Assembly: GCA_011391635.1 (NCBI GenBank)
Contig: JAABQD010000023.1
Span: 1 to 47,645 of the forward strand
Direction of reading: 5' to 3'
Length of the DNA: 47,645 bases
Origin: Sulfurimonas sp.
GTDB taxonomy: Bacteria > Campylobacterota > Campylobacteria > Campylobacterales > Sulfurimonadaceae
In this document: in pieces, positions 1 to 47,645 of the stretch
Numbering within the stretch: position 1 is the stretch's first letter
Layout: each line of letters starts with the position of its first letter
Position numbers and translations under genes: made by a program
The notes under the pieces: generated by a model
What the model saw: only the letters and a program-made list of their open reading frames with translations
What the model was told of the DNA's origin: nothing
Databases searched by the model: none

Positions 1-326
1 GACGGATTTGGAGCGGTTTTGTCTATCATGGCAGCCTTTTGTCCTGCGACCATATCGCTGTCACTAAGCTCTTTTAACTCCGCCATTTCTAGAAGTGTTT
101 GCATCTTTACAGGAGCAAAACCCTCCGCTTTTATGCTCACCAAATCCCAACCGCTTCCTTTGACAAAGAGTATCTCTTCGCCGTCGATGAGAGTTTTTAC
201 AGAGGTATTTCCACCGCCATGCAAAACTAATTCATCACTTCTGCCAAGCAGATTAGAAGTATAAACGCGTAACTCTAAATCCGTTTGAAAATTTTTTGCT
301 TCTTCGTTTGAGTATAAATTCTTCAA
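1..326 (-). CDS. Class II aldolase / short-chain dehydrogenase family protein, N-terminal part (runs off the left edge)
   Basis: The minus strand reads open from a TTG at 326 to the window edge (about 108 residues). The sequence has the N-terminal signature of bifunctional rhamnulose-phosphate-aldolase-like/dehydrogenase proteins: YTSNLLGRSDELVLHGGGNTSVK near residues 27-48, then FVKGSGWDLVSIKAEGF and finally LSDSDMV and APNPS. In this family the HGGGNTS part belongs to the class II aldolase/adducin fold, and a Rossmann dehydrogenase domain normally follows, which here would lie outside the window. AGGAT sits about seven bases before the TTG, supporting this start. The gene begins three bases after the stop of the ABM monooxygenase gene, so the two are probably cotranscribed. 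The substrate cannot be told from this piece. Confidence 0.8.
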   Translation of the reverse strand, partial: MKNLYSNEEAKNFQTDLELRVYTSNLLGRSDELVLHGGGNTSVKTLIDGEEILFVKGSGWDLVSIKAEGFAPVKMQTLLEMAELKELSDSDMVAGQKAAMIDKTAPNP

Positions 327-329
327 AAA

Positions 330-617
330 TTATCCTAAAACTTCTAATTCGTCTGTATATTTTTTTTCACAATAAGGCTCATAACTCGACTTATACACTG
401 CATAGTGTGCAGATGTTCTATGTCCATCAAGGGCTTCTTCATCCCTCCAGCTCTCATACGCCATAAATTTTTGAGGATTATTTTCATACTGAAATATTTC
501 GTAAAACAGACAGCCATCTTCCGCTTTGCTTGGAGCTACCATCGCACTTAAAAGCTTTTTCATCATCTCGATGCCCTCTGGTTTTGCTATAAAAGTCACT
601 CTTTTTGTAATTGCCAT
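330..617 (-). CDS. ABM-domain (putative quinol) monooxygenase, YgiN-like
   Basis: A 95-residue protein with the layout of the antibiotic biosynthesis monooxygenase (ABM) ferredoxin-like fold: an N-terminal beta strand (KRVTFIAKPEG), a helix (EMMKKLLSAMVAPSKAEDGCLFYEIF), the central QYENNPQKFMAYESWRDEEALDGH segment and a C-terminal helix. Family members are small cytoplasmic dimers that oxidise quinols or aromatic substrates without a cofactor; the substrate of this one is unknown. GGAG lies seven bases before the ATG. It precedes the aldolase-like gene by three bases on the same strand. Length is typical for the family. Confidence 0.85.
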   Translation of the reverse strand: MAITKRVTFIAKPEGIEMMKKLLSAMVAPSKAEDGCLFYEIFQYENNPQKFMAYESWRDEEALDGHRTSAHYAVYKSSYEPYCEKKYTDELEVLG

Positions 618-679
618 CTTTTTCTCCGTATTTGTTCAATTTTTCATCCTTGGATTATAGCAAATTTCCTCACTTTGAC

Positions 680-685
680 TATAAT
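680..685 (+). promoter_or_regulatory. Candidate -10 box for glnD
   Basis: TATAAT at 680-685 would place transcription start near 692. That lies downstream of an in-frame TTG at 675 and upstream of the ATG at 714, so the ATG is the better glnD start. No clear -35 box is seen, which is usual for Campylobacterota housekeeping promoters. Confidence 0.5.
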
Positions 686-713
686 ACTGCAAAATTATTA
701 CAAGATTGAGATT

Positions 714-3218
714 ATGGATTTATTACTGCAAATCGAAGATATTATAGAAAAAAACGGTTCCGATTTTGAACTCTCCAAGCTTTTCAAAGCTTACATTAAT
801 GAATACAAAACCTCACTTCCAAAACTTTTTGAAAGTTCTCAGGGCAAAGATTTTTTAGTAAAACACACTAAAAAACTTGATTCCATTATCTCTCTTATGT
901 ACAAGGTAACACTTCGAAGAATTTTTGGCAATTATATTCCTATGAGCAGTTCCATTCCAATCGCGGTTGTAGCCCTTGGAAGTTATGGACGGGAGCAGTT
1001 ATGCGTTCACAGCGACATTGATTTGATGATAGTGTATGAAAAAGTCGATGGTTACAACACACAACTCATCATCGAAAAACTCTTCTATTTGGCACTCGAT
1101 GCGGGTCTCAAACTCGGTCACAGAGTCCATGTGACAAACGATTTGTTCAAAGCAAGTGGAGAGGATATCACTATTCGCACCTCTTTGATGGAGTCGCGAT
1201 TTATCATCGGTTCGCCCTACACTTGGCATGCAACACAAAAACAACTCAACAAAATCCGTCTCTACAACCAAAAAGAGTTCATTCTAGCCAAGGTAGAAGA
1301 GGCACAGATTAGACGCAAAAAATATCCGACTTCTATGCAACCAAACATCAAAGAGAGCGTAGGCGGACTTCGTGATACACAGCTTCTTTTTTGGGTCGCA
1401 CAAACCATCTATGGCGTCGGCAATCTCAGAGAACTCAGCCAAATTCTCTTTAGTGATGAGGAGTACAAAGAGTATCGCATAGCTTTGGAACTTCTTTTTC
1501 GTGTGCGAAGTGCTTTACATCTCATTACTAACAAGCAAGAGGACAGACTTTTATTTGATTTAATGCCTCAAGTAAGTGCCATGTTGGGCTTTAGAGATGA
1601 AAGGAAAATGGCTTCTAAAGTGCTTGAAGCACAGTGGCGAATCAGCAACTTTTCACAGATATTTGTCAAAAAAATGGTGCGACCATTTCTCGTGGATATG
1701 CAAAATTTTTCTACCTTTAGAAGCCATCGTTTACGCAAAGGGATTTATGAATATGATGCAAGACTTTTTGCCTCATTTAATCTCAAAATTCAGCCAATCA
1801 ACACGCTTTTGGAGTTGTTAGTCTCCCTGCCAGACAAAGAGTATAATTTTGACGCAGGTTTTTTAAACCAATTTACCTACACAAAAATCGCCCATCCTCT
1901 GAATCAAAGAACTTATACGCTCATAAAAGAGCTTCTCAAAAGAAAACATATGTACTTCTTTTTGAAACTTTTTTATGATGCTGGAATCCTCCATGAGATA
2001 TTTTCAAACTTTAGAAAAGTGATGCATCTTCCACAGTTTGATGGCTATCACACCTACCCTGTGGATATTCACTCGATTCGATGTGTCAAAGCCTTAGAAA
2101 ATATTCAAGAGCCTTTTATTCAAACTCTCTATGATGAGCTGAATGATGAGGAAAAACTTCTTCTCAAAGTGGCTGTGCTGTTGCATGATTCAGGAAAAGG
2201 TCGCAAACAAGACCATAGCGAGGTGGGTGCAAAACTCATCGTTCCTTTTGCAAAACATCTCAAACTCAAACCAGAATCTATTGAAAGAGCGGTCATACTT
2301 ATCAAAAATCATGTCCTTATGAGCAGTGTTGCCTTCAAAGAGAATATTCATAATGAGAAAACACTTTATAGTTTTATGTCAAACATACACGATGACAAAA
2401 ATTTAAAACTGCTTTACATCCTCACTTATGCTGATATCAACGGTGTGGCTGGAGACACTTACAACTCATTTAACTCTAAACTCCTTCTTGATTTGTACAA
2501 AAGTGCCCTCGAAGTTTCGCAAAACTCTAATAGAATTACGGATGCGACAAAAAGGTTAAATATAGAAAAAAGAGTTCAAGCCCAAGAGGAGTTCAAAGCA
2601 CTGCCAAAACTTTTACAAACGAAAGTTTTACGCATAGAGTCAAATCTCTTCTTTTTTAAACACCAAATTCGTGACATTATCTGCATTGCGACCAAAGCAA
2701 ATGAGACCAAAGAGTACAATTATAGTATCACTGCAAATGGCTCTTTAACCATTGAGATTTACAGAAAAATTCCACTCAATATCGGCTATCTCCTTGCCAC
2801 TCTTGCACATCTTGATGTCGGTTCCATGGAGATTATCACGCTCTTTGACAACATAAAATACTTCAAAATTGAATTTGTCAAAAATGTTGAAGGGGATGAG
2901 CTTATAGAGGTAGAAGAGATTATCAAAAAAGCTTTTGATATGTCGCGGCATGTGGAATTAAAAAATATTCATATCACAAGAAAAGAGATACATATAGATT
3001 GCGAACATTCACTTACACATGCCGAACTCACAGTCCATACAACCAATCAAAGGGGACTTTTGGCATACATCATGAACTGTTTTGAAGAGCTTAAAATCAA
3101 TATTGTCACAGCAAAAATACACACCACAAAAAACAGGGTCAGAGACAGTTTCTTAATGGAAAAACAAAACGATATATGCCATAATGTCGAACATATTTAT
3201 AAATTATTGACAAACTAA
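714..3218 (+). CDS. glnD: Bifunctional uridylyltransferase / uridylyl-removing enzyme (PII nitrogen sensor)
   Basis: This 834-residue protein uridylylates and deuridylylates PII in response to glutamine and so controls nitrogen assimilation. The nucleotidyltransferase motif GSYGREQLCVHSDIDLMIVY is near residue 90, followed by the family signature ESVGGLRDTQLLFW near 210. An HD phosphohydrolase domain (VAVLLHDSGKGRKQDHS) is near 485. Two ACT-like regions close the protein, the last containing LTVHTTNQRGLLAYIMNCFEE. An in-frame TTG at 675 would add 13 residues, but the -10 box at 680-685 argues for the ATG at 714. Length is slightly under the usual 850-890. It is 15 bases upstream of glmS, so the two are likely cotranscribed. 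Confidence 0.93.
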   Translation: MDLLLQIEDIIEKNGSDFELSKLFKAYINEYKTSLPKLFESSQGKDFLVKHTKKLDSIISLMYKVTLRRIFGNYIPMSSSIPIAVVALGSYGREQLCVHSDIDLMIVYEKVDGYNTQLIIEKLFYLALDAGLKLGHRVHVTNDLFKASGEDITIRTSLMESRFIIGSPYTWHATQKQLNKIRLYNQKEFILAKVEEAQIRRKKYPTSMQPNIKESVGGLRDTQLLFWVAQTIYGVGNLRELSQILFSDEEYKEYRIALELLFRVRSALHLITNKQEDRLLFDLMPQVSAMLGFRDERKMASKVLEAQWRISNFSQIFVKKMVRPFLVDMQNFSTFRSHRLRKGIYEYDARLFASFNLKIQPINTLLELLVSLPDKEYNFDAGFLNQFTYTKIAHPLNQRTYTLIKELLKRKHMYFFLKLFYDAGILHEIFSNFRKVMHLPQFDGYHTYPVDIHSIRCVKALENIQEPFIQTLYDELNDEEKLLLKVAVLLHDSGKGRKQDHSEVGAKLIVPFAKHLKLKPESIERAVILIKNHVLMSSVAFKENIHNEKTLYSFMSNIHDDKNLKLLYILTYADINGVAGDTYNSFNSKLLLDLYKSALEVSQNSNRITDATKRLNIEKRVQAQEEFKALPKLLQTKVLRIESNLFFFKHQIRDIICIATKANETKEYNYSITANGSLTIEIYRKIPLNIGYLLATLAHLDVGSMEIITLFDNIKYFKIEFVKNVEGDELIEVEEIIKKAFDMSRHVELKNIHITRKEIHIDCEHSLTHAELTVHTTNQRGLLAYIMNCFEELKINIVTAKIHTTKNRVRDSFLMEKQNDICHNVEHIYKLLTN
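2947..2957 (+). repeat. Dispersed uptake-like motif, copy in glnD
   Basis: GGCATGTGGAA with GC instead of TT in front. Read in the frame CAT-GTG it encodes Arg-His-Val-Glu of GlnD. Confidence 0.8.
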
Positions 3219-3233
3219 ACAAAGGCTTGAGAT

Positions 3234-5048
3234 ATGTGCGGAATCGTTGGATATATCGGAAATAAAAATACAAAAGAGATTCTGCTTGATGGACTAAAAG
3301 AGTTGGAGTACAGAGGTTATGATTCTGCTGGGATTGCCGTACTCCAAGGGGATACTTTTGAGAGTTTCAAAGCTGTTGGAAAACTTATAAATTTAGAAGA
3401 AAAAACCAAAGATTTCATAACAGACAGGTTTGCAGTCGGTATCGGTCACACACGCTGGGCAACACACGGAAAACCGACAGAACTCAACGCACATCCGCAT
3501 TTAGGGGAAAGTTCTTATGTCGTACATAACGGCATTATAGAAAATTATGCTGAGCTCAAAAAAGAGTTGATGCATAATGGCGTCACTTTTTTAAGTCAAA
3601 CAGATACAGAGGTTATTGTCCATCTTTTTGAAAAAAATCTTAAAACTTCCTCCTCTGCTTTTGGGGCTTTTAGCCAAACTATCAAAGAGATTGAAGGGGC
3701 GTATGCTATTTTGCTTGTCACAAAATCTGAGCCTGACTCTATCTTTTTTGCAAAACATGGCTCACCTATGATACTTGGCAAAAATAGCGAAAACGAGAAC
3801 TATTTTGCTTCCTCAGATACACCGCTCATCGGTCAATGCACAGATGTAAACTACTTTGAAGATGGTGATTTTGGGTATGTAAATCCTCAAGAAATCGCCA
3901 TTTTTGACAAAAATGAAAACAAAAAAGAGCCAAATTTTTCTAAACTCTCCACAAATAAACTCTCCGCTCAAAAAGATGGCTTTCGATTTTTTATGGAAAA
4001 AGAGATTTATGAGCAAAGCGTGGTCATCGCCGATACTTTGATGGGAAGAGTGAGTGAGAGTGAAGTCCTTTTTGATGAGCTAGATGCCAACCTTTTTGAT
4101 GGTATAAATGAGATAAAACTTTGTGCATGTGGAACTTCTTATCACTCGGCTTTGAGTGCATCCTACCTCTTTGAGCGATACGCAAAAATAAAAACTTCCG
4201 TGGAAGTAGCAAGTGAATTTCGCTACCGCCAACCCATCATGACAAAAGATACTCTTTTTGTAGTCATTTCACAAAGTGGCGAAACAGCAGACACTTTGGA
4301 AACTCTTAAAATGGCAAAAGAAGCAGGACTCAAAACTCTTGTTATCTGTAATGTGGACAATTCCTCTATGGTTCGCCTTGCAGATGCAACTGTCTTGACA
4401 AGAGCGGGAATAGAAAAAGGGGTGGCATCTACAAAAGCTTTTGCAACGCAAGTGACTGTTTTTTGGATGCTCACGCTTTTTGTTGCGAAACTTCGCAATA
4501 CTCTTACAAATGAAGAAATTGCGAAACAAATTATACTCCTTCGCGAAGTTCCAGCTTCTGTAAAAGTCACAGATTCTATGCATGAAAGAATTAAAAGATT
4601 ATCCAAAAGATACCTTCACGGGCATGGCTTTTTCTTTATAGGCAGAGATATATTTTATCCTCTTGCACTCGAAGGTGCATTAAAACTCAAAGAGATTTCT
4701 TATCTTCACGCTGAGGGATATCCAAGCGGAGAGATGAAACACGGTCCTATCGCACTTGCTGACCCAGAACTCTTTACAATTGCCCTGCTTCCACAACATC
4801 TTTTGTATGAAAAAGCAAAAAGCAATGTCGAGGAACTCAGTGCAAGAGACTCAACTATCTGTGTTATTAGTGCCTTAGAATTTGACAAAGCAGATGACTT
4901 TATTCAGATTTCCACATGCCAAGATTATATGCTTGAGTTTTTTGAGATGATGGTTGTAGTGCAACTTCTCTCTTTAGAGATTTCAATTCGACTCGGAAAT
5001 GATGTAGATATGCCACGAAACTTAGCAAAAAGTGTTACAGTAGAATAA
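3234..5048 (+). CDS. glmS: Glutamine-fructose-6-phosphate aminotransferase (isomerising)
   Basis: This 604-residue cytoplasmic enzyme makes glucosamine-6-phosphate from fructose-6-phosphate and glutamine, the first step to UDP-GlcNAc for peptidoglycan and lipid A. The N-terminus MCGIVGYIGN supplies the catalytic Cys2 of the type II glutamine amidotransferase domain, and LEYRGYDSAGIA follows. Two SIS sugar-isomerase domains occupy the second half: CGTSYHSAL and SQSGETADTLE near 300-350, then EGALKLKEISYLHAEGYPSGEMKHGP near 480-505. The end, DMPRNLAKSVTVE, is the conserved tail. It starts 15 bases after glnD. Confidence 0.96.
   Translation: MCGIVGYIGNKNTKEILLDGLKELEYRGYDSAGIAVLQGDTFESFKAVGKLINLEEKTKDFITDRFAVGIGHTRWATHGKPTELNAHPHLGESSYVVHNGIIENYAELKKELMHNGVTFLSQTDTEVIVHLFEKNLKTSSSAFGAFSQTIKEIEGAYAILLVTKSEPDSIFFAKHGSPMILGKNSENENYFASSDTPLIGQCTDVNYFEDGDFGYVNPQEIAIFDKNENKKEPNFSKLSTNKLSAQKDGFRFFMEKEIYEQSVVIADTLMGRVSESEVLFDELDANLFDGINEIKLCACGTSYHSALSASYLFERYAKIKTSVEVASEFRYRQPIMTKDTLFVVISQSGETADTLETLKMAKEAGLKTLVICNVDNSSMVRLADATVLTRAGIEKGVASTKAFATQVTVFWMLTLFVAKLRNTLTNEEIAKQIILLREVPASVKVTDSMHERIKRLSKRYLHGHGFFFIGRDIFYPLALEGALKLKEISYLHAEGYPSGEMKHGPIALADPELFTIALLPQHLLYEKAKSNVEELSARDSTICVISALEFDKADDFIQISTCQDYMLEFFEMMVVVQLLSLEISIRLGNDVDMPRNLAKSVTVE
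4910..4922 (-). repeat. Dispersed uptake-like motif, copy in glmS
   Basis: Perfect 13-base copy TTCCACATGCCAA, the reverse complement of the consensus. It encodes Ser-Thr-Cys-Gln of GlmS in a poorly conserved stretch before the C-terminal helices. Confidence 0.85.
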
Positions 5049-5060
5049 TTTTTTATAATT

Positions 5061-5117
5061 TCACTTTAAATTTATTTTTGATTAGCTATTATGATTAATT
5101 ATTAAATTTAAAAGTGA
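5061..5117 (+). promoter_or_regulatory. Inverted repeat upstream of the haem-motif diguanylate cyclase
   Basis: TCACTTTAAATTTA (5061-5074) and TAAATTTAAAAGTGA (5103-5117) are complementary with a single-base indel. The right arm contains the likely ribosome binding site (AGTGAG, 5113-5118) of the gene starting at 5124. TATAAT at 5054-5059 could be its promoter. The dyad could be an operator or an RNA fold; AT-richness makes chance possible. Confidence 0.35.
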
Positions 5118-5123
5118 GTTTAA

Positions 5124-6971
5124 ATGAATACGAAATCGAAACTTCTCATCATTGTTACTATTATGCTTTTGGGAATCACCATGGCAACTATAGTAAATAT
5201 CTCTCTCAACTTCAGAGATTACAGCATCAACAGTGCTATCGATAAAGCAAAAATGACAGCAACCATTGTCAAAGATGGACTTACTTCTCACATGGTCAAT
5301 GGTATCATGGATAAACGAGAGTATTTCATGGATAAAGTATCCAATAATGATGGAATAAAATCTCTCTGGCTTATCCGTTCTGAGAGTGTAACCAAACAGT
5401 TTGGTGCTGGTTTTCATAGTGAAACGGCTCGAGATGCAGTTGATTCAAAAGTTTTAAGCACTGGAGAAACTATCAAAGAAGTACACGAAGATTCTAACGA
5501 AATCATACTAAGAGTTACTATTCCCTACAATGCTGAGTCTAATGGAGGAAGTCCAAACTGCTTAAGTTGCCATGATGTAAAAAATGGGGAAACACTTGGT
5601 GCAATCAGTATGGAGTTTGATATTAGTGCTGTTCGAAATAGCGGTCTCATCACTATACTCAAAATTCTTGGAATTAATTTAGTATTCATTGCTGTTGTAC
5701 TTATACTTATCAATCGCTACATTACCCCTTACACAAAACTATTTACAAATCTTCGTATGGGAATTAAAAAAGCTCATAGTGGTGACTTTACGCACCATTT
5801 TTCTACATCGGTCGGTGGAGATGCAAGTTTGATTATTGCTCAGATGAATACCCTCTTTGGAAAAATGCAAGAGACATTTGGAGATATCAAGTATAACCTT
5901 GCAACATTTATCCCTGAGGGGTGTGTCTCCTCTTCTGACCCACTTTATGAAGCAAAAACAATTATCGGAGAACTCTCAGATATCTATAAATTCAAAAAAA
6001 CAATAGAGCTAGACGCTTCAAAAGATATGGTGTTTGTACGCATTACTGATATTTTAAGAACTAAATTTGAAATAGCACACTTTGCATTTTACGAAGTAAA
6101 CAATCTCTTAAATGAGAGAAAACTTGTATATATTAGTGATGGTGATTCAATATGCTACAAAGAAGTAGAAAAAAATGCTACAGAATGTCGTGCACATAGA
6201 ACAAAAACAGATGTGATCTCCACTGAGTTTATTAATCTTTGCCAAACATGTGATGCCAAAGATTTAAAATATATATGTATTCCTTTTAGTATCAATGTTG
6301 ACCATTCACTCATTATCTCTATGACTGCAAAAACGGAAGATGAGTTAAGCCGTATTAATTCTCATTCCCTCAGTATCAAAAACTATCTCGAAGCGGCAAA
6401 ACCTGTAATCGAGAGTAAAATACTTATGGATAAACTTCGTGATACTTCCCTCAGAGATGGTATGACAGGACTTTACAACAGAAGATTTTTAGAAGAGTTT
6501 ATCGATAAAATCATGAGTCAGGCACAAAGAGAAAAAGAGACTTATAGCGTTATGATGCTTGATGTTGACTTCTTCAAAAAAGTGAATGATACCTATGGAC
6601 ATGATGTGGGCGACAGAGTAATCGTAGAGATTGGAAAAGTTCTCAAAGATAATATTCGTAATGCTGACCTTGCTATTCGTTATGGTGGAGAAGAGTTTGT
6701 AGTGATGCTTCATAATGCAAGTGATGAAGGTGCATTAGAAGTAGCTAAAAAAATACATTCTGCTTTTGCAAGTATTATTTTTGATGTTGGCTCAGGAGAG
6801 ACGATGCAAAAAACTATGAGTATCGGTATGGCAAAATTTCCGACAGATGGAGATACAATCTGGAAATGTATAAAATTTGCAGACACAGCACTCTACAAAG
6901 CAAAAACAACAGGTAGAAATAAAATAGTAACCTACGAGGCAGAAATGTCACAAGATGAGCATGTTCGCTAG
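5124..6971 (+). CDS. Membrane diguanylate cyclase with periplasmic CxxCH (haem-type) sensor
   Basis: This 615-residue protein has a transmembrane segment at about 7-27, a periplasmic region to about 170, a second transmembrane segment at about 172-194, a HAMP-like linker, a middle domain and a C-terminal GGDEF domain. The periplasmic part holds CLSCH (146-150), the c-type haem attachment motif, suggesting a redox, NO or oxygen sensor. The middle domain carries a second cysteine set (CRAHR, then CQTCD and a further Cys). The cyclase active site is GGEEF near residue 520, and RNAD five residues before it matches the RxxD product-inhibition site, so it should make c-di-GMP. The stop is followed within ten bases by a hairpin made of two uptake-like motifs. 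Haem binding is inferred from the motif only. Confidence 0.88.
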   Translation: MNTKSKLLIIVTIMLLGITMATIVNISLNFRDYSINSAIDKAKMTATIVKDGLTSHMVNGIMDKREYFMDKVSNNDGIKSLWLIRSESVTKQFGAGFHSETARDAVDSKVLSTGETIKEVHEDSNEIILRVTIPYNAESNGGSPNCLSCHDVKNGETLGAISMEFDISAVRNSGLITILKILGINLVFIAVVLILINRYITPYTKLFTNLRMGIKKAHSGDFTHHFSTSVGGDASLIIAQMNTLFGKMQETFGDIKYNLATFIPEGCVSSSDPLYEAKTIIGELSDIYKFKKTIELDASKDMVFVRITDILRTKFEIAHFAFYEVNNLLNERKLVYISDGDSICYKEVEKNATECRAHRTKTDVISTEFINLCQTCDAKDLKYICIPFSINVDHSLIISMTAKTEDELSRINSHSLSIKNYLEAAKPVIESKILMDKLRDTSLRDGMTGLYNRRFLEEFIDKIMSQAQREKETYSVMMLDVDFFKKVNDTYGHDVGDRVIVEIGKVLKDNIRNADLAIRYGGEEFVVMLHNASDEGALEVAKKIHSAFASIIFDVGSGETMQKTMSIGMAKFPTDGDTIWKCIKFADTALYKAKTTGRNKIVTYEAEMSQDEHVR

Positions 6972-6977
6972 AGAAAG

Positions 6978-7009
6978 TTCCACATGCCAAGATTTATTGG
7001 CATGTGGAA
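6978..7009. terminator. Inverted pair of uptake-like motifs, hairpin after the diguanylate cyclase gene
   Basis: TTCCACATGCCAA (6978-6990), loop GATTTA, TTGGCATGTGGAA (6997-7009): a perfect 13-bp stem starting seven bases after the stop codon. No long T-tract follows. The position between convergent genes suits a bidirectional terminator. Confidence 0.75.
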
Positions 7010-7049
7010 GAAAGTAAAATACATTCATGAAATTGTTTTAAAAGAGTAG

Positions 7050-7079
7050 TTACACATGCCAAGAAGTTGGCATGTGGAA
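7050..7079. terminator. Second inverted pair of uptake-like motifs, at the 3' end of mrp
   Basis: TTACACATGCCAA (7050-7062), loop GAAG, TTGGCATGTGGAA (7067-7079). The left arm differs from consensus by one base. It lies 12 bases beyond the mrp stop codon on the opposite strand, so each convergent gene has its own motif hairpin. Confidence 0.7.
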
Positions 7080-7090
7080 AGAAGAAAAGT

Positions 7091-8251
7091 TTAGTGACAG
7101 CCACATCCACCAGAACTATGTGTATGTTCCGCTTTAGGAGCTGAAGCACTCGAACATGCACTCACACCTGGAGCTGTTGTTGGTTGCACTGCGTGATTAT
7201 CCACTCCACCCTTTGCATTTATATCTTCAATAAATGTCCAGATAGACTCTGCAGCTTTCATATAGCGTTTTGCACTCTCACTACTTGGAGCTACAAAAGT
7301 GATAGGTTTCCCCTCATCTCCACCCGTTCTGATACTTGGTTCAATTGGAATCTCTGCAATGATTTGAGTCTCAAACTCATCTGCCATTGGTTGCGTAGTT
7401 CCTTTTCCAAAAATATCATACTCCACACCCGTATCTGGAGCGATAAATCCGCTCATATTTTCAATAATTCCAGCGATTGGAATATTGAGTTTTCTAAACA
7501 TATCAAGTGAACGGCGAGAATCATCAAGTGAAACACCCTGAGGAGTTGTAACAGTCAGACCTGCTGTAACTGGAACACTTTGTGCCAAAGTAAGTTGTGC
7601 ATCCCCTGTTCCTGGAGGCATATCAATAACCAAAACATCAAGTTCTGACCATAAAATATCGCGTAAAAATTGCTCAATTGCTTTCATAATCATCGCCCCA
7701 CGCCAAATCAGAGACTGCCCTGGTTCCATAAGTGAACCCATAGACATAACTTCAATTCCGTACGCTCTTATTGGAAGAACTTTATTACCGTTTACCTCTG
7801 GCTTAATATCTGCAATTCCCATCATGCGTGGAATGTTTGGACCATAAATATCCGCATCCAAAAGACCCACTTTTTTACCTTGAGCAGCAAGAGCGATAGC
7901 AATATTTACAGATGTAGTTGACTTACCAACCCCGCCTTTACCGGAACTTACCATCAAAAAGTTTTTCACTTGTGGAGCAATGTTTTTCCCACGAGATGAA
8001 GACTCTCTTGGCATAATCGGAGCTTTTAAGTTACAAGTAACATTCCCTGCACCTACAGCTTTTAGCTCATGCAATGCATCATCTTTTATCTGCTGTGCAA
8101 CTTCTGGAGCTGAGGAAGTGATATCTACACCAAAACTTACATCATTTGCGTTTATTACTATATTATTTACAAATCCAAAAGTCACGATATCCTTAGTAAA
8201 TCCAGGATAAAGAACTTTGGAGAGTGCTGATTTTACAATTTCTTCTGTCAT
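7091..8251 (-). CDS. apbC: Mrp/ApbC-family iron-sulfur cluster carrier ATPase
   Basis: This 386-residue protein has an N-terminal MIP18/DUF59 domain (residues 1-80) and a deviant Walker A P-loop, SSGKGGVGKSTTS near 102-114. Further family motifs are LDADIYGPNIPRMMG, IDMPPGTGDAQLT and TTPQGVSLDDSRRSLDMF. Family members bind and transfer Fe-S clusters as dimers. The CxxC that normally follows the IENMS motif is absent here (IENMSGFIAPDTGVEYDIFG). Instead the C-terminus ends with a Cys/His-rich tail finishing CGCH. The RBS AAGGAA precedes the ATG. thiC lies 85 bases upstream on the same strand, and ThiC is itself an Fe-S enzyme. Mrp next to ispDF is also the arrangement known in Campylobacter jejuni, without thiC between them. 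Confidence 0.9.
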   Translation of the reverse strand: MTEEIVKSALSKVLYPGFTKDIVTFGFVNNIVINANDVSFGVDITSSAPEVAQQIKDDALHELKAVGAGNVTCNLKAPIMPRESSSRGKNIAPQVKNFLMVSSGKGGVGKSTTSVNIAIALAAQGKKVGLLDADIYGPNIPRMMGIADIKPEVNGNKVLPIRAYGIEVMSMGSLMEPGQSLIWRGAMIMKAIEQFLRDILWSELDVLVIDMPPGTGDAQLTLAQSVPVTAGLTVTTPQGVSLDDSRRSLDMFRKLNIPIAGIIENMSGFIAPDTGVEYDIFGKGTTQPMADEFETQIIAEIPIEPSIRTGGDEGKPITFVAPSSESAKRYMKAAESIWTFIEDINAKGGVDNHAVQPTTAPGVSACSSASAPKAEHTHSSGGCGCH

Positions 8252-8336
8252 TTTAATTATATTCCTTTATAAATTTTTTGTACTTTATCATTTTTAAATA
8301 AGAGAAAAATTATCCTCTTTTAATTAGATAAAATTT

Positions 8337-9722
<1,386 letters not shown>

Positions 9723-9825
9723 TCATTTCTCCTGTAATTCCAATCTTGTCAAAACTCTTTTGTACTTATACACATTTTTCTAAAATATTTAAATTATCCA
9801 AAATATAATCAAAAAAATTTAAAGT

Positions 9826-9869
9826 TTAATTAAGCTAACTATTTGTGAAAGATATTTTAGCTAATTAAG
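9826..9869. promoter_or_regulatory. Dyad in the thiC-ispDF divergent intergenic region
   Basis: TTAATTAAGCTAA (9826-9838) and TTAGCTAATTAAG (9857-9869) are inverted copies with a one-base bulge and an 18-base spacer. The 240-bp region (9723-9962) separates divergent thiC and ispDF and holds no other gene. It could be an operator for thiC. The sequence is very AT-rich, so confidence is low. Confidence 0.3.
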
Positions 9870-9925
9870 TTGAAATTATTCAAAAATACTTTACTCATTC
9901 AAGATAAAAAAAAGCTTTGGATGTG

Positions 9926-9931
9926 TATAAT
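9926..9931 (+). promoter_or_regulatory. Candidate -10 box for ispDF
   Basis: TGTGTATAAT ends at 9931, an extended -10-like box 32 bases upstream of the start codon. AGGAG at 9953-9957 is five bases before the TTG at 9963 and fixes that unusual start. Confidence 0.55.
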
Positions 9932-9962
9932 TTCGTAACACTTTACTTAAATAGGAGTTTTA

Positions 9963-11084
9963 TTGTCCGATATTACGCTTATTTTACTAGCTGCTGGTAG
10001 TTCTAGCCGATTCGAGCTAGACATAAAAAAACAATGGCTCAGAATTGACCATAGACCTTTGTGGCAAGAAGTAGCGGATAAACTTGAGAGTACGAAACTT
10101 TTTACTAAAGTTATCATCGCTGCTTCTGCTGATGAGATAGAGTATATGAAAAATTACGCTGAGTATCATTTTGTATGTGGTGCAAATACAAGACAAAAAT
10201 CTCTTAAAAATGCCCTCACTGTTGTTGATAGTGAGTTTGTTTTGGTCAGTGATATCGCACGTGCATGCATCACACCTGAGCTTCTTGAATCTCTCCTTGC
10301 CAAAAAAGGTCAAAGTGACTCAATAGTCCCCTATCTAAAAGTACATGACACCATTGTCTATGACACAACAACCATCGACAGAGACAAAGTCAAAAGAGTC
10401 CAAACTCCACAACTCTCACGCACACAAATCCTCAAAAATGCTCTACAAACAGAAGAAGAGTTTACGGATGAGAGTAGTGCCATAGTCGCTTATGGTGGAA
10501 GTAGAGAGTTTATTTTGGGTGAAGAAAACGCACACAAAATCACTTATACAAAAGATTTAAATCAGCTCTCATGCCTCAAAAAACCCTCTTTGGACACGCT
10601 CAGTGGAACAGGAATGGATGTACATGCCTTTGATGAGCAAGGTACAATGTTTCTTGGAGGTGTGCAGATAGAATCTGAGTTTGGCTTCAAAGCTCACAGT
10701 GATGGAGATGTCGCAATTCACGCCCTAATTGACGCTCTCTTGGGAGCTGCTGGTATGGGCGATATCGGGATGATGTTTCCCGATAACGATGCTATTTACA
10801 AAGGTATAGATTCCAAAGAACTTCTCGCAAGAGTTGTTACTAAAATCTACAATTTTGGTTTTGTAATCGTGAATGTTGATGTGACTATTGCCGCACAAAC
10901 ACCAAAGTTAAGTAACTACAAACCTCAAATGAGAACGACAATTGCTAAAATTTTACACATTGACGCAAGTAGAGTCAACATAAAGGCAACAACAACCGAA
11001 AAGCTTGGCTTTATCGGTAGAAGTGAAGGCGTTGGCGTCATAGCAAATGCAAATTTAAAATATTTTGATTGGACACAAATTTGA
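9963..11084 (+). CDS. ispDF: Bifunctional IspD/IspF enzyme of the MEP isoprenoid pathway
   Basis: This 373-residue fusion carries 2-C-methyl-D-erythritol 4-phosphate cytidylyltransferase (residues 1-210) and MEcPP synthase (215-373). IspD shows LLAAGSSSRF with KKQWL, and VQTPQLSRTQI. IspF shows GMDVHAFDEQG, GFKAHSDGDVAIHALIDALLG and MGDIGMMFPD with the metal-binding Asp/His. The fusion is the usual form in Campylobacterota. Translation begins at TTG with a strong AGGAG. Its TGA overlaps the TTG of the following regulator gene, and the order ispDF-regulator-sat-pgpA equals Cj1607-Cj1610 of C. jejuni. Confidence 0.95.
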   Translation: MSDITLILLAAGSSSRFELDIKKQWLRIDHRPLWQEVADKLESTKLFTKVIIAASADEIEYMKNYAEYHFVCGANTRQKSLKNALTVVDSEFVLVSDIARACITPELLESLLAKKGQSDSIVPYLKVHDTIVYDTTTIDRDKVKRVQTPQLSRTQILKNALQTEEEFTDESSAIVAYGGSREFILGEENAHKITYTKDLNQLSCLKKPSLDTLSGTGMDVHAFDEQGTMFLGGVQIESEFGFKAHSDGDVAIHALIDALLGAAGMGDIGMMFPDNDAIYKGIDSKELLARVVTKIYNFGFVIVNVDVTIAAQTPKLSNYKPQMRTTIAKILHIDASRVNIKATTTEKLGFIGRSEGVGVIANANLKYFDWTQI

Positions 11085-11968
11085 AAATACTAATTATAGA
11101 AAACGAAGTTTATTTAGCACAGAGTATTGCCACAAAACTAGGCGAACAAGGTCACACATGTGAGTTATGTACATCCACAAAAGATGCAATTAAAAGTACA
11201 AATTACGATGTAGTTTTGCTCTCAACAAATATCAATGGGCAAGATTTTAATCCCGTTATAGAGACATTTAAAAAATCCATCGTTATTTTGATGGTCTCTT
11301 ATATAAGCAATGACACTGTTTCAAAACCACTCAGTGCAGGAGCAAAAGACTACATTCTCAAACCATTTATGATTGAAGAGTTAATTCGAAAAATAGATCA
11401 CTACCAAGATTACGAAAAAGTAAAAAAGAGAAATGATGCGTATGAGAGCTATTTAACACATAGCTTCGCCTCGATTACCAATGAGTTTAAGCATGAAGAT
11501 ATAGAGCTTCCTGTATTTATCTCATCAAGTTTTCAAAAATATGCGGATGCTTTTGCTTTTGAATACGCTTCTAAAACAAATCAATCCATTCAATTTGTAA
11601 CACTCAATGACCCAAAAGCGATGACAAAAATAGACGCAGCTCCACAAAACTGTATCATCTATATCATAGATTTTCAAATTCTCAAAAAACCAAATAGAAA
11701 ACCATTTTGTGATTTGATAGCAGATAAACAAGTTATTATAGCTAGTACAGATAAAATCGATGATGTTGCACATAGAGTTTTAGAAATTACAAGCGAAAAT
11801 AATGTCTTTGACCAAGGAGAAATTCTTCCAATCGAGGATTATGTTCGCTTTGTCATCCTTAACTACCAACACAAATTTCCAGATACAGAACTCTCTAAAA
11901 AATTAGGCATAAGCAGAAAAAGTTTATGGGAAAAACGAAAAAAATATGACATCATCAAGAAAAAATAA
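11081..11968 (+). CDS. Atypical orphan response regulator, HP1021 family
   Basis: About 295 residues. The receiver-like N-terminal domain begins MKILIIENEVYLAQSIA, but the usual phospho-acceptor Asp is replaced: the strand reads YDVVLLSTNINGQDF, with Ser where Asp is expected. AKDYILKPF retains the conserved Lys-Pro. A helix-turn-helix near the C-terminus (FPDTELSKKLGISRKSLWEKR) would bind DNA. This matches HP1021 of Helicobacter pylori and Cj1608, phosphorylation-independent regulators known to bind oriC and respond to redox state. Position directly after ispDF supports the call. The TTG at 11081 overlaps the ispDF stop; an upstream in-frame TTG at 11069 is a possible alternative. It overlaps sat by 23 bases. 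Confidence 0.88.
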   Translation: MKILIIENEVYLAQSIATKLGEQGHTCELCTSTKDAIKSTNYDVVLLSTNINGQDFNPVIETFKKSIVILMVSYISNDTVSKPLSAGAKDYILKPFMIEELIRKIDHYQDYEKVKKRNDAYESYLTHSFASITNEFKHEDIELPVFISSSFQKYADAFAFEYASKTNQSIQFVTLNDPKAMTKIDAAPQNCIIYIIDFQILKKPNRKPFCDLIADKQVIIASTDKIDDVAHRVLEITSENNVFDQGEILPIEDYVRFVILNYQHKFPDTELSKKLGISRKSLWEKRKKYDIIKKK

Positions 11969-13136
11969 AACTCTTTTCATAGATAAAGAGGCGGCCTCAG
12001 CACTCGAGTTGGTCAAAGATGGACTGTTGTTTCCCGTTACAGGACTCATGGGAGAAAAACAGAGTAAGGAAGTTTTAGAATCAGGACTTATCAATGGTCA
12101 AACTTTTCCTTTCCCTTTTATTCTTGCACCTTCAGGAAAAACAAATGAAGAGGTTCTCAAATCACTCAAAAAAGGTGAAGAGATAACCATCCTTTGTGAA
12201 AAGATGCCTTTTGCAACACTCATCGTCGATGAAGTTTTCAAAATCAATGCCAAAGATAGAACAAAACAGATTTATGGAACGCATGATGAGACACACCCCG
12301 GAGTCATCGCAACTACAAAGAGACTTGGTTCCTATGCCATCAGCGGAGAATATACACTCCTCAATGGCTCTTCTAACAAAAATAAAGAGCGTATTGCTGA
12401 GTTCAAAAATATCATCCATGCAAAACATACAAGCTCTCTTTTTATGGCTGCCAATCCACTTCACCGTGCACATGAGCGTCTGATTAGACAAACTTTAGAT
12501 ACCACTGATTTACTTGTTATATTCTTACTCAAGCCTTACAATAGCGGTAACTTAGACTATGAAATTCGCAAAGAAGCTCTTGATTTTTTCATAACCAACT
12601 TCTTGCCAAAAAATCGTGTTGTTGTTATTCCTCTCATCAATAGTTATATTTTTGCAGGATACAATGAAATTATTATCGATGCTATTGTTGCGAAAAATTA
12701 TGGATGCGATAGGCTTACAATTGGACGCAATCATGCTGGTCTTGGTATGTTTTATGATTGTAACTCCAACAAATCTATTATCGACAAAGTAATAGGCATC
12801 CACATAGAGATACAAATCGCAAGTGAGTATGTTTACTGCGATCAATGTACAACTTTAGTGAGTAAAAACACTTGTCCTCATGGACAGCACCATCAAATTT
12901 CATATCATGCCGACTCTATTTTAGAACTTTTGGAAATGGGGATTTTACCACCAGCTGTTTTGATGCGAAAAGAGATTTCAGCCTTTGTACTCTCAAAACT
13001 TTTTCCTAACAGATTCAAAAATATTGATAAACTTTATTACGACCTTCTACCAGTAGAGGGACTTATCGAAGAGCATACAGAAAAAGATTTTTATTTAGAG
13101 CTAATGAAACTCTACCAAACAACTTCTCTTACTTAG
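11946..13136 (+). CDS. sat: Sulfate adenylyltransferase (ATP sulfurylase)
   Basis: A 396-residue homo-oligomeric-type ATP sulfurylase that interconverts sulfate + ATP and APS + PPi. It shows the nucleotide-binding HxxH in MAANPLHRAHERL (near residue 160), GRNHAG near 262, and a cysteine/histidine cluster (CDQC, then CPHGQHH near 300-315) like the zinc site of several bacterial enzymes. N-terminal PUA-like domain precedes. In this phylum it may assimilate sulfate or, in sulfur oxidisers, run in reverse; no APS reductase is in the window to decide. The start overlaps the preceding regulator gene. Confidence 0.92.
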   Translation: MTSSRKNKTLFIDKEAASALELVKDGLLFPVTGLMGEKQSKEVLESGLINGQTFPFPFILAPSGKTNEEVLKSLKKGEEITILCEKMPFATLIVDEVFKINAKDRTKQIYGTHDETHPGVIATTKRLGSYAISGEYTLLNGSSNKNKERIAEFKNIIHAKHTSSLFMAANPLHRAHERLIRQTLDTTDLLVIFLLKPYNSGNLDYEIRKEALDFFITNFLPKNRVVVIPLINSYIFAGYNEIIIDAIVAKNYGCDRLTIGRNHAGLGMFYDCNSNKSIIDKVIGIHIEIQIASEYVYCDQCTTLVSKNTCPHGQHHQISYHADSILELLEMGILPPAVLMRKEISAFVLSKLFPNRFKNIDKLYYDLLPVEGLIEEHTEKDFYLELMKLYQTTSLT

Positions 13137-13143
13137 GATTTCT

Positions 13144-13647
13144 ATGAACTGGTTTTTTATCACACTTGGTTACAGTGGACTCGCTCCAAAAGCTCCGGGG
13201 ACTGCTGGGAGTGTTGTAGCTCTTTTTCTTGGCATGTGGATTCTTATTGCATTTGATGCACAGACTCTTTTTCTTGCTTCGCTTTTGGTGAGCGTTATCG
13301 CTATCAAATCTATCAACAAATATGAAGAACAAAGCGGTATCCACGACGACAAACGCATTGTGATAGACGAACTCGCTGGAATGTGGTTTGCCCTGAGTGT
13401 TGCTCCTGCTATCACGATTAGCTTCAGTGAACTTGGCATGTGGGAAAATGGATTTTTAGTTCAAAGCATTTTGTCTTTTGTGCTTTTTCGCTATTTTGAT
13501 ATCACAAAACCATCTATTATCGGAAGAATCGATAGAGAAATGCAAGGTGGTTTAGGTGTCGTTGGCGATGATGTTTTGGCTGGATTTGTCGCTGGAATCA
13601 TGAGTGCGGTTCTCTGGCAAGGGGTTGTCGCACTTCAAGGATTGTAA
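13144..13647 (+). CDS. pgpA: Phosphatidylglycerophosphatase A
   Basis: A 167-residue membrane protein that dephosphorylates phosphatidylglycerol phosphate. Family signatures are GLAPKAPGTAGSVVAL near the N-terminus, DDKRIVIDELAGMW near 75-88 and the end motif GGLGVVGDDVLAGFVAGI. Three to four hydrophobic segments are visible. It starts seven bases after sat. Two uptake-like motifs lie in it, both read as Leu-Gly-Met-Trp. Confidence 0.92.
   Translation: MNWFFITLGYSGLAPKAPGTAGSVVALFLGMWILIAFDAQTLFLASLLVSVIAIKSINKYEEQSGIHDDKRIVIDELAGMWFALSVAPAITISFSELGMWENGFLVQSILSFVLFRYFDITKPSIIGRIDREMQGGLGVVGDDVLAGFVAGIMSAVLWQGVVALQGL
13229..13239 (+). repeat. Dispersed uptake-like motif, first copy in pgpA
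   Basis: TTGGCATGTGG followed by AT, in frame as Leu-Gly-Met-Trp inside a membrane helix of PgpA. Confidence 0.8.
13433..13443 (+). repeat. Dispersed uptake-like motif, second copy in pgpA
   Basis: TTGGCATGTGG followed by GAA, again read as Leu-Gly-Met-Trp, 204 bases after the first copy and in the same frame. Confidence 0.8.
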
Positions 13648-13648
13648 C

Positions 13649-13849
13649 ATGGGCTGGACATGCCAACATGATTTCAAAGGCAAGTGCAAACTCCTAAGCA
13701 AACCCTGCCTCCCCGGTATAAAAGGGTGTATTCTAAACAAAAGTGAGTACACCTTCAGTACAGGAAACTACGAAGAGGACAAAAGAAAAGAGCAAGACAA
13801 ATCTCAAGAGCAAGAGATTGATTTTGCAGCTTTGGCGAGAAGTAACTAA
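13649..13849 (+). CDS. Small cysteine-rich hypothetical protein
   Basis: A 66-residue protein beginning MGWTCQHDFKGKC, with Cys at 5, 13, 20 and 28 (C-x7-C-x6-C-x7-C, the last in GIKGC), then a charged tail (EEDKRKEQDKSQEQE) and DFAALARSN. The spacing suggests a small metal or Fe-S binding site. I do not recognise a named family, although proteins of this shape occur in Campylobacterota. AAGG lies eight bases before the ATG, and the ATG is one base past the pgpA stop, so the gene is translationally close to pgpA. An in-frame upstream ATG inside pgpA is less likely. It is convergent with the 13859-14365 gene. Confidence 0.7.
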   Translation: MGWTCQHDFKGKCKLLSKPCLPGIKGCILNKSEYTFSTGNYEEDKRKEQDKSQEQEIDFAALARSN

Positions 13850-13858
13850 GCTCAGATT

Positions 13859-14365
13859 TTAAATTGCCAATGGGTCGCTTGTTGGTTCTATCTCTTCAAA
13901 ATCTTCTACAATTTGTTGGAGCATTTTTATCGTTTTTTGTGCTTTTTTTATGTTTTCATCAAAGATGACTTTGGATGCTGGGAAAGCTTCACTTAGTTCC
14001 TGATAGATTAAAACTCGCCCGTTTATATGCTTGTTGATTTCACCAAAAGCATTTTCCAAATACTCTTTTTTGGTTGTGTGTCTAAACAAGGCACGAACCA
14101 TTTTGAGTCGCTCTTTGATAGGAAGCGATTCATCTATCGCTTCAGCGATTCTTTTTATATCCAGCCTAGAGAGGTAAACTCCGCTATGTGCTGGTGCTAA
14201 AAGTTTGGTTGTCAGTGCATCTACAAATTGAGGTACAGGCTCTGCATCCTCTTTGTCTATTGCTTCTGAATTTCCATTTTCTGCACTTTCCCCATTGAGC
14301 GTACACCCTTCATTTACAAACTTATCAAACTCAATTCTTAAATCTTTCAAATCTTCACTATTCAT
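13859..14365 (-). CDS. Hypothetical protein, last gene of the TorD/ferredoxin cluster
   Basis: A 168-residue, acidic, probably all-helical protein without signal peptide or membrane segment. The first 50 residues look disordered (NGESAENGNSEAIDKEDAE). The rest is helical, with LSRLDIKRIAEAID and IKERLKMVRALFRH, ending in an acidic coiled-coil-like stretch (KAQKTIKMLQQIVEDFEEIE). No domain recognised. It starts one base after the AroE-like gene on the same strand, so it belongs to that operon and may be a chaperone or assembly factor; that is inference from context. Confidence 0.75.
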   Translation of the reverse strand: MNSEDLKDLRIEFDKFVNEGCTLNGESAENGNSEAIDKEDAEPVPQFVDALTTKLLAPAHSGVYLSRLDIKRIAEAIDESLPIKERLKMVRALFRHTTKKEYLENAFGEINKHINGRVLIYQELSEAFPASKVIFDENIKKAQKTIKMLQQIVEDFEEIEPTSDPLAI

Positions 14366-14366
14366 T

Positions 14367-15128
14367 TTATTGTCCTTTTACTGTTTTATATGCTTTATCT
14401 GCTAATTTTTCAATCATATCATCGTAGCCTCTATAGTTTGCTCCAAGCTCTTTGGCTCTTGATTTGAGCGGTGAAAACTCTTTGGAATTTTTCATATCAA
14501 AATTGTACAGAGGAAGTTTTGCGATGCCCTCGAGATCGCTCATATCTGAAAAATCAAGGAGAGCATCAAACCCTGATAAATCGACCTCAAGACCCTTTGC
14601 CAAACGATTCAAATCTGCATCTTTTAGCTCCACTTCTTGGCAAAATTGCATCAATTCTTCGAGACTCTCATCAAAATAGCTCACACTAAATCCACATGCC
14701 AAGAATGAAAAAACTTTGGCATGTGGAGTTGTTCCTATCATCGCAATTTTAGAACATCGCAAATCTTTGAGCTCTTCGAGCAACACTCGCATTCCAAAGA
14801 GTTCTCCACGGAGTTTTTCGCCCTCACGAAAGACGATATCGCACATGCCACTGCGTTTTACCAGAGCAGAAGCTTCATCAAGAATTTCTACAGCGTTATA
14901 CGCATATTCATTGGAAATAATCGCACCATTCAGTTGTGATTTTTTCATATTTGAGAGAGTAAAATAAAAATCATCCTCGCGAATATTCATCGGAATCATC
15001 ATAGCGTTATCGCCATGGGATTTAAAAATTTTATTCAAAACTGCACTCATATGACTTGCACCAGCATGTTCGCCTATAAAACCGTAGAGTTTTGTCTCTT
15101 TGGATATCTCATTGGCATTGTTCATCAT
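14367..15128 (-). CDS. AroE (shikimate dehydrogenase)-like protein lacking the catalytic lysine
   Basis: About 253 residues. The N-terminus (KLYGFIGEHAGASHMSAVLNKIF) and LNGAIISNEYAYNAVEIL resemble the start of shikimate dehydrogenase, but the catalytic Lys of the usual TVPFK/TIPYK motif is missing (SNEYAYN). A Rossmann-like centre follows (CSKIAMIGTTPHAKVFSFLACGF). It is therefore probably a paralogue with another job. It overlaps the upstream ferredoxin gene by four bases (ATGA) if the ATG at 15128 is used; ATG at 15125 or TTG at 15143 are alternatives. The neighbours (TorD-like chaperone, polyferredoxin) tie it to redox-enzyme maturation. It contains an inverted pair of uptake-like motifs. 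Resemblance to AroE is weak and by eye. Confidence 0.6.
   Translation of the reverse strand: MMNNANEISKETKLYGFIGEHAGASHMSAVLNKIFKSHGDNAMMIPMNIREDDFYFTLSNMKKSQLNGAIISNEYAYNAVEILDEASALVKRSGMCDIVFREGEKLRGELFGMRVLLEELKDLRCSKIAMIGTTPHAKVFSFLACGFSVSYFDESLEELMQFCQEVELKDADLNRLAKGLEVDLSGFDALLDFSDMSDLEGIAKLPLYNFDMKNSKEFSPLKSRAKELGANYRGYDDMIEKLADKAYKTVKGQ
14691..14727. repeat. Inverted pair of uptake-like motifs inside the AroE-like gene
   Basis: TCCACATGCCAA (14691-14702) and TTGGCATGTGGA (14716-14727) form a 12-bp stem with a 13-base loop within coding sequence. On the coding strand the copies read as Thr-Pro-His-Ala-Lys and Leu-Ala-Cys-Gly. Confidence 0.8.
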
Positions 15129-16225
15129 TCCTTTATCCCCCAAAGCTCTCTGGCTTCTTCCTCTTCTGCTTTACATCTATAACAGAGTGATTCGCCCGAA
15201 TTTGTACTGAAAATCACCCCGCACTCATTGCATCTTTTGACATTGAATGTTACCAAATTTTGCACTTTTGGCTCAAAAAACTCTTTGATATTGTACGACG
15301 CAGAGAGTGTAATCGCATTTGGCACACACGCATCATGACAAATATTGCATTTGATACATAAAAAAGGGTCAAAATCTATCTTGGAGTTTTTGACATCTGA
15401 GCTCAAAGCACCTGTTGGACAGACGCGATAGCAGATTTGACACGCTGTACAACTCTCTTTATCCATCAATTTTTGGGAAGTAAATGAGACTTCATTTGCC
15501 TCCACCACATGAAAAACCGAAGGCTTTTGTACTCTTTTGATTGCTGTAAAAAAGAGTTTTCGTTTGTGAGGTATTCTCTTTTGTTTGAGCAGTGCGATAT
15601 CTGCTTTTTGCAGGGAATGCTCGATTAACTCATCGGTCGCTTTTTTTATCTCTTTTTCAAAATCATTTCTCGTTTTTGCAATTCCAGCAAGATTCAAAGA
15701 GCGAAAAAAGTCTCTTCTGTTGCTCTCCTCTGGTTGGCTTTCATCTTTATAGCAAAGGTTCTCTAGTCTCACTATCGCCTTATTTTCCATTGCTTCTAGC
15801 AAATACGAAGCCTCTTCATGGTTGCGTAGGATTTGGGCTTGGCATGTGGAAGCGATTTCGCACTCCGCACAGTACCCCATATCAAAAACTATCTCTTTTT
15901 TGAGTACCGCTAAAGAGATGAGATGCTCTACACTCAAAGCCACGATACAAGGAACATTTTTACGACAGGAGATGATATTTTGCGTATCTTCTATAAAATC
16001 AAAAAAGAAATCCGTAGCCTTAAAATCATCCAAAGAGAGGGCTTCATTTGGGCAAATTGCATCACACGCTCCACACCCTACACATGCCGAAAAATTAATA
16101 GCTGGAAGAGGATTTGCACCTACGACTATCGCTGCAGTTGGGCAGATGATTTCGCATTTATTACATGCACTCTCTTTGCTCAAGGAGCGAACACATAGTC
16201 CTACACTCAGTTGGATAAGTGACAT
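15125..16225 (-). CDS. Multi-cluster 4Fe-4S ferredoxin-type protein
   Basis: A 366-residue cytoplasmic protein with several cysteine sets: CVRSLSKESACNKCEIICP near residue 11; CVGCGACDAICP near 47-58; CAECEIASTC near 118; CTACQICYRVCP near 258; CIKCNICHDACVP near 290; and a C-terminal zinc-ribbon-like CNECG...CYRC. This suggests about four [4Fe-4S] clusters that pass electrons. It lies three bases after the TorD-like gene and overlaps the AroE-like gene, in an operon resembling accessory genes of formate dehydrogenase or other molybdoenzymes in Campylobacterota. Partner enzyme not in the window. One uptake-like motif encodes Ser-Thr-Cys-Gln, so it helps supply one cysteine. Confidence 0.85.
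   Translation of the reverse strand: MSLIQLSVGLCVRSLSKESACNKCEIICPTAAIVVGANPLPAINFSACVGCGACDAICPNEALSLDDFKATDFFFDFIEDTQNIISCRKNVPCIVALSVEHLISLAVLKKEIVFDMGYCAECEIASTCQAQILRNHEEASYLLEAMENKAIVRLENLCYKDESQPEESNRRDFFRSLNLAGIAKTRNDFEKEIKKATDELIEHSLQKADIALLKQKRIPHKRKLFFTAIKRVQKPSVFHVVEANEVSFTSQKLMDKESCTACQICYRVCPTGALSSDVKNSKIDFDPFLCIKCNICHDACVPNAITLSASYNIKEFFEPKVQNLVTFNVKRCNECGVIFSTNSGESLCYRCKAEEEEARELWGIKE
15839..15851 (+). repeat. Dispersed uptake-like motif, copy in the ferredoxin gene
   Basis: Perfect TTGGCATGTGGAA, antisense to the gene, encoding Ser-Thr-Cys-Gln of the protein. Confidence 0.85.
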
Positions 16226-16227
16226 AT

Positions 16228-16848
16228 TTAGAAGTTCAACTCTTTAGTCAGATACTCATTATCACTCAAAATAAACTCCAACGCCATATCTGCTGCATCA
16301 TAGTACAGAGGTGTTCTTGCTTCGTATTTCATATTGATAAGATACATCGGTGCCCATTGAAGAAGGTGTTTATTTAAAAACTGATGTTGCACCTCTTGGA
16401 GTTCTTTAACAACTTCCATCGCTCCATCTGCGAGTGCTTTTTTTTCTGCATCACAGAGATGGTGCATAAACTCCAACTCTATCCCGATATGATCCGAAGA
16501 GACCGTGCGAGAAGCCTCATAATCGACCATAAAATCATAGGCACTGTACATATCCGTCACAGGATTTGCTCCACCTGTCTCAATCTTCTGGTCTTCGCGT
16601 GTATAAAAAGTTTCATAAGGGATAAGGTGCAAAATAGAGAGATTTACATAATCAGGGTTAAAATACTCATCCAAAAGTGTCTCCTCTTGGACTTCACTCA
16701 ACTCTTTCCAATCTCTCAAAGTTGGAAAAAAATCTAAAATATTTGCATCTTCTTTGATAATTTTGAGTGTTTTTAAGTCCAACTCTTGGAGAAGAACGCG
16801 TGATAATAATCCGTAAATATTTGCTCTTGCTTGGGTTTGTTGCAACAT
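16228..16848 (-). CDS. TorD/DmsD-family molybdoenzyme chaperone
   Basis: About 206 residues and all-helical, starting MLQQTQARANIYGLLSRVL, typical of TorD-like cytoplasmic chaperones that hold Tat-exported molybdoenzymes during cofactor insertion. The family core E-x-F-Y with an acidic flank is seen in HLIPYETFYTRED, followed by TDMYSAYDF and HIGIELEFMHHLCDAEK. The ATG at 16848 has AGAGG about eight bases upstream; an in-frame ATG at 16944 would run into the terminator palindrome and is rejected. It is first in the four-gene cluster down to 13859. No Tat substrate lies nearby. Confidence 0.85.
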   Translation of the reverse strand: MLQQTQARANIYGLLSRVLLQELDLKTLKIIKEDANILDFFPTLRDWKELSEVQEETLLDEYFNPDYVNLSILHLIPYETFYTREDQKIETGGANPVTDMYSAYDFMVDYEASRTVSSDHIGIELEFMHHLCDAEKKALADGAMEVVKELQEVQHQFLNKHLLQWAPMYLINMKYEARTPLYYDAADMALEFILSDNEYLTKELNF

Positions 16849-16937
16849 AACTATGCCTCTGTTTTGATAAATAAATTTGTATAAAAAATTTTGAAAGCTG
16901 ATTTTATCGAAAAAGACTGAAAATATCGTAAGAAGAT

Positions 16938-16983
16938 TTTCCACATGCCAAGCTTGGCATGTGGAAATCTTTTTGGCATGTGG
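16938..16983 (-). terminator. 30-bp perfect palindrome of two uptake-like motifs plus a third copy, downstream of gdhA
   Basis: TTTCCACATGCCAAG (16938-16952) abuts CTTGGCATGTGGAAA (16953-16967) as a perfect palindrome. A third copy TTGGCATGTGG ends at 16983, four bases before the gdhA stop codon. It sits exactly where a gdhA terminator is expected, before the TorD-like gene's promoter region. No strong T-run follows on the minus strand. Confidence 0.75.
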
Positions 16984-16986
16984 AAA

Positions 16987-18342
16987 TTAAATTCCCTCAG
17001 CAATCATAGCATCTGCTACTTTTTTAAATCCTGCGATATTCGCACCATCGACATAATTGCCTTCTACACCATAATCTTTTGCCGTGAGTGCGACACTTGT
17101 ACAGATGCGTCGCATTGTGATTTTGAGTTTTTTATCTACTTTTTCAAAAGACCATTTTTGCATCGAAGCGTTTTGGCTCATCTCAAACTCACTCACAGCG
17201 ACCCCTCCAGCATTGGCAGCTTTTGCAGGAGCAAAACAGATTTTTTGAGATAAAAATAGCTCTATCGCCTCTGGAGTCGAAGGCATATTTGCACCTTCTG
17301 TGACACTTACGCACCCATTTGCAATCAAATTTTTTGCGTCAATTTCTGTAAGCTCATTTTGTGTTGCACAAGGAAATGCCGCATAACAAGGGATATTCCA
17401 AACTGCATGACCACCCTCAGGATACTCTGAAATAGGAATATACTTGGCATCTGGATGCGTTTTGAGATACGCTTCAAGTGAAGCTCTTTTTTCAAGTTTC
17501 AAATCTTTGAGAAGAAGAATATCTAAACCTCTTTCATCATAAATCATACCTTGTGAATCTGTACAAGTCACAGGAATTGCTCCGATTTGTAGAAGTTTTT
17601 CTATGGCATGCAGAGCTACATTTCCAGCTCCGCTCACCGTACAGATTTTGCCATCAAGTGGCTCTTTGTTCTCGATTTCGAGCATCTTCTCAGTAAAATA
17701 AATCGCCCCATACCCCGTCGCTTCAGGACGCATCAAAGAGCCACCAAACATAAAAGGTTTACCCGTCAAAACACCATCATATTTGAGCGTAATTTTTTTG
17801 TACTCTCCAAATAAAAAGCCTATTTCACGACCGCCCACTCCGATATCTCCAGCAGGAATATCGATGCGTGGTCCGATATATTGGTGCAACGCAGTCATAA
17901 AAGCAGCACAAAACTTCATCACTTCAAAGTCACTTTTGCCTTTTGGGTCAAAGTCACTTCCCCCCTTTGCTCCACCGATTGGCAGACCTGTGAGTGCATT
18001 TTTGAGAATTTGCTCAAAACCCAAAAATTTTAAAATCCCCTCATTCACACTTGGATGGAAACGAAGCCCACCTTTGTAGGGTCCAAGAGAGTTGTTAAAC
18101 TGTACTCTGTAGCCTGTATTGACCTTCACATTTTGGTTATCATCAAACCAAGTGACTTTAAATTTTATAACTCTATCAGGGACAACTAATCTCTCTAAAA
18201 CTGCGTATTTTTTATATTTTGGATCAGATTCTAAGAGCGGTGCTATCGAGCGAATGACCTCTTCTAGGGCTTGAAAAAAAACATTGTTTTCATTGCAATC
18301 CCCATTTTCTAACTTCTCTATCTCTGTTTCTGCTATTGACAT
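16987..18342 (-). CDS. gdhA: NADP-type glutamate dehydrogenase
   Basis: A 451-residue cytoplasmic hexameric-type enzyme that aminates 2-oxoglutarate with ammonia. It has the substrate-binding and catalytic motif GGLRFHPSVNEGILKFLGFEQ, then LPIGGAKGGSDFDPKGKS with the active Lys near residue 120, PAGDIGVGGREIGFLFGEYK and the dinucleotide fold VSGAGNVALHA. Length is that of the NADP small-subunit class. It begins 15 bases after frdB with AGGGA before the ATG, so it is the last gene of a frdCAB-gdhA operon. Confidence 0.95.
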   Translation of the reverse strand: MSIAETEIEKLENGDCNENNVFFQALEEVIRSIAPLLESDPKYKKYAVLERLVVPDRVIKFKVTWFDDNQNVKVNTGYRVQFNNSLGPYKGGLRFHPSVNEGILKFLGFEQILKNALTGLPIGGAKGGSDFDPKGKSDFEVMKFCAAFMTALHQYIGPRIDIPAGDIGVGGREIGFLFGEYKKITLKYDGVLTGKPFMFGGSLMRPEATGYGAIYFTEKMLEIENKEPLDGKICTVSGAGNVALHAIEKLLQIGAIPVTCTDSQGMIYDERGLDILLLKDLKLEKRASLEAYLKTHPDAKYIPISEYPEGGHAVWNIPCYAAFPCATQNELTEIDAKNLIANGCVSVTEGANMPSTPEAIELFLSQKICFAPAKAANAGGVAVSEFEMSQNASMQKWSFEKVDKKLKITMRRICTSVALTAKDYGVEGNYVDGANIAGFKKVADAMIAEGI

Positions 18343-18357
18343 TTATATCCCTAATTT

Positions 18358-19101
18358 TTAATTTTTTATTGCTGTTTTGAGCATCATACGACGAAGGTAA
18401 GCAATTTTGCTCTGAAGTGGTAAATCTTTTGGGCAGACATCTTCACATCCCAAAAGTGTCATACAACCAAAAACACCATTCTCATCACCGATAAGTTCAT
18501 AATACTCGGCATCACTTCTTTTATCTCGTGGGTCAAGATGATAACGAGCTACTTTATTGAGTCCAACCGCTCCCACAAAGCTTGGTCGCATCTGAATGGT
18601 GCCACATCCAGCGACACAACAGCCACACTCTACACAACGGTCAAGTTCATAAATCTCATCTGCGAGGGAAGGCTCCATTCGCTCTTCGAGTTTATCGTAT
18701 TGTATTTCTGATTCTTTATCATGTATCCAAGTCTCGAGATGTTCATTCAAATAACGCATCCATTCGCCTGTAAATATAGACAAATCTTTTATGAGTTTAA
18801 AAAGAGGAAGAGGTGCAAGTGTGATATGTGCATCAAGCTTGGAAGTGAGTGTGCGACACGCCAAGGTTGGTCTGCCATTGACAAGCATCGAGCAACTTCC
18901 ACAGATTCCAGCACGGCAGACAAAATCAAACATCAAAGAGTTGTCAAGATGCTCTCGTATCTCATTAAGAACAATGAAAAGTGTCATTCCATCAGACTCT
19001 ACTACTTCAAAGCGTTCGATATGTGGAAAATCATTTTTATCATTTGGGTCAAAACGCAAAACATCTATTTTAAGGAGTCTTGGGGCTATCTCTTGGCTCA
19101 T
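18358..19101 (-). CDS. frdB: Fumarate reductase iron-sulfur subunit
   Basis: A 247-residue electron-transfer subunit. Three cluster motifs are present: [15 protein letters not shown] with a later Cys (TLACR) for [2Fe-2S]; [11 protein letters not shown] for [4Fe-4S]; and [17 protein letters not shown] for the remaining ligands of [3Fe-4S]. Order and length match quinol:fumarate reductase of Wolinella. The ATG overlaps the frdA stop by four bases. As in related species the enzyme might also work as succinate dehydrogenase; sequence does not decide. Confidence 0.94.
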
Positions 19102-21086
19102 ATATTTTCTCCTAATCTCTCATTAATATTACGATATTTTTTTGGCAACTTATCCAAATAAGGCATCAAAGCATTCTGAATCTCAAATCTCGAAGCTCCC
19201 TCTTGGATGAGCTTTTCTTGCACTGCTTTGACAACTGCTTCTCGCATTTGTGTCTCATGGTGGTGTTGTGTCAAATCCTTGCCATATCCGCGAAACCCTG
19301 GAGGAAGCTCCATATTTGCGACTGAAATCTCTTCATAACTCACAGTTGGCATCGTTTGATTTGCATCCGGCCATGATGTGAGCGTTCGTTTGAGCCAGTT
19401 TTCATCATCTCTTGCTGGAAAATCTTCTCGTGAGTGTGCTCCACGGCTCTCCTCTCTAAGCAAGGCTCCATAAGCCACCGTAAGGGCGACTTTAAGCATT
19501 TTTTGTGTTCTGTATGCATTTACCAGTGCTGGATTTGCCGCACGGCTTTTTGAACGGAAAACTTCTATATTTTTGGAGCGTTTGAGTAACTCTTCCAACT
19601 CAACCACCGCCTCTTGCAAATCTTTACCATTTCTAAAAATACCGACTTTATCCATCATAATCTCTTCCATGCGACGACGCAGAACATAAGCATCTTCGCC
19701 ATTTTGTTTGGTTAAGAGTGCTTCGAGTTTCTCTTTTTCAACTTTGAGTGCCATCTCGATTTTGGAAGAGTGAATGTGCATCGAACTCTCTGGTGCATCA
19801 CAAAAATCAGAGATATATTCAGCGACCAGCATTCCAGCGACAACCGTTTCACTCACAGAGTTTCCACCCAAACGATTAAAGCCGTGTAAATCCCAACAAG
19901 CCGCCTCTCCACAAGAGTAAAGCCCCTTGAGTGTTTGTGATTCGCCTGTGTATTTTGTGCGGATTCCACCCATGGAGTAGTGTTGTGTTGGACGCACTGG
20001 AATCGGGCTTACAGCGGGGTCTATGCCCAAAAAGTTTTCGCAAATTTCTTTGACTTCACGCAGATTTTTTTCAATATGTTCGCGTCCAAGGTTGGTAATG
20101 TCAAGCCATAAATGGTCTCCATAACGACTTTGGACACCCTTGCCTTTTCGCATATGCTCTGTCATTCTACGGCTGACAACATCGCGTGAAGCCAACTCTT
20201 TTTTATCTGGCTCATAATCAGGCATAAATCGATAGCCATCTTTATCCAAAAGAAGTCCACCATCGCCACGGCACCCCTCGGTTGTGAGAATACCAACAGG
20301 AACAATCGCCGTAGGATGAAACTGCACCGCTTCCATATTTCCAAGTGTAGCAATGCCCGTCTCTAACGCCAAAGCTTGACCTATTCCTTGGCAAATAATT
20401 GCATTGGTTGAAACGCTGTAAATCCTTCCATATCCACCTGTTGCAACTGTTGTTGCCTTACTCACATATGCAACCAACTCCCCTGTCATAAGATTTCTAG
20501 CCACTGCTCCATAACAGCGACCTTCATCTGTAATGAGTGAAATCGCCTCCATGCGTTCGTGAATCTCTACCTCTTGTTCGTGTGCTCTATTATCCATCGC
20601 ATAGAGCATACTATGACCCGTTCCATCGGAGGTGTAGCAAGTTCTCCACTTTTTCGTACCGCCGAAGTCTCGGGCAGTGATGAGTCCGTGGGCTTCCTCT
20701 TTTTCACTAATCGTCACTTTTTGTGCGTTGATAATTGCTGTTCTATCGCCCTTTTGCACCCTGCTCCAAGGAACACCCCAATGTGCCAACTCTCTGATAG
20801 CTTTTGGAGCACAGTGAACAAACATCCGTGCAACTTCTTGGTCAGCTCCCCAGTCACTTCCTCGAATCGTATCACCAAAGTGAACATCTTCGTTGTCGCC
20901 CTCGCCCATTTTTGAGTTTGCTAAACTCGCCTGCATACCACCTTGTGCCGCAGCGGAGTGTGAGCGTTTGGGTGGAACCAGAGAGATAATGAGTGCATCA
21001 TGCCCTCGCTCTTTGACACCCGTTGCAACTCGAAGCCCTGCAAGTCCGCCACCTATGATGAGAACATCTGTGTAAATTATTTTCAT
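19098..21086 (-). CDS. frdA: Fumarate reductase flavoprotein subunit
   Basis: A 662-residue catalytic subunit. The FAD fold is [15 protein letters not shown] (residues 7-21). [15 protein letters not shown] places the covalent-flavin His at residue 43, the same number as reported for Wolinella succinogenes FrdA. The substrate/capping region [21 protein letters not shown] and the catalytic-base region ([16 protein letters not shown]) are present, as is the C-terminal [14 protein letters not shown]. Its ATG overlaps the frdC stop by one base (TAATG). Confidence 0.96.
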
Positions 21087-21817
21087 TAGTGGTTCTCCAA
21101 GTGGATAGTTTCTGATTTATAGTGTACACCATTGCTAAAATCGTGCGTCAATCCTATATAGGTATATTTTCCAAGCGATGAGAGACCTACAATGATATAA
21201 ACCACTATCATCGCCTTCATAAGAAGTTTAAATCTCGCACGAGAAATTTCTGTATGTTTGCCCTCCATAAAACCCCACTTCAGAGCCAAACGATAGAGCC
21301 CGATAAAAGCGTGTGAAATAACAGAGAGAAGCAACATAAAATAGAGCGGACCCATAAATTCAGAGACAATTCTGTATGAACTTGCATAGGGTCCAATGTT
21401 TGAAGGTTGACTCATCATGATATAAAGATGCACCGAACCGATAAAAAACATCATGAAGCCCGTAATCACTTGAATCATCCATAAAGAGCTATCTTCGTGT
21501 TGCATCCTCGTGGTATGTTCTCTAATGATTTTATACTGTCTATAACTTGAAGGAAATTTTCTCAGAGCCAAAACTGCATGAAGAATAAAAATAGTAAAAA
21601 TAGCAGCTGCTAAAAAAGAGACGATGCCAGGATATGTCTCGCCAAAAAAGTAATACCCCTCAAACATAAGTGTCACTTTGTACATCATCTCATTAGAGAC
21701 GAGTATAGAGGCTTCAAAAAGAATATGCCCCATAATAAAAAGTGCTAACACCAATCCCGTAGCACTCTGCGTCAAATCCAGCCATGCTGGTATTTTGTCC
21801 ATCTTCTCTTGTTTCAT
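21086..21817 (-). CDS. frdC: Fumarate reductase dihaem cytochrome b subunit
   Basis: A 243-residue membrane anchor with about five helices. Histidines suited to axial haem ligation are visible in [10 protein letters not shown] (His31), [21 protein letters not shown] and [11 protein letters not shown], agreeing with the dihaem Wolinella type. It oxidises menaquinol and anchors FrdAB. First gene of frdCAB-gdhA, divergent from the PAS-GGDEF-EAL gene at 22028. Confidence 0.93.
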
Positions 21818-21890
21818 TCACGCTCCATAGCACTCTCAAATAATTTCAGAATTTTACTATAATATAACTACATTTTATACACAAACAAAG

Positions 21891-21919
21891 TTCCACATGC
21901 CAACTCCTCCACATGCCAA
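21891..21919 (-). repeat. Two direct copies of the uptake-like motif in the frdC/22028 divergent region
   Basis: TTCCACATGCCAA (21891-21903) and TCCACATGCCAAG (21908-21920) in the same orientation, 16 bases apart. The 210-bp region 21818-22027 holds promoters for both neighbours (TATAAT-like boxes around 21860-21866) and no other gene. Unlike the other intergenic groups these copies are not inverted, so they cannot form the terminator hairpin. Confidence 0.8.
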
Positions 21920-22027
21920 GATTAAAGCAGAATTTATACAATCGGGTTGAATAAAAAACAGATTAAGATACATTTACACATTTATTAAGTAAAATGACCA
22001 ACTTTATAGATTATCAGAAGAGTATTT

Positions 22028-24427
22028 ATGTACAAAATCGATCAAGATAAGAAACTTTACCTCACTATCTTTATCACACTTGTCTTGCCTATCTTTATTG
22101 GCATGTGGCTTCAAAATTATAATAGTTTTCGATTTATCAGCATTCCTTTTCACTCTTTTTTAGAAGCTACAGGTGCTTTGGCTGCACTTACCATGGCACT
22201 CATTATTTTTATTATGTACTCGCATTTGCTTGTGATAAACAGCTACCATAGAGCCTCTTTAGCACTTATAACAATGGGTGTTTTTGATGCATTTCATGCA
22301 ATGGTCTATCCTGGTGAGTTGTTTGTATGGCTTCACTCTCTCGCTGTTTTTGCTGGTGGACTCATTTTTGCAATTGTCTGGTTGCCAGATATGAAAGTAA
22401 GTCAAAAAAGCTACAAAATCATTCCTCTTATTTTTTTTAGTTCCGCTATTTTTATATCAATTCTCTCTATTGCATACCCCTCTCTTGTCCCACAAATGCT
22501 GACAAAAGAGAATGAATTTACCTATTTTGCCAACTTTCTCAATCTTATTGGTGGGATTTTATTTATAGTAGCTAGTTTTTACTATATCAAAAAATATCTC
22601 ACATATTACGATGATGACGACCTTCTTTTTGCAGGACATACTCTCTTATTTGGCACAGCTGGTGTGCTCTTTTTCTTTTCAAATATTTGGGATGCACAGT
22701 GGTGGTTATGGCATTTTTTGAGATTTGTAGCGTACATGATTGCCCTTTACTACCTCATCAAACTTTTCAATAATTCATTGGTAGAAAACTATGAAAACCA
22801 TGAAGCTGCCAAAGTCATCAACCAAAAACTTCTCGATGCAATGCACTCTCTTCAAGAGCATAGACGCGCGTATGATGAATCCAGTTTCATCACTGTCTCA
22901 GATTTAAAAGGCAACATAGTTTATATCAACGATGCGATGCTTCAAAAAACAAACTACACAAAAAAAGAGTTGATAGGGCAACCACATAGTATATTAAGAG
23001 ATAAAAATACACCTAAACAGCTTTTTGCTGAGATGTGGAAAACGATACAAGATAAGCAAACTTGGCGTGGCATGATTAAAAATCGTAAAAAAGATGGCTC
23101 TTCTTTTTATGTCAATCTGACTGTTGTTCCGCTTTTGAACGCAGAGGGCGAAATTGTTGAATATATTGGCATACGAGATGATGTCACAGAATTGGTTCAA
23201 TCCAAAAGAGAGCTAAAAAAACAGTTTTATACAGACAAACTTACCACGCTCTATAACCGTTCCAAACTCATAAGTGATTTAGAATATGTAGAAAGACCAA
23301 TGCTTGTCTCATTCAATATCAAAGGATTCAAAAACTACAATGACTTTTTTGGTTCAGATTTTGGAGACAAACTTCTCATTGAAGTGAGTAACTTGATTTT
23401 AAACAACTTTATCTCTAAAGAGTACACAATTTATAGAAATCACGCAGATGAGTTTATTATCCTTAAAAGTTACAATCCTATTATTAAAAACCTTTGCATT
23501 ACCGAAATTGTTGATTTTCTCAATTTAATAAATAGCAAAAAATTCAATATCAATTTTCACGAAATAGCACTAAGTTTAAGTTGTGGTATCTCCTTTGATT
23601 ACGCCGATATTCTCCATGTGGATATGGCACTCAAAGAGTCTAAAAAAACAAAAAAAGAGTATGTCATTTACAGCGACTCTCTCACTGTGTATGATGAATA
23701 TAAAAAGAATATCTACTACTCAAAAATACTGCGAGATGCCATCACAAACGAAAGAGTTTTTGCAGAGTTTCAACCTATATACAATTTGCAAACAAAATCC
23801 ATAGAGAAGTATGAAACACTCATCCGAATAAAAGATGAAAATAATTTAACTATCTATCCAAACAACTTTTTAGAGATATCCAAACAGACAAGGCTCTATC
23901 ATGAACTCACACGAAGAGTTATCAAAGAGGGAATTGCTTTTGCCTTACAATCTGGCTGTGAGGTCTCTATCAATATCACGGCGGATGACATACTTGATGT
24001 GGATACTTCTGATTTTATTCTTAATAATCTCAAAAGTATAAATTACGCAAATAAAATTGTTTTTGAACTTGTAGAGTCCGAAGGGATAGAGAGCTTTGAG
24101 AGTGTTATGGCGTTTTTTACAAAACTCAAACAACTCGGTTCGAAGATAGCCATAGATGACTTTGGAACAGGATACTCCAACTTTGATTATCTTATCAGAT
24201 TAAAAGCTGATTTTATCAAAATTGATGGTTCATTAATAAAAAATTTAGATACTGATAAAAATCACTATGCAGTTGTTGAAACTATCGTCGTATTTGCGAA
24301 GAAAAATGGACTCAAAATTATCGCTGAATTTGTCCACTCAGAAGAGATTCTAGGTAAAGTCTATGAACTAGGCATCGAATATGCCCAAGGATTTTACATC
24401 GGTAAACCATCAAGAGAGGTACAGTAA
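22028..24427 (+). CDS. Membrane PAS-GGDEF-EAL protein, probable c-di-GMP phosphodiesterase
   Basis: A 799-residue protein. Seven or eight hydrophobic segments fill residues 12-245, a MASE-like sensory membrane domain. A PAS domain of the Aer type follows at about 275-390 (SDLKGNIVYIND, then TWRGMIKNRKKDGSSFYV). The GGDEF domain (about 395-550) is degenerate: the motif reads NHADEF, so cyclase activity is unlikely. The EAL domain (about 575-795) keeps the key acidic residues: YETLIRI for EAL, ELVESEG, DDFGTGYSNF, FIKIDGS and AEFVHSEE. It is probably an active phosphodiesterase. Two bases separate it from the UrtA-like gene. An uptake-like motif encodes Ile-Gly-Met-Trp in the first helix. Confidence 0.9.
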   Translation: MYKIDQDKKLYLTIFITLVLPIFIGMWLQNYNSFRFISIPFHSFLEATGALAALTMALIIFIMYSHLLVINSYHRASLALITMGVFDAFHAMVYPGELFVWLHSLAVFAGGLIFAIVWLPDMKVSQKSYKIIPLIFFSSAIFISILSIAYPSLVPQMLTKENEFTYFANFLNLIGGILFIVASFYYIKKYLTYYDDDDLLFAGHTLLFGTAGVLFFFSNIWDAQWWLWHFLRFVAYMIALYYLIKLFNNSLVENYENHEAAKVINQKLLDAMHSLQEHRRAYDESSFITVSDLKGNIVYINDAMLQKTNYTKKELIGQPHSILRDKNTPKQLFAEMWKTIQDKQTWRGMIKNRKKDGSSFYVNLTVVPLLNAEGEIVEYIGIRDDVTELVQSKRELKKQFYTDKLTTLYNRSKLISDLEYVERPMLVSFNIKGFKNYNDFFGSDFGDKLLIEVSNLILNNFISKEYTIYRNHADEFIILKSYNPIIKNLCITEIVDFLNLINSKKFNINFHEIALSLSCGISFDYADILHVDMALKESKKTKKEYVIYSDSLTVYDEYKKNIYYSKILRDAITNERVFAEFQPIYNLQTKSIEKYETLIRIKDENNLTIYPNNFLEISKQTRLYHELTRRVIKEGIAFALQSGCEVSINITADDILDVDTSDFILNNLKSINYANKIVFELVESEGIESFESVMAFFTKLKQLGSKIAIDDFGTGYSNFDYLIRLKADFIKIDGSLIKNLDTDKNHYAVVETIVVFAKKNGLKIIAEFVHSEEILGKVYELGIEYAQGFYIGKPSREVQ
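22098..22108 (+). repeat. Dispersed uptake-like motif, copy in the GGDEF-EAL gene
   Basis: TTGGCATGTGG followed by CT, encoding Ile-Gly-Met-Trp. It is the last copy inside a gene before a stretch of more than 11 kb with only one further copy. Confidence 0.75.
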
Positions 24428-24429
24428 TT

Positions 24430-25689
24430 ATGAAATTTTATGCCATTATTTTCTCTATTGTTCTTTTTATTTTACTCTCTTTGTTTGGGTTTGAATATAT
24501 ACAAAAAGAGAAGATTAAAATCGGTATCATTCACTCTCAAAGCGGAACAATGGCTATGAGTGAAAAATCTGTTTTGGATGCAACCATTTTTGCGATTGAG
24601 CAAATCAATGCTGAGGGCGGTATTTTAGGAAAAAAACTAGAAGCGGTTGTTGTGGATGGAAAATCAAGCGATACAGGTTTTGAAGAGGCTCTGGACATAC
24701 TTCTCAAAAATGGAGTAACAACTATCTTTGGTGGATGGACTTCATCTTCAAGAAAAGCTATGAAAACAGCACTGGAAAAAGAAGATGCTCTTTTATTCTA
24801 CCCTATTCAATATGAGGGGTTTGAGAGTTCAGAAAATATTATTTACTTAGGACTCACACCAAATCAACAAGTCATTCCTACTATTAACTATGCAGTAGAA
24901 AAATTTGGAAGAACTCTCTTTTTGGTTGGTTCTGACTATATTTATCCACAAGTTACAAACAAATTTATCAACTCTGTAACAGAATATTTCAATCTCAAAA
25001 TAGTAGGCGAAGAGTACAAGCTCCTTGGTGCAACAAATTTTGATGATACTATTGAAAAAATTAAGAGCCAAAAACCCTCATTTATTATCAACACGCTCAA
25101 TGGCGATAGTAATATCGCTTTTTTTAAAGCATTGAGTGATAATAATATCTCACTCATAAACACACCTGTTTTTTCATTTTCCATCACCGAAAATGAACTC
25201 GAAAAAATTTCTCAATATATCGGTACAAAAGCCCTTGAAGGAAGCTACCTGACATGGAGCTACTTTAGTTCTATTGAGAGCAAAGAGAATCAAGAACTCA
25301 AATCTCTCTTTAAAAAACGCTTTGGCAACGATATCATTGTAACCGACCCAATGTACACAGCGTATATGGGAGTAAAACTTTATGAACAAAATGTAAAAAA
25401 ACATGGTTGTTACAAAACAAAAACAACAAAAAAGAACCTTGCAAAAGAGAGTATAGGTGGAGTAGCCGGAGTTGTTGCGATGGATGCAAAAAATAATCAT
25501 ACATGGAAAGAGGTGCGAATTGCAAAGATCAATGCTGATGCAAAAGCAGTTGTGATATGGGAATCAGAAGCACTCCAAAAAGCGAAACCTTTTCCGGAAT
25601 ATATCAACACGCATGAGATGCTCAACTATGAAAAAGAACTATACCAACGATGGAATAGTAGATATGAAGCAAGCAAGGAGTACAGATGA
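24430..25689 (+). CDS. Periplasmic UrtA/AmiC-like ligand-binding protein
   Basis: A 419-residue protein with an N-terminal signal/anchor (FYAIIFSIVLFILLSLFGF, no obvious lipobox) and a type I periplasmic-binding fold of the branched-chain amino acid/urea/amide class: IGIIHSQSGTMAMSE, INAEGGILGKKLEAVVVDG, TIFGGWTSSSRKAMK, FYPIQYEGFE and DPMYTAYMGVKLYEQ. UrtA and AmiC share these motifs. No ABC permease or ATPase is adjacent. It lies between a GGDEF-EAL gene and a Cache-GGDEF gene, overlapping the latter by four bases. It therefore probably presents a small nitrogenous ligand to a signalling protein rather than importing it; this is inference. Confidence 0.85.
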   Translation: MKFYAIIFSIVLFILLSLFGFEYIQKEKIKIGIIHSQSGTMAMSEKSVLDATIFAIEQINAEGGILGKKLEAVVVDGKSSDTGFEEALDILLKNGVTTIFGGWTSSSRKAMKTALEKEDALLFYPIQYEGFESSENIIYLGLTPNQQVIPTINYAVEKFGRTLFLVGSDYIYPQVTNKFINSVTEYFNLKIVGEEYKLLGATNFDDTIEKIKSQKPSFIINTLNGDSNIAFFKALSDNNISLINTPVFSFSITENELEKISQYIGTKALEGSYLTWSYFSSIESKENQELKSLFKKRFGNDIIVTDPMYTAYMGVKLYEQNVKKHGCYKTKTTKKNLAKESIGGVAGVVAMDAKNNHTWKEVRIAKINADAKAVVIWESEALQKAKPFPEYINTHEMLNYEKELYQRWNSRYEASKEYR

Positions 25690-27806
25690 GTAAATGGTAC
25701 TCTTTACATATCAAAAATGAGATACTTTTATGGTTTTTTATCGTTGCAATTTTACCTCTGCTTTTTATCTCTACGCTCTATTTTTACAATCTCCAATCAG
25801 ACTTTGAAGAGAGTACGAAAAAATATCTCACACAAGTTTTGAATGAAAAAGTAGAAAGTACGAACAACTATGTAGAGAGCTTACAGTATCAAGTGGAAAC
25901 ACTCTCTATGCTACCAAAAACAAGAGAATATCTTCATGAATATGAAAGTGCATTTAAAGAAAATAAACGCAATAACACGCCTATATCCAATCCTTTTTTT
26001 GAGCAGATGCTTGAAAAATCCGGCTACTATGATATGTTTTTAATTGATTTAGATGGAAATATTCTTTATAGCGTCAAACATGAATCAGACTTGTATGAAA
26101 ATCTTCTCAATGGTCCACTCAATGAAAGCGGGTTAGCATGGGCATTTAAAAAAAGTAAGTTTCTTCTCGATACAGAAATAGCAACTTTTTCCTACTACAC
26201 TCCTTCGAAAAGAAAAGCTTCTTTTATATCGACACCTATTTTTAAAGAGAAAAAACTTATCGGCGTATTGGCTATCCAAATCTCGGAAGAGAAGCTCTTT
26301 AGTATGATTCTAAACTATGATGGTTTAGGCGAAACAGGAGAGATTGTTGCCGGTTATCTCGATAAAGACAAAAATATACTTGCGGCGATTCCTCTGAGAT
26401 TTAAGCACGATGCTTTTTCAAATGATTTTGTACTTCAAGCCAACAATGCACTCCAAAGAACTGTTCCCGTAGCAAATGCAATTCTTGGAAATTTTGGTGC
26501 TGGAACGGCACAAGATTACAGAAATGTTCCTATCATAGCTGCATGGAAGTACATGCCAAGCTTGAGATGGGGCATGGTTGTTAAAATGGATTACGCAGAG
26601 ATAATGCAGCCAGTCTATAAAAGAGTTTTAATAAACATGCTCATTCTTTTCTTTGTAATACTTTTTATTACAATTGCCATTATCGTCGTTACAAAACATA
26701 TTATTGACCCTATTGAAATCCTCATCTCAAGAGTAAGAAACCTCTCGCAAGGAAAAAATGAAATTGTAAGCCACGAAGAGATAGATTTGGATAATGAGAT
26801 AGGAACTCTTGCAAAAAGTTTTAATGTTATGTCCAAATCACTCCATGATTCTCAAGAAGTTATCCGAAACTACGCAACAGAACTAGAACAAAAAGTAGAA
26901 TCTCGTACACAAGAGTTACAAATGAGTAAAAATGAACTTGAAGAGATAAATATAAAAATGCAAAAACATCTTGGAGTAGTTGATAAATATGTCATTACCT
27001 CTGCAACCGATAAAGATGGAGTCATTACAGATGTGAGTGAAGCTCTTTGTAGAATCTCTGGCTATACAAAACCAGAACTTATTGGAAAAAAACACAGTAT
27101 TTTGAAACATCCTGACTTTGATAATAGCGTATATGACAACTTATGGAAAACAATCACAACAGGTAATAATTGGTATGGTGAAATCAAAAATCAAAAAAAA
27201 GATGGCTCTTTCTATTGGGTGGATGTTATCGTCACACCTACCCTTGATAAAAATGGCACGATTGATGGATTTAGCTCTATTCGTCAAGATATAACAGATA
27301 AAAAAAGAGTTGAAGAACTCTCGGTAACCGACCAATTGACAAAAATATACAACAGATTACATTTAGAAAACAGCTTCAAAAAAGAGGTTAATAGAGCCAA
27401 AAGATATAGCACTCTCTTCTCTGTTATTCTTCTTGATATAGACCACTTTAAATTAGTAAACGATACCTATGGACATGACATCGGCGATACTGTTTTGGTT
27501 GAAATGGTTACGATTTTAAAACAAAATATTCGCATTACAGATATTTTAGGTCGTTGGGGTGGAGAGGAGTTTCTTATCATTTTACCTGAAACGAATGCAC
27601 CACAAGCAAAGCTTTTAGCAGAAAAATTACGAGAAGAGATTGCAAATCATTTTTTCCGTGTTGTTGGAGAAAAAACTTGTAGTTTTGGTGTTTCAGAATT
27701 TAATCTCCAAGATGAAGATTCAAAAGAGGTAGTTAAAAGAGCAGATAATGCCCTTTATGAAGCAAAAAAAAGTGGACGCAACAGAGTAGTTGTTTCTAAA
27801 GAGTAG
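25686..27806 (+). CDS. Cache-HAMP-PAS-GGDEF diguanylate cyclase
   Basis: A 706-residue protein: transmembrane segment at about 11-31, double-Cache periplasmic sensor at 35-300 (SGYYDMFLIDLDGNILY, GPLNESGLAWAF), second transmembrane segment near 315-340, HAMP, a coiled coil, a PAS domain near 430-545 (NNWYGEIKNQKKDGSFYWV, Aer type) and GGDEF at 550-706. The active site is GGEEF near 625, and RITD five residues before it is a proper inhibitory site, so it should make c-di-GMP. It is translationally coupled to the UrtA-like gene. With the 22028 gene it forms an opposing synthesis/breakdown pair. Confidence 0.92.
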   Translation: MSKWYSLHIKNEILLWFFIVAILPLLFISTLYFYNLQSDFEESTKKYLTQVLNEKVESTNNYVESLQYQVETLSMLPKTREYLHEYESAFKENKRNNTPISNPFFEQMLEKSGYYDMFLIDLDGNILYSVKHESDLYENLLNGPLNESGLAWAFKKSKFLLDTEIATFSYYTPSKRKASFISTPIFKEKKLIGVLAIQISEEKLFSMILNYDGLGETGEIVAGYLDKDKNILAAIPLRFKHDAFSNDFVLQANNALQRTVPVANAILGNFGAGTAQDYRNVPIIAAWKYMPSLRWGMVVKMDYAEIMQPVYKRVLINMLILFFVILFITIAIIVVTKHIIDPIEILISRVRNLSQGKNEIVSHEEIDLDNEIGTLAKSFNVMSKSLHDSQEVIRNYATELEQKVESRTQELQMSKNELEEINIKMQKHLGVVDKYVITSATDKDGVITDVSEALCRISGYTKPELIGKKHSILKHPDFDNSVYDNLWKTITTGNNWYGEIKNQKKDGSFYWVDVIVTPTLDKNGTIDGFSSIRQDITDKKRVEELSVTDQLTKIYNRLHLENSFKKEVNRAKRYSTLFSVILLDIDHFKLVNDTYGHDIGDTVLVEMVTILKQNIRITDILGRWGGEEFLIILPETNAPQAKLLAEKLREEIANHFFRVVGEKTCSFGVSEFNLQDEDSKEVVKRADNALYEAKKSGRNRVVVSKE

Positions 27807-27849
27807 TTTTTCTCGGTTATAATTCCAAAATTCAATTCAAGGAAAAAAA

Positions 27850-28251
27850 ATGGCATATTTTGACAAAGTGCAAGTGGGTGACAAACTCTATGGAATGGTA
27901 TTTGGTTCAGGTGTTGTATCACAAGTGTTTGATGATGGCTACTATAAAATGATGGTCTCTTTCAAAAATGGCTATGAAGTTCCTTATACAGAAGATGGGG
28001 TTCCAGGTTGGGGAAATTTTAAAAAACAGACAATTTTTTATAAAAATGATATAGATTTAACCGAAGTTGATTTTACTCCTACAAAAAAAGTTTTATCCCC
28101 TAAAAAAATCATCAAACTCAGAGAGAAGAAAAAACTTGAAATCAGACTCCCATCAGGTATCTGGACAGAGTGTAGTAAATGTGTAAAAAAATATATTGAA
28201 GAGATGCTCGAAGCAGAAAACTACCATTTATTTAGAAAAAAACAATCTTAA
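27850..28251 (+). CDS. Hypothetical protein with an N-terminal Tudor/KOW-like beta region
   Basis: A 133-residue protein, unrecognised. The first 60 residues look like a small beta barrel (VGDKLYGMVFGSGVVSQVF, then YKMMVSFKNGYEVPYTEDG), reminiscent of Tudor-like modules. A basic linker (TKKVLSPKKIIKLREKKK) and a C-terminal helix with CSKCVKKYIEEM follow. No signal peptide. AAGGA lies seven bases before the ATG, and TATAAT occurs a little upstream near 27820. It stands alone between the c-di-GMP genes and the chemoreceptors. Confidence 0.75.
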   Translation: MAYFDKVQVGDKLYGMVFGSGVVSQVFDDGYYKMMVSFKNGYEVPYTEDGVPGWGNFKKQTIFYKNDIDLTEVDFTPTKKVLSPKKIIKLREKKKLEIRLPSGIWTECSKCVKKYIEEMLEAENYHLFRKKQS

Positions 28252-28270
28252 TTTCGCACTTTGTGCGAAA
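28252..28270. terminator. Hairpin after the 27850 gene
   Basis: TTTCGCAC (28252-28259), loop TTT, GTGCGAAA (28263-28270): a perfect 8-bp stem directly at the stop codon. No T-tract follows, so it may be a 3'-end stabiliser or a weak terminator. Confidence 0.5.
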
Positions 28271-28276
28271 GAGAGT

Positions 28277-28287
28277 GGCATGTGGAA
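28277..28287 (+). repeat. Dispersed uptake-like motif between the 27850 gene and the CZB chemoreceptor
   Basis: GGCATGTGGAA preceded by GT, a single intergenic copy without an inverted partner. The remaining region to 28442 holds only an AT-rich promoter-like stretch (TATTAT near 28410) for the chemoreceptor gene. Confidence 0.75.
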
Positions 28288-28442
28288 ATATAAAACTCTC
28301 ATTTTCCTCCTCCAAAACAGCTTCTCGTTTCATTTTTAAACAATTCTAAAATTAATTTAAAAGTTTCTTGCAAATAGTAATTTTTATACTTATTGGTAAA
28401 GAAATATGTTATTATTTAACTATATCAAGTTAAGGTAGTAGG

Positions 28443-30344
28443 ATGTTTTCAAACTTAAGTATCAAAAAAAAGATGAATTACCTCATAGTGATGGTGACAT
28501 TTTCTGTTTTTTCGGCAACGATTTTTGTATTTGTGGCAATGAGTTATATAGAGTCAAAGTATGAACACCTACACAAAAACTCTATGTTAGGTGCATTGCA
28601 AACACTTCAAATTGAAAAAAATCTCAACTTTGTAAGTCGTACAACACGCGATATTATGCTTGGAGGCGATTATGATAAGAGCATCACTAAGTTAGATGAA
28701 TCGATTGAAGAGTGCAGAAAACTTTTTTTATCTTTAGAGAAGATGATGGCACAAGATAGCTCACTTAGCATGGTACAAGATGCAAAAAGTTCTACAATGC
28801 TTTTCTTGGATAACTCATTGGCAATGATGAAGTCTCTAAAAAAAGAGGATATCGAAAACAACAAAACACATATTTACAAAAAATACCAAACGGATTTGAC
28901 ACCAGCCGCAGATGCTTCAAGAGTTGCATTCAAAAAACTTGTTGAGTTCAAACAAAAAGAACTCAATAGTGATTCCATTGCTCTTGCAGATAATCTGAAT
29001 TTTTATAAATATCTCGTCCTTGTAGCTGGAGTATTTGTTGGTTTTGTTGTTCTTATCGTAGCGACGCTTATCAGCTCTTCGATTACAGAAGGAATCAAAA
29101 AATTCACTGCCTACATAGGTTACTCAGCAAATGGGGATTTTAGTCAAAAATGTACTCAAGCTACTTACGACACAGAACTAGGCGTTATGGGAAGGGAACT
29201 CTCAAAACTTCTTTCTCAGGTTGAACATACAATCAATGAAATCAATACAACTATTACAGATGCCTCCAAAGGTATTTTCACTAAAAAAATCTCTTCTGAA
29301 GGCATGAATGGTGCATTCATTGTAGCAATCGATAATGTTGGCAACAGCGTAGAGATTATGAAACAACAAAACAAAAAAGTTCAAAGAGATGCTTTTAATG
29401 CCCAGCTGAGTGCAAAAAGTGTTAATGTTTCTGAATCATTATCTCTTATTTTAAATGATTTGCAACACAATATCCATAATTTAGAATCGATTACAAATGA
29501 CACAAAATCAGCCGCTGGTTTAGCAAATGATTCAAGAGAGAGCATCAATACGATTGTCAATAATCTCAGTGAATTAAATGAGCAAGTCAATAATAATAAC
29601 CATAGCATAGGTGAACTCGCAAATCAAGCAAATAACATCACATCTGTTATCGAACTTATTACCGATATCGCAGAGCAAACAAATCTTTTAGCTCTCAATG
29701 CTGCAATTGAAGCAGCGAGAGCTGGAGAACATGGGCGAGGATTTGCTGTTGTTGCAGATGAAGTGCGTAAGTTAGCAGAGAGAACACACAAAGCGACAAG
29801 TGAAATTTCTGTATCTATTAAATCTCTCCAACAAGATATGAATGATATTCAATCAAGTTCTGATACTATGAAAGACACAGTCCATCACTCTACACAAATG
29901 ATAAATAGTTTCGAAGGAACACTCGTAGAACTGAGTGAAAATTCTACAAAAATTGTGGGGCATTCGTACCACATGGAAAATAGTATCTATATAGTTTTAG
30001 AAAAACTTTATCATATTCTCTACAAATCTCGTGCGTATAACTCTATTATCTCACTCAAAAAAGTGCTACAAGAGGAGAATACACATGATTGTAGCTTTGG
30101 TAAATGGTGTGATGGAGAAGGCAAAGTAAGATTTGCACATACAAGCTCATTCAAAAATTTAGAAACTTCACATGCTACTGTACATAAAAATGCAAACAAT
30201 AATCTTGTTTATCTTGCTAAAAATGCGGAAGAAGATACGCTTCAAAATAGTTCCACTATCATCAAAAATTTTGATGATATGGAAGAGGCTTCAAGTGCAT
30301 TATTTAGCACAATGGATAAAATGCTCGAAGAATCAAGAGCATAA
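28443..30344 (+). CDS. Methyl-accepting chemotaxis protein with C-terminal CZB zinc-binding domain
   Basis: A 633-residue receptor: transmembrane helices at about 10-32 and 183-207, a periplasmic helical-bundle sensor between them, HAMP, and the signalling hairpin around 405-445 ([23 protein letters not shown] in part). A chemoreceptor zinc-binding (CZB) domain fills about 545-630, with [11 protein letters not shown] and later His residues ([15 protein letters not shown]). CZB domains in H. pylori TlpD and E. coli DgcZ bind zinc and respond to zinc or oxidants. The window also has a zinc uptake locus, though 8 kb away. Confidence 0.9.
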
Positions 30345-30361
30345 GCTACATTTTTGTAGCT
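30344..30361. terminator. Hairpin at the 3' end of the CZB chemoreceptor gene
   Basis: AGCTACA (30344-30350), loop TTTT, TGTAGCT (30355-30361), beginning at the last base of the stop codon. It may attenuate readthrough into the next receptor; no T-run follows. Confidence 0.4.
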
Positions 30362-30407
30362 AGTTTGTGGTACACTATAGCAAATAATAATAAAAAAGGG
30401 GGGAAGT

Positions 30408-32453
30408 ATGAGTAAACTGTCCATCAAAATTCAAACGATTGCACTTATCAGCATCGCTTTAATTGTATTAGGTACTGTAGTTGGGATAACTGCTATCTCA
30501 AAAAGTAAGTCATCTCTTTTAGAAACGGCAAATCAAAGACTTGAGTCACTTAGAGATATTAAAAAAACTCAGATTGAGAACTTTTTTCATGAACGCACAG
30601 CTGATATAAAGGTACTTGCGCACTCAGATAATGTAGAAAGTTTAGTGAAAGATTTGATTTTTGTTCATAAAGAGCTGGAAGTAGCGGGGACTGACCCTTA
30701 TCCAGTAAAAAATCAACTTGCTACTGACAAAATAAAAGATCATGAAGAGTTCTTTCAAGCATATCAAAAAGAGTACGGCTACTACGATATTTTTATCATC
30801 TGTGCAAAACATGGACATGTTATGTACACAGCAGCCAAAGAATCTGATTTTGGAGCAAATCTTAGCAGTGGACCTCTAAAAGAGAGTGGTTTAGGCGAAG
30901 TTTATAGAAAAGCTCTTGCAAATAATGGTCCTGCTATTGTAGATATGAAACCTTATGCTCCAAGCAAAGGTGAACCAGCCATGTTTTTGGCAACACCAGT
31001 TGTAGTAGATGGTGAAATCAAAGCTGTTCTTGCATTTCAAATCAGTGATGCTCAAATAAGTAAGGTTATGAGCTATAGAGAGAGCTACGGTGAAACACAA
31101 GAAGATTATCTTGTTGGTCCAGATAAGCTTATGAGAAGTGATAGTTTTTTAAGAAAAGAGACACACTCTCTTAAAGCATCTTTTGCAAACCCTACAACTG
31201 GTTCTGCTGATTCAGACGCATCAAAAGCAGCATTAGAAGGAAAAACTGGAATAATCGAAGCTGCAGGATTTAGAGGAAATCCAAATTTAATGGCATATGC
31301 TCCTGTAGAAATTGGGAAAGATTTGAAATGGGCTGTAATTTCCAGAATAGGTAAAAAAGAAGTTCTCGTAGTGCCTAATGAAATCCGTAATGATATTATT
31401 ATAGAATCTATTATTGTTCTTGTTGTTATATCTCTTATTGCAGTATTTATTGTCAATATGAGCATAGCAAAACCTATAGAAAATTTCAAAAATACGCTTC
31501 TCAAAATCAGCTCTACGAAAGATTTAACACTCAAAGCGGATGAGAACGCCCCTCAAGAACTCTCTGAAATGGCACACGGTTTTAATGCTCTTCTTGTTTC
31601 ACTCAAAGAACTCATCGAAACAGCTAAACAAGGAGCATCCGAAAATGCTTCTATCGCTCATGAACTCTCAACAACCGCTTTGGGTGTTGGAGGAAATGTT
31701 GAAAAATCTGTAACCGTGATAGACCAAGCAACTGTAAAAGCAAATGAGATAAAAAATGAGATACTCATTGCAATAAGAGATGCTCAAGAGAGTAAAAAAG
31801 ATATCGTCAAAGCAAACGATAACCTCAATGCTGCACGCAATGACATTGTGAACCTAACTTCAAAAGTACAACAAAGTGCTGAACTTGAAATCGAACTCGC
31901 ACATAGAATGGATACACTCTCAAATGAAGCCAATGCAGTAAAAACTGTTCTTGAAGTTATTTCAGACATCGCAGACCAAACAAATCTTTTAGCACTTAAT
32001 GCTGCCATCGAAGCAGCAAGGGCGGGAGAACATGGACGAGGATTTGCAGTTGTTGCTGATGAAGTGCGTAAACTCGCAGAAAGAACACAAAAATCACTCA
32101 CAGAAATTAATGCGACTATCAATGTGATTGTGCAATCCATTGGCGATGTCAGCGGACAAATGAACTCTAACTCAGCAGATGTACAAGAACTCGCAAATGT
32201 TTCTACAGAGGTAGAAGAAAAAATCAATGCAAGTGTAAGTATTGTCAATAGTGCTGTAAAAGCAAGTGACAAAACTGTAACTGACTTTGAGACAACAGGA
32301 AAAAATGTTGAATACATTGTTTCACAAGTTTCAGAAATAAATAAACTCTCCTCAGTAAACGCTAGAAATGTTGAAGAAATTGCAGCTGCGGCTGAACATC
32401 TAAACTCTATGACAGACAGTTTACACGCTAAACTTGAAACATTCCGCACTTAA
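30408..32453 (+). CDS. Methyl-accepting chemotaxis protein with double-Cache sensor
   Basis: A 681-residue receptor: transmembrane segment at 9-29, double-Cache domain at about 35-300 ([31 protein letters not shown]), transmembrane segment near 325-350, HAMP, and the conserved signalling tip near 520-555 ([18 protein letters not shown]). Its sensor resembles that of the Cache-GGDEF protein at 25686. A strong GGGGGAAG precedes the ATG. The cheB start lies inside its 3' end. Confidence 0.92.
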
Positions 32454-33012
32454 AAAATTTGTCCTCATAGGTGCCTCCACAGGAGGTCCAGGACAAATTG
32501 AACGAATTATCAATGCTCTGAATCCACTTCAATCCACAGCCGTTGTAATTGCACAGCACATGGTAGATGGATTTATTCCAAGTTTTGTGAATAGACTCAA
32601 AAGCAAAAGTAAAAATCCCATTCAAATGGCACAAAACAGTGATTTTATTGAGGTTGGAACTATCTATATTTGTAGCGGATATACACAAATCAAACAAAAT
32701 ATGTCCACACTCTATTTTGTACAAGAAGTATCACCCAAAGATACTTATAACCCAAATATTAACCTTTTGTTTGGCTCCTTTACAAACTTTACAAATGACT
32801 TTGAAACTTTAGCCGTAATTCTCACTGGCATTGGAGATGATGGGGTCACTGGATGTAAAGATTTAAGTTTAAGAGGTGCAACATGCGTCACAGAGAGTGA
32901 GCAGAGTGCGATTGTAGATGGTATGCCATCCAGAGCAAGAGTTCTTGTGGAAAACATTACAATTGCAAATATGGACAATATCATAGAATTAATAAAGGAG
33001 TTTTGCGAATAA
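32434..33012 (+). CDS. cheB: Chemoreceptor methylesterase CheB without receiver domain
   Basis: A 192-residue catalytic domain only. The triad regions are visible: Ser in [12 protein letters not shown], His in VVIAQHM and Asp in [11 protein letters not shown]. It removes methyl esters from chemoreceptors. Lack of the usual phospho-receiver is known for Campylobacter CheB, so activity is probably not controlled by CheA phosphorylation. It starts at a TTG overlapping the receptor gene by 20 bases and ends overlapping the cheR ATG by one base. Confidence 0.9.
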
Positions 33013-33788
33013 TGTTTAGTTTTTTCAAAAAGAAAGAGCCAGTAATCGAAGAAAAATATGTAGAAATTGTAGAAGATTATACAGATATTATGCCCATCGC
33101 TCAATATTTTAAGAATGAAACTGGCGTCACTTTTGACAAACAAATGAGCATCTTAAAAAGTAAAGTAATCACTTTTTGCAAACAAAGAGAGATCCACTCA
33201 TTTACAAATCTTTTGAATACTGTAAACACAAATAGACAAATCAAACAAGAGTTGATCGACGCTTTAACAACAAATGAAACATTCTTTTATAGAGAGTTTC
33301 AACAAATCAAAGAGCTAGTAAAGCTTGTCAAACAAAGTAACCGGCATGTGGATATTTTATGTGCTCCTTCTGCAACGGGAGAAGAGCCATATAGTATCGC
33401 TATCGCTCTTTTAGAAGAGGGAGTTTCACCTAGTGATTTTCACATCATTGGCATAGATATTAATGCAGATGCCATCCAAAAAGCAGAGGAAGCAATCTAT
33501 AGAGAGAGAAATGTAAGAAATTTAACACCTCAAATCATAAGCAACTATTTCAGTTACAACGATGGAAAGTATCTTTTAAACAACACCATCAAGACACTTG
33601 TAAGTTTCAAAATTGCCAATATTTTTGATAGCTCTTTTAAAGATTTAGGAAAATTTGATTTTGTTTTTTCAAGAAATATGCTTATCTATTTTGACAAAGA
33701 GACAAAACTCAAAGCAAAAGAGATTTTAGAAAGTATGCGAAAAACATCTGAAAATGCTGTTTTTTTTGGACATGCTGACCTTTTTTAA
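33012..33788 (+). CDS. cheR: Chemoreceptor methyltransferase CheR
   Basis: About 258 residues. It transfers methyl groups from SAM to receptor glutamates. Motifs: LTTNETFFYREFQQIKEL (CheR N-terminal/catalytic link), ILCAPSATGEEPYSIAI (SAM-binding), IIGIDINADAIQKAEEA and FDFVFSRNMLIYF. The ATG at 33012 overlaps the cheB stop; TTG at 33003 is an alternative. The protein ends abruptly at GHADLF, and its stop codon lies at the edge of the foldback element, so the last residues may have been replaced by that insertion. Confidence 0.92.
   Translation: MFSFFKKKEPVIEEKYVEIVEDYTDIMPIAQYFKNETGVTFDKQMSILKSKVITFCKQREIHSFTNLLNTVNTNRQIKQELIDALTTNETFFYREFQQIKELVKLVKQSNRHVDILCAPSATGEEPYSIAIALLEEGVSPSDFHIIGIDINADAIQKAEEAIYRERNVRNLTPQIISNYFSYNDGKYLLNNTIKTLVSFKIANIFDSSFKDLGKFDFVFSRNMLIYFDKETKLKAKEILESMRKTSENAVFFGHADLF
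33343..33351 (+). repeat. Dispersed uptake-like motif, copy in cheR
   Basis: GGCATGTGG with CC before and AT after, one of the least-extended copies. It encodes Arg-His-Val. Confidence 0.7.
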
Positions 33789-33952
33789 CCCAAATTATGC
33801 AATAGATATTTCTAAAAATCGTTTATGCTTGTGCTTAAGGGATGTTTAGTAAAAATTTTAAGCCACCTTATTGGTGGTGTAAATTTTTAATGAATATGCC
33901 TTGAGTGCAATGATGAATGATTTTTTTAATTTACTATTGCATAATTTGGGTT
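33787..33952. mobile_element. 166-bp foldback (MITE-like) element with perfect 19-bp terminal inverted repeats
   Basis: AACCCAAATTATGCAATAG (33787-33805) and CTATTGCATAATTTGGGTT (33934-33952) are perfect reverse complements. Inside, further partly complementary blocks (GTGCTTAAGG with CCTTGAGTGC; AAAAATTT with AAATTTTT; CCACC-TTATT-GGTGG at the centre) let the whole element fold into one long imperfect hairpin. No ORF. The stop codons of the convergent genes on both sides fall at its two outer ends. It could be a non-autonomous transposon remnant or a bidirectional terminator. I see no clear target-site duplication. Confidence 0.65.
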
Positions 33953-34323
33953 TAGTCCCAATCTTGATACTTATCGCTTGTGTGTTTATCTTTTTTGTAG
34001 CGTCTAGCATTTTTACTTTTTTCAAGCTGGTTTGAGCTATAGAGAATATCTTCTTTAATTGTTTGCATATCTTTGTCAGACTCTTTGAGCGTAATCATTT
34101 TTTGCACTAACTTTTGCAAATCTTGCAGGTCACCTTTATAGAGTGCCACGGCATCTACTCTATTAAAAATCTTCAGAGAGTTTTCTATTTTTTTGTCATA
34201 CCCCTCTTTGCTCAGTTCATGTGTACTTGAGAGATAAGAGATAATACTACTATGAAATCTCTCCAAAGCTCGTATATAACGAAGTCGTGTTGCGTTGTCT
34301 ATAGCTTTTTGAGATGCTGCCAT
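33952..34323 (-). CDS. Hypothetical helical protein
   Basis: A 123-residue, charged, all-helical protein without signal peptide. It begins MAASQKAIDNATRLRYIRALERF and ends with a very basic, probably disordered tail (SKNARRYKKDKHTSDKYQDWD). No domain recognised. AAGG stands seven bases before the ATG. The stop codon overlaps the outer end of the foldback element. The start is head-to-head with the rhodanese gene. Confidence 0.65.
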   Translation of the reverse strand: MAASQKAIDNATRLRYIRALERFHSSIISYLSSTHELSKEGYDKKIENSLKIFNRVDAVALYKGDLQDLQKLVQKMITLKESDKDMQTIKEDILYSSNQLEKSKNARRYKKDKHTSDKYQDWD

Positions 34324-34359
34324 GCGTACCTTATTTTTGAACTATTATTTATTTAAGGC

Positions 34360-34365
34360 TATAAT
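34360..34365 (+). promoter_or_regulatory. Candidate -10 box for the rhodanese gene
   Basis: TATAAT at 34360-34365 predicts transcription start near 34372. This rules out the far-upstream in-frame start at 34322 and fits a start at 34385 or 34397. Confidence 0.5.
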
Positions 34366-34396
34366 TATACCCTCAAAATCAAATATGGAGAAACAA

Positions 34397-34789
34397 TTGA
34401 AAAATATTTTCATTGCACTTATTCTTTTACTATCTTCACTTCATGCAGCGGTCTCTGCTGAATACTCTTCACAAAAAGTTTTAGATTCTAAAATACCTAT
34501 CGTTGATATTAGAACCAAAGGCGAATGGGTAGAGACAGGTCTTGCTCAAGGTGCGATACCTATTATGTTTTTTAATGAACAAGGTGGATACAACATAGAA
34601 GCATTTATCAAAGAACTCAATGCAAAAGTTGACACAAAAAAACCGTTTGCTCTTATTTGCCGTACTGGAAGCAGAACCAAAATAGTTTCAAATTATCTCT
34701 CCGCTGAGTTAGGATATCAAGTCACAGACCTTCAAGGTGGCATGGTGTATTACAAATCACTCAACCTACCTGTTGTTCCTTATAAGTAA
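34397..34789 (+). CDS. Periplasmic rhodanese-domain protein
   Basis: A 130-residue protein with a signal peptide (KNIFIALILLLSSLHA) and one rhodanese domain: IPIVDIRTKGEWVETG, then the active-site loop LICRTGSRTKIVSN with the catalytic Cys, and LQGGMVYYK at the end. It could carry persulfide sulfur in the periplasm, useful in a sulfur-metabolising bacterium; the true substrate is unknown. GGAG lies six bases before the TTG at 34397; an ATG at 34385 would add four residues but has no RBS. Its TAA overlaps the ATG of the small membrane peptide gene. Confidence 0.82.
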   Translation: MKNIFIALILLLSSLHAAVSAEYSSQKVLDSKIPIVDIRTKGEWVETGLAQGAIPIMFFNEQGGYNIEAFIKELNAKVDTKKPFALICRTGSRTKIVSNYLSAELGYQVTDLQGGMVYYKSLNLPVVPYK

Positions 34790-34908
34790 TGCCAACAGCA
34801 ATCAAGTTTCTCTTCTTTCTTAGCCTAAGAATCCTTATCACTTTTGTTTTTTTAGGCTCTATTATCTTTTTACTTTGGGGTGCTTTGTATCTTTTGCTCG
34901 TCAAATAA
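34789..34908 (+). CDS. 39-residue single-pass membrane peptide coupled to the rhodanese gene
   Basis: The start ATG overlaps the rhodanese stop (TAATG). The peptide begins MPTAIKFLFFLSLRIL and continues with a hydrophobic helix (ITFVFLGSIIFLLWGALYLLLVK) to TAA at 34908. The arrangement suggests translational coupling. No homologue is recognised, and such short hydrophobic ORFs can be fortuitous, so existence is moderately supported. Confidence 0.45.
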   Translation: MPTAIKFLFFLSLRILITFVFLGSIIFLLWGALYLLLVK

Positions 34909-34915
34909 AAAGATT

Positions 34916-35656
34916 CTATTCAATCAAATAACGAAAATCTTTGAGAATATTTTTGGCTTCTTCACTTCTAAAAAAAGTATAAACCTCTTCTACTTCTCTC
35001 TTGGCTTTGGCACTTTTGAGCATGACAATCTTTTGGTCAATAGGTACATAAGTTTTAGAACAAATTTCTAGCCAATCTCTATCTTTTATAAACTTTTGCA
35101 TCTCTTGCGTAAAAAGCAGAGATTTTGGAACAATGGCTATCTCATTTTCTTGAAGATGAGAGAGCGTTGAAGGCGTAAATTCATGCACATAAGTGCTTTT
35201 TTGTTTTGCTGATTCATACACTTTTTCATGTTTCATAGCATCTGTTGCAGCATTTTTATATTCCGTTTTCTCTAAAATCAAAACTTTTGTTATTTTTTTT
35301 TCTTCCAAAAGCTTTAGTCCTTTGTTATAGTCGGGTTGCCAAGCACTAAAGAGAGCTAACTCCTCTATCGCATAAACTAGAGGTTCTTCGCTTTTGCCCT
35401 CTTTATAAAGCGACTCTACAAACTCCTCATCCTCAGAGAGTATCAAATCATATTTTGTTTGACTCTCTTGCAAATCTTTTAGCTCAGGAATATTGGCATG
35501 TGTAACTATTATTTTTGTATCCGCATGGTGTTTATTAAACTCCTTTGTGATAGCCTCTAAGGCATAGAGAGTGTTATCTGAGGCAACGACTTGCACCTCA
35601 CCTCCAAAGAGTGACACAAAAAAAGAAAAAGAGAAAAGAAGTAATTTTTTTAGCAT
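34916..35656 (-). CDS. ModA-like periplasmic substrate-binding protein
   Basis: A 246-residue protein with signal peptide (MLKKLLLFSFSFFVSLFG) and a type II periplasmic-binding fold of the molybdate class: VQVVASDNTLYALEAITKEFNKHH, YDLILSEDEEFVESLYKEG and a C-terminal EVYTFFRSEEAKNILKDF. Molybdate or another oxyanion is the likely ligand. No modBC lies beside it, although modE is found 6 kb away. The gene upstream on the same strand ends 16 bases before its start. Confidence 0.78.
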   Translation of the reverse strand: MLKKLLLFSFSFFVSLFGGEVQVVASDNTLYALEAITKEFNKHHADTKIIVTHANIPELKDLQESQTKYDLILSEDEEFVESLYKEGKSEEPLVYAIEELALFSAWQPDYNKGLKLLEEKKITKVLILEKTEYKNAATDAMKHEKVYESAKQKSTYVHEFTPSTLSHLQENEIAIVPKSLLFTQEMQKFIKDRDWLEICSKTYVPIDQKIVMLKSAKAKREVEEVYTFFRSEEAKNILKDFRYLIE

Positions 35657-35671
35657 GGCTCTACTCTAATA

Positions 35672-36145
35672 TTACAAAAGTGATTTAATAACATTACTCA
35701 CACCTTGGTGCAAGTTATAGCTTGAAATAGGAAAATCTAAAGATTCATCTTGTAAGTTGATATTGTATCGTGCAAGATATGCACCCAAGAGTTCTACTGA
35801 AATAATTTCATACTCTTGGCATGTGGAACTGTCATACTTTGTTCTAAGTAGTTTCCCTGCTTCGTTTGATTTTTGGAGTGTAAACGCCAAAGTTTTCAGA
35901 CTTACCAAATCATGAAAACTCAAAAACAATTCAGGAGTAAGCTCAGACACAGGAGCACCCTCAGGAGTAAAAAGCATATTTTTCTCTCGAAGCGGAATAA
36001 GTACACTCAAGATAGCTTCTGTAAAAGGAACCACTTTATCCCCCCAAAAAGGAGATTCATTTCTCTTTTGTAACTCTATCTCTATTGTCTTTGTAATCGT
36101 TGCAACATCACTGTTTTTAAATAGTTCATAACTCTTTTGTGTCAT
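35672..36145 (-). CDS. Hypothetical helical protein upstream of the ModA-like gene
   Basis: A 157-residue protein starting MTQKSYELFKNSDVATITK, without signal peptide. It contains the helical stretch VVPFTEAILSVLIPLREKN and LTPELFLSFHDLVSLKTLAF. No family recognised. The ATG at 36145 was chosen over one at 36250, because the longer form would overlap the divergent DUF445 gene. An uptake-like motif supplies Ser-Thr-Cys-Gln. Confidence 0.65.
   Translation of the reverse strand: MTQKSYELFKNSDVATITKTIEIELQKRNESPFWGDKVVPFTEAILSVLIPLREKNMLFTPEGAPVSELTPELFLSFHDLVSLKTLAFTLQKSNEAGKLLRTKYDSSTCQEYEIISVELLGAYLARYNINLQDESLDFPISSYNLHQGVSNVIKSLL
35816..35828 (+). repeat. Dispersed uptake-like motif, copy in the 35672 gene
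   Basis: Perfect TTGGCATGTGGAA, antisense to the gene, encoding Ser-Thr-Cys-Gln. Confidence 0.85.
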
Positions 36146-36221
36146 ATCTGCTCTTTTGTAAAATAAATTTCTATAATGATACCTTTTTAGTATAATTTCA
36201 CTTTTAAAAAGGAGATCTACT

Positions 36222-36932
36222 TTGAAATTCAACAAAAGTTTTATGACCAACTTGATAGCTGTAGTGTTTGTGGGCTTGTCCTATTTTGTAGAGAATGAGT
36301 GGAAAATATTTATACTCAATGCTGGACTTTTTGCTCTCTCTGGAGCGATTACAAATCAGTTAGCCATCCACATGCTCTTTGAAAAAGTTCCTTTTCTCTA
36401 TGGTTCAGGTGTTATTCCTGCACGATTTGAAGCTTTTAAAAATGCGATTAAAGAGCTTATGATGCGTGAATTTTTTACATCACAACAACTCGATGCTTTT
36501 TTTGCGAATGAGGAGAAAAAAATCAATCTGCAACCTATTATTGAAGAGACCGATTTTTCACCTGCATTTAATGCACTAAGCAAAACTGTGATGGAGTCTT
36601 CATTTGGCGGAATGCTTGGCATGTTCGGTGGAGAGAGTGCCTTAGAAGGGTTGCGTGAACCTTTTTCGCTTAAGATGAAAAGTGCCGTAATTGGGATTGT
36701 AAACTCTGAAGCTTTCAACCAAACACTCCAAACACACATGCAAAGTTCATCACTGAATAACGATTTAATCACATCTATCGAACAAGTGATTGATGCAAGA
36801 CTTGCAGAGCTTACACCACAGATGGTCAAAGAGATTGTTCAAAAACTCATCCAAGAGCATCTCTCATGGTTAGTCGTTTGGGGTGGTGTATTTGGAGCGT
36901 TGATTGGAGTAACTAGTTCATTTTTTCTCTAA
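36222..36932 (+). CDS. DUF445 family membrane protein
   Basis: A 236-residue protein with hydrophobic segments at about 8-25, 30-48 and at the C-terminus (WLVVWGGVFGALIGVTSSFFL). GAITNQLAIHMLFEK followed by LYGSGVIPARFEAFK is the signature of DUF445 membrane proteins. The middle is amphipathic and helical. Function unknown in the family. The start is TTG with AGGAG seven bases before it. Confidence 0.82.
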   Translation: MKFNKSFMTNLIAVVFVGLSYFVENEWKIFILNAGLFALSGAITNQLAIHMLFEKVPFLYGSGVIPARFEAFKNAIKELMMREFFTSQQLDAFFANEEKKINLQPIIEETDFSPAFNALSKTVMESSFGGMLGMFGGESALEGLREPFSLKMKSAVIGIVNSEAFNQTLQTHMQSSSLNNDLITSIEQVIDARLAELTPQMVKEIVQKLIQEHLSWLVVWGGVFGALIGVTSSFFL

Positions 36933-36964
36933 ATTTGCAAGAAGCCTAAAATCTATTTTAGGCT

Positions 36965-37171
36965 CTATTTATGCACTTCTATCACCGCATCAGCGATTTC
37001 TATGATATCGCCATCTACAATCTTTGCTCTTTTTCTCAACTCAACTTCGCTATTTCGCTTTACATATCCCTCGGCAATAAGCATTTTTGCCTGAGCACCA
37101 CTATCGACCAAGTCCAAAACTTTTAAAAGTTTAAAAAGCTCTATATACTCATCTTGAAGTTGAAATTTCAT
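36965..37171 (-). CDS. Small S4-domain RNA-binding protein
   Basis: A 68-residue single S4 domain: YIELFKLLKVLDLVDSGAQAK followed by MLIAEGYVKRNSEVELRKRAKI and VDGDIIEIAD. Free-standing S4 proteins of the YbcJ/YaaA type bind structured RNA or ribosomal RNA. It starts one base past the Zur-like gene's stop codon, so it is cotranscribed with it. Confidence 0.85.
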   Translation of the reverse strand: MKFQLQDEYIELFKLLKVLDLVDSGAQAKMLIAEGYVKRNSEVELRKRAKIVDGDIIEIADAVIEVHK

Positions 37172-37172
37172 C

Positions 37173-37559
37173 TCACTTTTCCTTTGTATCTGGGCTTGTT
37201 GTGCAACTTTTACACATGCCCTTATAAATTACATCCATTACTGTATGCCCCTCAAGTTCGAGGGGTACAACATTTTCTAAACACTCGATATTGCTACACT
37301 GATTACAGATAAAATGAGCATGTGGAGACTCTTGGAGTTCGTAATAGCGTTTTTTATCATTGGACTCAAAACTACTGACTATAGATTCACTCTCAAATTT
37401 TGAAATATTTCTATAGAAAGTTGCTTTGTCCATGCTAATTTTATCTTTGATATCTTCAAAAGATATTGGCTTATGTTGTGTGCTAAGAAGTGCCAAAAGC
37501 TCTTTTCTTGCTGTGGTCACTTTGAGATTTTTCTCTTCAATAATATTTTTTATTTGCAT
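37173..37559 (-). CDS. Fur-family metalloregulator, probably Zur
   Basis: A 128-residue repressor. The winged-helix DNA-binding part covers residues 1-75 (LKVTTARKELLALLS, DKATFYRNISKFESESIV). The C-terminal dimerisation part has HAHFICNQCSNIEC and GMCKSC, the two CxxC pairs of the structural zinc site. Divergence from znuACB with a palindrome between them identifies it as the likely zinc uptake repressor, presumably autoregulated. It is short compared with Fur (about 150), fitting Zur/PerR-like members. Confidence 0.85.
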   Translation of the reverse strand: MQIKNIIEEKNLKVTTARKELLALLSTQHKPISFEDIKDKISMDKATFYRNISKFESESIVSSFESNDKKRYYELQESPHAHFICNQCSNIECLENVVPLELEGHTVMDVIYKGMCKSCTTSPDTKEK

Positions 37560-37601
37560 GGCTGTATTTTATCACTTTATTTCTTTGTCATATCTTATTA
37601 C

Positions 37602-37622
37602 AAATGCAACTAAGTTGCATTT
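37602..37622. promoter_or_regulatory. Palindromic operator, probable Zur box
   Basis: AAATGCAAC (37602-37610), spacer TAA, GTTGCATTT (37614-37622): perfect 9-bp arms. It lies between the divergent Fur-family gene and znuA, and overlaps the place where the znuA -35 element would be, 15 bases before its -10. Confidence 0.75.
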
Positions 37623-37636
37623 AAGTAGCCCAAAAG

Positions 37637-37642
37637 TACAAT
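37637..37642 (+). promoter_or_regulatory. Candidate -10 box for znuACB
   Basis: TACAAT at 37637-37642, 31 bases upstream of the GTG start of znuA and just downstream of the palindrome. Confidence 0.5.
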
Positions 37643-37667
37643 AGCGGTTCAAAATATCATAAAGGAT

Positions 37668-37678
37668 GGCATGTGGAA
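37668..37678 (+). repeat. Dispersed uptake-like motif over the znuA start codon
   Basis: GGCATGTGGAA, preceded by AT. The GTG start codon of znuA (37673-37675) lies inside the motif, and AAAGGA ends two bases before it. Confidence 0.8.
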
Positions 37679-38578
37679 AAAATTATTATTGCGATGTTTA
37701 TCGCTCTCTCATCTGTGGCTTTTGCGAAACCAACCATTGTTGTAAGCATTCTTCCAGAAAAAACATTTGTAGAAAAAATTGCGAAAGATTTAGTGGATGT
37801 AACAGTTATGGTTGCACCAGGGAGTTCTCCTCACGCCTATGAGCCAAAATCATCTCAAATGGTTTCTATCTCCAAAGCAGATGTTTACTTTAGCATCGGT
37901 GTTGAGTTTGAAAATGTTTGGATTGAAAAGTTCAAATCACAAAATCCAAATCTCAAATTTGTCAATTTAAGTGAGCAAATCACAAAACTTAAAATGGCAG
38001 AACATCATCATGATGATGAAAAAAAACATGCTAACAAAGAGGAGAAACATGCCAAAGATGCACCACACCATGAGGAGCATGATGCACATGACGGACTAGA
38101 CCCACACACTTGGACTTCTCCAAAAAATGTACTGCTTATGGCACACTCTATCTATAAAACACTCCTCGATATAGACCCAAAAAACGAGCAATTGTATAAA
38201 ACAAATTTCGATGCTTTTATCAAAGAGATTGAAGATACCGATGCTCAAATCAAAGAGATATTCAAAGATATGCAACCAAATAGCAAATTTATGGTGTTTC
38301 ACCCATCATGGGGGTACTTCGCACAAGAGTATGGTTTGACACAAATCGCTGTGGAAGTCGATGGAAAAAATCCTAAACCAAAAGAGATGATTACGATTAT
38401 AAAAGAGGCAAAAGAGGAAAAAGTAAAAGCTATCTTCACACAGCCCGAATTTTCAGACAAAAGTGCTAAAATTATAGCCAAAGAACTTGGTATAAAAGTA
38501 GAGGCTGAGTCTCCTCTTGCTGCTGATTGGTCTTTGAATCTCATCAAAATGGCAAAAACAATTGCAAACAAAATTTAG
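37673..38578 (+). CDS. znuA: Zinc ABC transporter substrate-binding protein
   Basis: A 301-residue periplasmic protein with signal peptide (IIIAMFIALSSVAFA). The cluster A-I metal-binding fold shows PGSSPHAYEPKSSQM, a histidine- and acid-rich loop at about 104-142 (EHHHDDEKKHANKEE, DAPHHEEHDAHDG) typical of zinc rather than manganese carriers, DPHTWTSPKNVLLMA, FMVFHPSWGYFAQEYGL and FTQPEFSDKSAK. GTG is the start, with AAAGGA six bases upstream; the nearby ATGs are out of frame. Confidence 0.94.
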   Translation: MEKIIIAMFIALSSVAFAKPTIVVSILPEKTFVEKIAKDLVDVTVMVAPGSSPHAYEPKSSQMVSISKADVYFSIGVEFENVWIEKFKSQNPNLKFVNLSEQITKLKMAEHHHDDEKKHANKEEKHAKDAPHHEEHDAHDGLDPHTWTSPKNVLLMAHSIYKTLLDIDPKNEQLYKTNFDAFIKEIEDTDAQIKEIFKDMQPNSKFMVFHPSWGYFAQEYGLTQIAVEVDGKNPKPKEMITIIKEAKEEKVKAIFTQPEFSDKSAKIIAKELGIKVEAESPLAADWSLNLIKMAKTIANKI

Positions 38579-39320
38579 TGTACGCGTTCTTGAAATAACA
38601 AATCTCTCATTTGCATACGACAAAGAGTATGTACTTGAGAACATCAACTTGAGCGTTGACAATCAAGACTTTTTGGTTCTCATAGGACCAAATGGTGGAG
38701 GAAAAAGTACACTTGTCAAACTCATTTTAGGTCTTAATCCGATTCAAAAAGGTTCTATCAAAATTTTCGATAAACCATCTGGGCGTAAAAATCTCTCTCT
38801 CATAGGATATGTCCCTCAAAATACAAACATTAATACTAACTTCCCAATCAAAGCGATTGAAGTGGTTATGATGGGACACACTTCTCATCAGAGAGCACTT
38901 TTTGGATACAAAAAAGAGGAAGTTGCACATGCCATGTATCTCCTCAAACAAGTTGGAATGGAAGAGTTTGCTCAAAAAAAGATAGGCTCTCTCTCAGGTG
39001 GTCAACGCCAACGCGTCATGATAGCTAGAGCATTGTGTGCCAATCCAAAAGTGCTTCTTTTGGATGAACCGACCTCAAGTATCGATGCAGATGGACAAAA
39101 ACAGATTTATGAACTCCTCCGTGAACTCAATAAAAAAATCACTGTTATTGTCGTGAGTCACGACCTTTCCGTCGTCTTGGAATACGCTACAAAAGTTGCA
39201 CATATCAATAAAAAATTAGCCTTCCATGATTTAAGTTCTATCAAAAAAGAGCTTGATATCCAAGGAAATCATATCTGTGAAGTAGAACTCCTCCAGATGT
39301 TAGGAAAATGTAAATGCTAG
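38562..39320 (+). CDS. znuC: Zinc ABC transporter ATPase
   Basis: A 252-residue ATPase. Walker A is IGPNGGGKSTLVKL near residue 45, the signature LSGGQRQRVMIARAL near 145, Walker B KVLLLDEPTSSID and the switch His VVSHDLS. It energises zinc import with ZnuB. The TTG start overlaps znuA by 17 bases, and the 3' end overlaps znuB by seven. Confidence 0.93.
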   Translation: MQTKFSVRVLEITNLSFAYDKEYVLENINLSVDNQDFLVLIGPNGGGKSTLVKLILGLNPIQKGSIKIFDKPSGRKNLSLIGYVPQNTNINTNFPIKAIEVVMMGHTSHQRALFGYKKEEVAHAMYLLKQVGMEEFAQKKIGSLSGGQRQRVMIARALCANPKVLLLDEPTSSIDADGQKQIYELLRELNKKITVIVVSHDLSVVLEYATKVAHINKKLAFHDLSSIKKELDIQGNHICEVELLQMLGKCKC

Positions 39321-40114
39321 AAGCCCTCTCCTACGAATTTATCCAAAATGCCATCATTGCAGGGATTTTAGTCAGTCTCATTTCAGGAATTATCGGCTCA
39401 CTTATCGTTGTGAATCGTATGGTTTTTTTAGCAGGTGGCATTGCACATGCCGCGTATGGTGGAATTGGAATAGCTATTTTTTCTGGTTTTTCTATCTTCT
39501 TGGGAACAACACTTTTTGCTGTTGCAGCTGCACTTATCATGGCATTTGTCACGCTCAAACAAAGAGAGAACATCGACACCTTCATAGGTCTTATCTGGGC
39601 TGTTGGAATGGCGATTGGGATTATTTTGGTGGATTTGACTCCAGGGTATAATGTCGATTTGATGAGCTACCTGTTTGGTTCTATTTTGGCGGTCAATCGA
39701 GAAGATTTGTATTTTATGGGTTCTTTATTTGTTCTCATTCTTTTTGTTATGACATTTTGGTACAGAGATATTTTAGCAGTTTCATATGACAGCGAATACG
39801 CCTCACTCAGCGGAATTAATGTTAAGTTTTTTTATACACTTATCCTGATTTTATCGGCTCTGACAGTTGTTATTGCCATCAAAGTTGTTGGTTTGATTTT
39901 AGTGATTGCACTACTTACGATTCCTATCTATATCGCACAAAATCTCTCCTCGTCCCTCTATAGCATGATGCTCATCTCAGGAATAACTGCTTCACTCTTT
40001 ACGATTATGGGGCTTTGGCTCTCATATAGTTTTGATTTGACTTCTGGTGCGTGTATTATTTTAGTTGCAGCTCTTTGGCTTATGATATTTATGATTGTTC
40101 AAAAAATAAAATGA
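39314..40114 (+). CDS. znuB: Zinc ABC transporter permease
   Basis: A 266-residue integral membrane protein with about eight helices and the ABC-3 family motifs: GIIGSLIVVNRMVFLAGGIAHAAYGGIG near the N-terminus and VVAIKVVGLILVIALLTIPIYIAQNLS in the second half. Overlaps znuC at its start and the next gene (ATGA) at its end. Confidence 0.93.
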   Translation: MLEALSYEFIQNAIIAGILVSLISGIIGSLIVVNRMVFLAGGIAHAAYGGIGIAIFSGFSIFLGTTLFAVAAALIMAFVTLKQRENIDTFIGLIWAVGMAIGIILVDLTPGYNVDLMSYLFGSILAVNREDLYFMGSLFVLILFVMTFWYRDILAVSYDSEYASLSGINVKFFYTLILILSALTVVIAIKVVGLILVIALLTIPIYIAQNLSSSLYSMMLISGITASLFTIMGLWLSYSFDLTSGACIILVAALWLMIFMIVQKIK

Positions 40115-41538
40115 AAAGATTTCTCCTCCTCTTTTTACTCTTACAAACACTCCTTTTTGGATGTGCCACATGCCAACTAATGGTTCCAACAGCAGAACTC
40201 CATATAGATTTACAAACCAAAGAGAACCGTATCAACAATATCCGTATGGAGTGGCATTTTTCAGACCTCTACTCAGATGAAATGATTAATCAATATGATA
40301 AAAATCAAAACAAAGTTTTGGATAAAAACGAACTCGATGTTATTCTCAAGGCAATGCTAGTCTATCTCAAACCAAAAGAGATGCTCACAAAAATTCAATA
40401 TGCAAAAAATGACACCAATGCCACCACACCAATCAAACCTGAGTACAAAAATTTTACAATTGCGATGACAGATGGTTTTCTTGTTTTTACTTATGACTCC
40501 AATGTCAATCTAGCGATTGAGGATAAATCCTCTTTGAGTCTCTCTTTTGAAGATAATGAGTCCTATTTTGCTTTTGTTGCTACAAAGATAAATGTAGGCG
40601 AGAGCCAGTTTGCTCATACAGAGAATCTCTACCTCTTCACTGCTTCTGTACTTTTTTCCCACATGCCAACACAAAATGCAGTTGCACCAAAAGAGGAGAT
40701 TAAAAAAGTTCAAGAGCTGAGTCAAACCAAAGTCACAGAAGTGCAAATGCCAAAAGAGGAGACATTCCAAGCAAATATTCTCAAAGAGAGTATTACTAAA
40801 ATCAAATCTCTTTTTGAATCTATCAAAGATGAAAAAAATCCGCTCACTTATCTCTTTTTACTCTTTTTTGCTTATATTTATGGAGTCATTCACGCTCTTG
40901 GACCAGGGCATGGAAAAACACTTGTGGCTAGTTACTTTTTAAGCAATGAACGCTCCTACTCCAAAGCTCTCTTTGTCTCGTTGGCAATCGGTGTTGTTCA
41001 CACCTTCTCAGCTTTTATTTTGACTCTTATAATTTACTTTTTTGTCAATACATTTTTAGCACAGTTTTTAAATGATGCTGTTTTTTACACAACAAAAATC
41101 TCAGCCCTGATTATTATTCTCATCGCTTTGTACCTCATTTATAAAAAGTATAAAGCGTATAAACTCATAGCAAATAGCAAAAAAAGTAGTGAATTTACAT
41201 TTAGTACCACTCCACATGCCAATACATGTGGATGTGCTTCGTGCAAGGTCGATACAAACTCTACGGATATGGCACTCATCATCTCCGCTGGAATCATCCC
41301 CTGCCCTGGAACTGTTACTATTTTTATCTTCTCGCTCTCGCTTGGTTTGTATTATGCGGGATTTTTATCGGCTTTTGTAATGAGTCTTGGTATGAGTACC
41401 ATCATCTTTTTCTCAGCTATCCTCAGTGTAGCTATCCGTAAAAAAACTCTCAATACAAACTCAAATCTCAAAAAATATTTAGAATATGGAAGCTTATCGG
41501 TTATACTCATCCTAGGGTTTGTTTTACTCTTGGCATAA
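40111..41538 (+). CDS. DUF1007-NicO fusion metal permease
   Basis: About 475 residues. A signal sequence (FLLLFLLLQTLLFG) precedes CATCQLMVPTAELHIDL. A periplasmic DUF1007-like domain (residues 20-230) contains a canonical EF-hand loop, DKNQNKVLDKNEL. Six helices follow, with the NicO/RcnA signature YGVIHALGPGHGKTLVASYF near 275-295 and CPGTVTIFIFSLSLGL later. The loop before it has CGCASC and histidines. RcnA-type proteins move Ni/Co; coupling with znuACB suggests zinc or a related metal here. The ATG at 40111 overlaps the znuB stop by four bases and is preferred over a start inside znuB. Three uptake-like motifs lie in the gene. Confidence 0.82.
   Translation: MKRFLLLFLLLQTLLFGCATCQLMVPTAELHIDLQTKENRINNIRMEWHFSDLYSDEMINQYDKNQNKVLDKNELDVILKAMLVYLKPKEMLTKIQYAKNDTNATTPIKPEYKNFTIAMTDGFLVFTYDSNVNLAIEDKSSLSLSFEDNESYFAFVATKINVGESQFAHTENLYLFTASVLFSHMPTQNAVAPKEEIKKVQELSQTKVTEVQMPKEETFQANILKESITKIKSLFESIKDEKNPLTYLFLLFFAYIYGVIHALGPGHGKTLVASYFLSNERSYSKALFVSLAIGVVHTFSAFILTLIIYFFVNTFLAQFLNDAVFYTTKISALIIILIALYLIYKKYKAYKLIANSKKSSEFTFSTTPHANTCGCASCKVDTNSTDMALIISAGIIPCPGTVTIFIFSLSLGLYYAGFLSAFVMSLGMSTIIFFSAILSVAIRKKTLNTNSNLKKYLEYGSLSVILILGFVLLLA
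40166..40176 (-). repeat. Dispersed uptake-like motif, first copy in the DUF1007-NicO gene
   Basis: CCACATGCCAA preceded by TG, encoding Ala-Thr-Cys-Gln just after the signal sequence. Confidence 0.8.
40659..40669 (-). repeat. Dispersed uptake-like motif, second copy in the DUF1007-NicO gene
   Basis: CCACATGCCAA preceded by TTC, encoding Ser-His-Met-Pro. Confidence 0.8.
41212..41222 (-). repeat. Dispersed uptake-like motif, third copy in the DUF1007-NicO gene
   Basis: CCACATGCCAA preceded by CT, encoding Pro-His-Ala-Asn before CGCASC. A near-copy in the other orientation (ACATGTGGA) follows within ten bases. Confidence 0.8.
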
Positions 41539-41559
41539 TTTTTACAAAGGCATACTAAA

Positions 41560-42336
41560 ATGAAAATTGATGGACGATTTTGGCTTACAAAAAAAGGAGA
41601 GAGTTTTTTAGGTTCGGGAAGAATCGAGCTTCTTGAGAGAATCCAAAAAACAGGTTCCATCCATGCCGCAGCAAAAGAGATGAAAATGAGCTATAAAGCC
41701 GCATGGGAGCGAATCAATAGCATGAATGCTCTGGCAGATGAGCCAATTATAACAAGAACAATCGGGGGAAAAGGGGGTGGCGGAACAGTTCTCACACCCT
41801 ATGCACACGAACTTATCGCCACATACAACCGTTTTAATGAGCTTCATCGTCAATTTATAGACCGCTTTGCAGAAGCTGGAGATGACCCAGAGAAGTTAGC
41901 AAGAATTCTGAGTAGAACTTTTTTAACAACAAGTGCAAGAAACCAACTTCCATCCAAAATCAGCGAAATACACTTGAGTGGACTCCAAGCAATCCTTCAC
42001 TTATCCATCGCTGGTGGTGAAACTATTCGCTCAAGCATTACAGCCAAATCAGCTCAGAACATGGGTCTAGCCGTAGGAAGTGACATCTATGCAATCATAA
42101 AATCAAGCGATATCACCATCACAAAAGAGCCTCCACTTCCACATGCCAACAGCAATATCTTGGAAGGAAAAATCAGCTCCATTGAAAATTCTCAAGACTC
42201 CATAGAGATTGGTTTAGCCCTCAGTGAAAACACCACGCTCATCGCTCTTCTCAACACACAAAACTCAAACACATTTGAAGTTGGAGACAAAGCTTACGCA
42301 CTCATCTCCATAAATAATATCATCATAGGTTCATGA
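41560..42336 (+). CDS. modE: Molybdate-responsive regulator ModE
   Basis: A 258-residue protein. The N-terminal LysR-like winged helix shows RIELLERIQKTGSIHAAAKEM and MSYKAAWERINSMN, followed by the ModE signature GGKGGGGTVLTPYAHELI. Two Mop (molybdopterin/molybdate-binding) domains follow at about 125-190 and 195-258: KISEIHLSGLQAILHLSI, and EGKISSIENSQDSIEIGL. It represses molybdate uptake genes when molybdate is bound. It starts 21 bases after the metal permease gene. Confidence 0.92.
   Translation: MKIDGRFWLTKKGESFLGSGRIELLERIQKTGSIHAAAKEMKMSYKAAWERINSMNALADEPIITRTIGGKGGGGTVLTPYAHELIATYNRFNELHRQFIDRFAEAGDDPEKLARILSRTFLTTSARNQLPSKISEIHLSGLQAILHLSIAGGETIRSSITAKSAQNMGLAVGSDIYAIIKSSDITITKEPPLPHANSNILEGKISSIENSQDSIEIGLALSENTTLIALLNTQNSNTFEVGDKAYALISINNIIIGS
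42139..42147 (-). repeat. Dispersed uptake-like motif, copy in modE
   Basis: Core CCACATGCC within a perfect 13-base consensus (42137-42149), encoding Leu-Pro-His-Ala-Asn in the linker between the two Mop domains, a place where sequence is free to vary. Confidence 0.85.
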
Positions 42337-42399
42337 TACACTACAACTTACTTTATAATATCAAGCAATTTTTAAATTAAACGGTTATACAATGACAGT

Positions 42400-43014
42400 A
42401 TGAATGTAGGACTTAGCACACTTTATAATATCGGCTCTAATTACTCTATAAGACTCAATGATAAAGAGGTTCTTGTTTATGAGGAAGATGGCACGAAAAT
42501 AAAAAGTGCTACTACTAAAGAAGAAGAAAAACTCAAAAAAGAGCAAGAGAAAAAACAGGTTGAAAAATCATCTGATACATTAAGTCCTGATGAAGAGCGG
42601 CTTGTAAAAGAATTAGCTGCACGCGATGCCGAAGTCAAAGCACACGAAGCAGCACACCAAGCTGCTGGTGGAGGTATGACAGGTGCAGCCTCTTATACCT
42701 ACCAACAAGGACCTGATGGCAAAATGTATGCCATAGGTGGCGAAGTCTCAATTTCATCCCCTGCGAGTTCATCTCCAGAAGAAGCTATAAGAAATGCAAG
42801 ACAGATTATGGCTTCGGCTATGGCGGCTGGAAGTCCCAGTCCACAAGATTTTGCAGTTGCATCAAGTGCAAGAGTAATGGAGATAAAAGCCCAACAACAA
42901 TTAGCAAAACAACAGCAAGAAGAAGTAATGGGAAAAGAAAGTTATAAAAATGCAGCAAGTTCTTCTGCGGGTGAGAGTTCTAAAAGCAGAGGCGGGATAG
43001 ATATCCCAGCCTAA
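42400..43014 (+). CDS. SprA-related putative metalloprotease
   Basis: A 204-residue protein with a charged coiled region (KEEEKLKKEQEKKQVEK) and then KELAARDAEVKAHEAAHQAAGG, where HEAAH (about residues 82-86) is a zinc-protease HExxH motif. GAASYTYQQGPDGKMYAIGGEVSI and NARQIMASAMAAGSPSPQD follow. This is the SprA-related (CJM1_0395-type) family of Campylobacterota and other proteobacteria; no substrate is known to me and no signal peptide is seen. TACAAT at 42388-42393 lies seven bases before the ATG, so the message may be nearly leaderless. The 3' end overlaps the convergent gene by four bases. Confidence 0.82.
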   Translation: MNVGLSTLYNIGSNYSIRLNDKEVLVYEEDGTKIKSATTKEEEKLKKEQEKKQVEKSSDTLSPDEERLVKELAARDAEVKAHEAAHQAAGGGMTGAASYTYQQGPDGKMYAIGGEVSISSPASSSPEEAIRNARQIMASAMAAGSPSPQDFAVASSARVMEIKAQQQLAKQQQEEVMGKESYKNAASSSAGESSKSRGGIDIPA

Positions 43015-43586
43015 GCTTCTGTGTCTAAAACGGAAAAGCCCAAATCACTCATAGCTTTATCAACTAATTCTGTAGCTTTTTGCATCGTTTTTTGCGAAAT
43101 ATCTGGAAGCTTATCACCCCACATTTTTTCTGCATCTTTAAAACCTTGAAGCATTCCTTCACGCCCAGCACGCAATAATTTCTCATCTCCACCAGCACCA
43201 GCGATAACAAACTGTGCAATTCTCTCTGATGTTTGTTTAATGCCAAAGATGCCATCTTCACTTACAAGATCTGCTGCTTCATCTTTTGAAAGTTCCGCTA
43301 TTGGTTTACCTTTGTAACCAATATCACCTAAAAAAGTTTGAAAGTCCTGATAATCTTTAGCAAACTGATCCGCTGGATTCGTAAGATTTGACTGAATGTT
43401 TGTCGATTTCAAAGCAAACGCATTTGCATTCTCTTTTATCTGAGCTCGAAGCTCTTGTGCTTCATCTTTTGTCAACTTTTCAGTAAACACTGTTTTCATT
43501 GGTGATGTACCTGACGCCTTTTGAGCTGATTGAAGTGTATCGCTCTGTGCTGATTGAACCGCACCCATATTCGCTGATATTTGCAT
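43011..43586 (-). CDS. Hypothetical protein, of the kind sometimes labelled hydrogenase-4 component G
   Basis: A 191-residue soluble protein starting MQISANMGAVQSAQSD, then a Ser/Gln-rich N-terminus and a helical body (KDEAQELRAQIKENANAFAL; FLGDIGYKGKPIAELSKDEA; GREGMLQGFKDAEKMWGDKL). Related proteins in this phylum carry the label hydrogenase-4 component G, which I think has little functional meaning. AAGGA lies eight bases before the ATG at 43586; an ATG at 43595 abuts the RBS and is rejected. It overlaps the SprA-like gene tail to tail. The 228 bases upstream of it, together with the cspA leader, carry no other gene. Confidence 0.7.
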   Translation of the reverse strand: MQISANMGAVQSAQSDTLQSAQKASGTSPMKTVFTEKLTKDEAQELRAQIKENANAFALKSTNIQSNLTNPADQFAKDYQDFQTFLGDIGYKGKPIAELSKDEAADLVSEDGIFGIKQTSERIAQFVIAGAGGDEKLLRAGREGMLQGFKDAEKMWGDKLPDISQKTMQKATELVDKAMSDLGFSVLDTEA

Positions 43587-43712
43587 AATCTCCATCCTTA
43601 CATTAAATTTTCAAATGCCAAACAAAATAGCATTTAACTTAGAAGTAACATCGTCCATATGTTGTTTTATTTAAATTTAAATAAAAATTTGATAATTAAA
43701 GATTTATTAGGG

Positions 43713-43718
43713 TACAAT
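43713..43718 (+). promoter_or_regulatory. Candidate -10 box for the cold-shock gene
   Basis: TACAAT at 43713-43718 would give a leader of about 130 bases before the ATG at 43857, a long 5' UTR as known for cspA-type genes. Confidence 0.5.
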
Positions 43719-43728
43719 AGTGCCGATG

Positions 43729-43753
43729 AAAGATGAGGCTCGAGTTCATCTTT
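43729..43753 (+). promoter_or_regulatory. Hairpin in the cold-shock gene leader
   Basis: AAAGATGA (43729-43736), loop of nine, TCATCTTT (43746-43753): a perfect 8-bp stem near the predicted 5' end of the mRNA. It may act in mRNA stability or temperature response. Confidence 0.5.
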
Positions 43754-43856
43754 AGTGTGTGATTTTGTATAACTGCTCAATTGTGACCCTAAAGACTCTC
43801 CAATTTTTGACTCCACTTCTTAAATGAAGCGTATTTTAGACAACAAAGGTATTGCA

Positions 43857-44075
43857 ATGGCAGAATTACTAGACGGAACTGTTAAATGGTTCAATGAAGA
43901 AAAAGGTTTTGGATTTATCCAACAAGATAATGGCGGAAAAGATGTATTCGTACACTTTCGTCAAGTAAACAACCCAGGTCATGGTCGTGTTTCTTTAGCT
44001 GAAGGGCAAAAAGTAACTTTCGAACTTGGTGAAGGTCAAAAAGGTCCACAAGCTGAGAATGTAACTCCGCTTTAA
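43857..44075 (+). CDS. Cold-shock domain protein (CspA family)
   Basis: A 72-residue single cold-shock domain with both nucleic-acid-binding motifs: KGFGFIQ (RNP1) and VFVHF (RNP2), after GTVKWFNEE. It binds single-stranded RNA/DNA as a chaperone. The ATG at 43857 is chosen because an earlier in-frame ATG adds a non-homologous 11-residue leader. A terminator hairpin follows ten bases after the stop. Monocistronic. Confidence 0.95.
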
Positions 44076-44084
44076 TCCTAAGCT

Positions 44085-44132
44085 TTTACAGGCCTTGAGC
44101 CTGTAAATTTCTCTAATTTTTCACTTTTTTTT
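44085..44132 (+). terminator. Rho-independent terminator of the cold-shock gene
   Basis: TTTACAGGC (44085-44093), loop CTTGA, GCCTGTAAA (44099-44107), then T-rich DNA including an 8-T run ending near 44132. A 9-bp perfect stem on the coding strand. Confidence 0.85.
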
Positions 44133-44136
44133 CAAC

Positions 44137-45303
44137 TCAATTTTTTAATAAACTTAAACACTCATTTGCAATCTCTTGTTCCTCATCTGTTTTTACAACC
44201 ATAAGCTTAACGCTACTTATTTTGGTGGAAATAATTGTAGCGTTTCTCTTGTTCTGTGCGTAATCGAGTTCAATTCCACATGCCAAAGATTCAAGAACCA
44301 TCTCTCGAATATACGCCGAGTTCTCACCAATGCCACCTGTAAAGACGATAGCATCCACACGACCCAAAAGTGCCATATAGCCACCAATATATTTTTTGAT
44401 TCTACGCACCATCATCTCAATTGCTAGTTGTGATTTTTCATCCCCAAGCTCTATAATCGTTCGGACATCATTATTTTTGCAAATTCCTATCAAACCAGAT
44501 TTTTTGTTAAGAAGTTTATCAATCTCATCAATGCTCATGCCAAGTTCTCTATGGAGATGTATCACAATCGCAGAGTCAATATCGCCACATCGGCTTCCCA
44601 TGATAAGCCCCTCAAGCGGAGTAAAACCCATAGAAGTATCAACACTCACTCCCCCTTCAATCGCACAGGCACTCGAGCCATTCCCAAGATGAAGTGTGAT
44701 GATATTGAGTTCCTCACTCTTTTTTTGTAATATTTCGGCTGTTTGTTTTAGAACAAAAGCATGAGAAGTCCCATGGAAACCATATCTTCGTATCTTATGC
44801 TCTTCATAAAGTTCATACGGAAGAGCATAAAGATACGCCTCTTGTGGCATGTGGGAGTGAAATGCTGTATCAAAAACTGCGATTTGAGGTACATCAGGAG
44901 CTTTTTTCATAGCCACCAAAATACCCTCTAAATTCGCTGGATTGTGCAGAGGTGCGAGAGGTATCAGAGCTTCAATTTTCTCTAGCACACTTGCATCAAT
45001 GAGCGTAGATGTTTTAAACTCCTCCCCGCCATGCACCACTCTATGCCCAATAGCACTCAAAGAGCTAAAATCTTCTAAGATTTCATGCTTGGAGAGAAGT
45101 GAAATAATCTCTTCTAAACCATCATGATGATTTTTGATTACGGAGGTAATAACTAATTTTTTATCTTCATACTCTAAAATTGTGTCAGAGATGAACTCCC
45201 CAATTTTTTCTACCAAAATATGTGCCAATACCTTTTTTTCTGGCATGTGGAAAAGTTGAAACTTTATTGAAGAGCTTCCCGAATTGATAACTGCTATATT
45301 CAT
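44137..45303 (-). CDS. ackA: Acetate kinase
   Basis: A 388-residue ASKHA-fold kinase that interconverts acetate and acetyl phosphate. Motifs: NIAVINSGSSSIKFQLF at the start, IGHRVVHGGE near 90, FDTAFHSHMPQEAYLYALPY near 160, RRYGFHGTSH near 185, and ITLHLGNGSSACAIEGG, then FTGGIGENSAYIRE near 315. The ATG at 45303 overlaps the pta stop by four bases, and begins the conserved first strand; a longer in-frame opening upstream lies within pta and is rejected. Three uptake-like motifs occur in it. Confidence 0.95.
   Translation of the reverse strand: MNIAVINSGSSSIKFQLFHMPEKKVLAHILVEKIGEFISDTILEYEDKKLVITSVIKNHHDGLEEIISLLSKHEILEDFSSLSAIGHRVVHGGEEFKTSTLIDASVLEKIEALIPLAPLHNPANLEGILVAMKKAPDVPQIAVFDTAFHSHMPQEAYLYALPYELYEEHKIRRYGFHGTSHAFVLKQTAEILQKKSEELNIITLHLGNGSSACAIEGGVSVDTSMGFTPLEGLIMGSRCGDIDSAIVIHLHRELGMSIDEIDKLLNKKSGLIGICKNNDVRTIIELGDEKSQLAIEMMVRRIKKYIGGYMALLGRVDAIVFTGGIGENSAYIREMVLESLACGIELDYAQNKRNATIISTKISSVKLMVVKTDEEQEIANECLSLLKN
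44276..44284 (-). repeat. Dispersed uptake-like motif, first copy in ackA
   Basis: Core CCACATGCC within a perfect 13-base consensus (44274-44286), encoding Leu-Ala-Cys-Gly of AckA. Confidence 0.85.
44846..44854 (+). repeat. Dispersed uptake-like motif, second copy in ackA
   Basis: GGCATGTGG with GT before and GA after. It encodes His-Met-Pro within the conserved FHSHMP motif of acetate kinase, so this copy may be explained by the protein. Confidence 0.6.
45242..45252 (+). repeat. Dispersed uptake-like motif, third copy in ackA
   Basis: GGCATGTGGAA preceded by CT, encoding Phe-His-Met-Pro near the N-terminus (residues 18-21), a variable part of the protein. Confidence 0.75.
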
Positions 45304-47384
45304 CTCTGTTGTCCTGCTTGAATTGCTGTAATTGCGACTGTGTTTACGATATCTTCGACCAAACATCCACGACTCAAATCATTGATTGGTTTATTGAGTC
45401 CTTGAAGTATTGGTCCTATGGCTACGGCATCACTTGAGCGTTGTACCGCCTTGTAGGTGTTATTTCCTGTATTTAAATCTGGAAATATAAAAACGGTTGC
45501 ATTTCCTGCCACCTTTGAATTTGGAAGTTTTGCCTGTGCTACATCTTTGTCTATAGCTGCGTCATATTGGATTGGACCTTCCACCAAAAGAGATGGATTT
45601 TGGGATTTGACGATGTTCGTCGCCTCTCGCACTTTATCCACATCCGCACCGCTTCCACTCGCACCAGTCGAGTAAGAGAGCATTGCTACGCGTGGCTCAA
45701 TCCCAAAAGCTGAGGCGGTTTTTGCCGAAGAGAGAGCGATTTGTGCAAGTTCGTTTGCATCAGGGTCTTCATTTACCGCACAATCCCCATACACCAAAAC
45801 TTTTGTACTCAAACACATGAAAAAAACGCTTGAGACGATAGAGATATCAGGAGTTGTTTTGATGATTTGCAAAGCTGGTCGTATCGTATCTGCGGTTGAG
45901 TGCGTTGCACCACTGACCATTCCATCTGCATACCCCAAATGCACCATCATCGTTCCAAAATAGTTGGCATGGCTCATCGCATCTTCTGCTGCTTGATAAC
46001 TCAAACCTTTGGCTTTTCGCATCTCATAGAGTGCTTGGCTAAACTCTTTTGAATACTCAGAGTTTTGATGATCTATAAAAATTGCCTTACTCAAATCCAG
46101 TCCCAATCTCATATAGTTTTCTCTCACTGATTTCTCTTTTCCCAAAAGAATAATATCCGCAACCTCGCGACGCAAAATAATCTCCGCTGCTCTTAAAATT
46201 CGCTCATCATGGCTCTCTGGCAAAACAATTCTTTTTTTATTGAGTCTTGCCGATTCAAAGAGTTTGTATTCAAACATCATAGGCGTTAAAACCGTACTTT
46301 GTGTACTCATAATTTTTGCTTCAATCGCTTTGATATCCACACTTGCGTTAAAAAGTCCAAGAGCAAGAGCGATTTTTCTCCGACTTGAGACTCGCAAACG
46401 CGGTTTGACATTGGATAGATTTTTTGCTGTCTCATAAGTATCTGTTTTGACAGACAAAATCGGTATGTTAAAACCACTCAAACCTGTAATCAATTTATGA
46501 ATGTTTGGATGTTCTCGCATATCAAAAGGAAAAATAATCCCTGTAATATTGGGATAACTCGTAGAGTATAAAGTGCCAATAAGTCCAAGAATAATCTCGG
46601 AACGATCGGCTGCCACGATAATTAAATCATCCTCCTCCACATGGTCTAAAAAATTATCGAGTGTCAGTGCTGCAACTTTGACACCACGGATAATTCGCGT
46701 CACATCTCCATCGTTTAAGACGACAGGTTTGGCATCGAGTCTATCGATAACATCGCCAATTGTAGGCATATCCAACTCTGGAATTTCTCGTAGCAAATAG
46801 GTGCTATACGCATAGTTTTGAAGCTTTTGTTCTAATAATTTGTACTTCTCATCATCAAGACGATTGATGAAAGTTGCAAAATGCGTACACCCTTGGCATG
46901 TGGAATTCTCATTTTCTATAAGTATATTTTCATACGCCTCTTGTGCTGTTATATTTTGAGCATTGATGATATTGATATAGGGAGAAGCAAAATTTTGAGC
47001 GATTTTGATGTTCAAATCATAGCTAATCGTAGAACTCAAATAGGACTTATGAATCCCTTCACAAAGAACAAAATCATACGCACTCTCAAGCTTTTTAAAC
47101 TTGATGATGAGTTCATTTATAAGTTCATTAATCTGATTTTGTGCAATCATGCTCTCAACATATTCCACATCAAAACCATACGCATCTTCATACGCCATAT
47201 CCAACTTATATTTTTCTAGCATAAACGATATATCGCCATCTTCAACATTTTTAGAAAAAATAACAGGACGAAAAAAAGCAACTCTATGAAGATTTCGCTT
47301 CAAAATCTCCATCATCCCCATAGAGACAAAAAGTGTCCCCGCACTCATCTCCTGAGCCGAAATATATAATGATTTTATTTTCAT
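45300..47384 (-). CDS. pta: Phosphate acetyltransferase (long form)
   Basis: A 694-residue enzyme that makes acetyl phosphate from acetyl-CoA, or the reverse for acetate activation. Three parts: an N-terminal DethioBiotin-synthase-like P-loop region (residues 1-200), a DRTGG domain (about 210-320), and the C-terminal PTA_PTB catalytic domain (about 365-694) with RIVLPESHDERILRAAEI, YADGMVSGATHSTADTIRPAL, MLSYSTGASGSG and GNATVFIFPDLNTGN. Size matches the E. coli-type long Pta. First gene of pta-ackA; its promoter must lie in 47385-47572. Confidence 0.95.
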   Translation of the reverse strand: MKIKSLYISAQEMSAGTLFVSMGMMEILKRNLHRVAFFRPVIFSKNVEDGDISFMLEKYKLDMAYEDAYGFDVEYVESMIAQNQINELINELIIKFKKLESAYDFVLCEGIHKSYLSSTISYDLNIKIAQNFASPYINIINAQNITAQEAYENILIENENSTCQGCTHFATFINRLDDEKYKLLEQKLQNYAYSTYLLREIPELDMPTIGDVIDRLDAKPVVLNDGDVTRIIRGVKVAALTLDNFLDHVEEDDLIIVAADRSEIILGLIGTLYSTSYPNITGIIFPFDMREHPNIHKLITGLSGFNIPILSVKTDTYETAKNLSNVKPRLRVSSRRKIALALGLFNASVDIKAIEAKIMSTQSTVLTPMMFEYKLFESARLNKKRIVLPESHDERILRAAEIILRREVADIILLGKEKSVRENYMRLGLDLSKAIFIDHQNSEYSKEFSQALYEMRKAKGLSYQAAEDAMSHANYFGTMMVHLGYADGMVSGATHSTADTIRPALQIIKTTPDISIVSSVFFMCLSTKVLVYGDCAVNEDPDANELAQIALSSAKTASAFGIEPRVAMLSYSTGASGSGADVDKVREATNIVKSQNPSLLVEGPIQYDAAIDKDVAQAKLPNSKVAGNATVFIFPDLNTGNNTYKAVQRSSDAVAIGPILQGLNKPINDLSRGCLVEDIVNTVAITAIQAGQQR
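46895..46903 (+). repeat. Dispersed uptake-like motif, copy in pta
   Basis: Core GGCATGTGG within a perfect 13-base consensus (46893-46905), antisense to pta, encoding Ser-Thr-Cys-Gln in the N-terminal regulatory domain. Confidence 0.85.
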
Positions 47385-47400
47385 GTGTACCTTAGGATTG

Positions 47401-47452
47401 TTAAGATTTTATAAGTATATCAAAAAGAGGTTGGCATGTGGAAACTAAAAAC
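47401..47452 (+). repeat. 52-bp direct repeat, copy A, containing an uptake-like motif
   Basis: Starts TTAAGATTTTATAA and ends TAAAAAC, with TTGGCATGTGGAA at 47431-47443. It matches copy B with six mismatches by eye. It lies in the pta upstream region. Confidence 0.8.
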
Positions 47453-47528
47453 AGCAATAATACAATTATAAATATTTTAAGTTTTGTAAGAAATTCAATG
47501 ATTTACTACTCATGATTTGCCTAAGTTC

Positions 47529-47580
47529 TTAAGATTTTATAACTCTATCAAAATGAACTTGGCATGTGGAAATTAAAAAC
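47529..47580 (+). repeat. 52-bp direct repeat, copy B, containing an uptake-like motif
   Basis: Same start and end as copy A, 128 bases further, with TTGGCATGTGGAA at 47559-47571. Its last eight bases overlap the stop and final codons of the outer-membrane protein gene. Between the copies (47453-47528) I see nothing but AT-rich sequence. Confidence 0.8.
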
Positions 47581-47645
47581 GATACCCCACACTCACACCA
47601 GCTGTAGCGTAGTCATAAGAAGCATTGCCGCCACTTGCAGTAGTT
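47573..47645 (-). CDS. Outer-membrane beta-barrel protein, C-terminal end only (runs off the right edge)
   Basis: The minus strand carries the last 23 codons of a gene, ending GVSVGYRF-stop. Alternating polar/aromatic residues (ASYDYATAGVSVGYRF) and a terminal Phe are the signature of the last strand of an outer-membrane barrel recognised by BamA. It could be a porin, an OmpA-like barrel or an autotransporter barrel; the rest is outside the window. Confidence 0.6.
   Translation of the reverse strand, partial: TTASGGNASYDYATAGVSVGYRF

Follow-up and report, generated by a model that had tools for sequence, protein, structure and literature searches.

To our knowledge, established cases of DNA uptake sequences come from two families of Proteobacteria that are mostly host-associated, and no such sequence is known to us in Campylobacter jejuni. 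Neither the DUS of Neisseriaceae nor the USS of Pasteurellaceae is known to be palindromic. In the excerpts of the literature drawn on here, eight DUS dialects, all with a CTG core, are described for Neisseriaceae, with 943 to 5,918 copies per genome (PMC3630211), and two dialects for the USS of Pasteurellaceae, for which the FimT-like pilin PpdA/ComN was proposed as the receptor, partly through its co-evolution with the dialect (PMC12616744). FimT of Legionella pneumophila is described as binding DNA via an arginine-rich electropositive patch and as important for transformation (PMC8897410), and an excerpt of PMC12616744 terms it non-sequence-specific. A search by title and abstract, subscription literature and preprints aside, brought up no publication describing an uptake sequence for Campylobacter, Sulfurimonas, Epsilonproteobacteria or Campylobacterota. 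The motif described below, GGCATGTGG, most likely belongs to a DNA uptake sequence system with several dialects in a new phylum.

The window, i.e. the whole stretch of 47,645 nucleotides analysed (contig JAABQD010000023.1 of the Sulfurimonas sp. assembly GCA_011391635.1), had been reported to contain 30 scattered copies of this 9-base motif, with about 0.1 expected. All 30 proved to be exact and correctly placed (Table 1), 19 on the plus strand and 11 on the minus strand as claimed, and the rarity estimate was close to ours, as the expectation is 0.12 and the maximum among 100 shuffled sequences was two. The flanks also agree with the claim: T is found at position -2 in 24 and at -1 in 28 of the 30 copies, and AA follows the core in 19.

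Table 1. Copies of GGCATGTGG in the window. Gene names were assigned by eye from ORF translations; conservation refers to the motif-rich relatives alignable at each site.
Feature	Position	Strand	Remarks
Copy	2947..2955	+	in glnD-like ORF; exact in 3/5 relatives
Copy	4912..4920	-	in glmS; exact in 4/5 relatives
Inverted pair, left arm	6980..6988	-	between convergent GGDEF ORF and mrp-like ORF; predicted hairpin -22 kcal/mol; one mismatch in L009
Right arm, pair of 6980	6999..7007	+	exact in L009
Intergenic copy	7069..7077	+	exact in L009
Copy	13231..13239	+	in 167-aa ORF; exact in 3/4 relatives
Copy	13435..13443	+	in 167-aa ORF; exact in 2/4 relatives
Inverted pair, left arm	14692..14700	-	in 258-aa ORF; exact in 3/3 relatives
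Right arm, pair of 14692	14718..14726	+	in 258-aa ORF; exact in 3/3 relatives
Copy	15841..15849	+	in ferredoxin-like ORF
Inverted pair, left arm	16941..16949	-	pair overlaps listed start of TorD-like ORF; predicted hairpin -22 kcal/mol
Right arm, pair of 16941	16956..16964	+	exact copy
Copy	16975..16983	+	just beyond stop of gdhA-like ORF
Intergenic copy, direct pair with 21909	21893..21901	-	exact copy
Intergenic copy, direct pair with 21893	21909..21917	-	exact copy
Copy	22100..22108	+	in GGDEF/EAL-like ORF
Intergenic copy	28277..28285	+	exact copy
Copy	33343..33351	+	in cheR-like ORF
Copy	35818..35826	+	in 192-aa ORF
Copy	37668..37676	+	covers listed GTG start of znuA-like ORF
Copy	40166..40174	-	in 495-aa membrane ORF
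Copy	40659..40667	-	in 495-aa membrane ORF
Copy	41212..41220	-	in 495-aa membrane ORF
Copy	42139..42147	-	in modE-like ORF
Copy	44276..44284	-	in ackA-like ORF
Copy	44846..44854	+	in ackA-like ORF
Copy	45242..45250	+	in ackA-like ORF
Copy	46895..46903	+	in pta-like ORF
Copy	47433..47441	+	outside listed ORFs
Copy	47561..47569	+	outside listed ORFs

The excess, which the original prediction had proposed to check genome-wide, extends over the whole draft genome (G000, 2.35 Mb in 84 contigs), where 1,393 copies are divided into 696 and 697 by strand and the reversed pattern occurs three times (1 + 2). Statistics were computed on the window plus 19 readable fetched stretches (416,903 bases including 1,483 N, hereafter the 415-kb sample), one more stretch of 1.5 kb being N throughout. 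In the sample GGCATGTGG is the most over-represented 9-mer, with 253 copies against an order-3 Markov expectation of 1.28. Orders 1 to 4 give 1.1, 1.6, 1.3 and 3.6 expected copies, and orders 5 to 7 give 48, 161 and 240, because the motif itself feeds the counts of long words. The fuller consensus in this sample is approximately TTGGCATGTGGAA; with the first G of the core numbered 0, A is found at +9 in 94% of copies, T at -1 in 77%, A at +10 in 69% and T at -2 in 64%. The motif is a real feature beyond reasonable doubt.

A strong replichore strand bias had been named as a pointer to a Chi- or KOPS-like role, and no such bias was found: with local GC skew as the replication proxy in the window and the 19 stretches of this draft genome, the G-rich strand carries 126 copies and the C-rich strand 127. 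A Chi-like signal, switching RecBCD or AddAB from degradation to recombination, might be expected to be short, G-rich, asymmetric and abundant like GGCATGTGG, which also contains GTGG in common with Chi of E. coli. Chi is strand-biased, however, and the copies found here are evenly split; moreover, the palindromic dialects of related species (TTACATGTAA and CTACATGTAG; GGCATGTGG itself is no palindrome) are unable to give direction, and inverted pairs touching non-coding DNA would be unexpected for Chi. This explanation appears very improbable.

Within the 415-kb sample, 165 of the 253 copies are wholly inside ORFs of at least 80 aa, 84 in sense and 81 in antisense orientation and in all six frames. 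The other 88 are not wholly in ORFs, though just about 12% of the sequence lies outside such ORFs, and the density of the motif is higher outside genes than inside. A codon or peptide bias that makes words common might be suspected for two words of other species described below, AAACGCAG and TGATGCTAAG, which favour one reading frame. The chance that it explains the words is negligible, as all eight words tested exceed synonymous-codon shuffles (e.g. 54 vs 4.1, 31 vs 2.7 and 16 vs 0.8), and GGCATGTGG itself, found in all frames and denser outside genes, has 166 ORF copies against a mean of 9.7 and a maximum of 17 over 10 shuffles.

Thirteen inverted pairs with arms within 40 bp of each other occur in the sample, and 11 of them touch non-coding DNA. 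Three pairs of the window are predicted to form hairpins of about -20 to -22 kcal/mol, and that at 6980/6999 sits between convergent genes. Stable predicted hairpins at some intergenic pairs might suggest the remains of mobile repeats (REP, MITE) or an element acting as a terminator only. Such an origin is extremely doubtful in view of the copies lying wholly in ORFs; besides, sequence information more than five bases from the motif on either side is at most 0.05 bits per position, and therefore the copies have not spread as longer elements. One fetched stretch (L097) is poor in the motif, with three copies in 20 kb; its interpretation as a mobile island was rejected, as it carries genes for the TCA cycle and further housekeeping functions (of its 11 ORFs of at least 200 aa, 10 were scanned).

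By GlmS, the closest named relatives of the genome holding the window are chiefly Sulfurimonas MAGs and isolates, which makes this genus the likely one. Among 135 genomes of the genus, GGCATGTGG has 411 to 1,427 copies in 11, 50 to 226 copies in eight and at most 27 in the other 116. Outside the genus, none of 93 genomes from 17 other genera of the family was rich in TGGCATGTGG (at most 12 copies in each). The genome-wide distribution of the copies might be expected of a chromosome-organising site, such as a KOPS-like, nucleoid protein or segregation signal. This is exceedingly unlikely: GGCATGTGG has low counts in those 116 genomes, in many of which other words are common, GC skew in the window and 19 stretches shows none of the replichore polarity of KOPS-like signals, and parS-like sites, unlike GGCATGTGG, are restricted to a few local copies.

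Related species over-represent words of their own, which bears out the comparison with sister genomes proposed at the outset and resembles known uptake-sequence families, as far as the excerpt of PMC3630211 describes them. Screened de novo, the window and 65 out of 80 named loci (66 sequences, each 8 kb or longer) yielded AAACGCAG, TCACGCAG, AACACGCAA, AAACGCCA, TTACATGTA, TGATGCTAAG and CATGTGGA, the last with a loose left side; TCACGCAG belongs to the clade containing S. indica in the GlmS tree, and locus L036 of S. indica NW8N has this word. From many loci the screen obtained either nothing or weak, AT-rich or codon-like words, and in L062 and L047 the leading words are parts of longer repeats. 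The words of other Sulfurimonas species are unrelated to GGCATGTGG, being AAACGCAG or TTACATGTA/CTACATGTAGA. At least two core families can be distinguished, CATGT (GGCATGTGGA, TTACATGTAA, CTACATGTAGA) and ACGC (AAACGCAG, TCACGCAG, AACACGCAA, AACGCCA). In whole genomes, AAACGCAG reaches 2,331 copies (reversed control 83) and TTACATGTA reaches 1,099, each TTACATGTAA site scoring on both strands. A sub-dialect, CTACATGTAG(A), marks G004, G015, G106 and, less strongly, G008, all sampled from the lower-count TTACATGTA genomes. The AACGCCA word occurs in G001, itself in the AAACGCAG set, and G065 carries CAACACC plus ACATGTA; the 21 kb sampled of G034 gave no clear word of this type.

With thresholds of 80, 140 and 140 copies for GGCATGTGG, AAACGCAG and TTACATGTA, chosen after the counts were seen, 18, 29 and 22 genomes are rich in the respective word, so that 69 of the 135 have one main word and none is rich in two. 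Ignoring phylogeny, the chance of such mutual exclusion is 0.009 for the first two words and 2.8e-5 for the third. Low-copy genomes (85 to 226 copies) make up seven of the 18 GGCATGTGG-rich ones. G017 was left out of the exclusion table, since its 141 AAACGCAG copies are split 111 to 30 by strand and are perhaps a repeat array, and the mixed genome G131, with 209 TTACATGTA copies and 50 of GGCATGTGG (below threshold), was placed in the TTACATGTA set only.

Another explanation could be a HIP1-like word or a methylated word linked to restriction-modification, whose frequency depends on repair or restriction rather than uptake. The restriction of high abundance to a subset of species and the palindromic form of some dialects would be compatible with it, and Campylobacter jejuni does discriminate incoming DNA by methylation of RAATTY. 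On the other hand, GGCATGTGG, with its nine asymmetric bases and graded flanks, is unlike common methyltransferase sites, its copies occur preferentially outside genes, partly as inverted pairs, and the words exclude each other among relatives at the thresholds used. Nor is GGCATGTGG a palindromic octamer like HIP1, though the TTACATGTAA dialect has that symmetry. Altogether this explanation is very improbable.

The distribution of dialects is partly phylogenetic, with several switches, because on the trees few changes are needed overall, yet supported branches force several. The three dialect labels require six changes on a 42-taxon PriA/ComEC tree, compared with a shuffled mean of 20.3; going by supported branches, gains or losses cannot number fewer than 3 for AAACGCAG, 2 for TTACATGTA and 3 for GGCATGTGG.

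Individual GGCATGTGG sites look mostly kept in motif-rich relatives and eroded in motif-poor ones. Window sites are exact in 8/9 cases in L009, 5/6 in L016, 5/6 in L019, 1/2 in L020 and 1/4 in L026, or 20/27 over these five motif-rich relatives (some sites being counted in several), compared with background identities of any aligned 9-mer of 28, 10, 9, 10 and 10%. In L010, a close relative with few copies, neither of two window sites is exact. For every exact copy, the excess of one-mismatch words amounts to 0.23 in G000 and 0.22 over five motif-rich loci; in sequences of intermediate motif density such remnants are numerous, with values of 2.24 in G132 (17 exact), 2.2 in G067 (4 exact), and 1.3 and 1.45 in L010 and L035, which have 4 exact copies each. 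In PriA/ComEC trees, the low-copy genomes G067, G123 and G026 are nested among motif-rich ones and G117 lies beside G054 and G061; therefore motif loss is the simpler reading of low copy number, although these genomes may instead reflect a weak drive at equilibrium. A link from competence loss to motif decay was not drawn from G132 (99% complete, 226 copies, no ComEC match), where an assembly gap is likely because the neighbouring priA was likewise matched just by another helicase, at 27%. The ComEC frames of 420 to 438 aa in the low-copy G026, G117, G108 and G131 speak against such a link. As a single case, the ComEC frame of G067 (179 copies) has only 255 aa, with stop codons in the upstream part.

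A search for competence genes had been suggested, and such genes are present, namely those for ComEC, DprA, pilins and a secretin. ComEC was found in 123 of the 135 genomes; G000 carries DprA, pilins and the secretin, and its ComEC gene is truncated by a contig edge (C19:46-690). No clear ComEA candidate was seen in G000, where the sole strong HHH_3 match is within a 702-aa ORF.

The best candidate for the receptor is a putative FimT/GspH-like minor pilin, whose gene lies upstream of an rRNA operon. The operons were located by Rfam on 12-kb stretches of eight finished genomes; Rfam gave no match on four short pieces. This protein combines a prepilin N-terminus with a predicted FimU/GspH fold. 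Foldseek alone placed no pilin among the best 50 matches listed for the model, and the FimT/FimU/GspH-type match came from a second look by VIA. Once PriA and ComEC distances are controlled for, this pilin co-varies with dialect (partial r 0.47, p 0.0002); the ComEC control retains a small residual correlation of 0.146 (p 0.0026) given PriA alone. In the pilin tree, four of ten TTACATGTA-type genomes lie outside the main TTACATGTA cluster, three of these beside GGCATGTGG types. By parsimony, the pilin and marker trees tie at five dialect changes each for the same 26 taxa, and at a cut-off of 1e-5 no FimT-like protein was matched in several motif-rich drafts, G049 and G074 among them. Two ComEC-linked pilins were rejected as receptors: pilin1 does not track dialect (partial r -0.020), and pilin2 requires 11 changes on its own tree vs five on the marker tree (30 taxa; partial r 0.035). 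The comparison covered these three proteins.

Several traits that mark DUS and USS were found here: a repeated core, both orientations without strand bias, genic and intergenic copies with inverted pairs, dialects, and competence machinery. The original reading of the motif as an uptake sequence is supported by the genome-wide excess, the even strand split, the dialects of sister species and the competence genes, and the Chi, KOPS, HIP1 and restriction alternatives raised with it fit less well. From these genome comparisons, GGCATGTGG is very probably a DNA uptake sequence, a self-tag for the preferential, pilin-mediated uptake of DNA from kin. We infer that these species are competent, that the pilin binds the motif and that uptake depends on it. 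A minor pilin, the FimT/GspH-like one being the best candidate, would bind the motif in extracellular DNA, a machine resembling a T2SS or type IV pilus would draw the DNA inward, ComEC would transfer one strand into the cytoplasm, and DprA and recombination would integrate it into the chromosome. Biased uptake followed by recombination would let the motif spread and persist (molecular drive), and altered receptor specificity may create a new dialect. With moderate confidence, the genus may be credited with a self-DNA language of its own, independent of those of Neisseria and Haemophilus, whose words belong to two or more unrelated core families (CATGT and ACGC), exclude one another and are read by the FimT/GspH-like pilin encoded beside the rRNA operon; switches of the pilin would alter the word and thereby isolate the species sexually.

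The words are likely species tags that would let cells pick the DNA of their own kind from outside. If so, Campylobacterota would offer an independent case, with unrelated words in one genus, showing that repeated origin and replacement of uptake sequences can happen, and pilin switching would set sexual isolation in a free-living genus of the deep sea and sediments. The 69 species genomes with one main word could serve as a natural series for studying the co-evolution of receptor and word, the low-copy genomes as decaying cases for measuring molecular drive, and tagged DNA would open genetic access to an ecologically important group.

Compared with the known systems, one dialect family of Sulfurimonas is palindromic, unlike the DUS and USS known to us. 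Campylobacter jejuni, whose natural transformation is treated in an excerpt of PMC10046745, belongs to the same phylum. The Sulfurimonas pilin appears, by fold match, to share the FimT/FimU/GspH minor pilin type with Legionella FimT; unlike the electropositive patch of the latter, its part past the membrane helix is negative or neutral in net charge in 22 of 33 species. As in the Neisseriaceae, so far as the DUS source describes them, the core is roughly 10 bases long, copy numbers run from hundreds to thousands and relatives have dialects, and the 1,393 copies lie at the low end of the range of 943 to 5,918; the receptor there is the minor pilin ComP and here a candidate minor pilin, and the differences are another phylum, an unrelated motif and at least two core families instead of one CTG core (PMC3630211). 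From the USS, as described in the excerpt of PMC12616744, Sulfurimonas differs in motif, in phylum and in the location of its pilin gene upstream of the rRNA operon; the receptor role is in both cases, ComN included, a predicted one, and the two systems share a 9-base core, dialects and a FimT-like minor pilin as the proposed receptor (PMC12616744).

The gene of the ComEC/priA-linked pilin (pilin1) in Sulfurimonas and its counterparts in the related genomes encode proteins whose leading residues, about 33 of them, are almost identical across most species, while the sequence beyond is hypervariable. This pattern suggests diversifying selection or module exchange. In all eight finished genomes examined (L265-L272), an rRNA operon is preceded by a gene for a FimT/GspH-like pilin, the candidate receptor, which lies some 0.4 to 0.56 kb upstream of 16S. 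In the genome G067, where motif copies are few, comEC is represented by just a short open frame, and the part upstream of it holds stops.

Coordinates of pilin1 and of the G067 comEC
Feature	Locus	Genome position	Remark
ComEC/priA-linked pilin1	L119:7463-7873		counterparts in L122-L141
comEC, G067	L166 ~8359-9108	G067:C15:23358-24107	255-aa open frame

Within the source genome, one 20-kb stretch with TCA-cycle genes (L097, G000:C2:1-20000) carries 3 motif copies, against about 12 usually. At 47433 and 47561 of the window, the ATGTGG of the motif may be read as Met-Trp, giving MWKLKT at both putative gene starts.

Another word, TGATGCTAAG, is strongly over-represented in locus L080 (16 copies, 0.11 expected), with 9 of the 16 in one sense frame, and it shows no obvious relation to the other dialects. 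Longer-repeat families distinct from the dialect words are carried by loci L062 and L047 (GGAATCGGTACTTTAGTGCCG; CGGTGTTAC). Whole-genome strand counts are imbalanced for AAACGCAG in genome G017 (111/30) and for TTACATGTA in genome G023 (252/417), both of which perhaps reflect repeat arrays.
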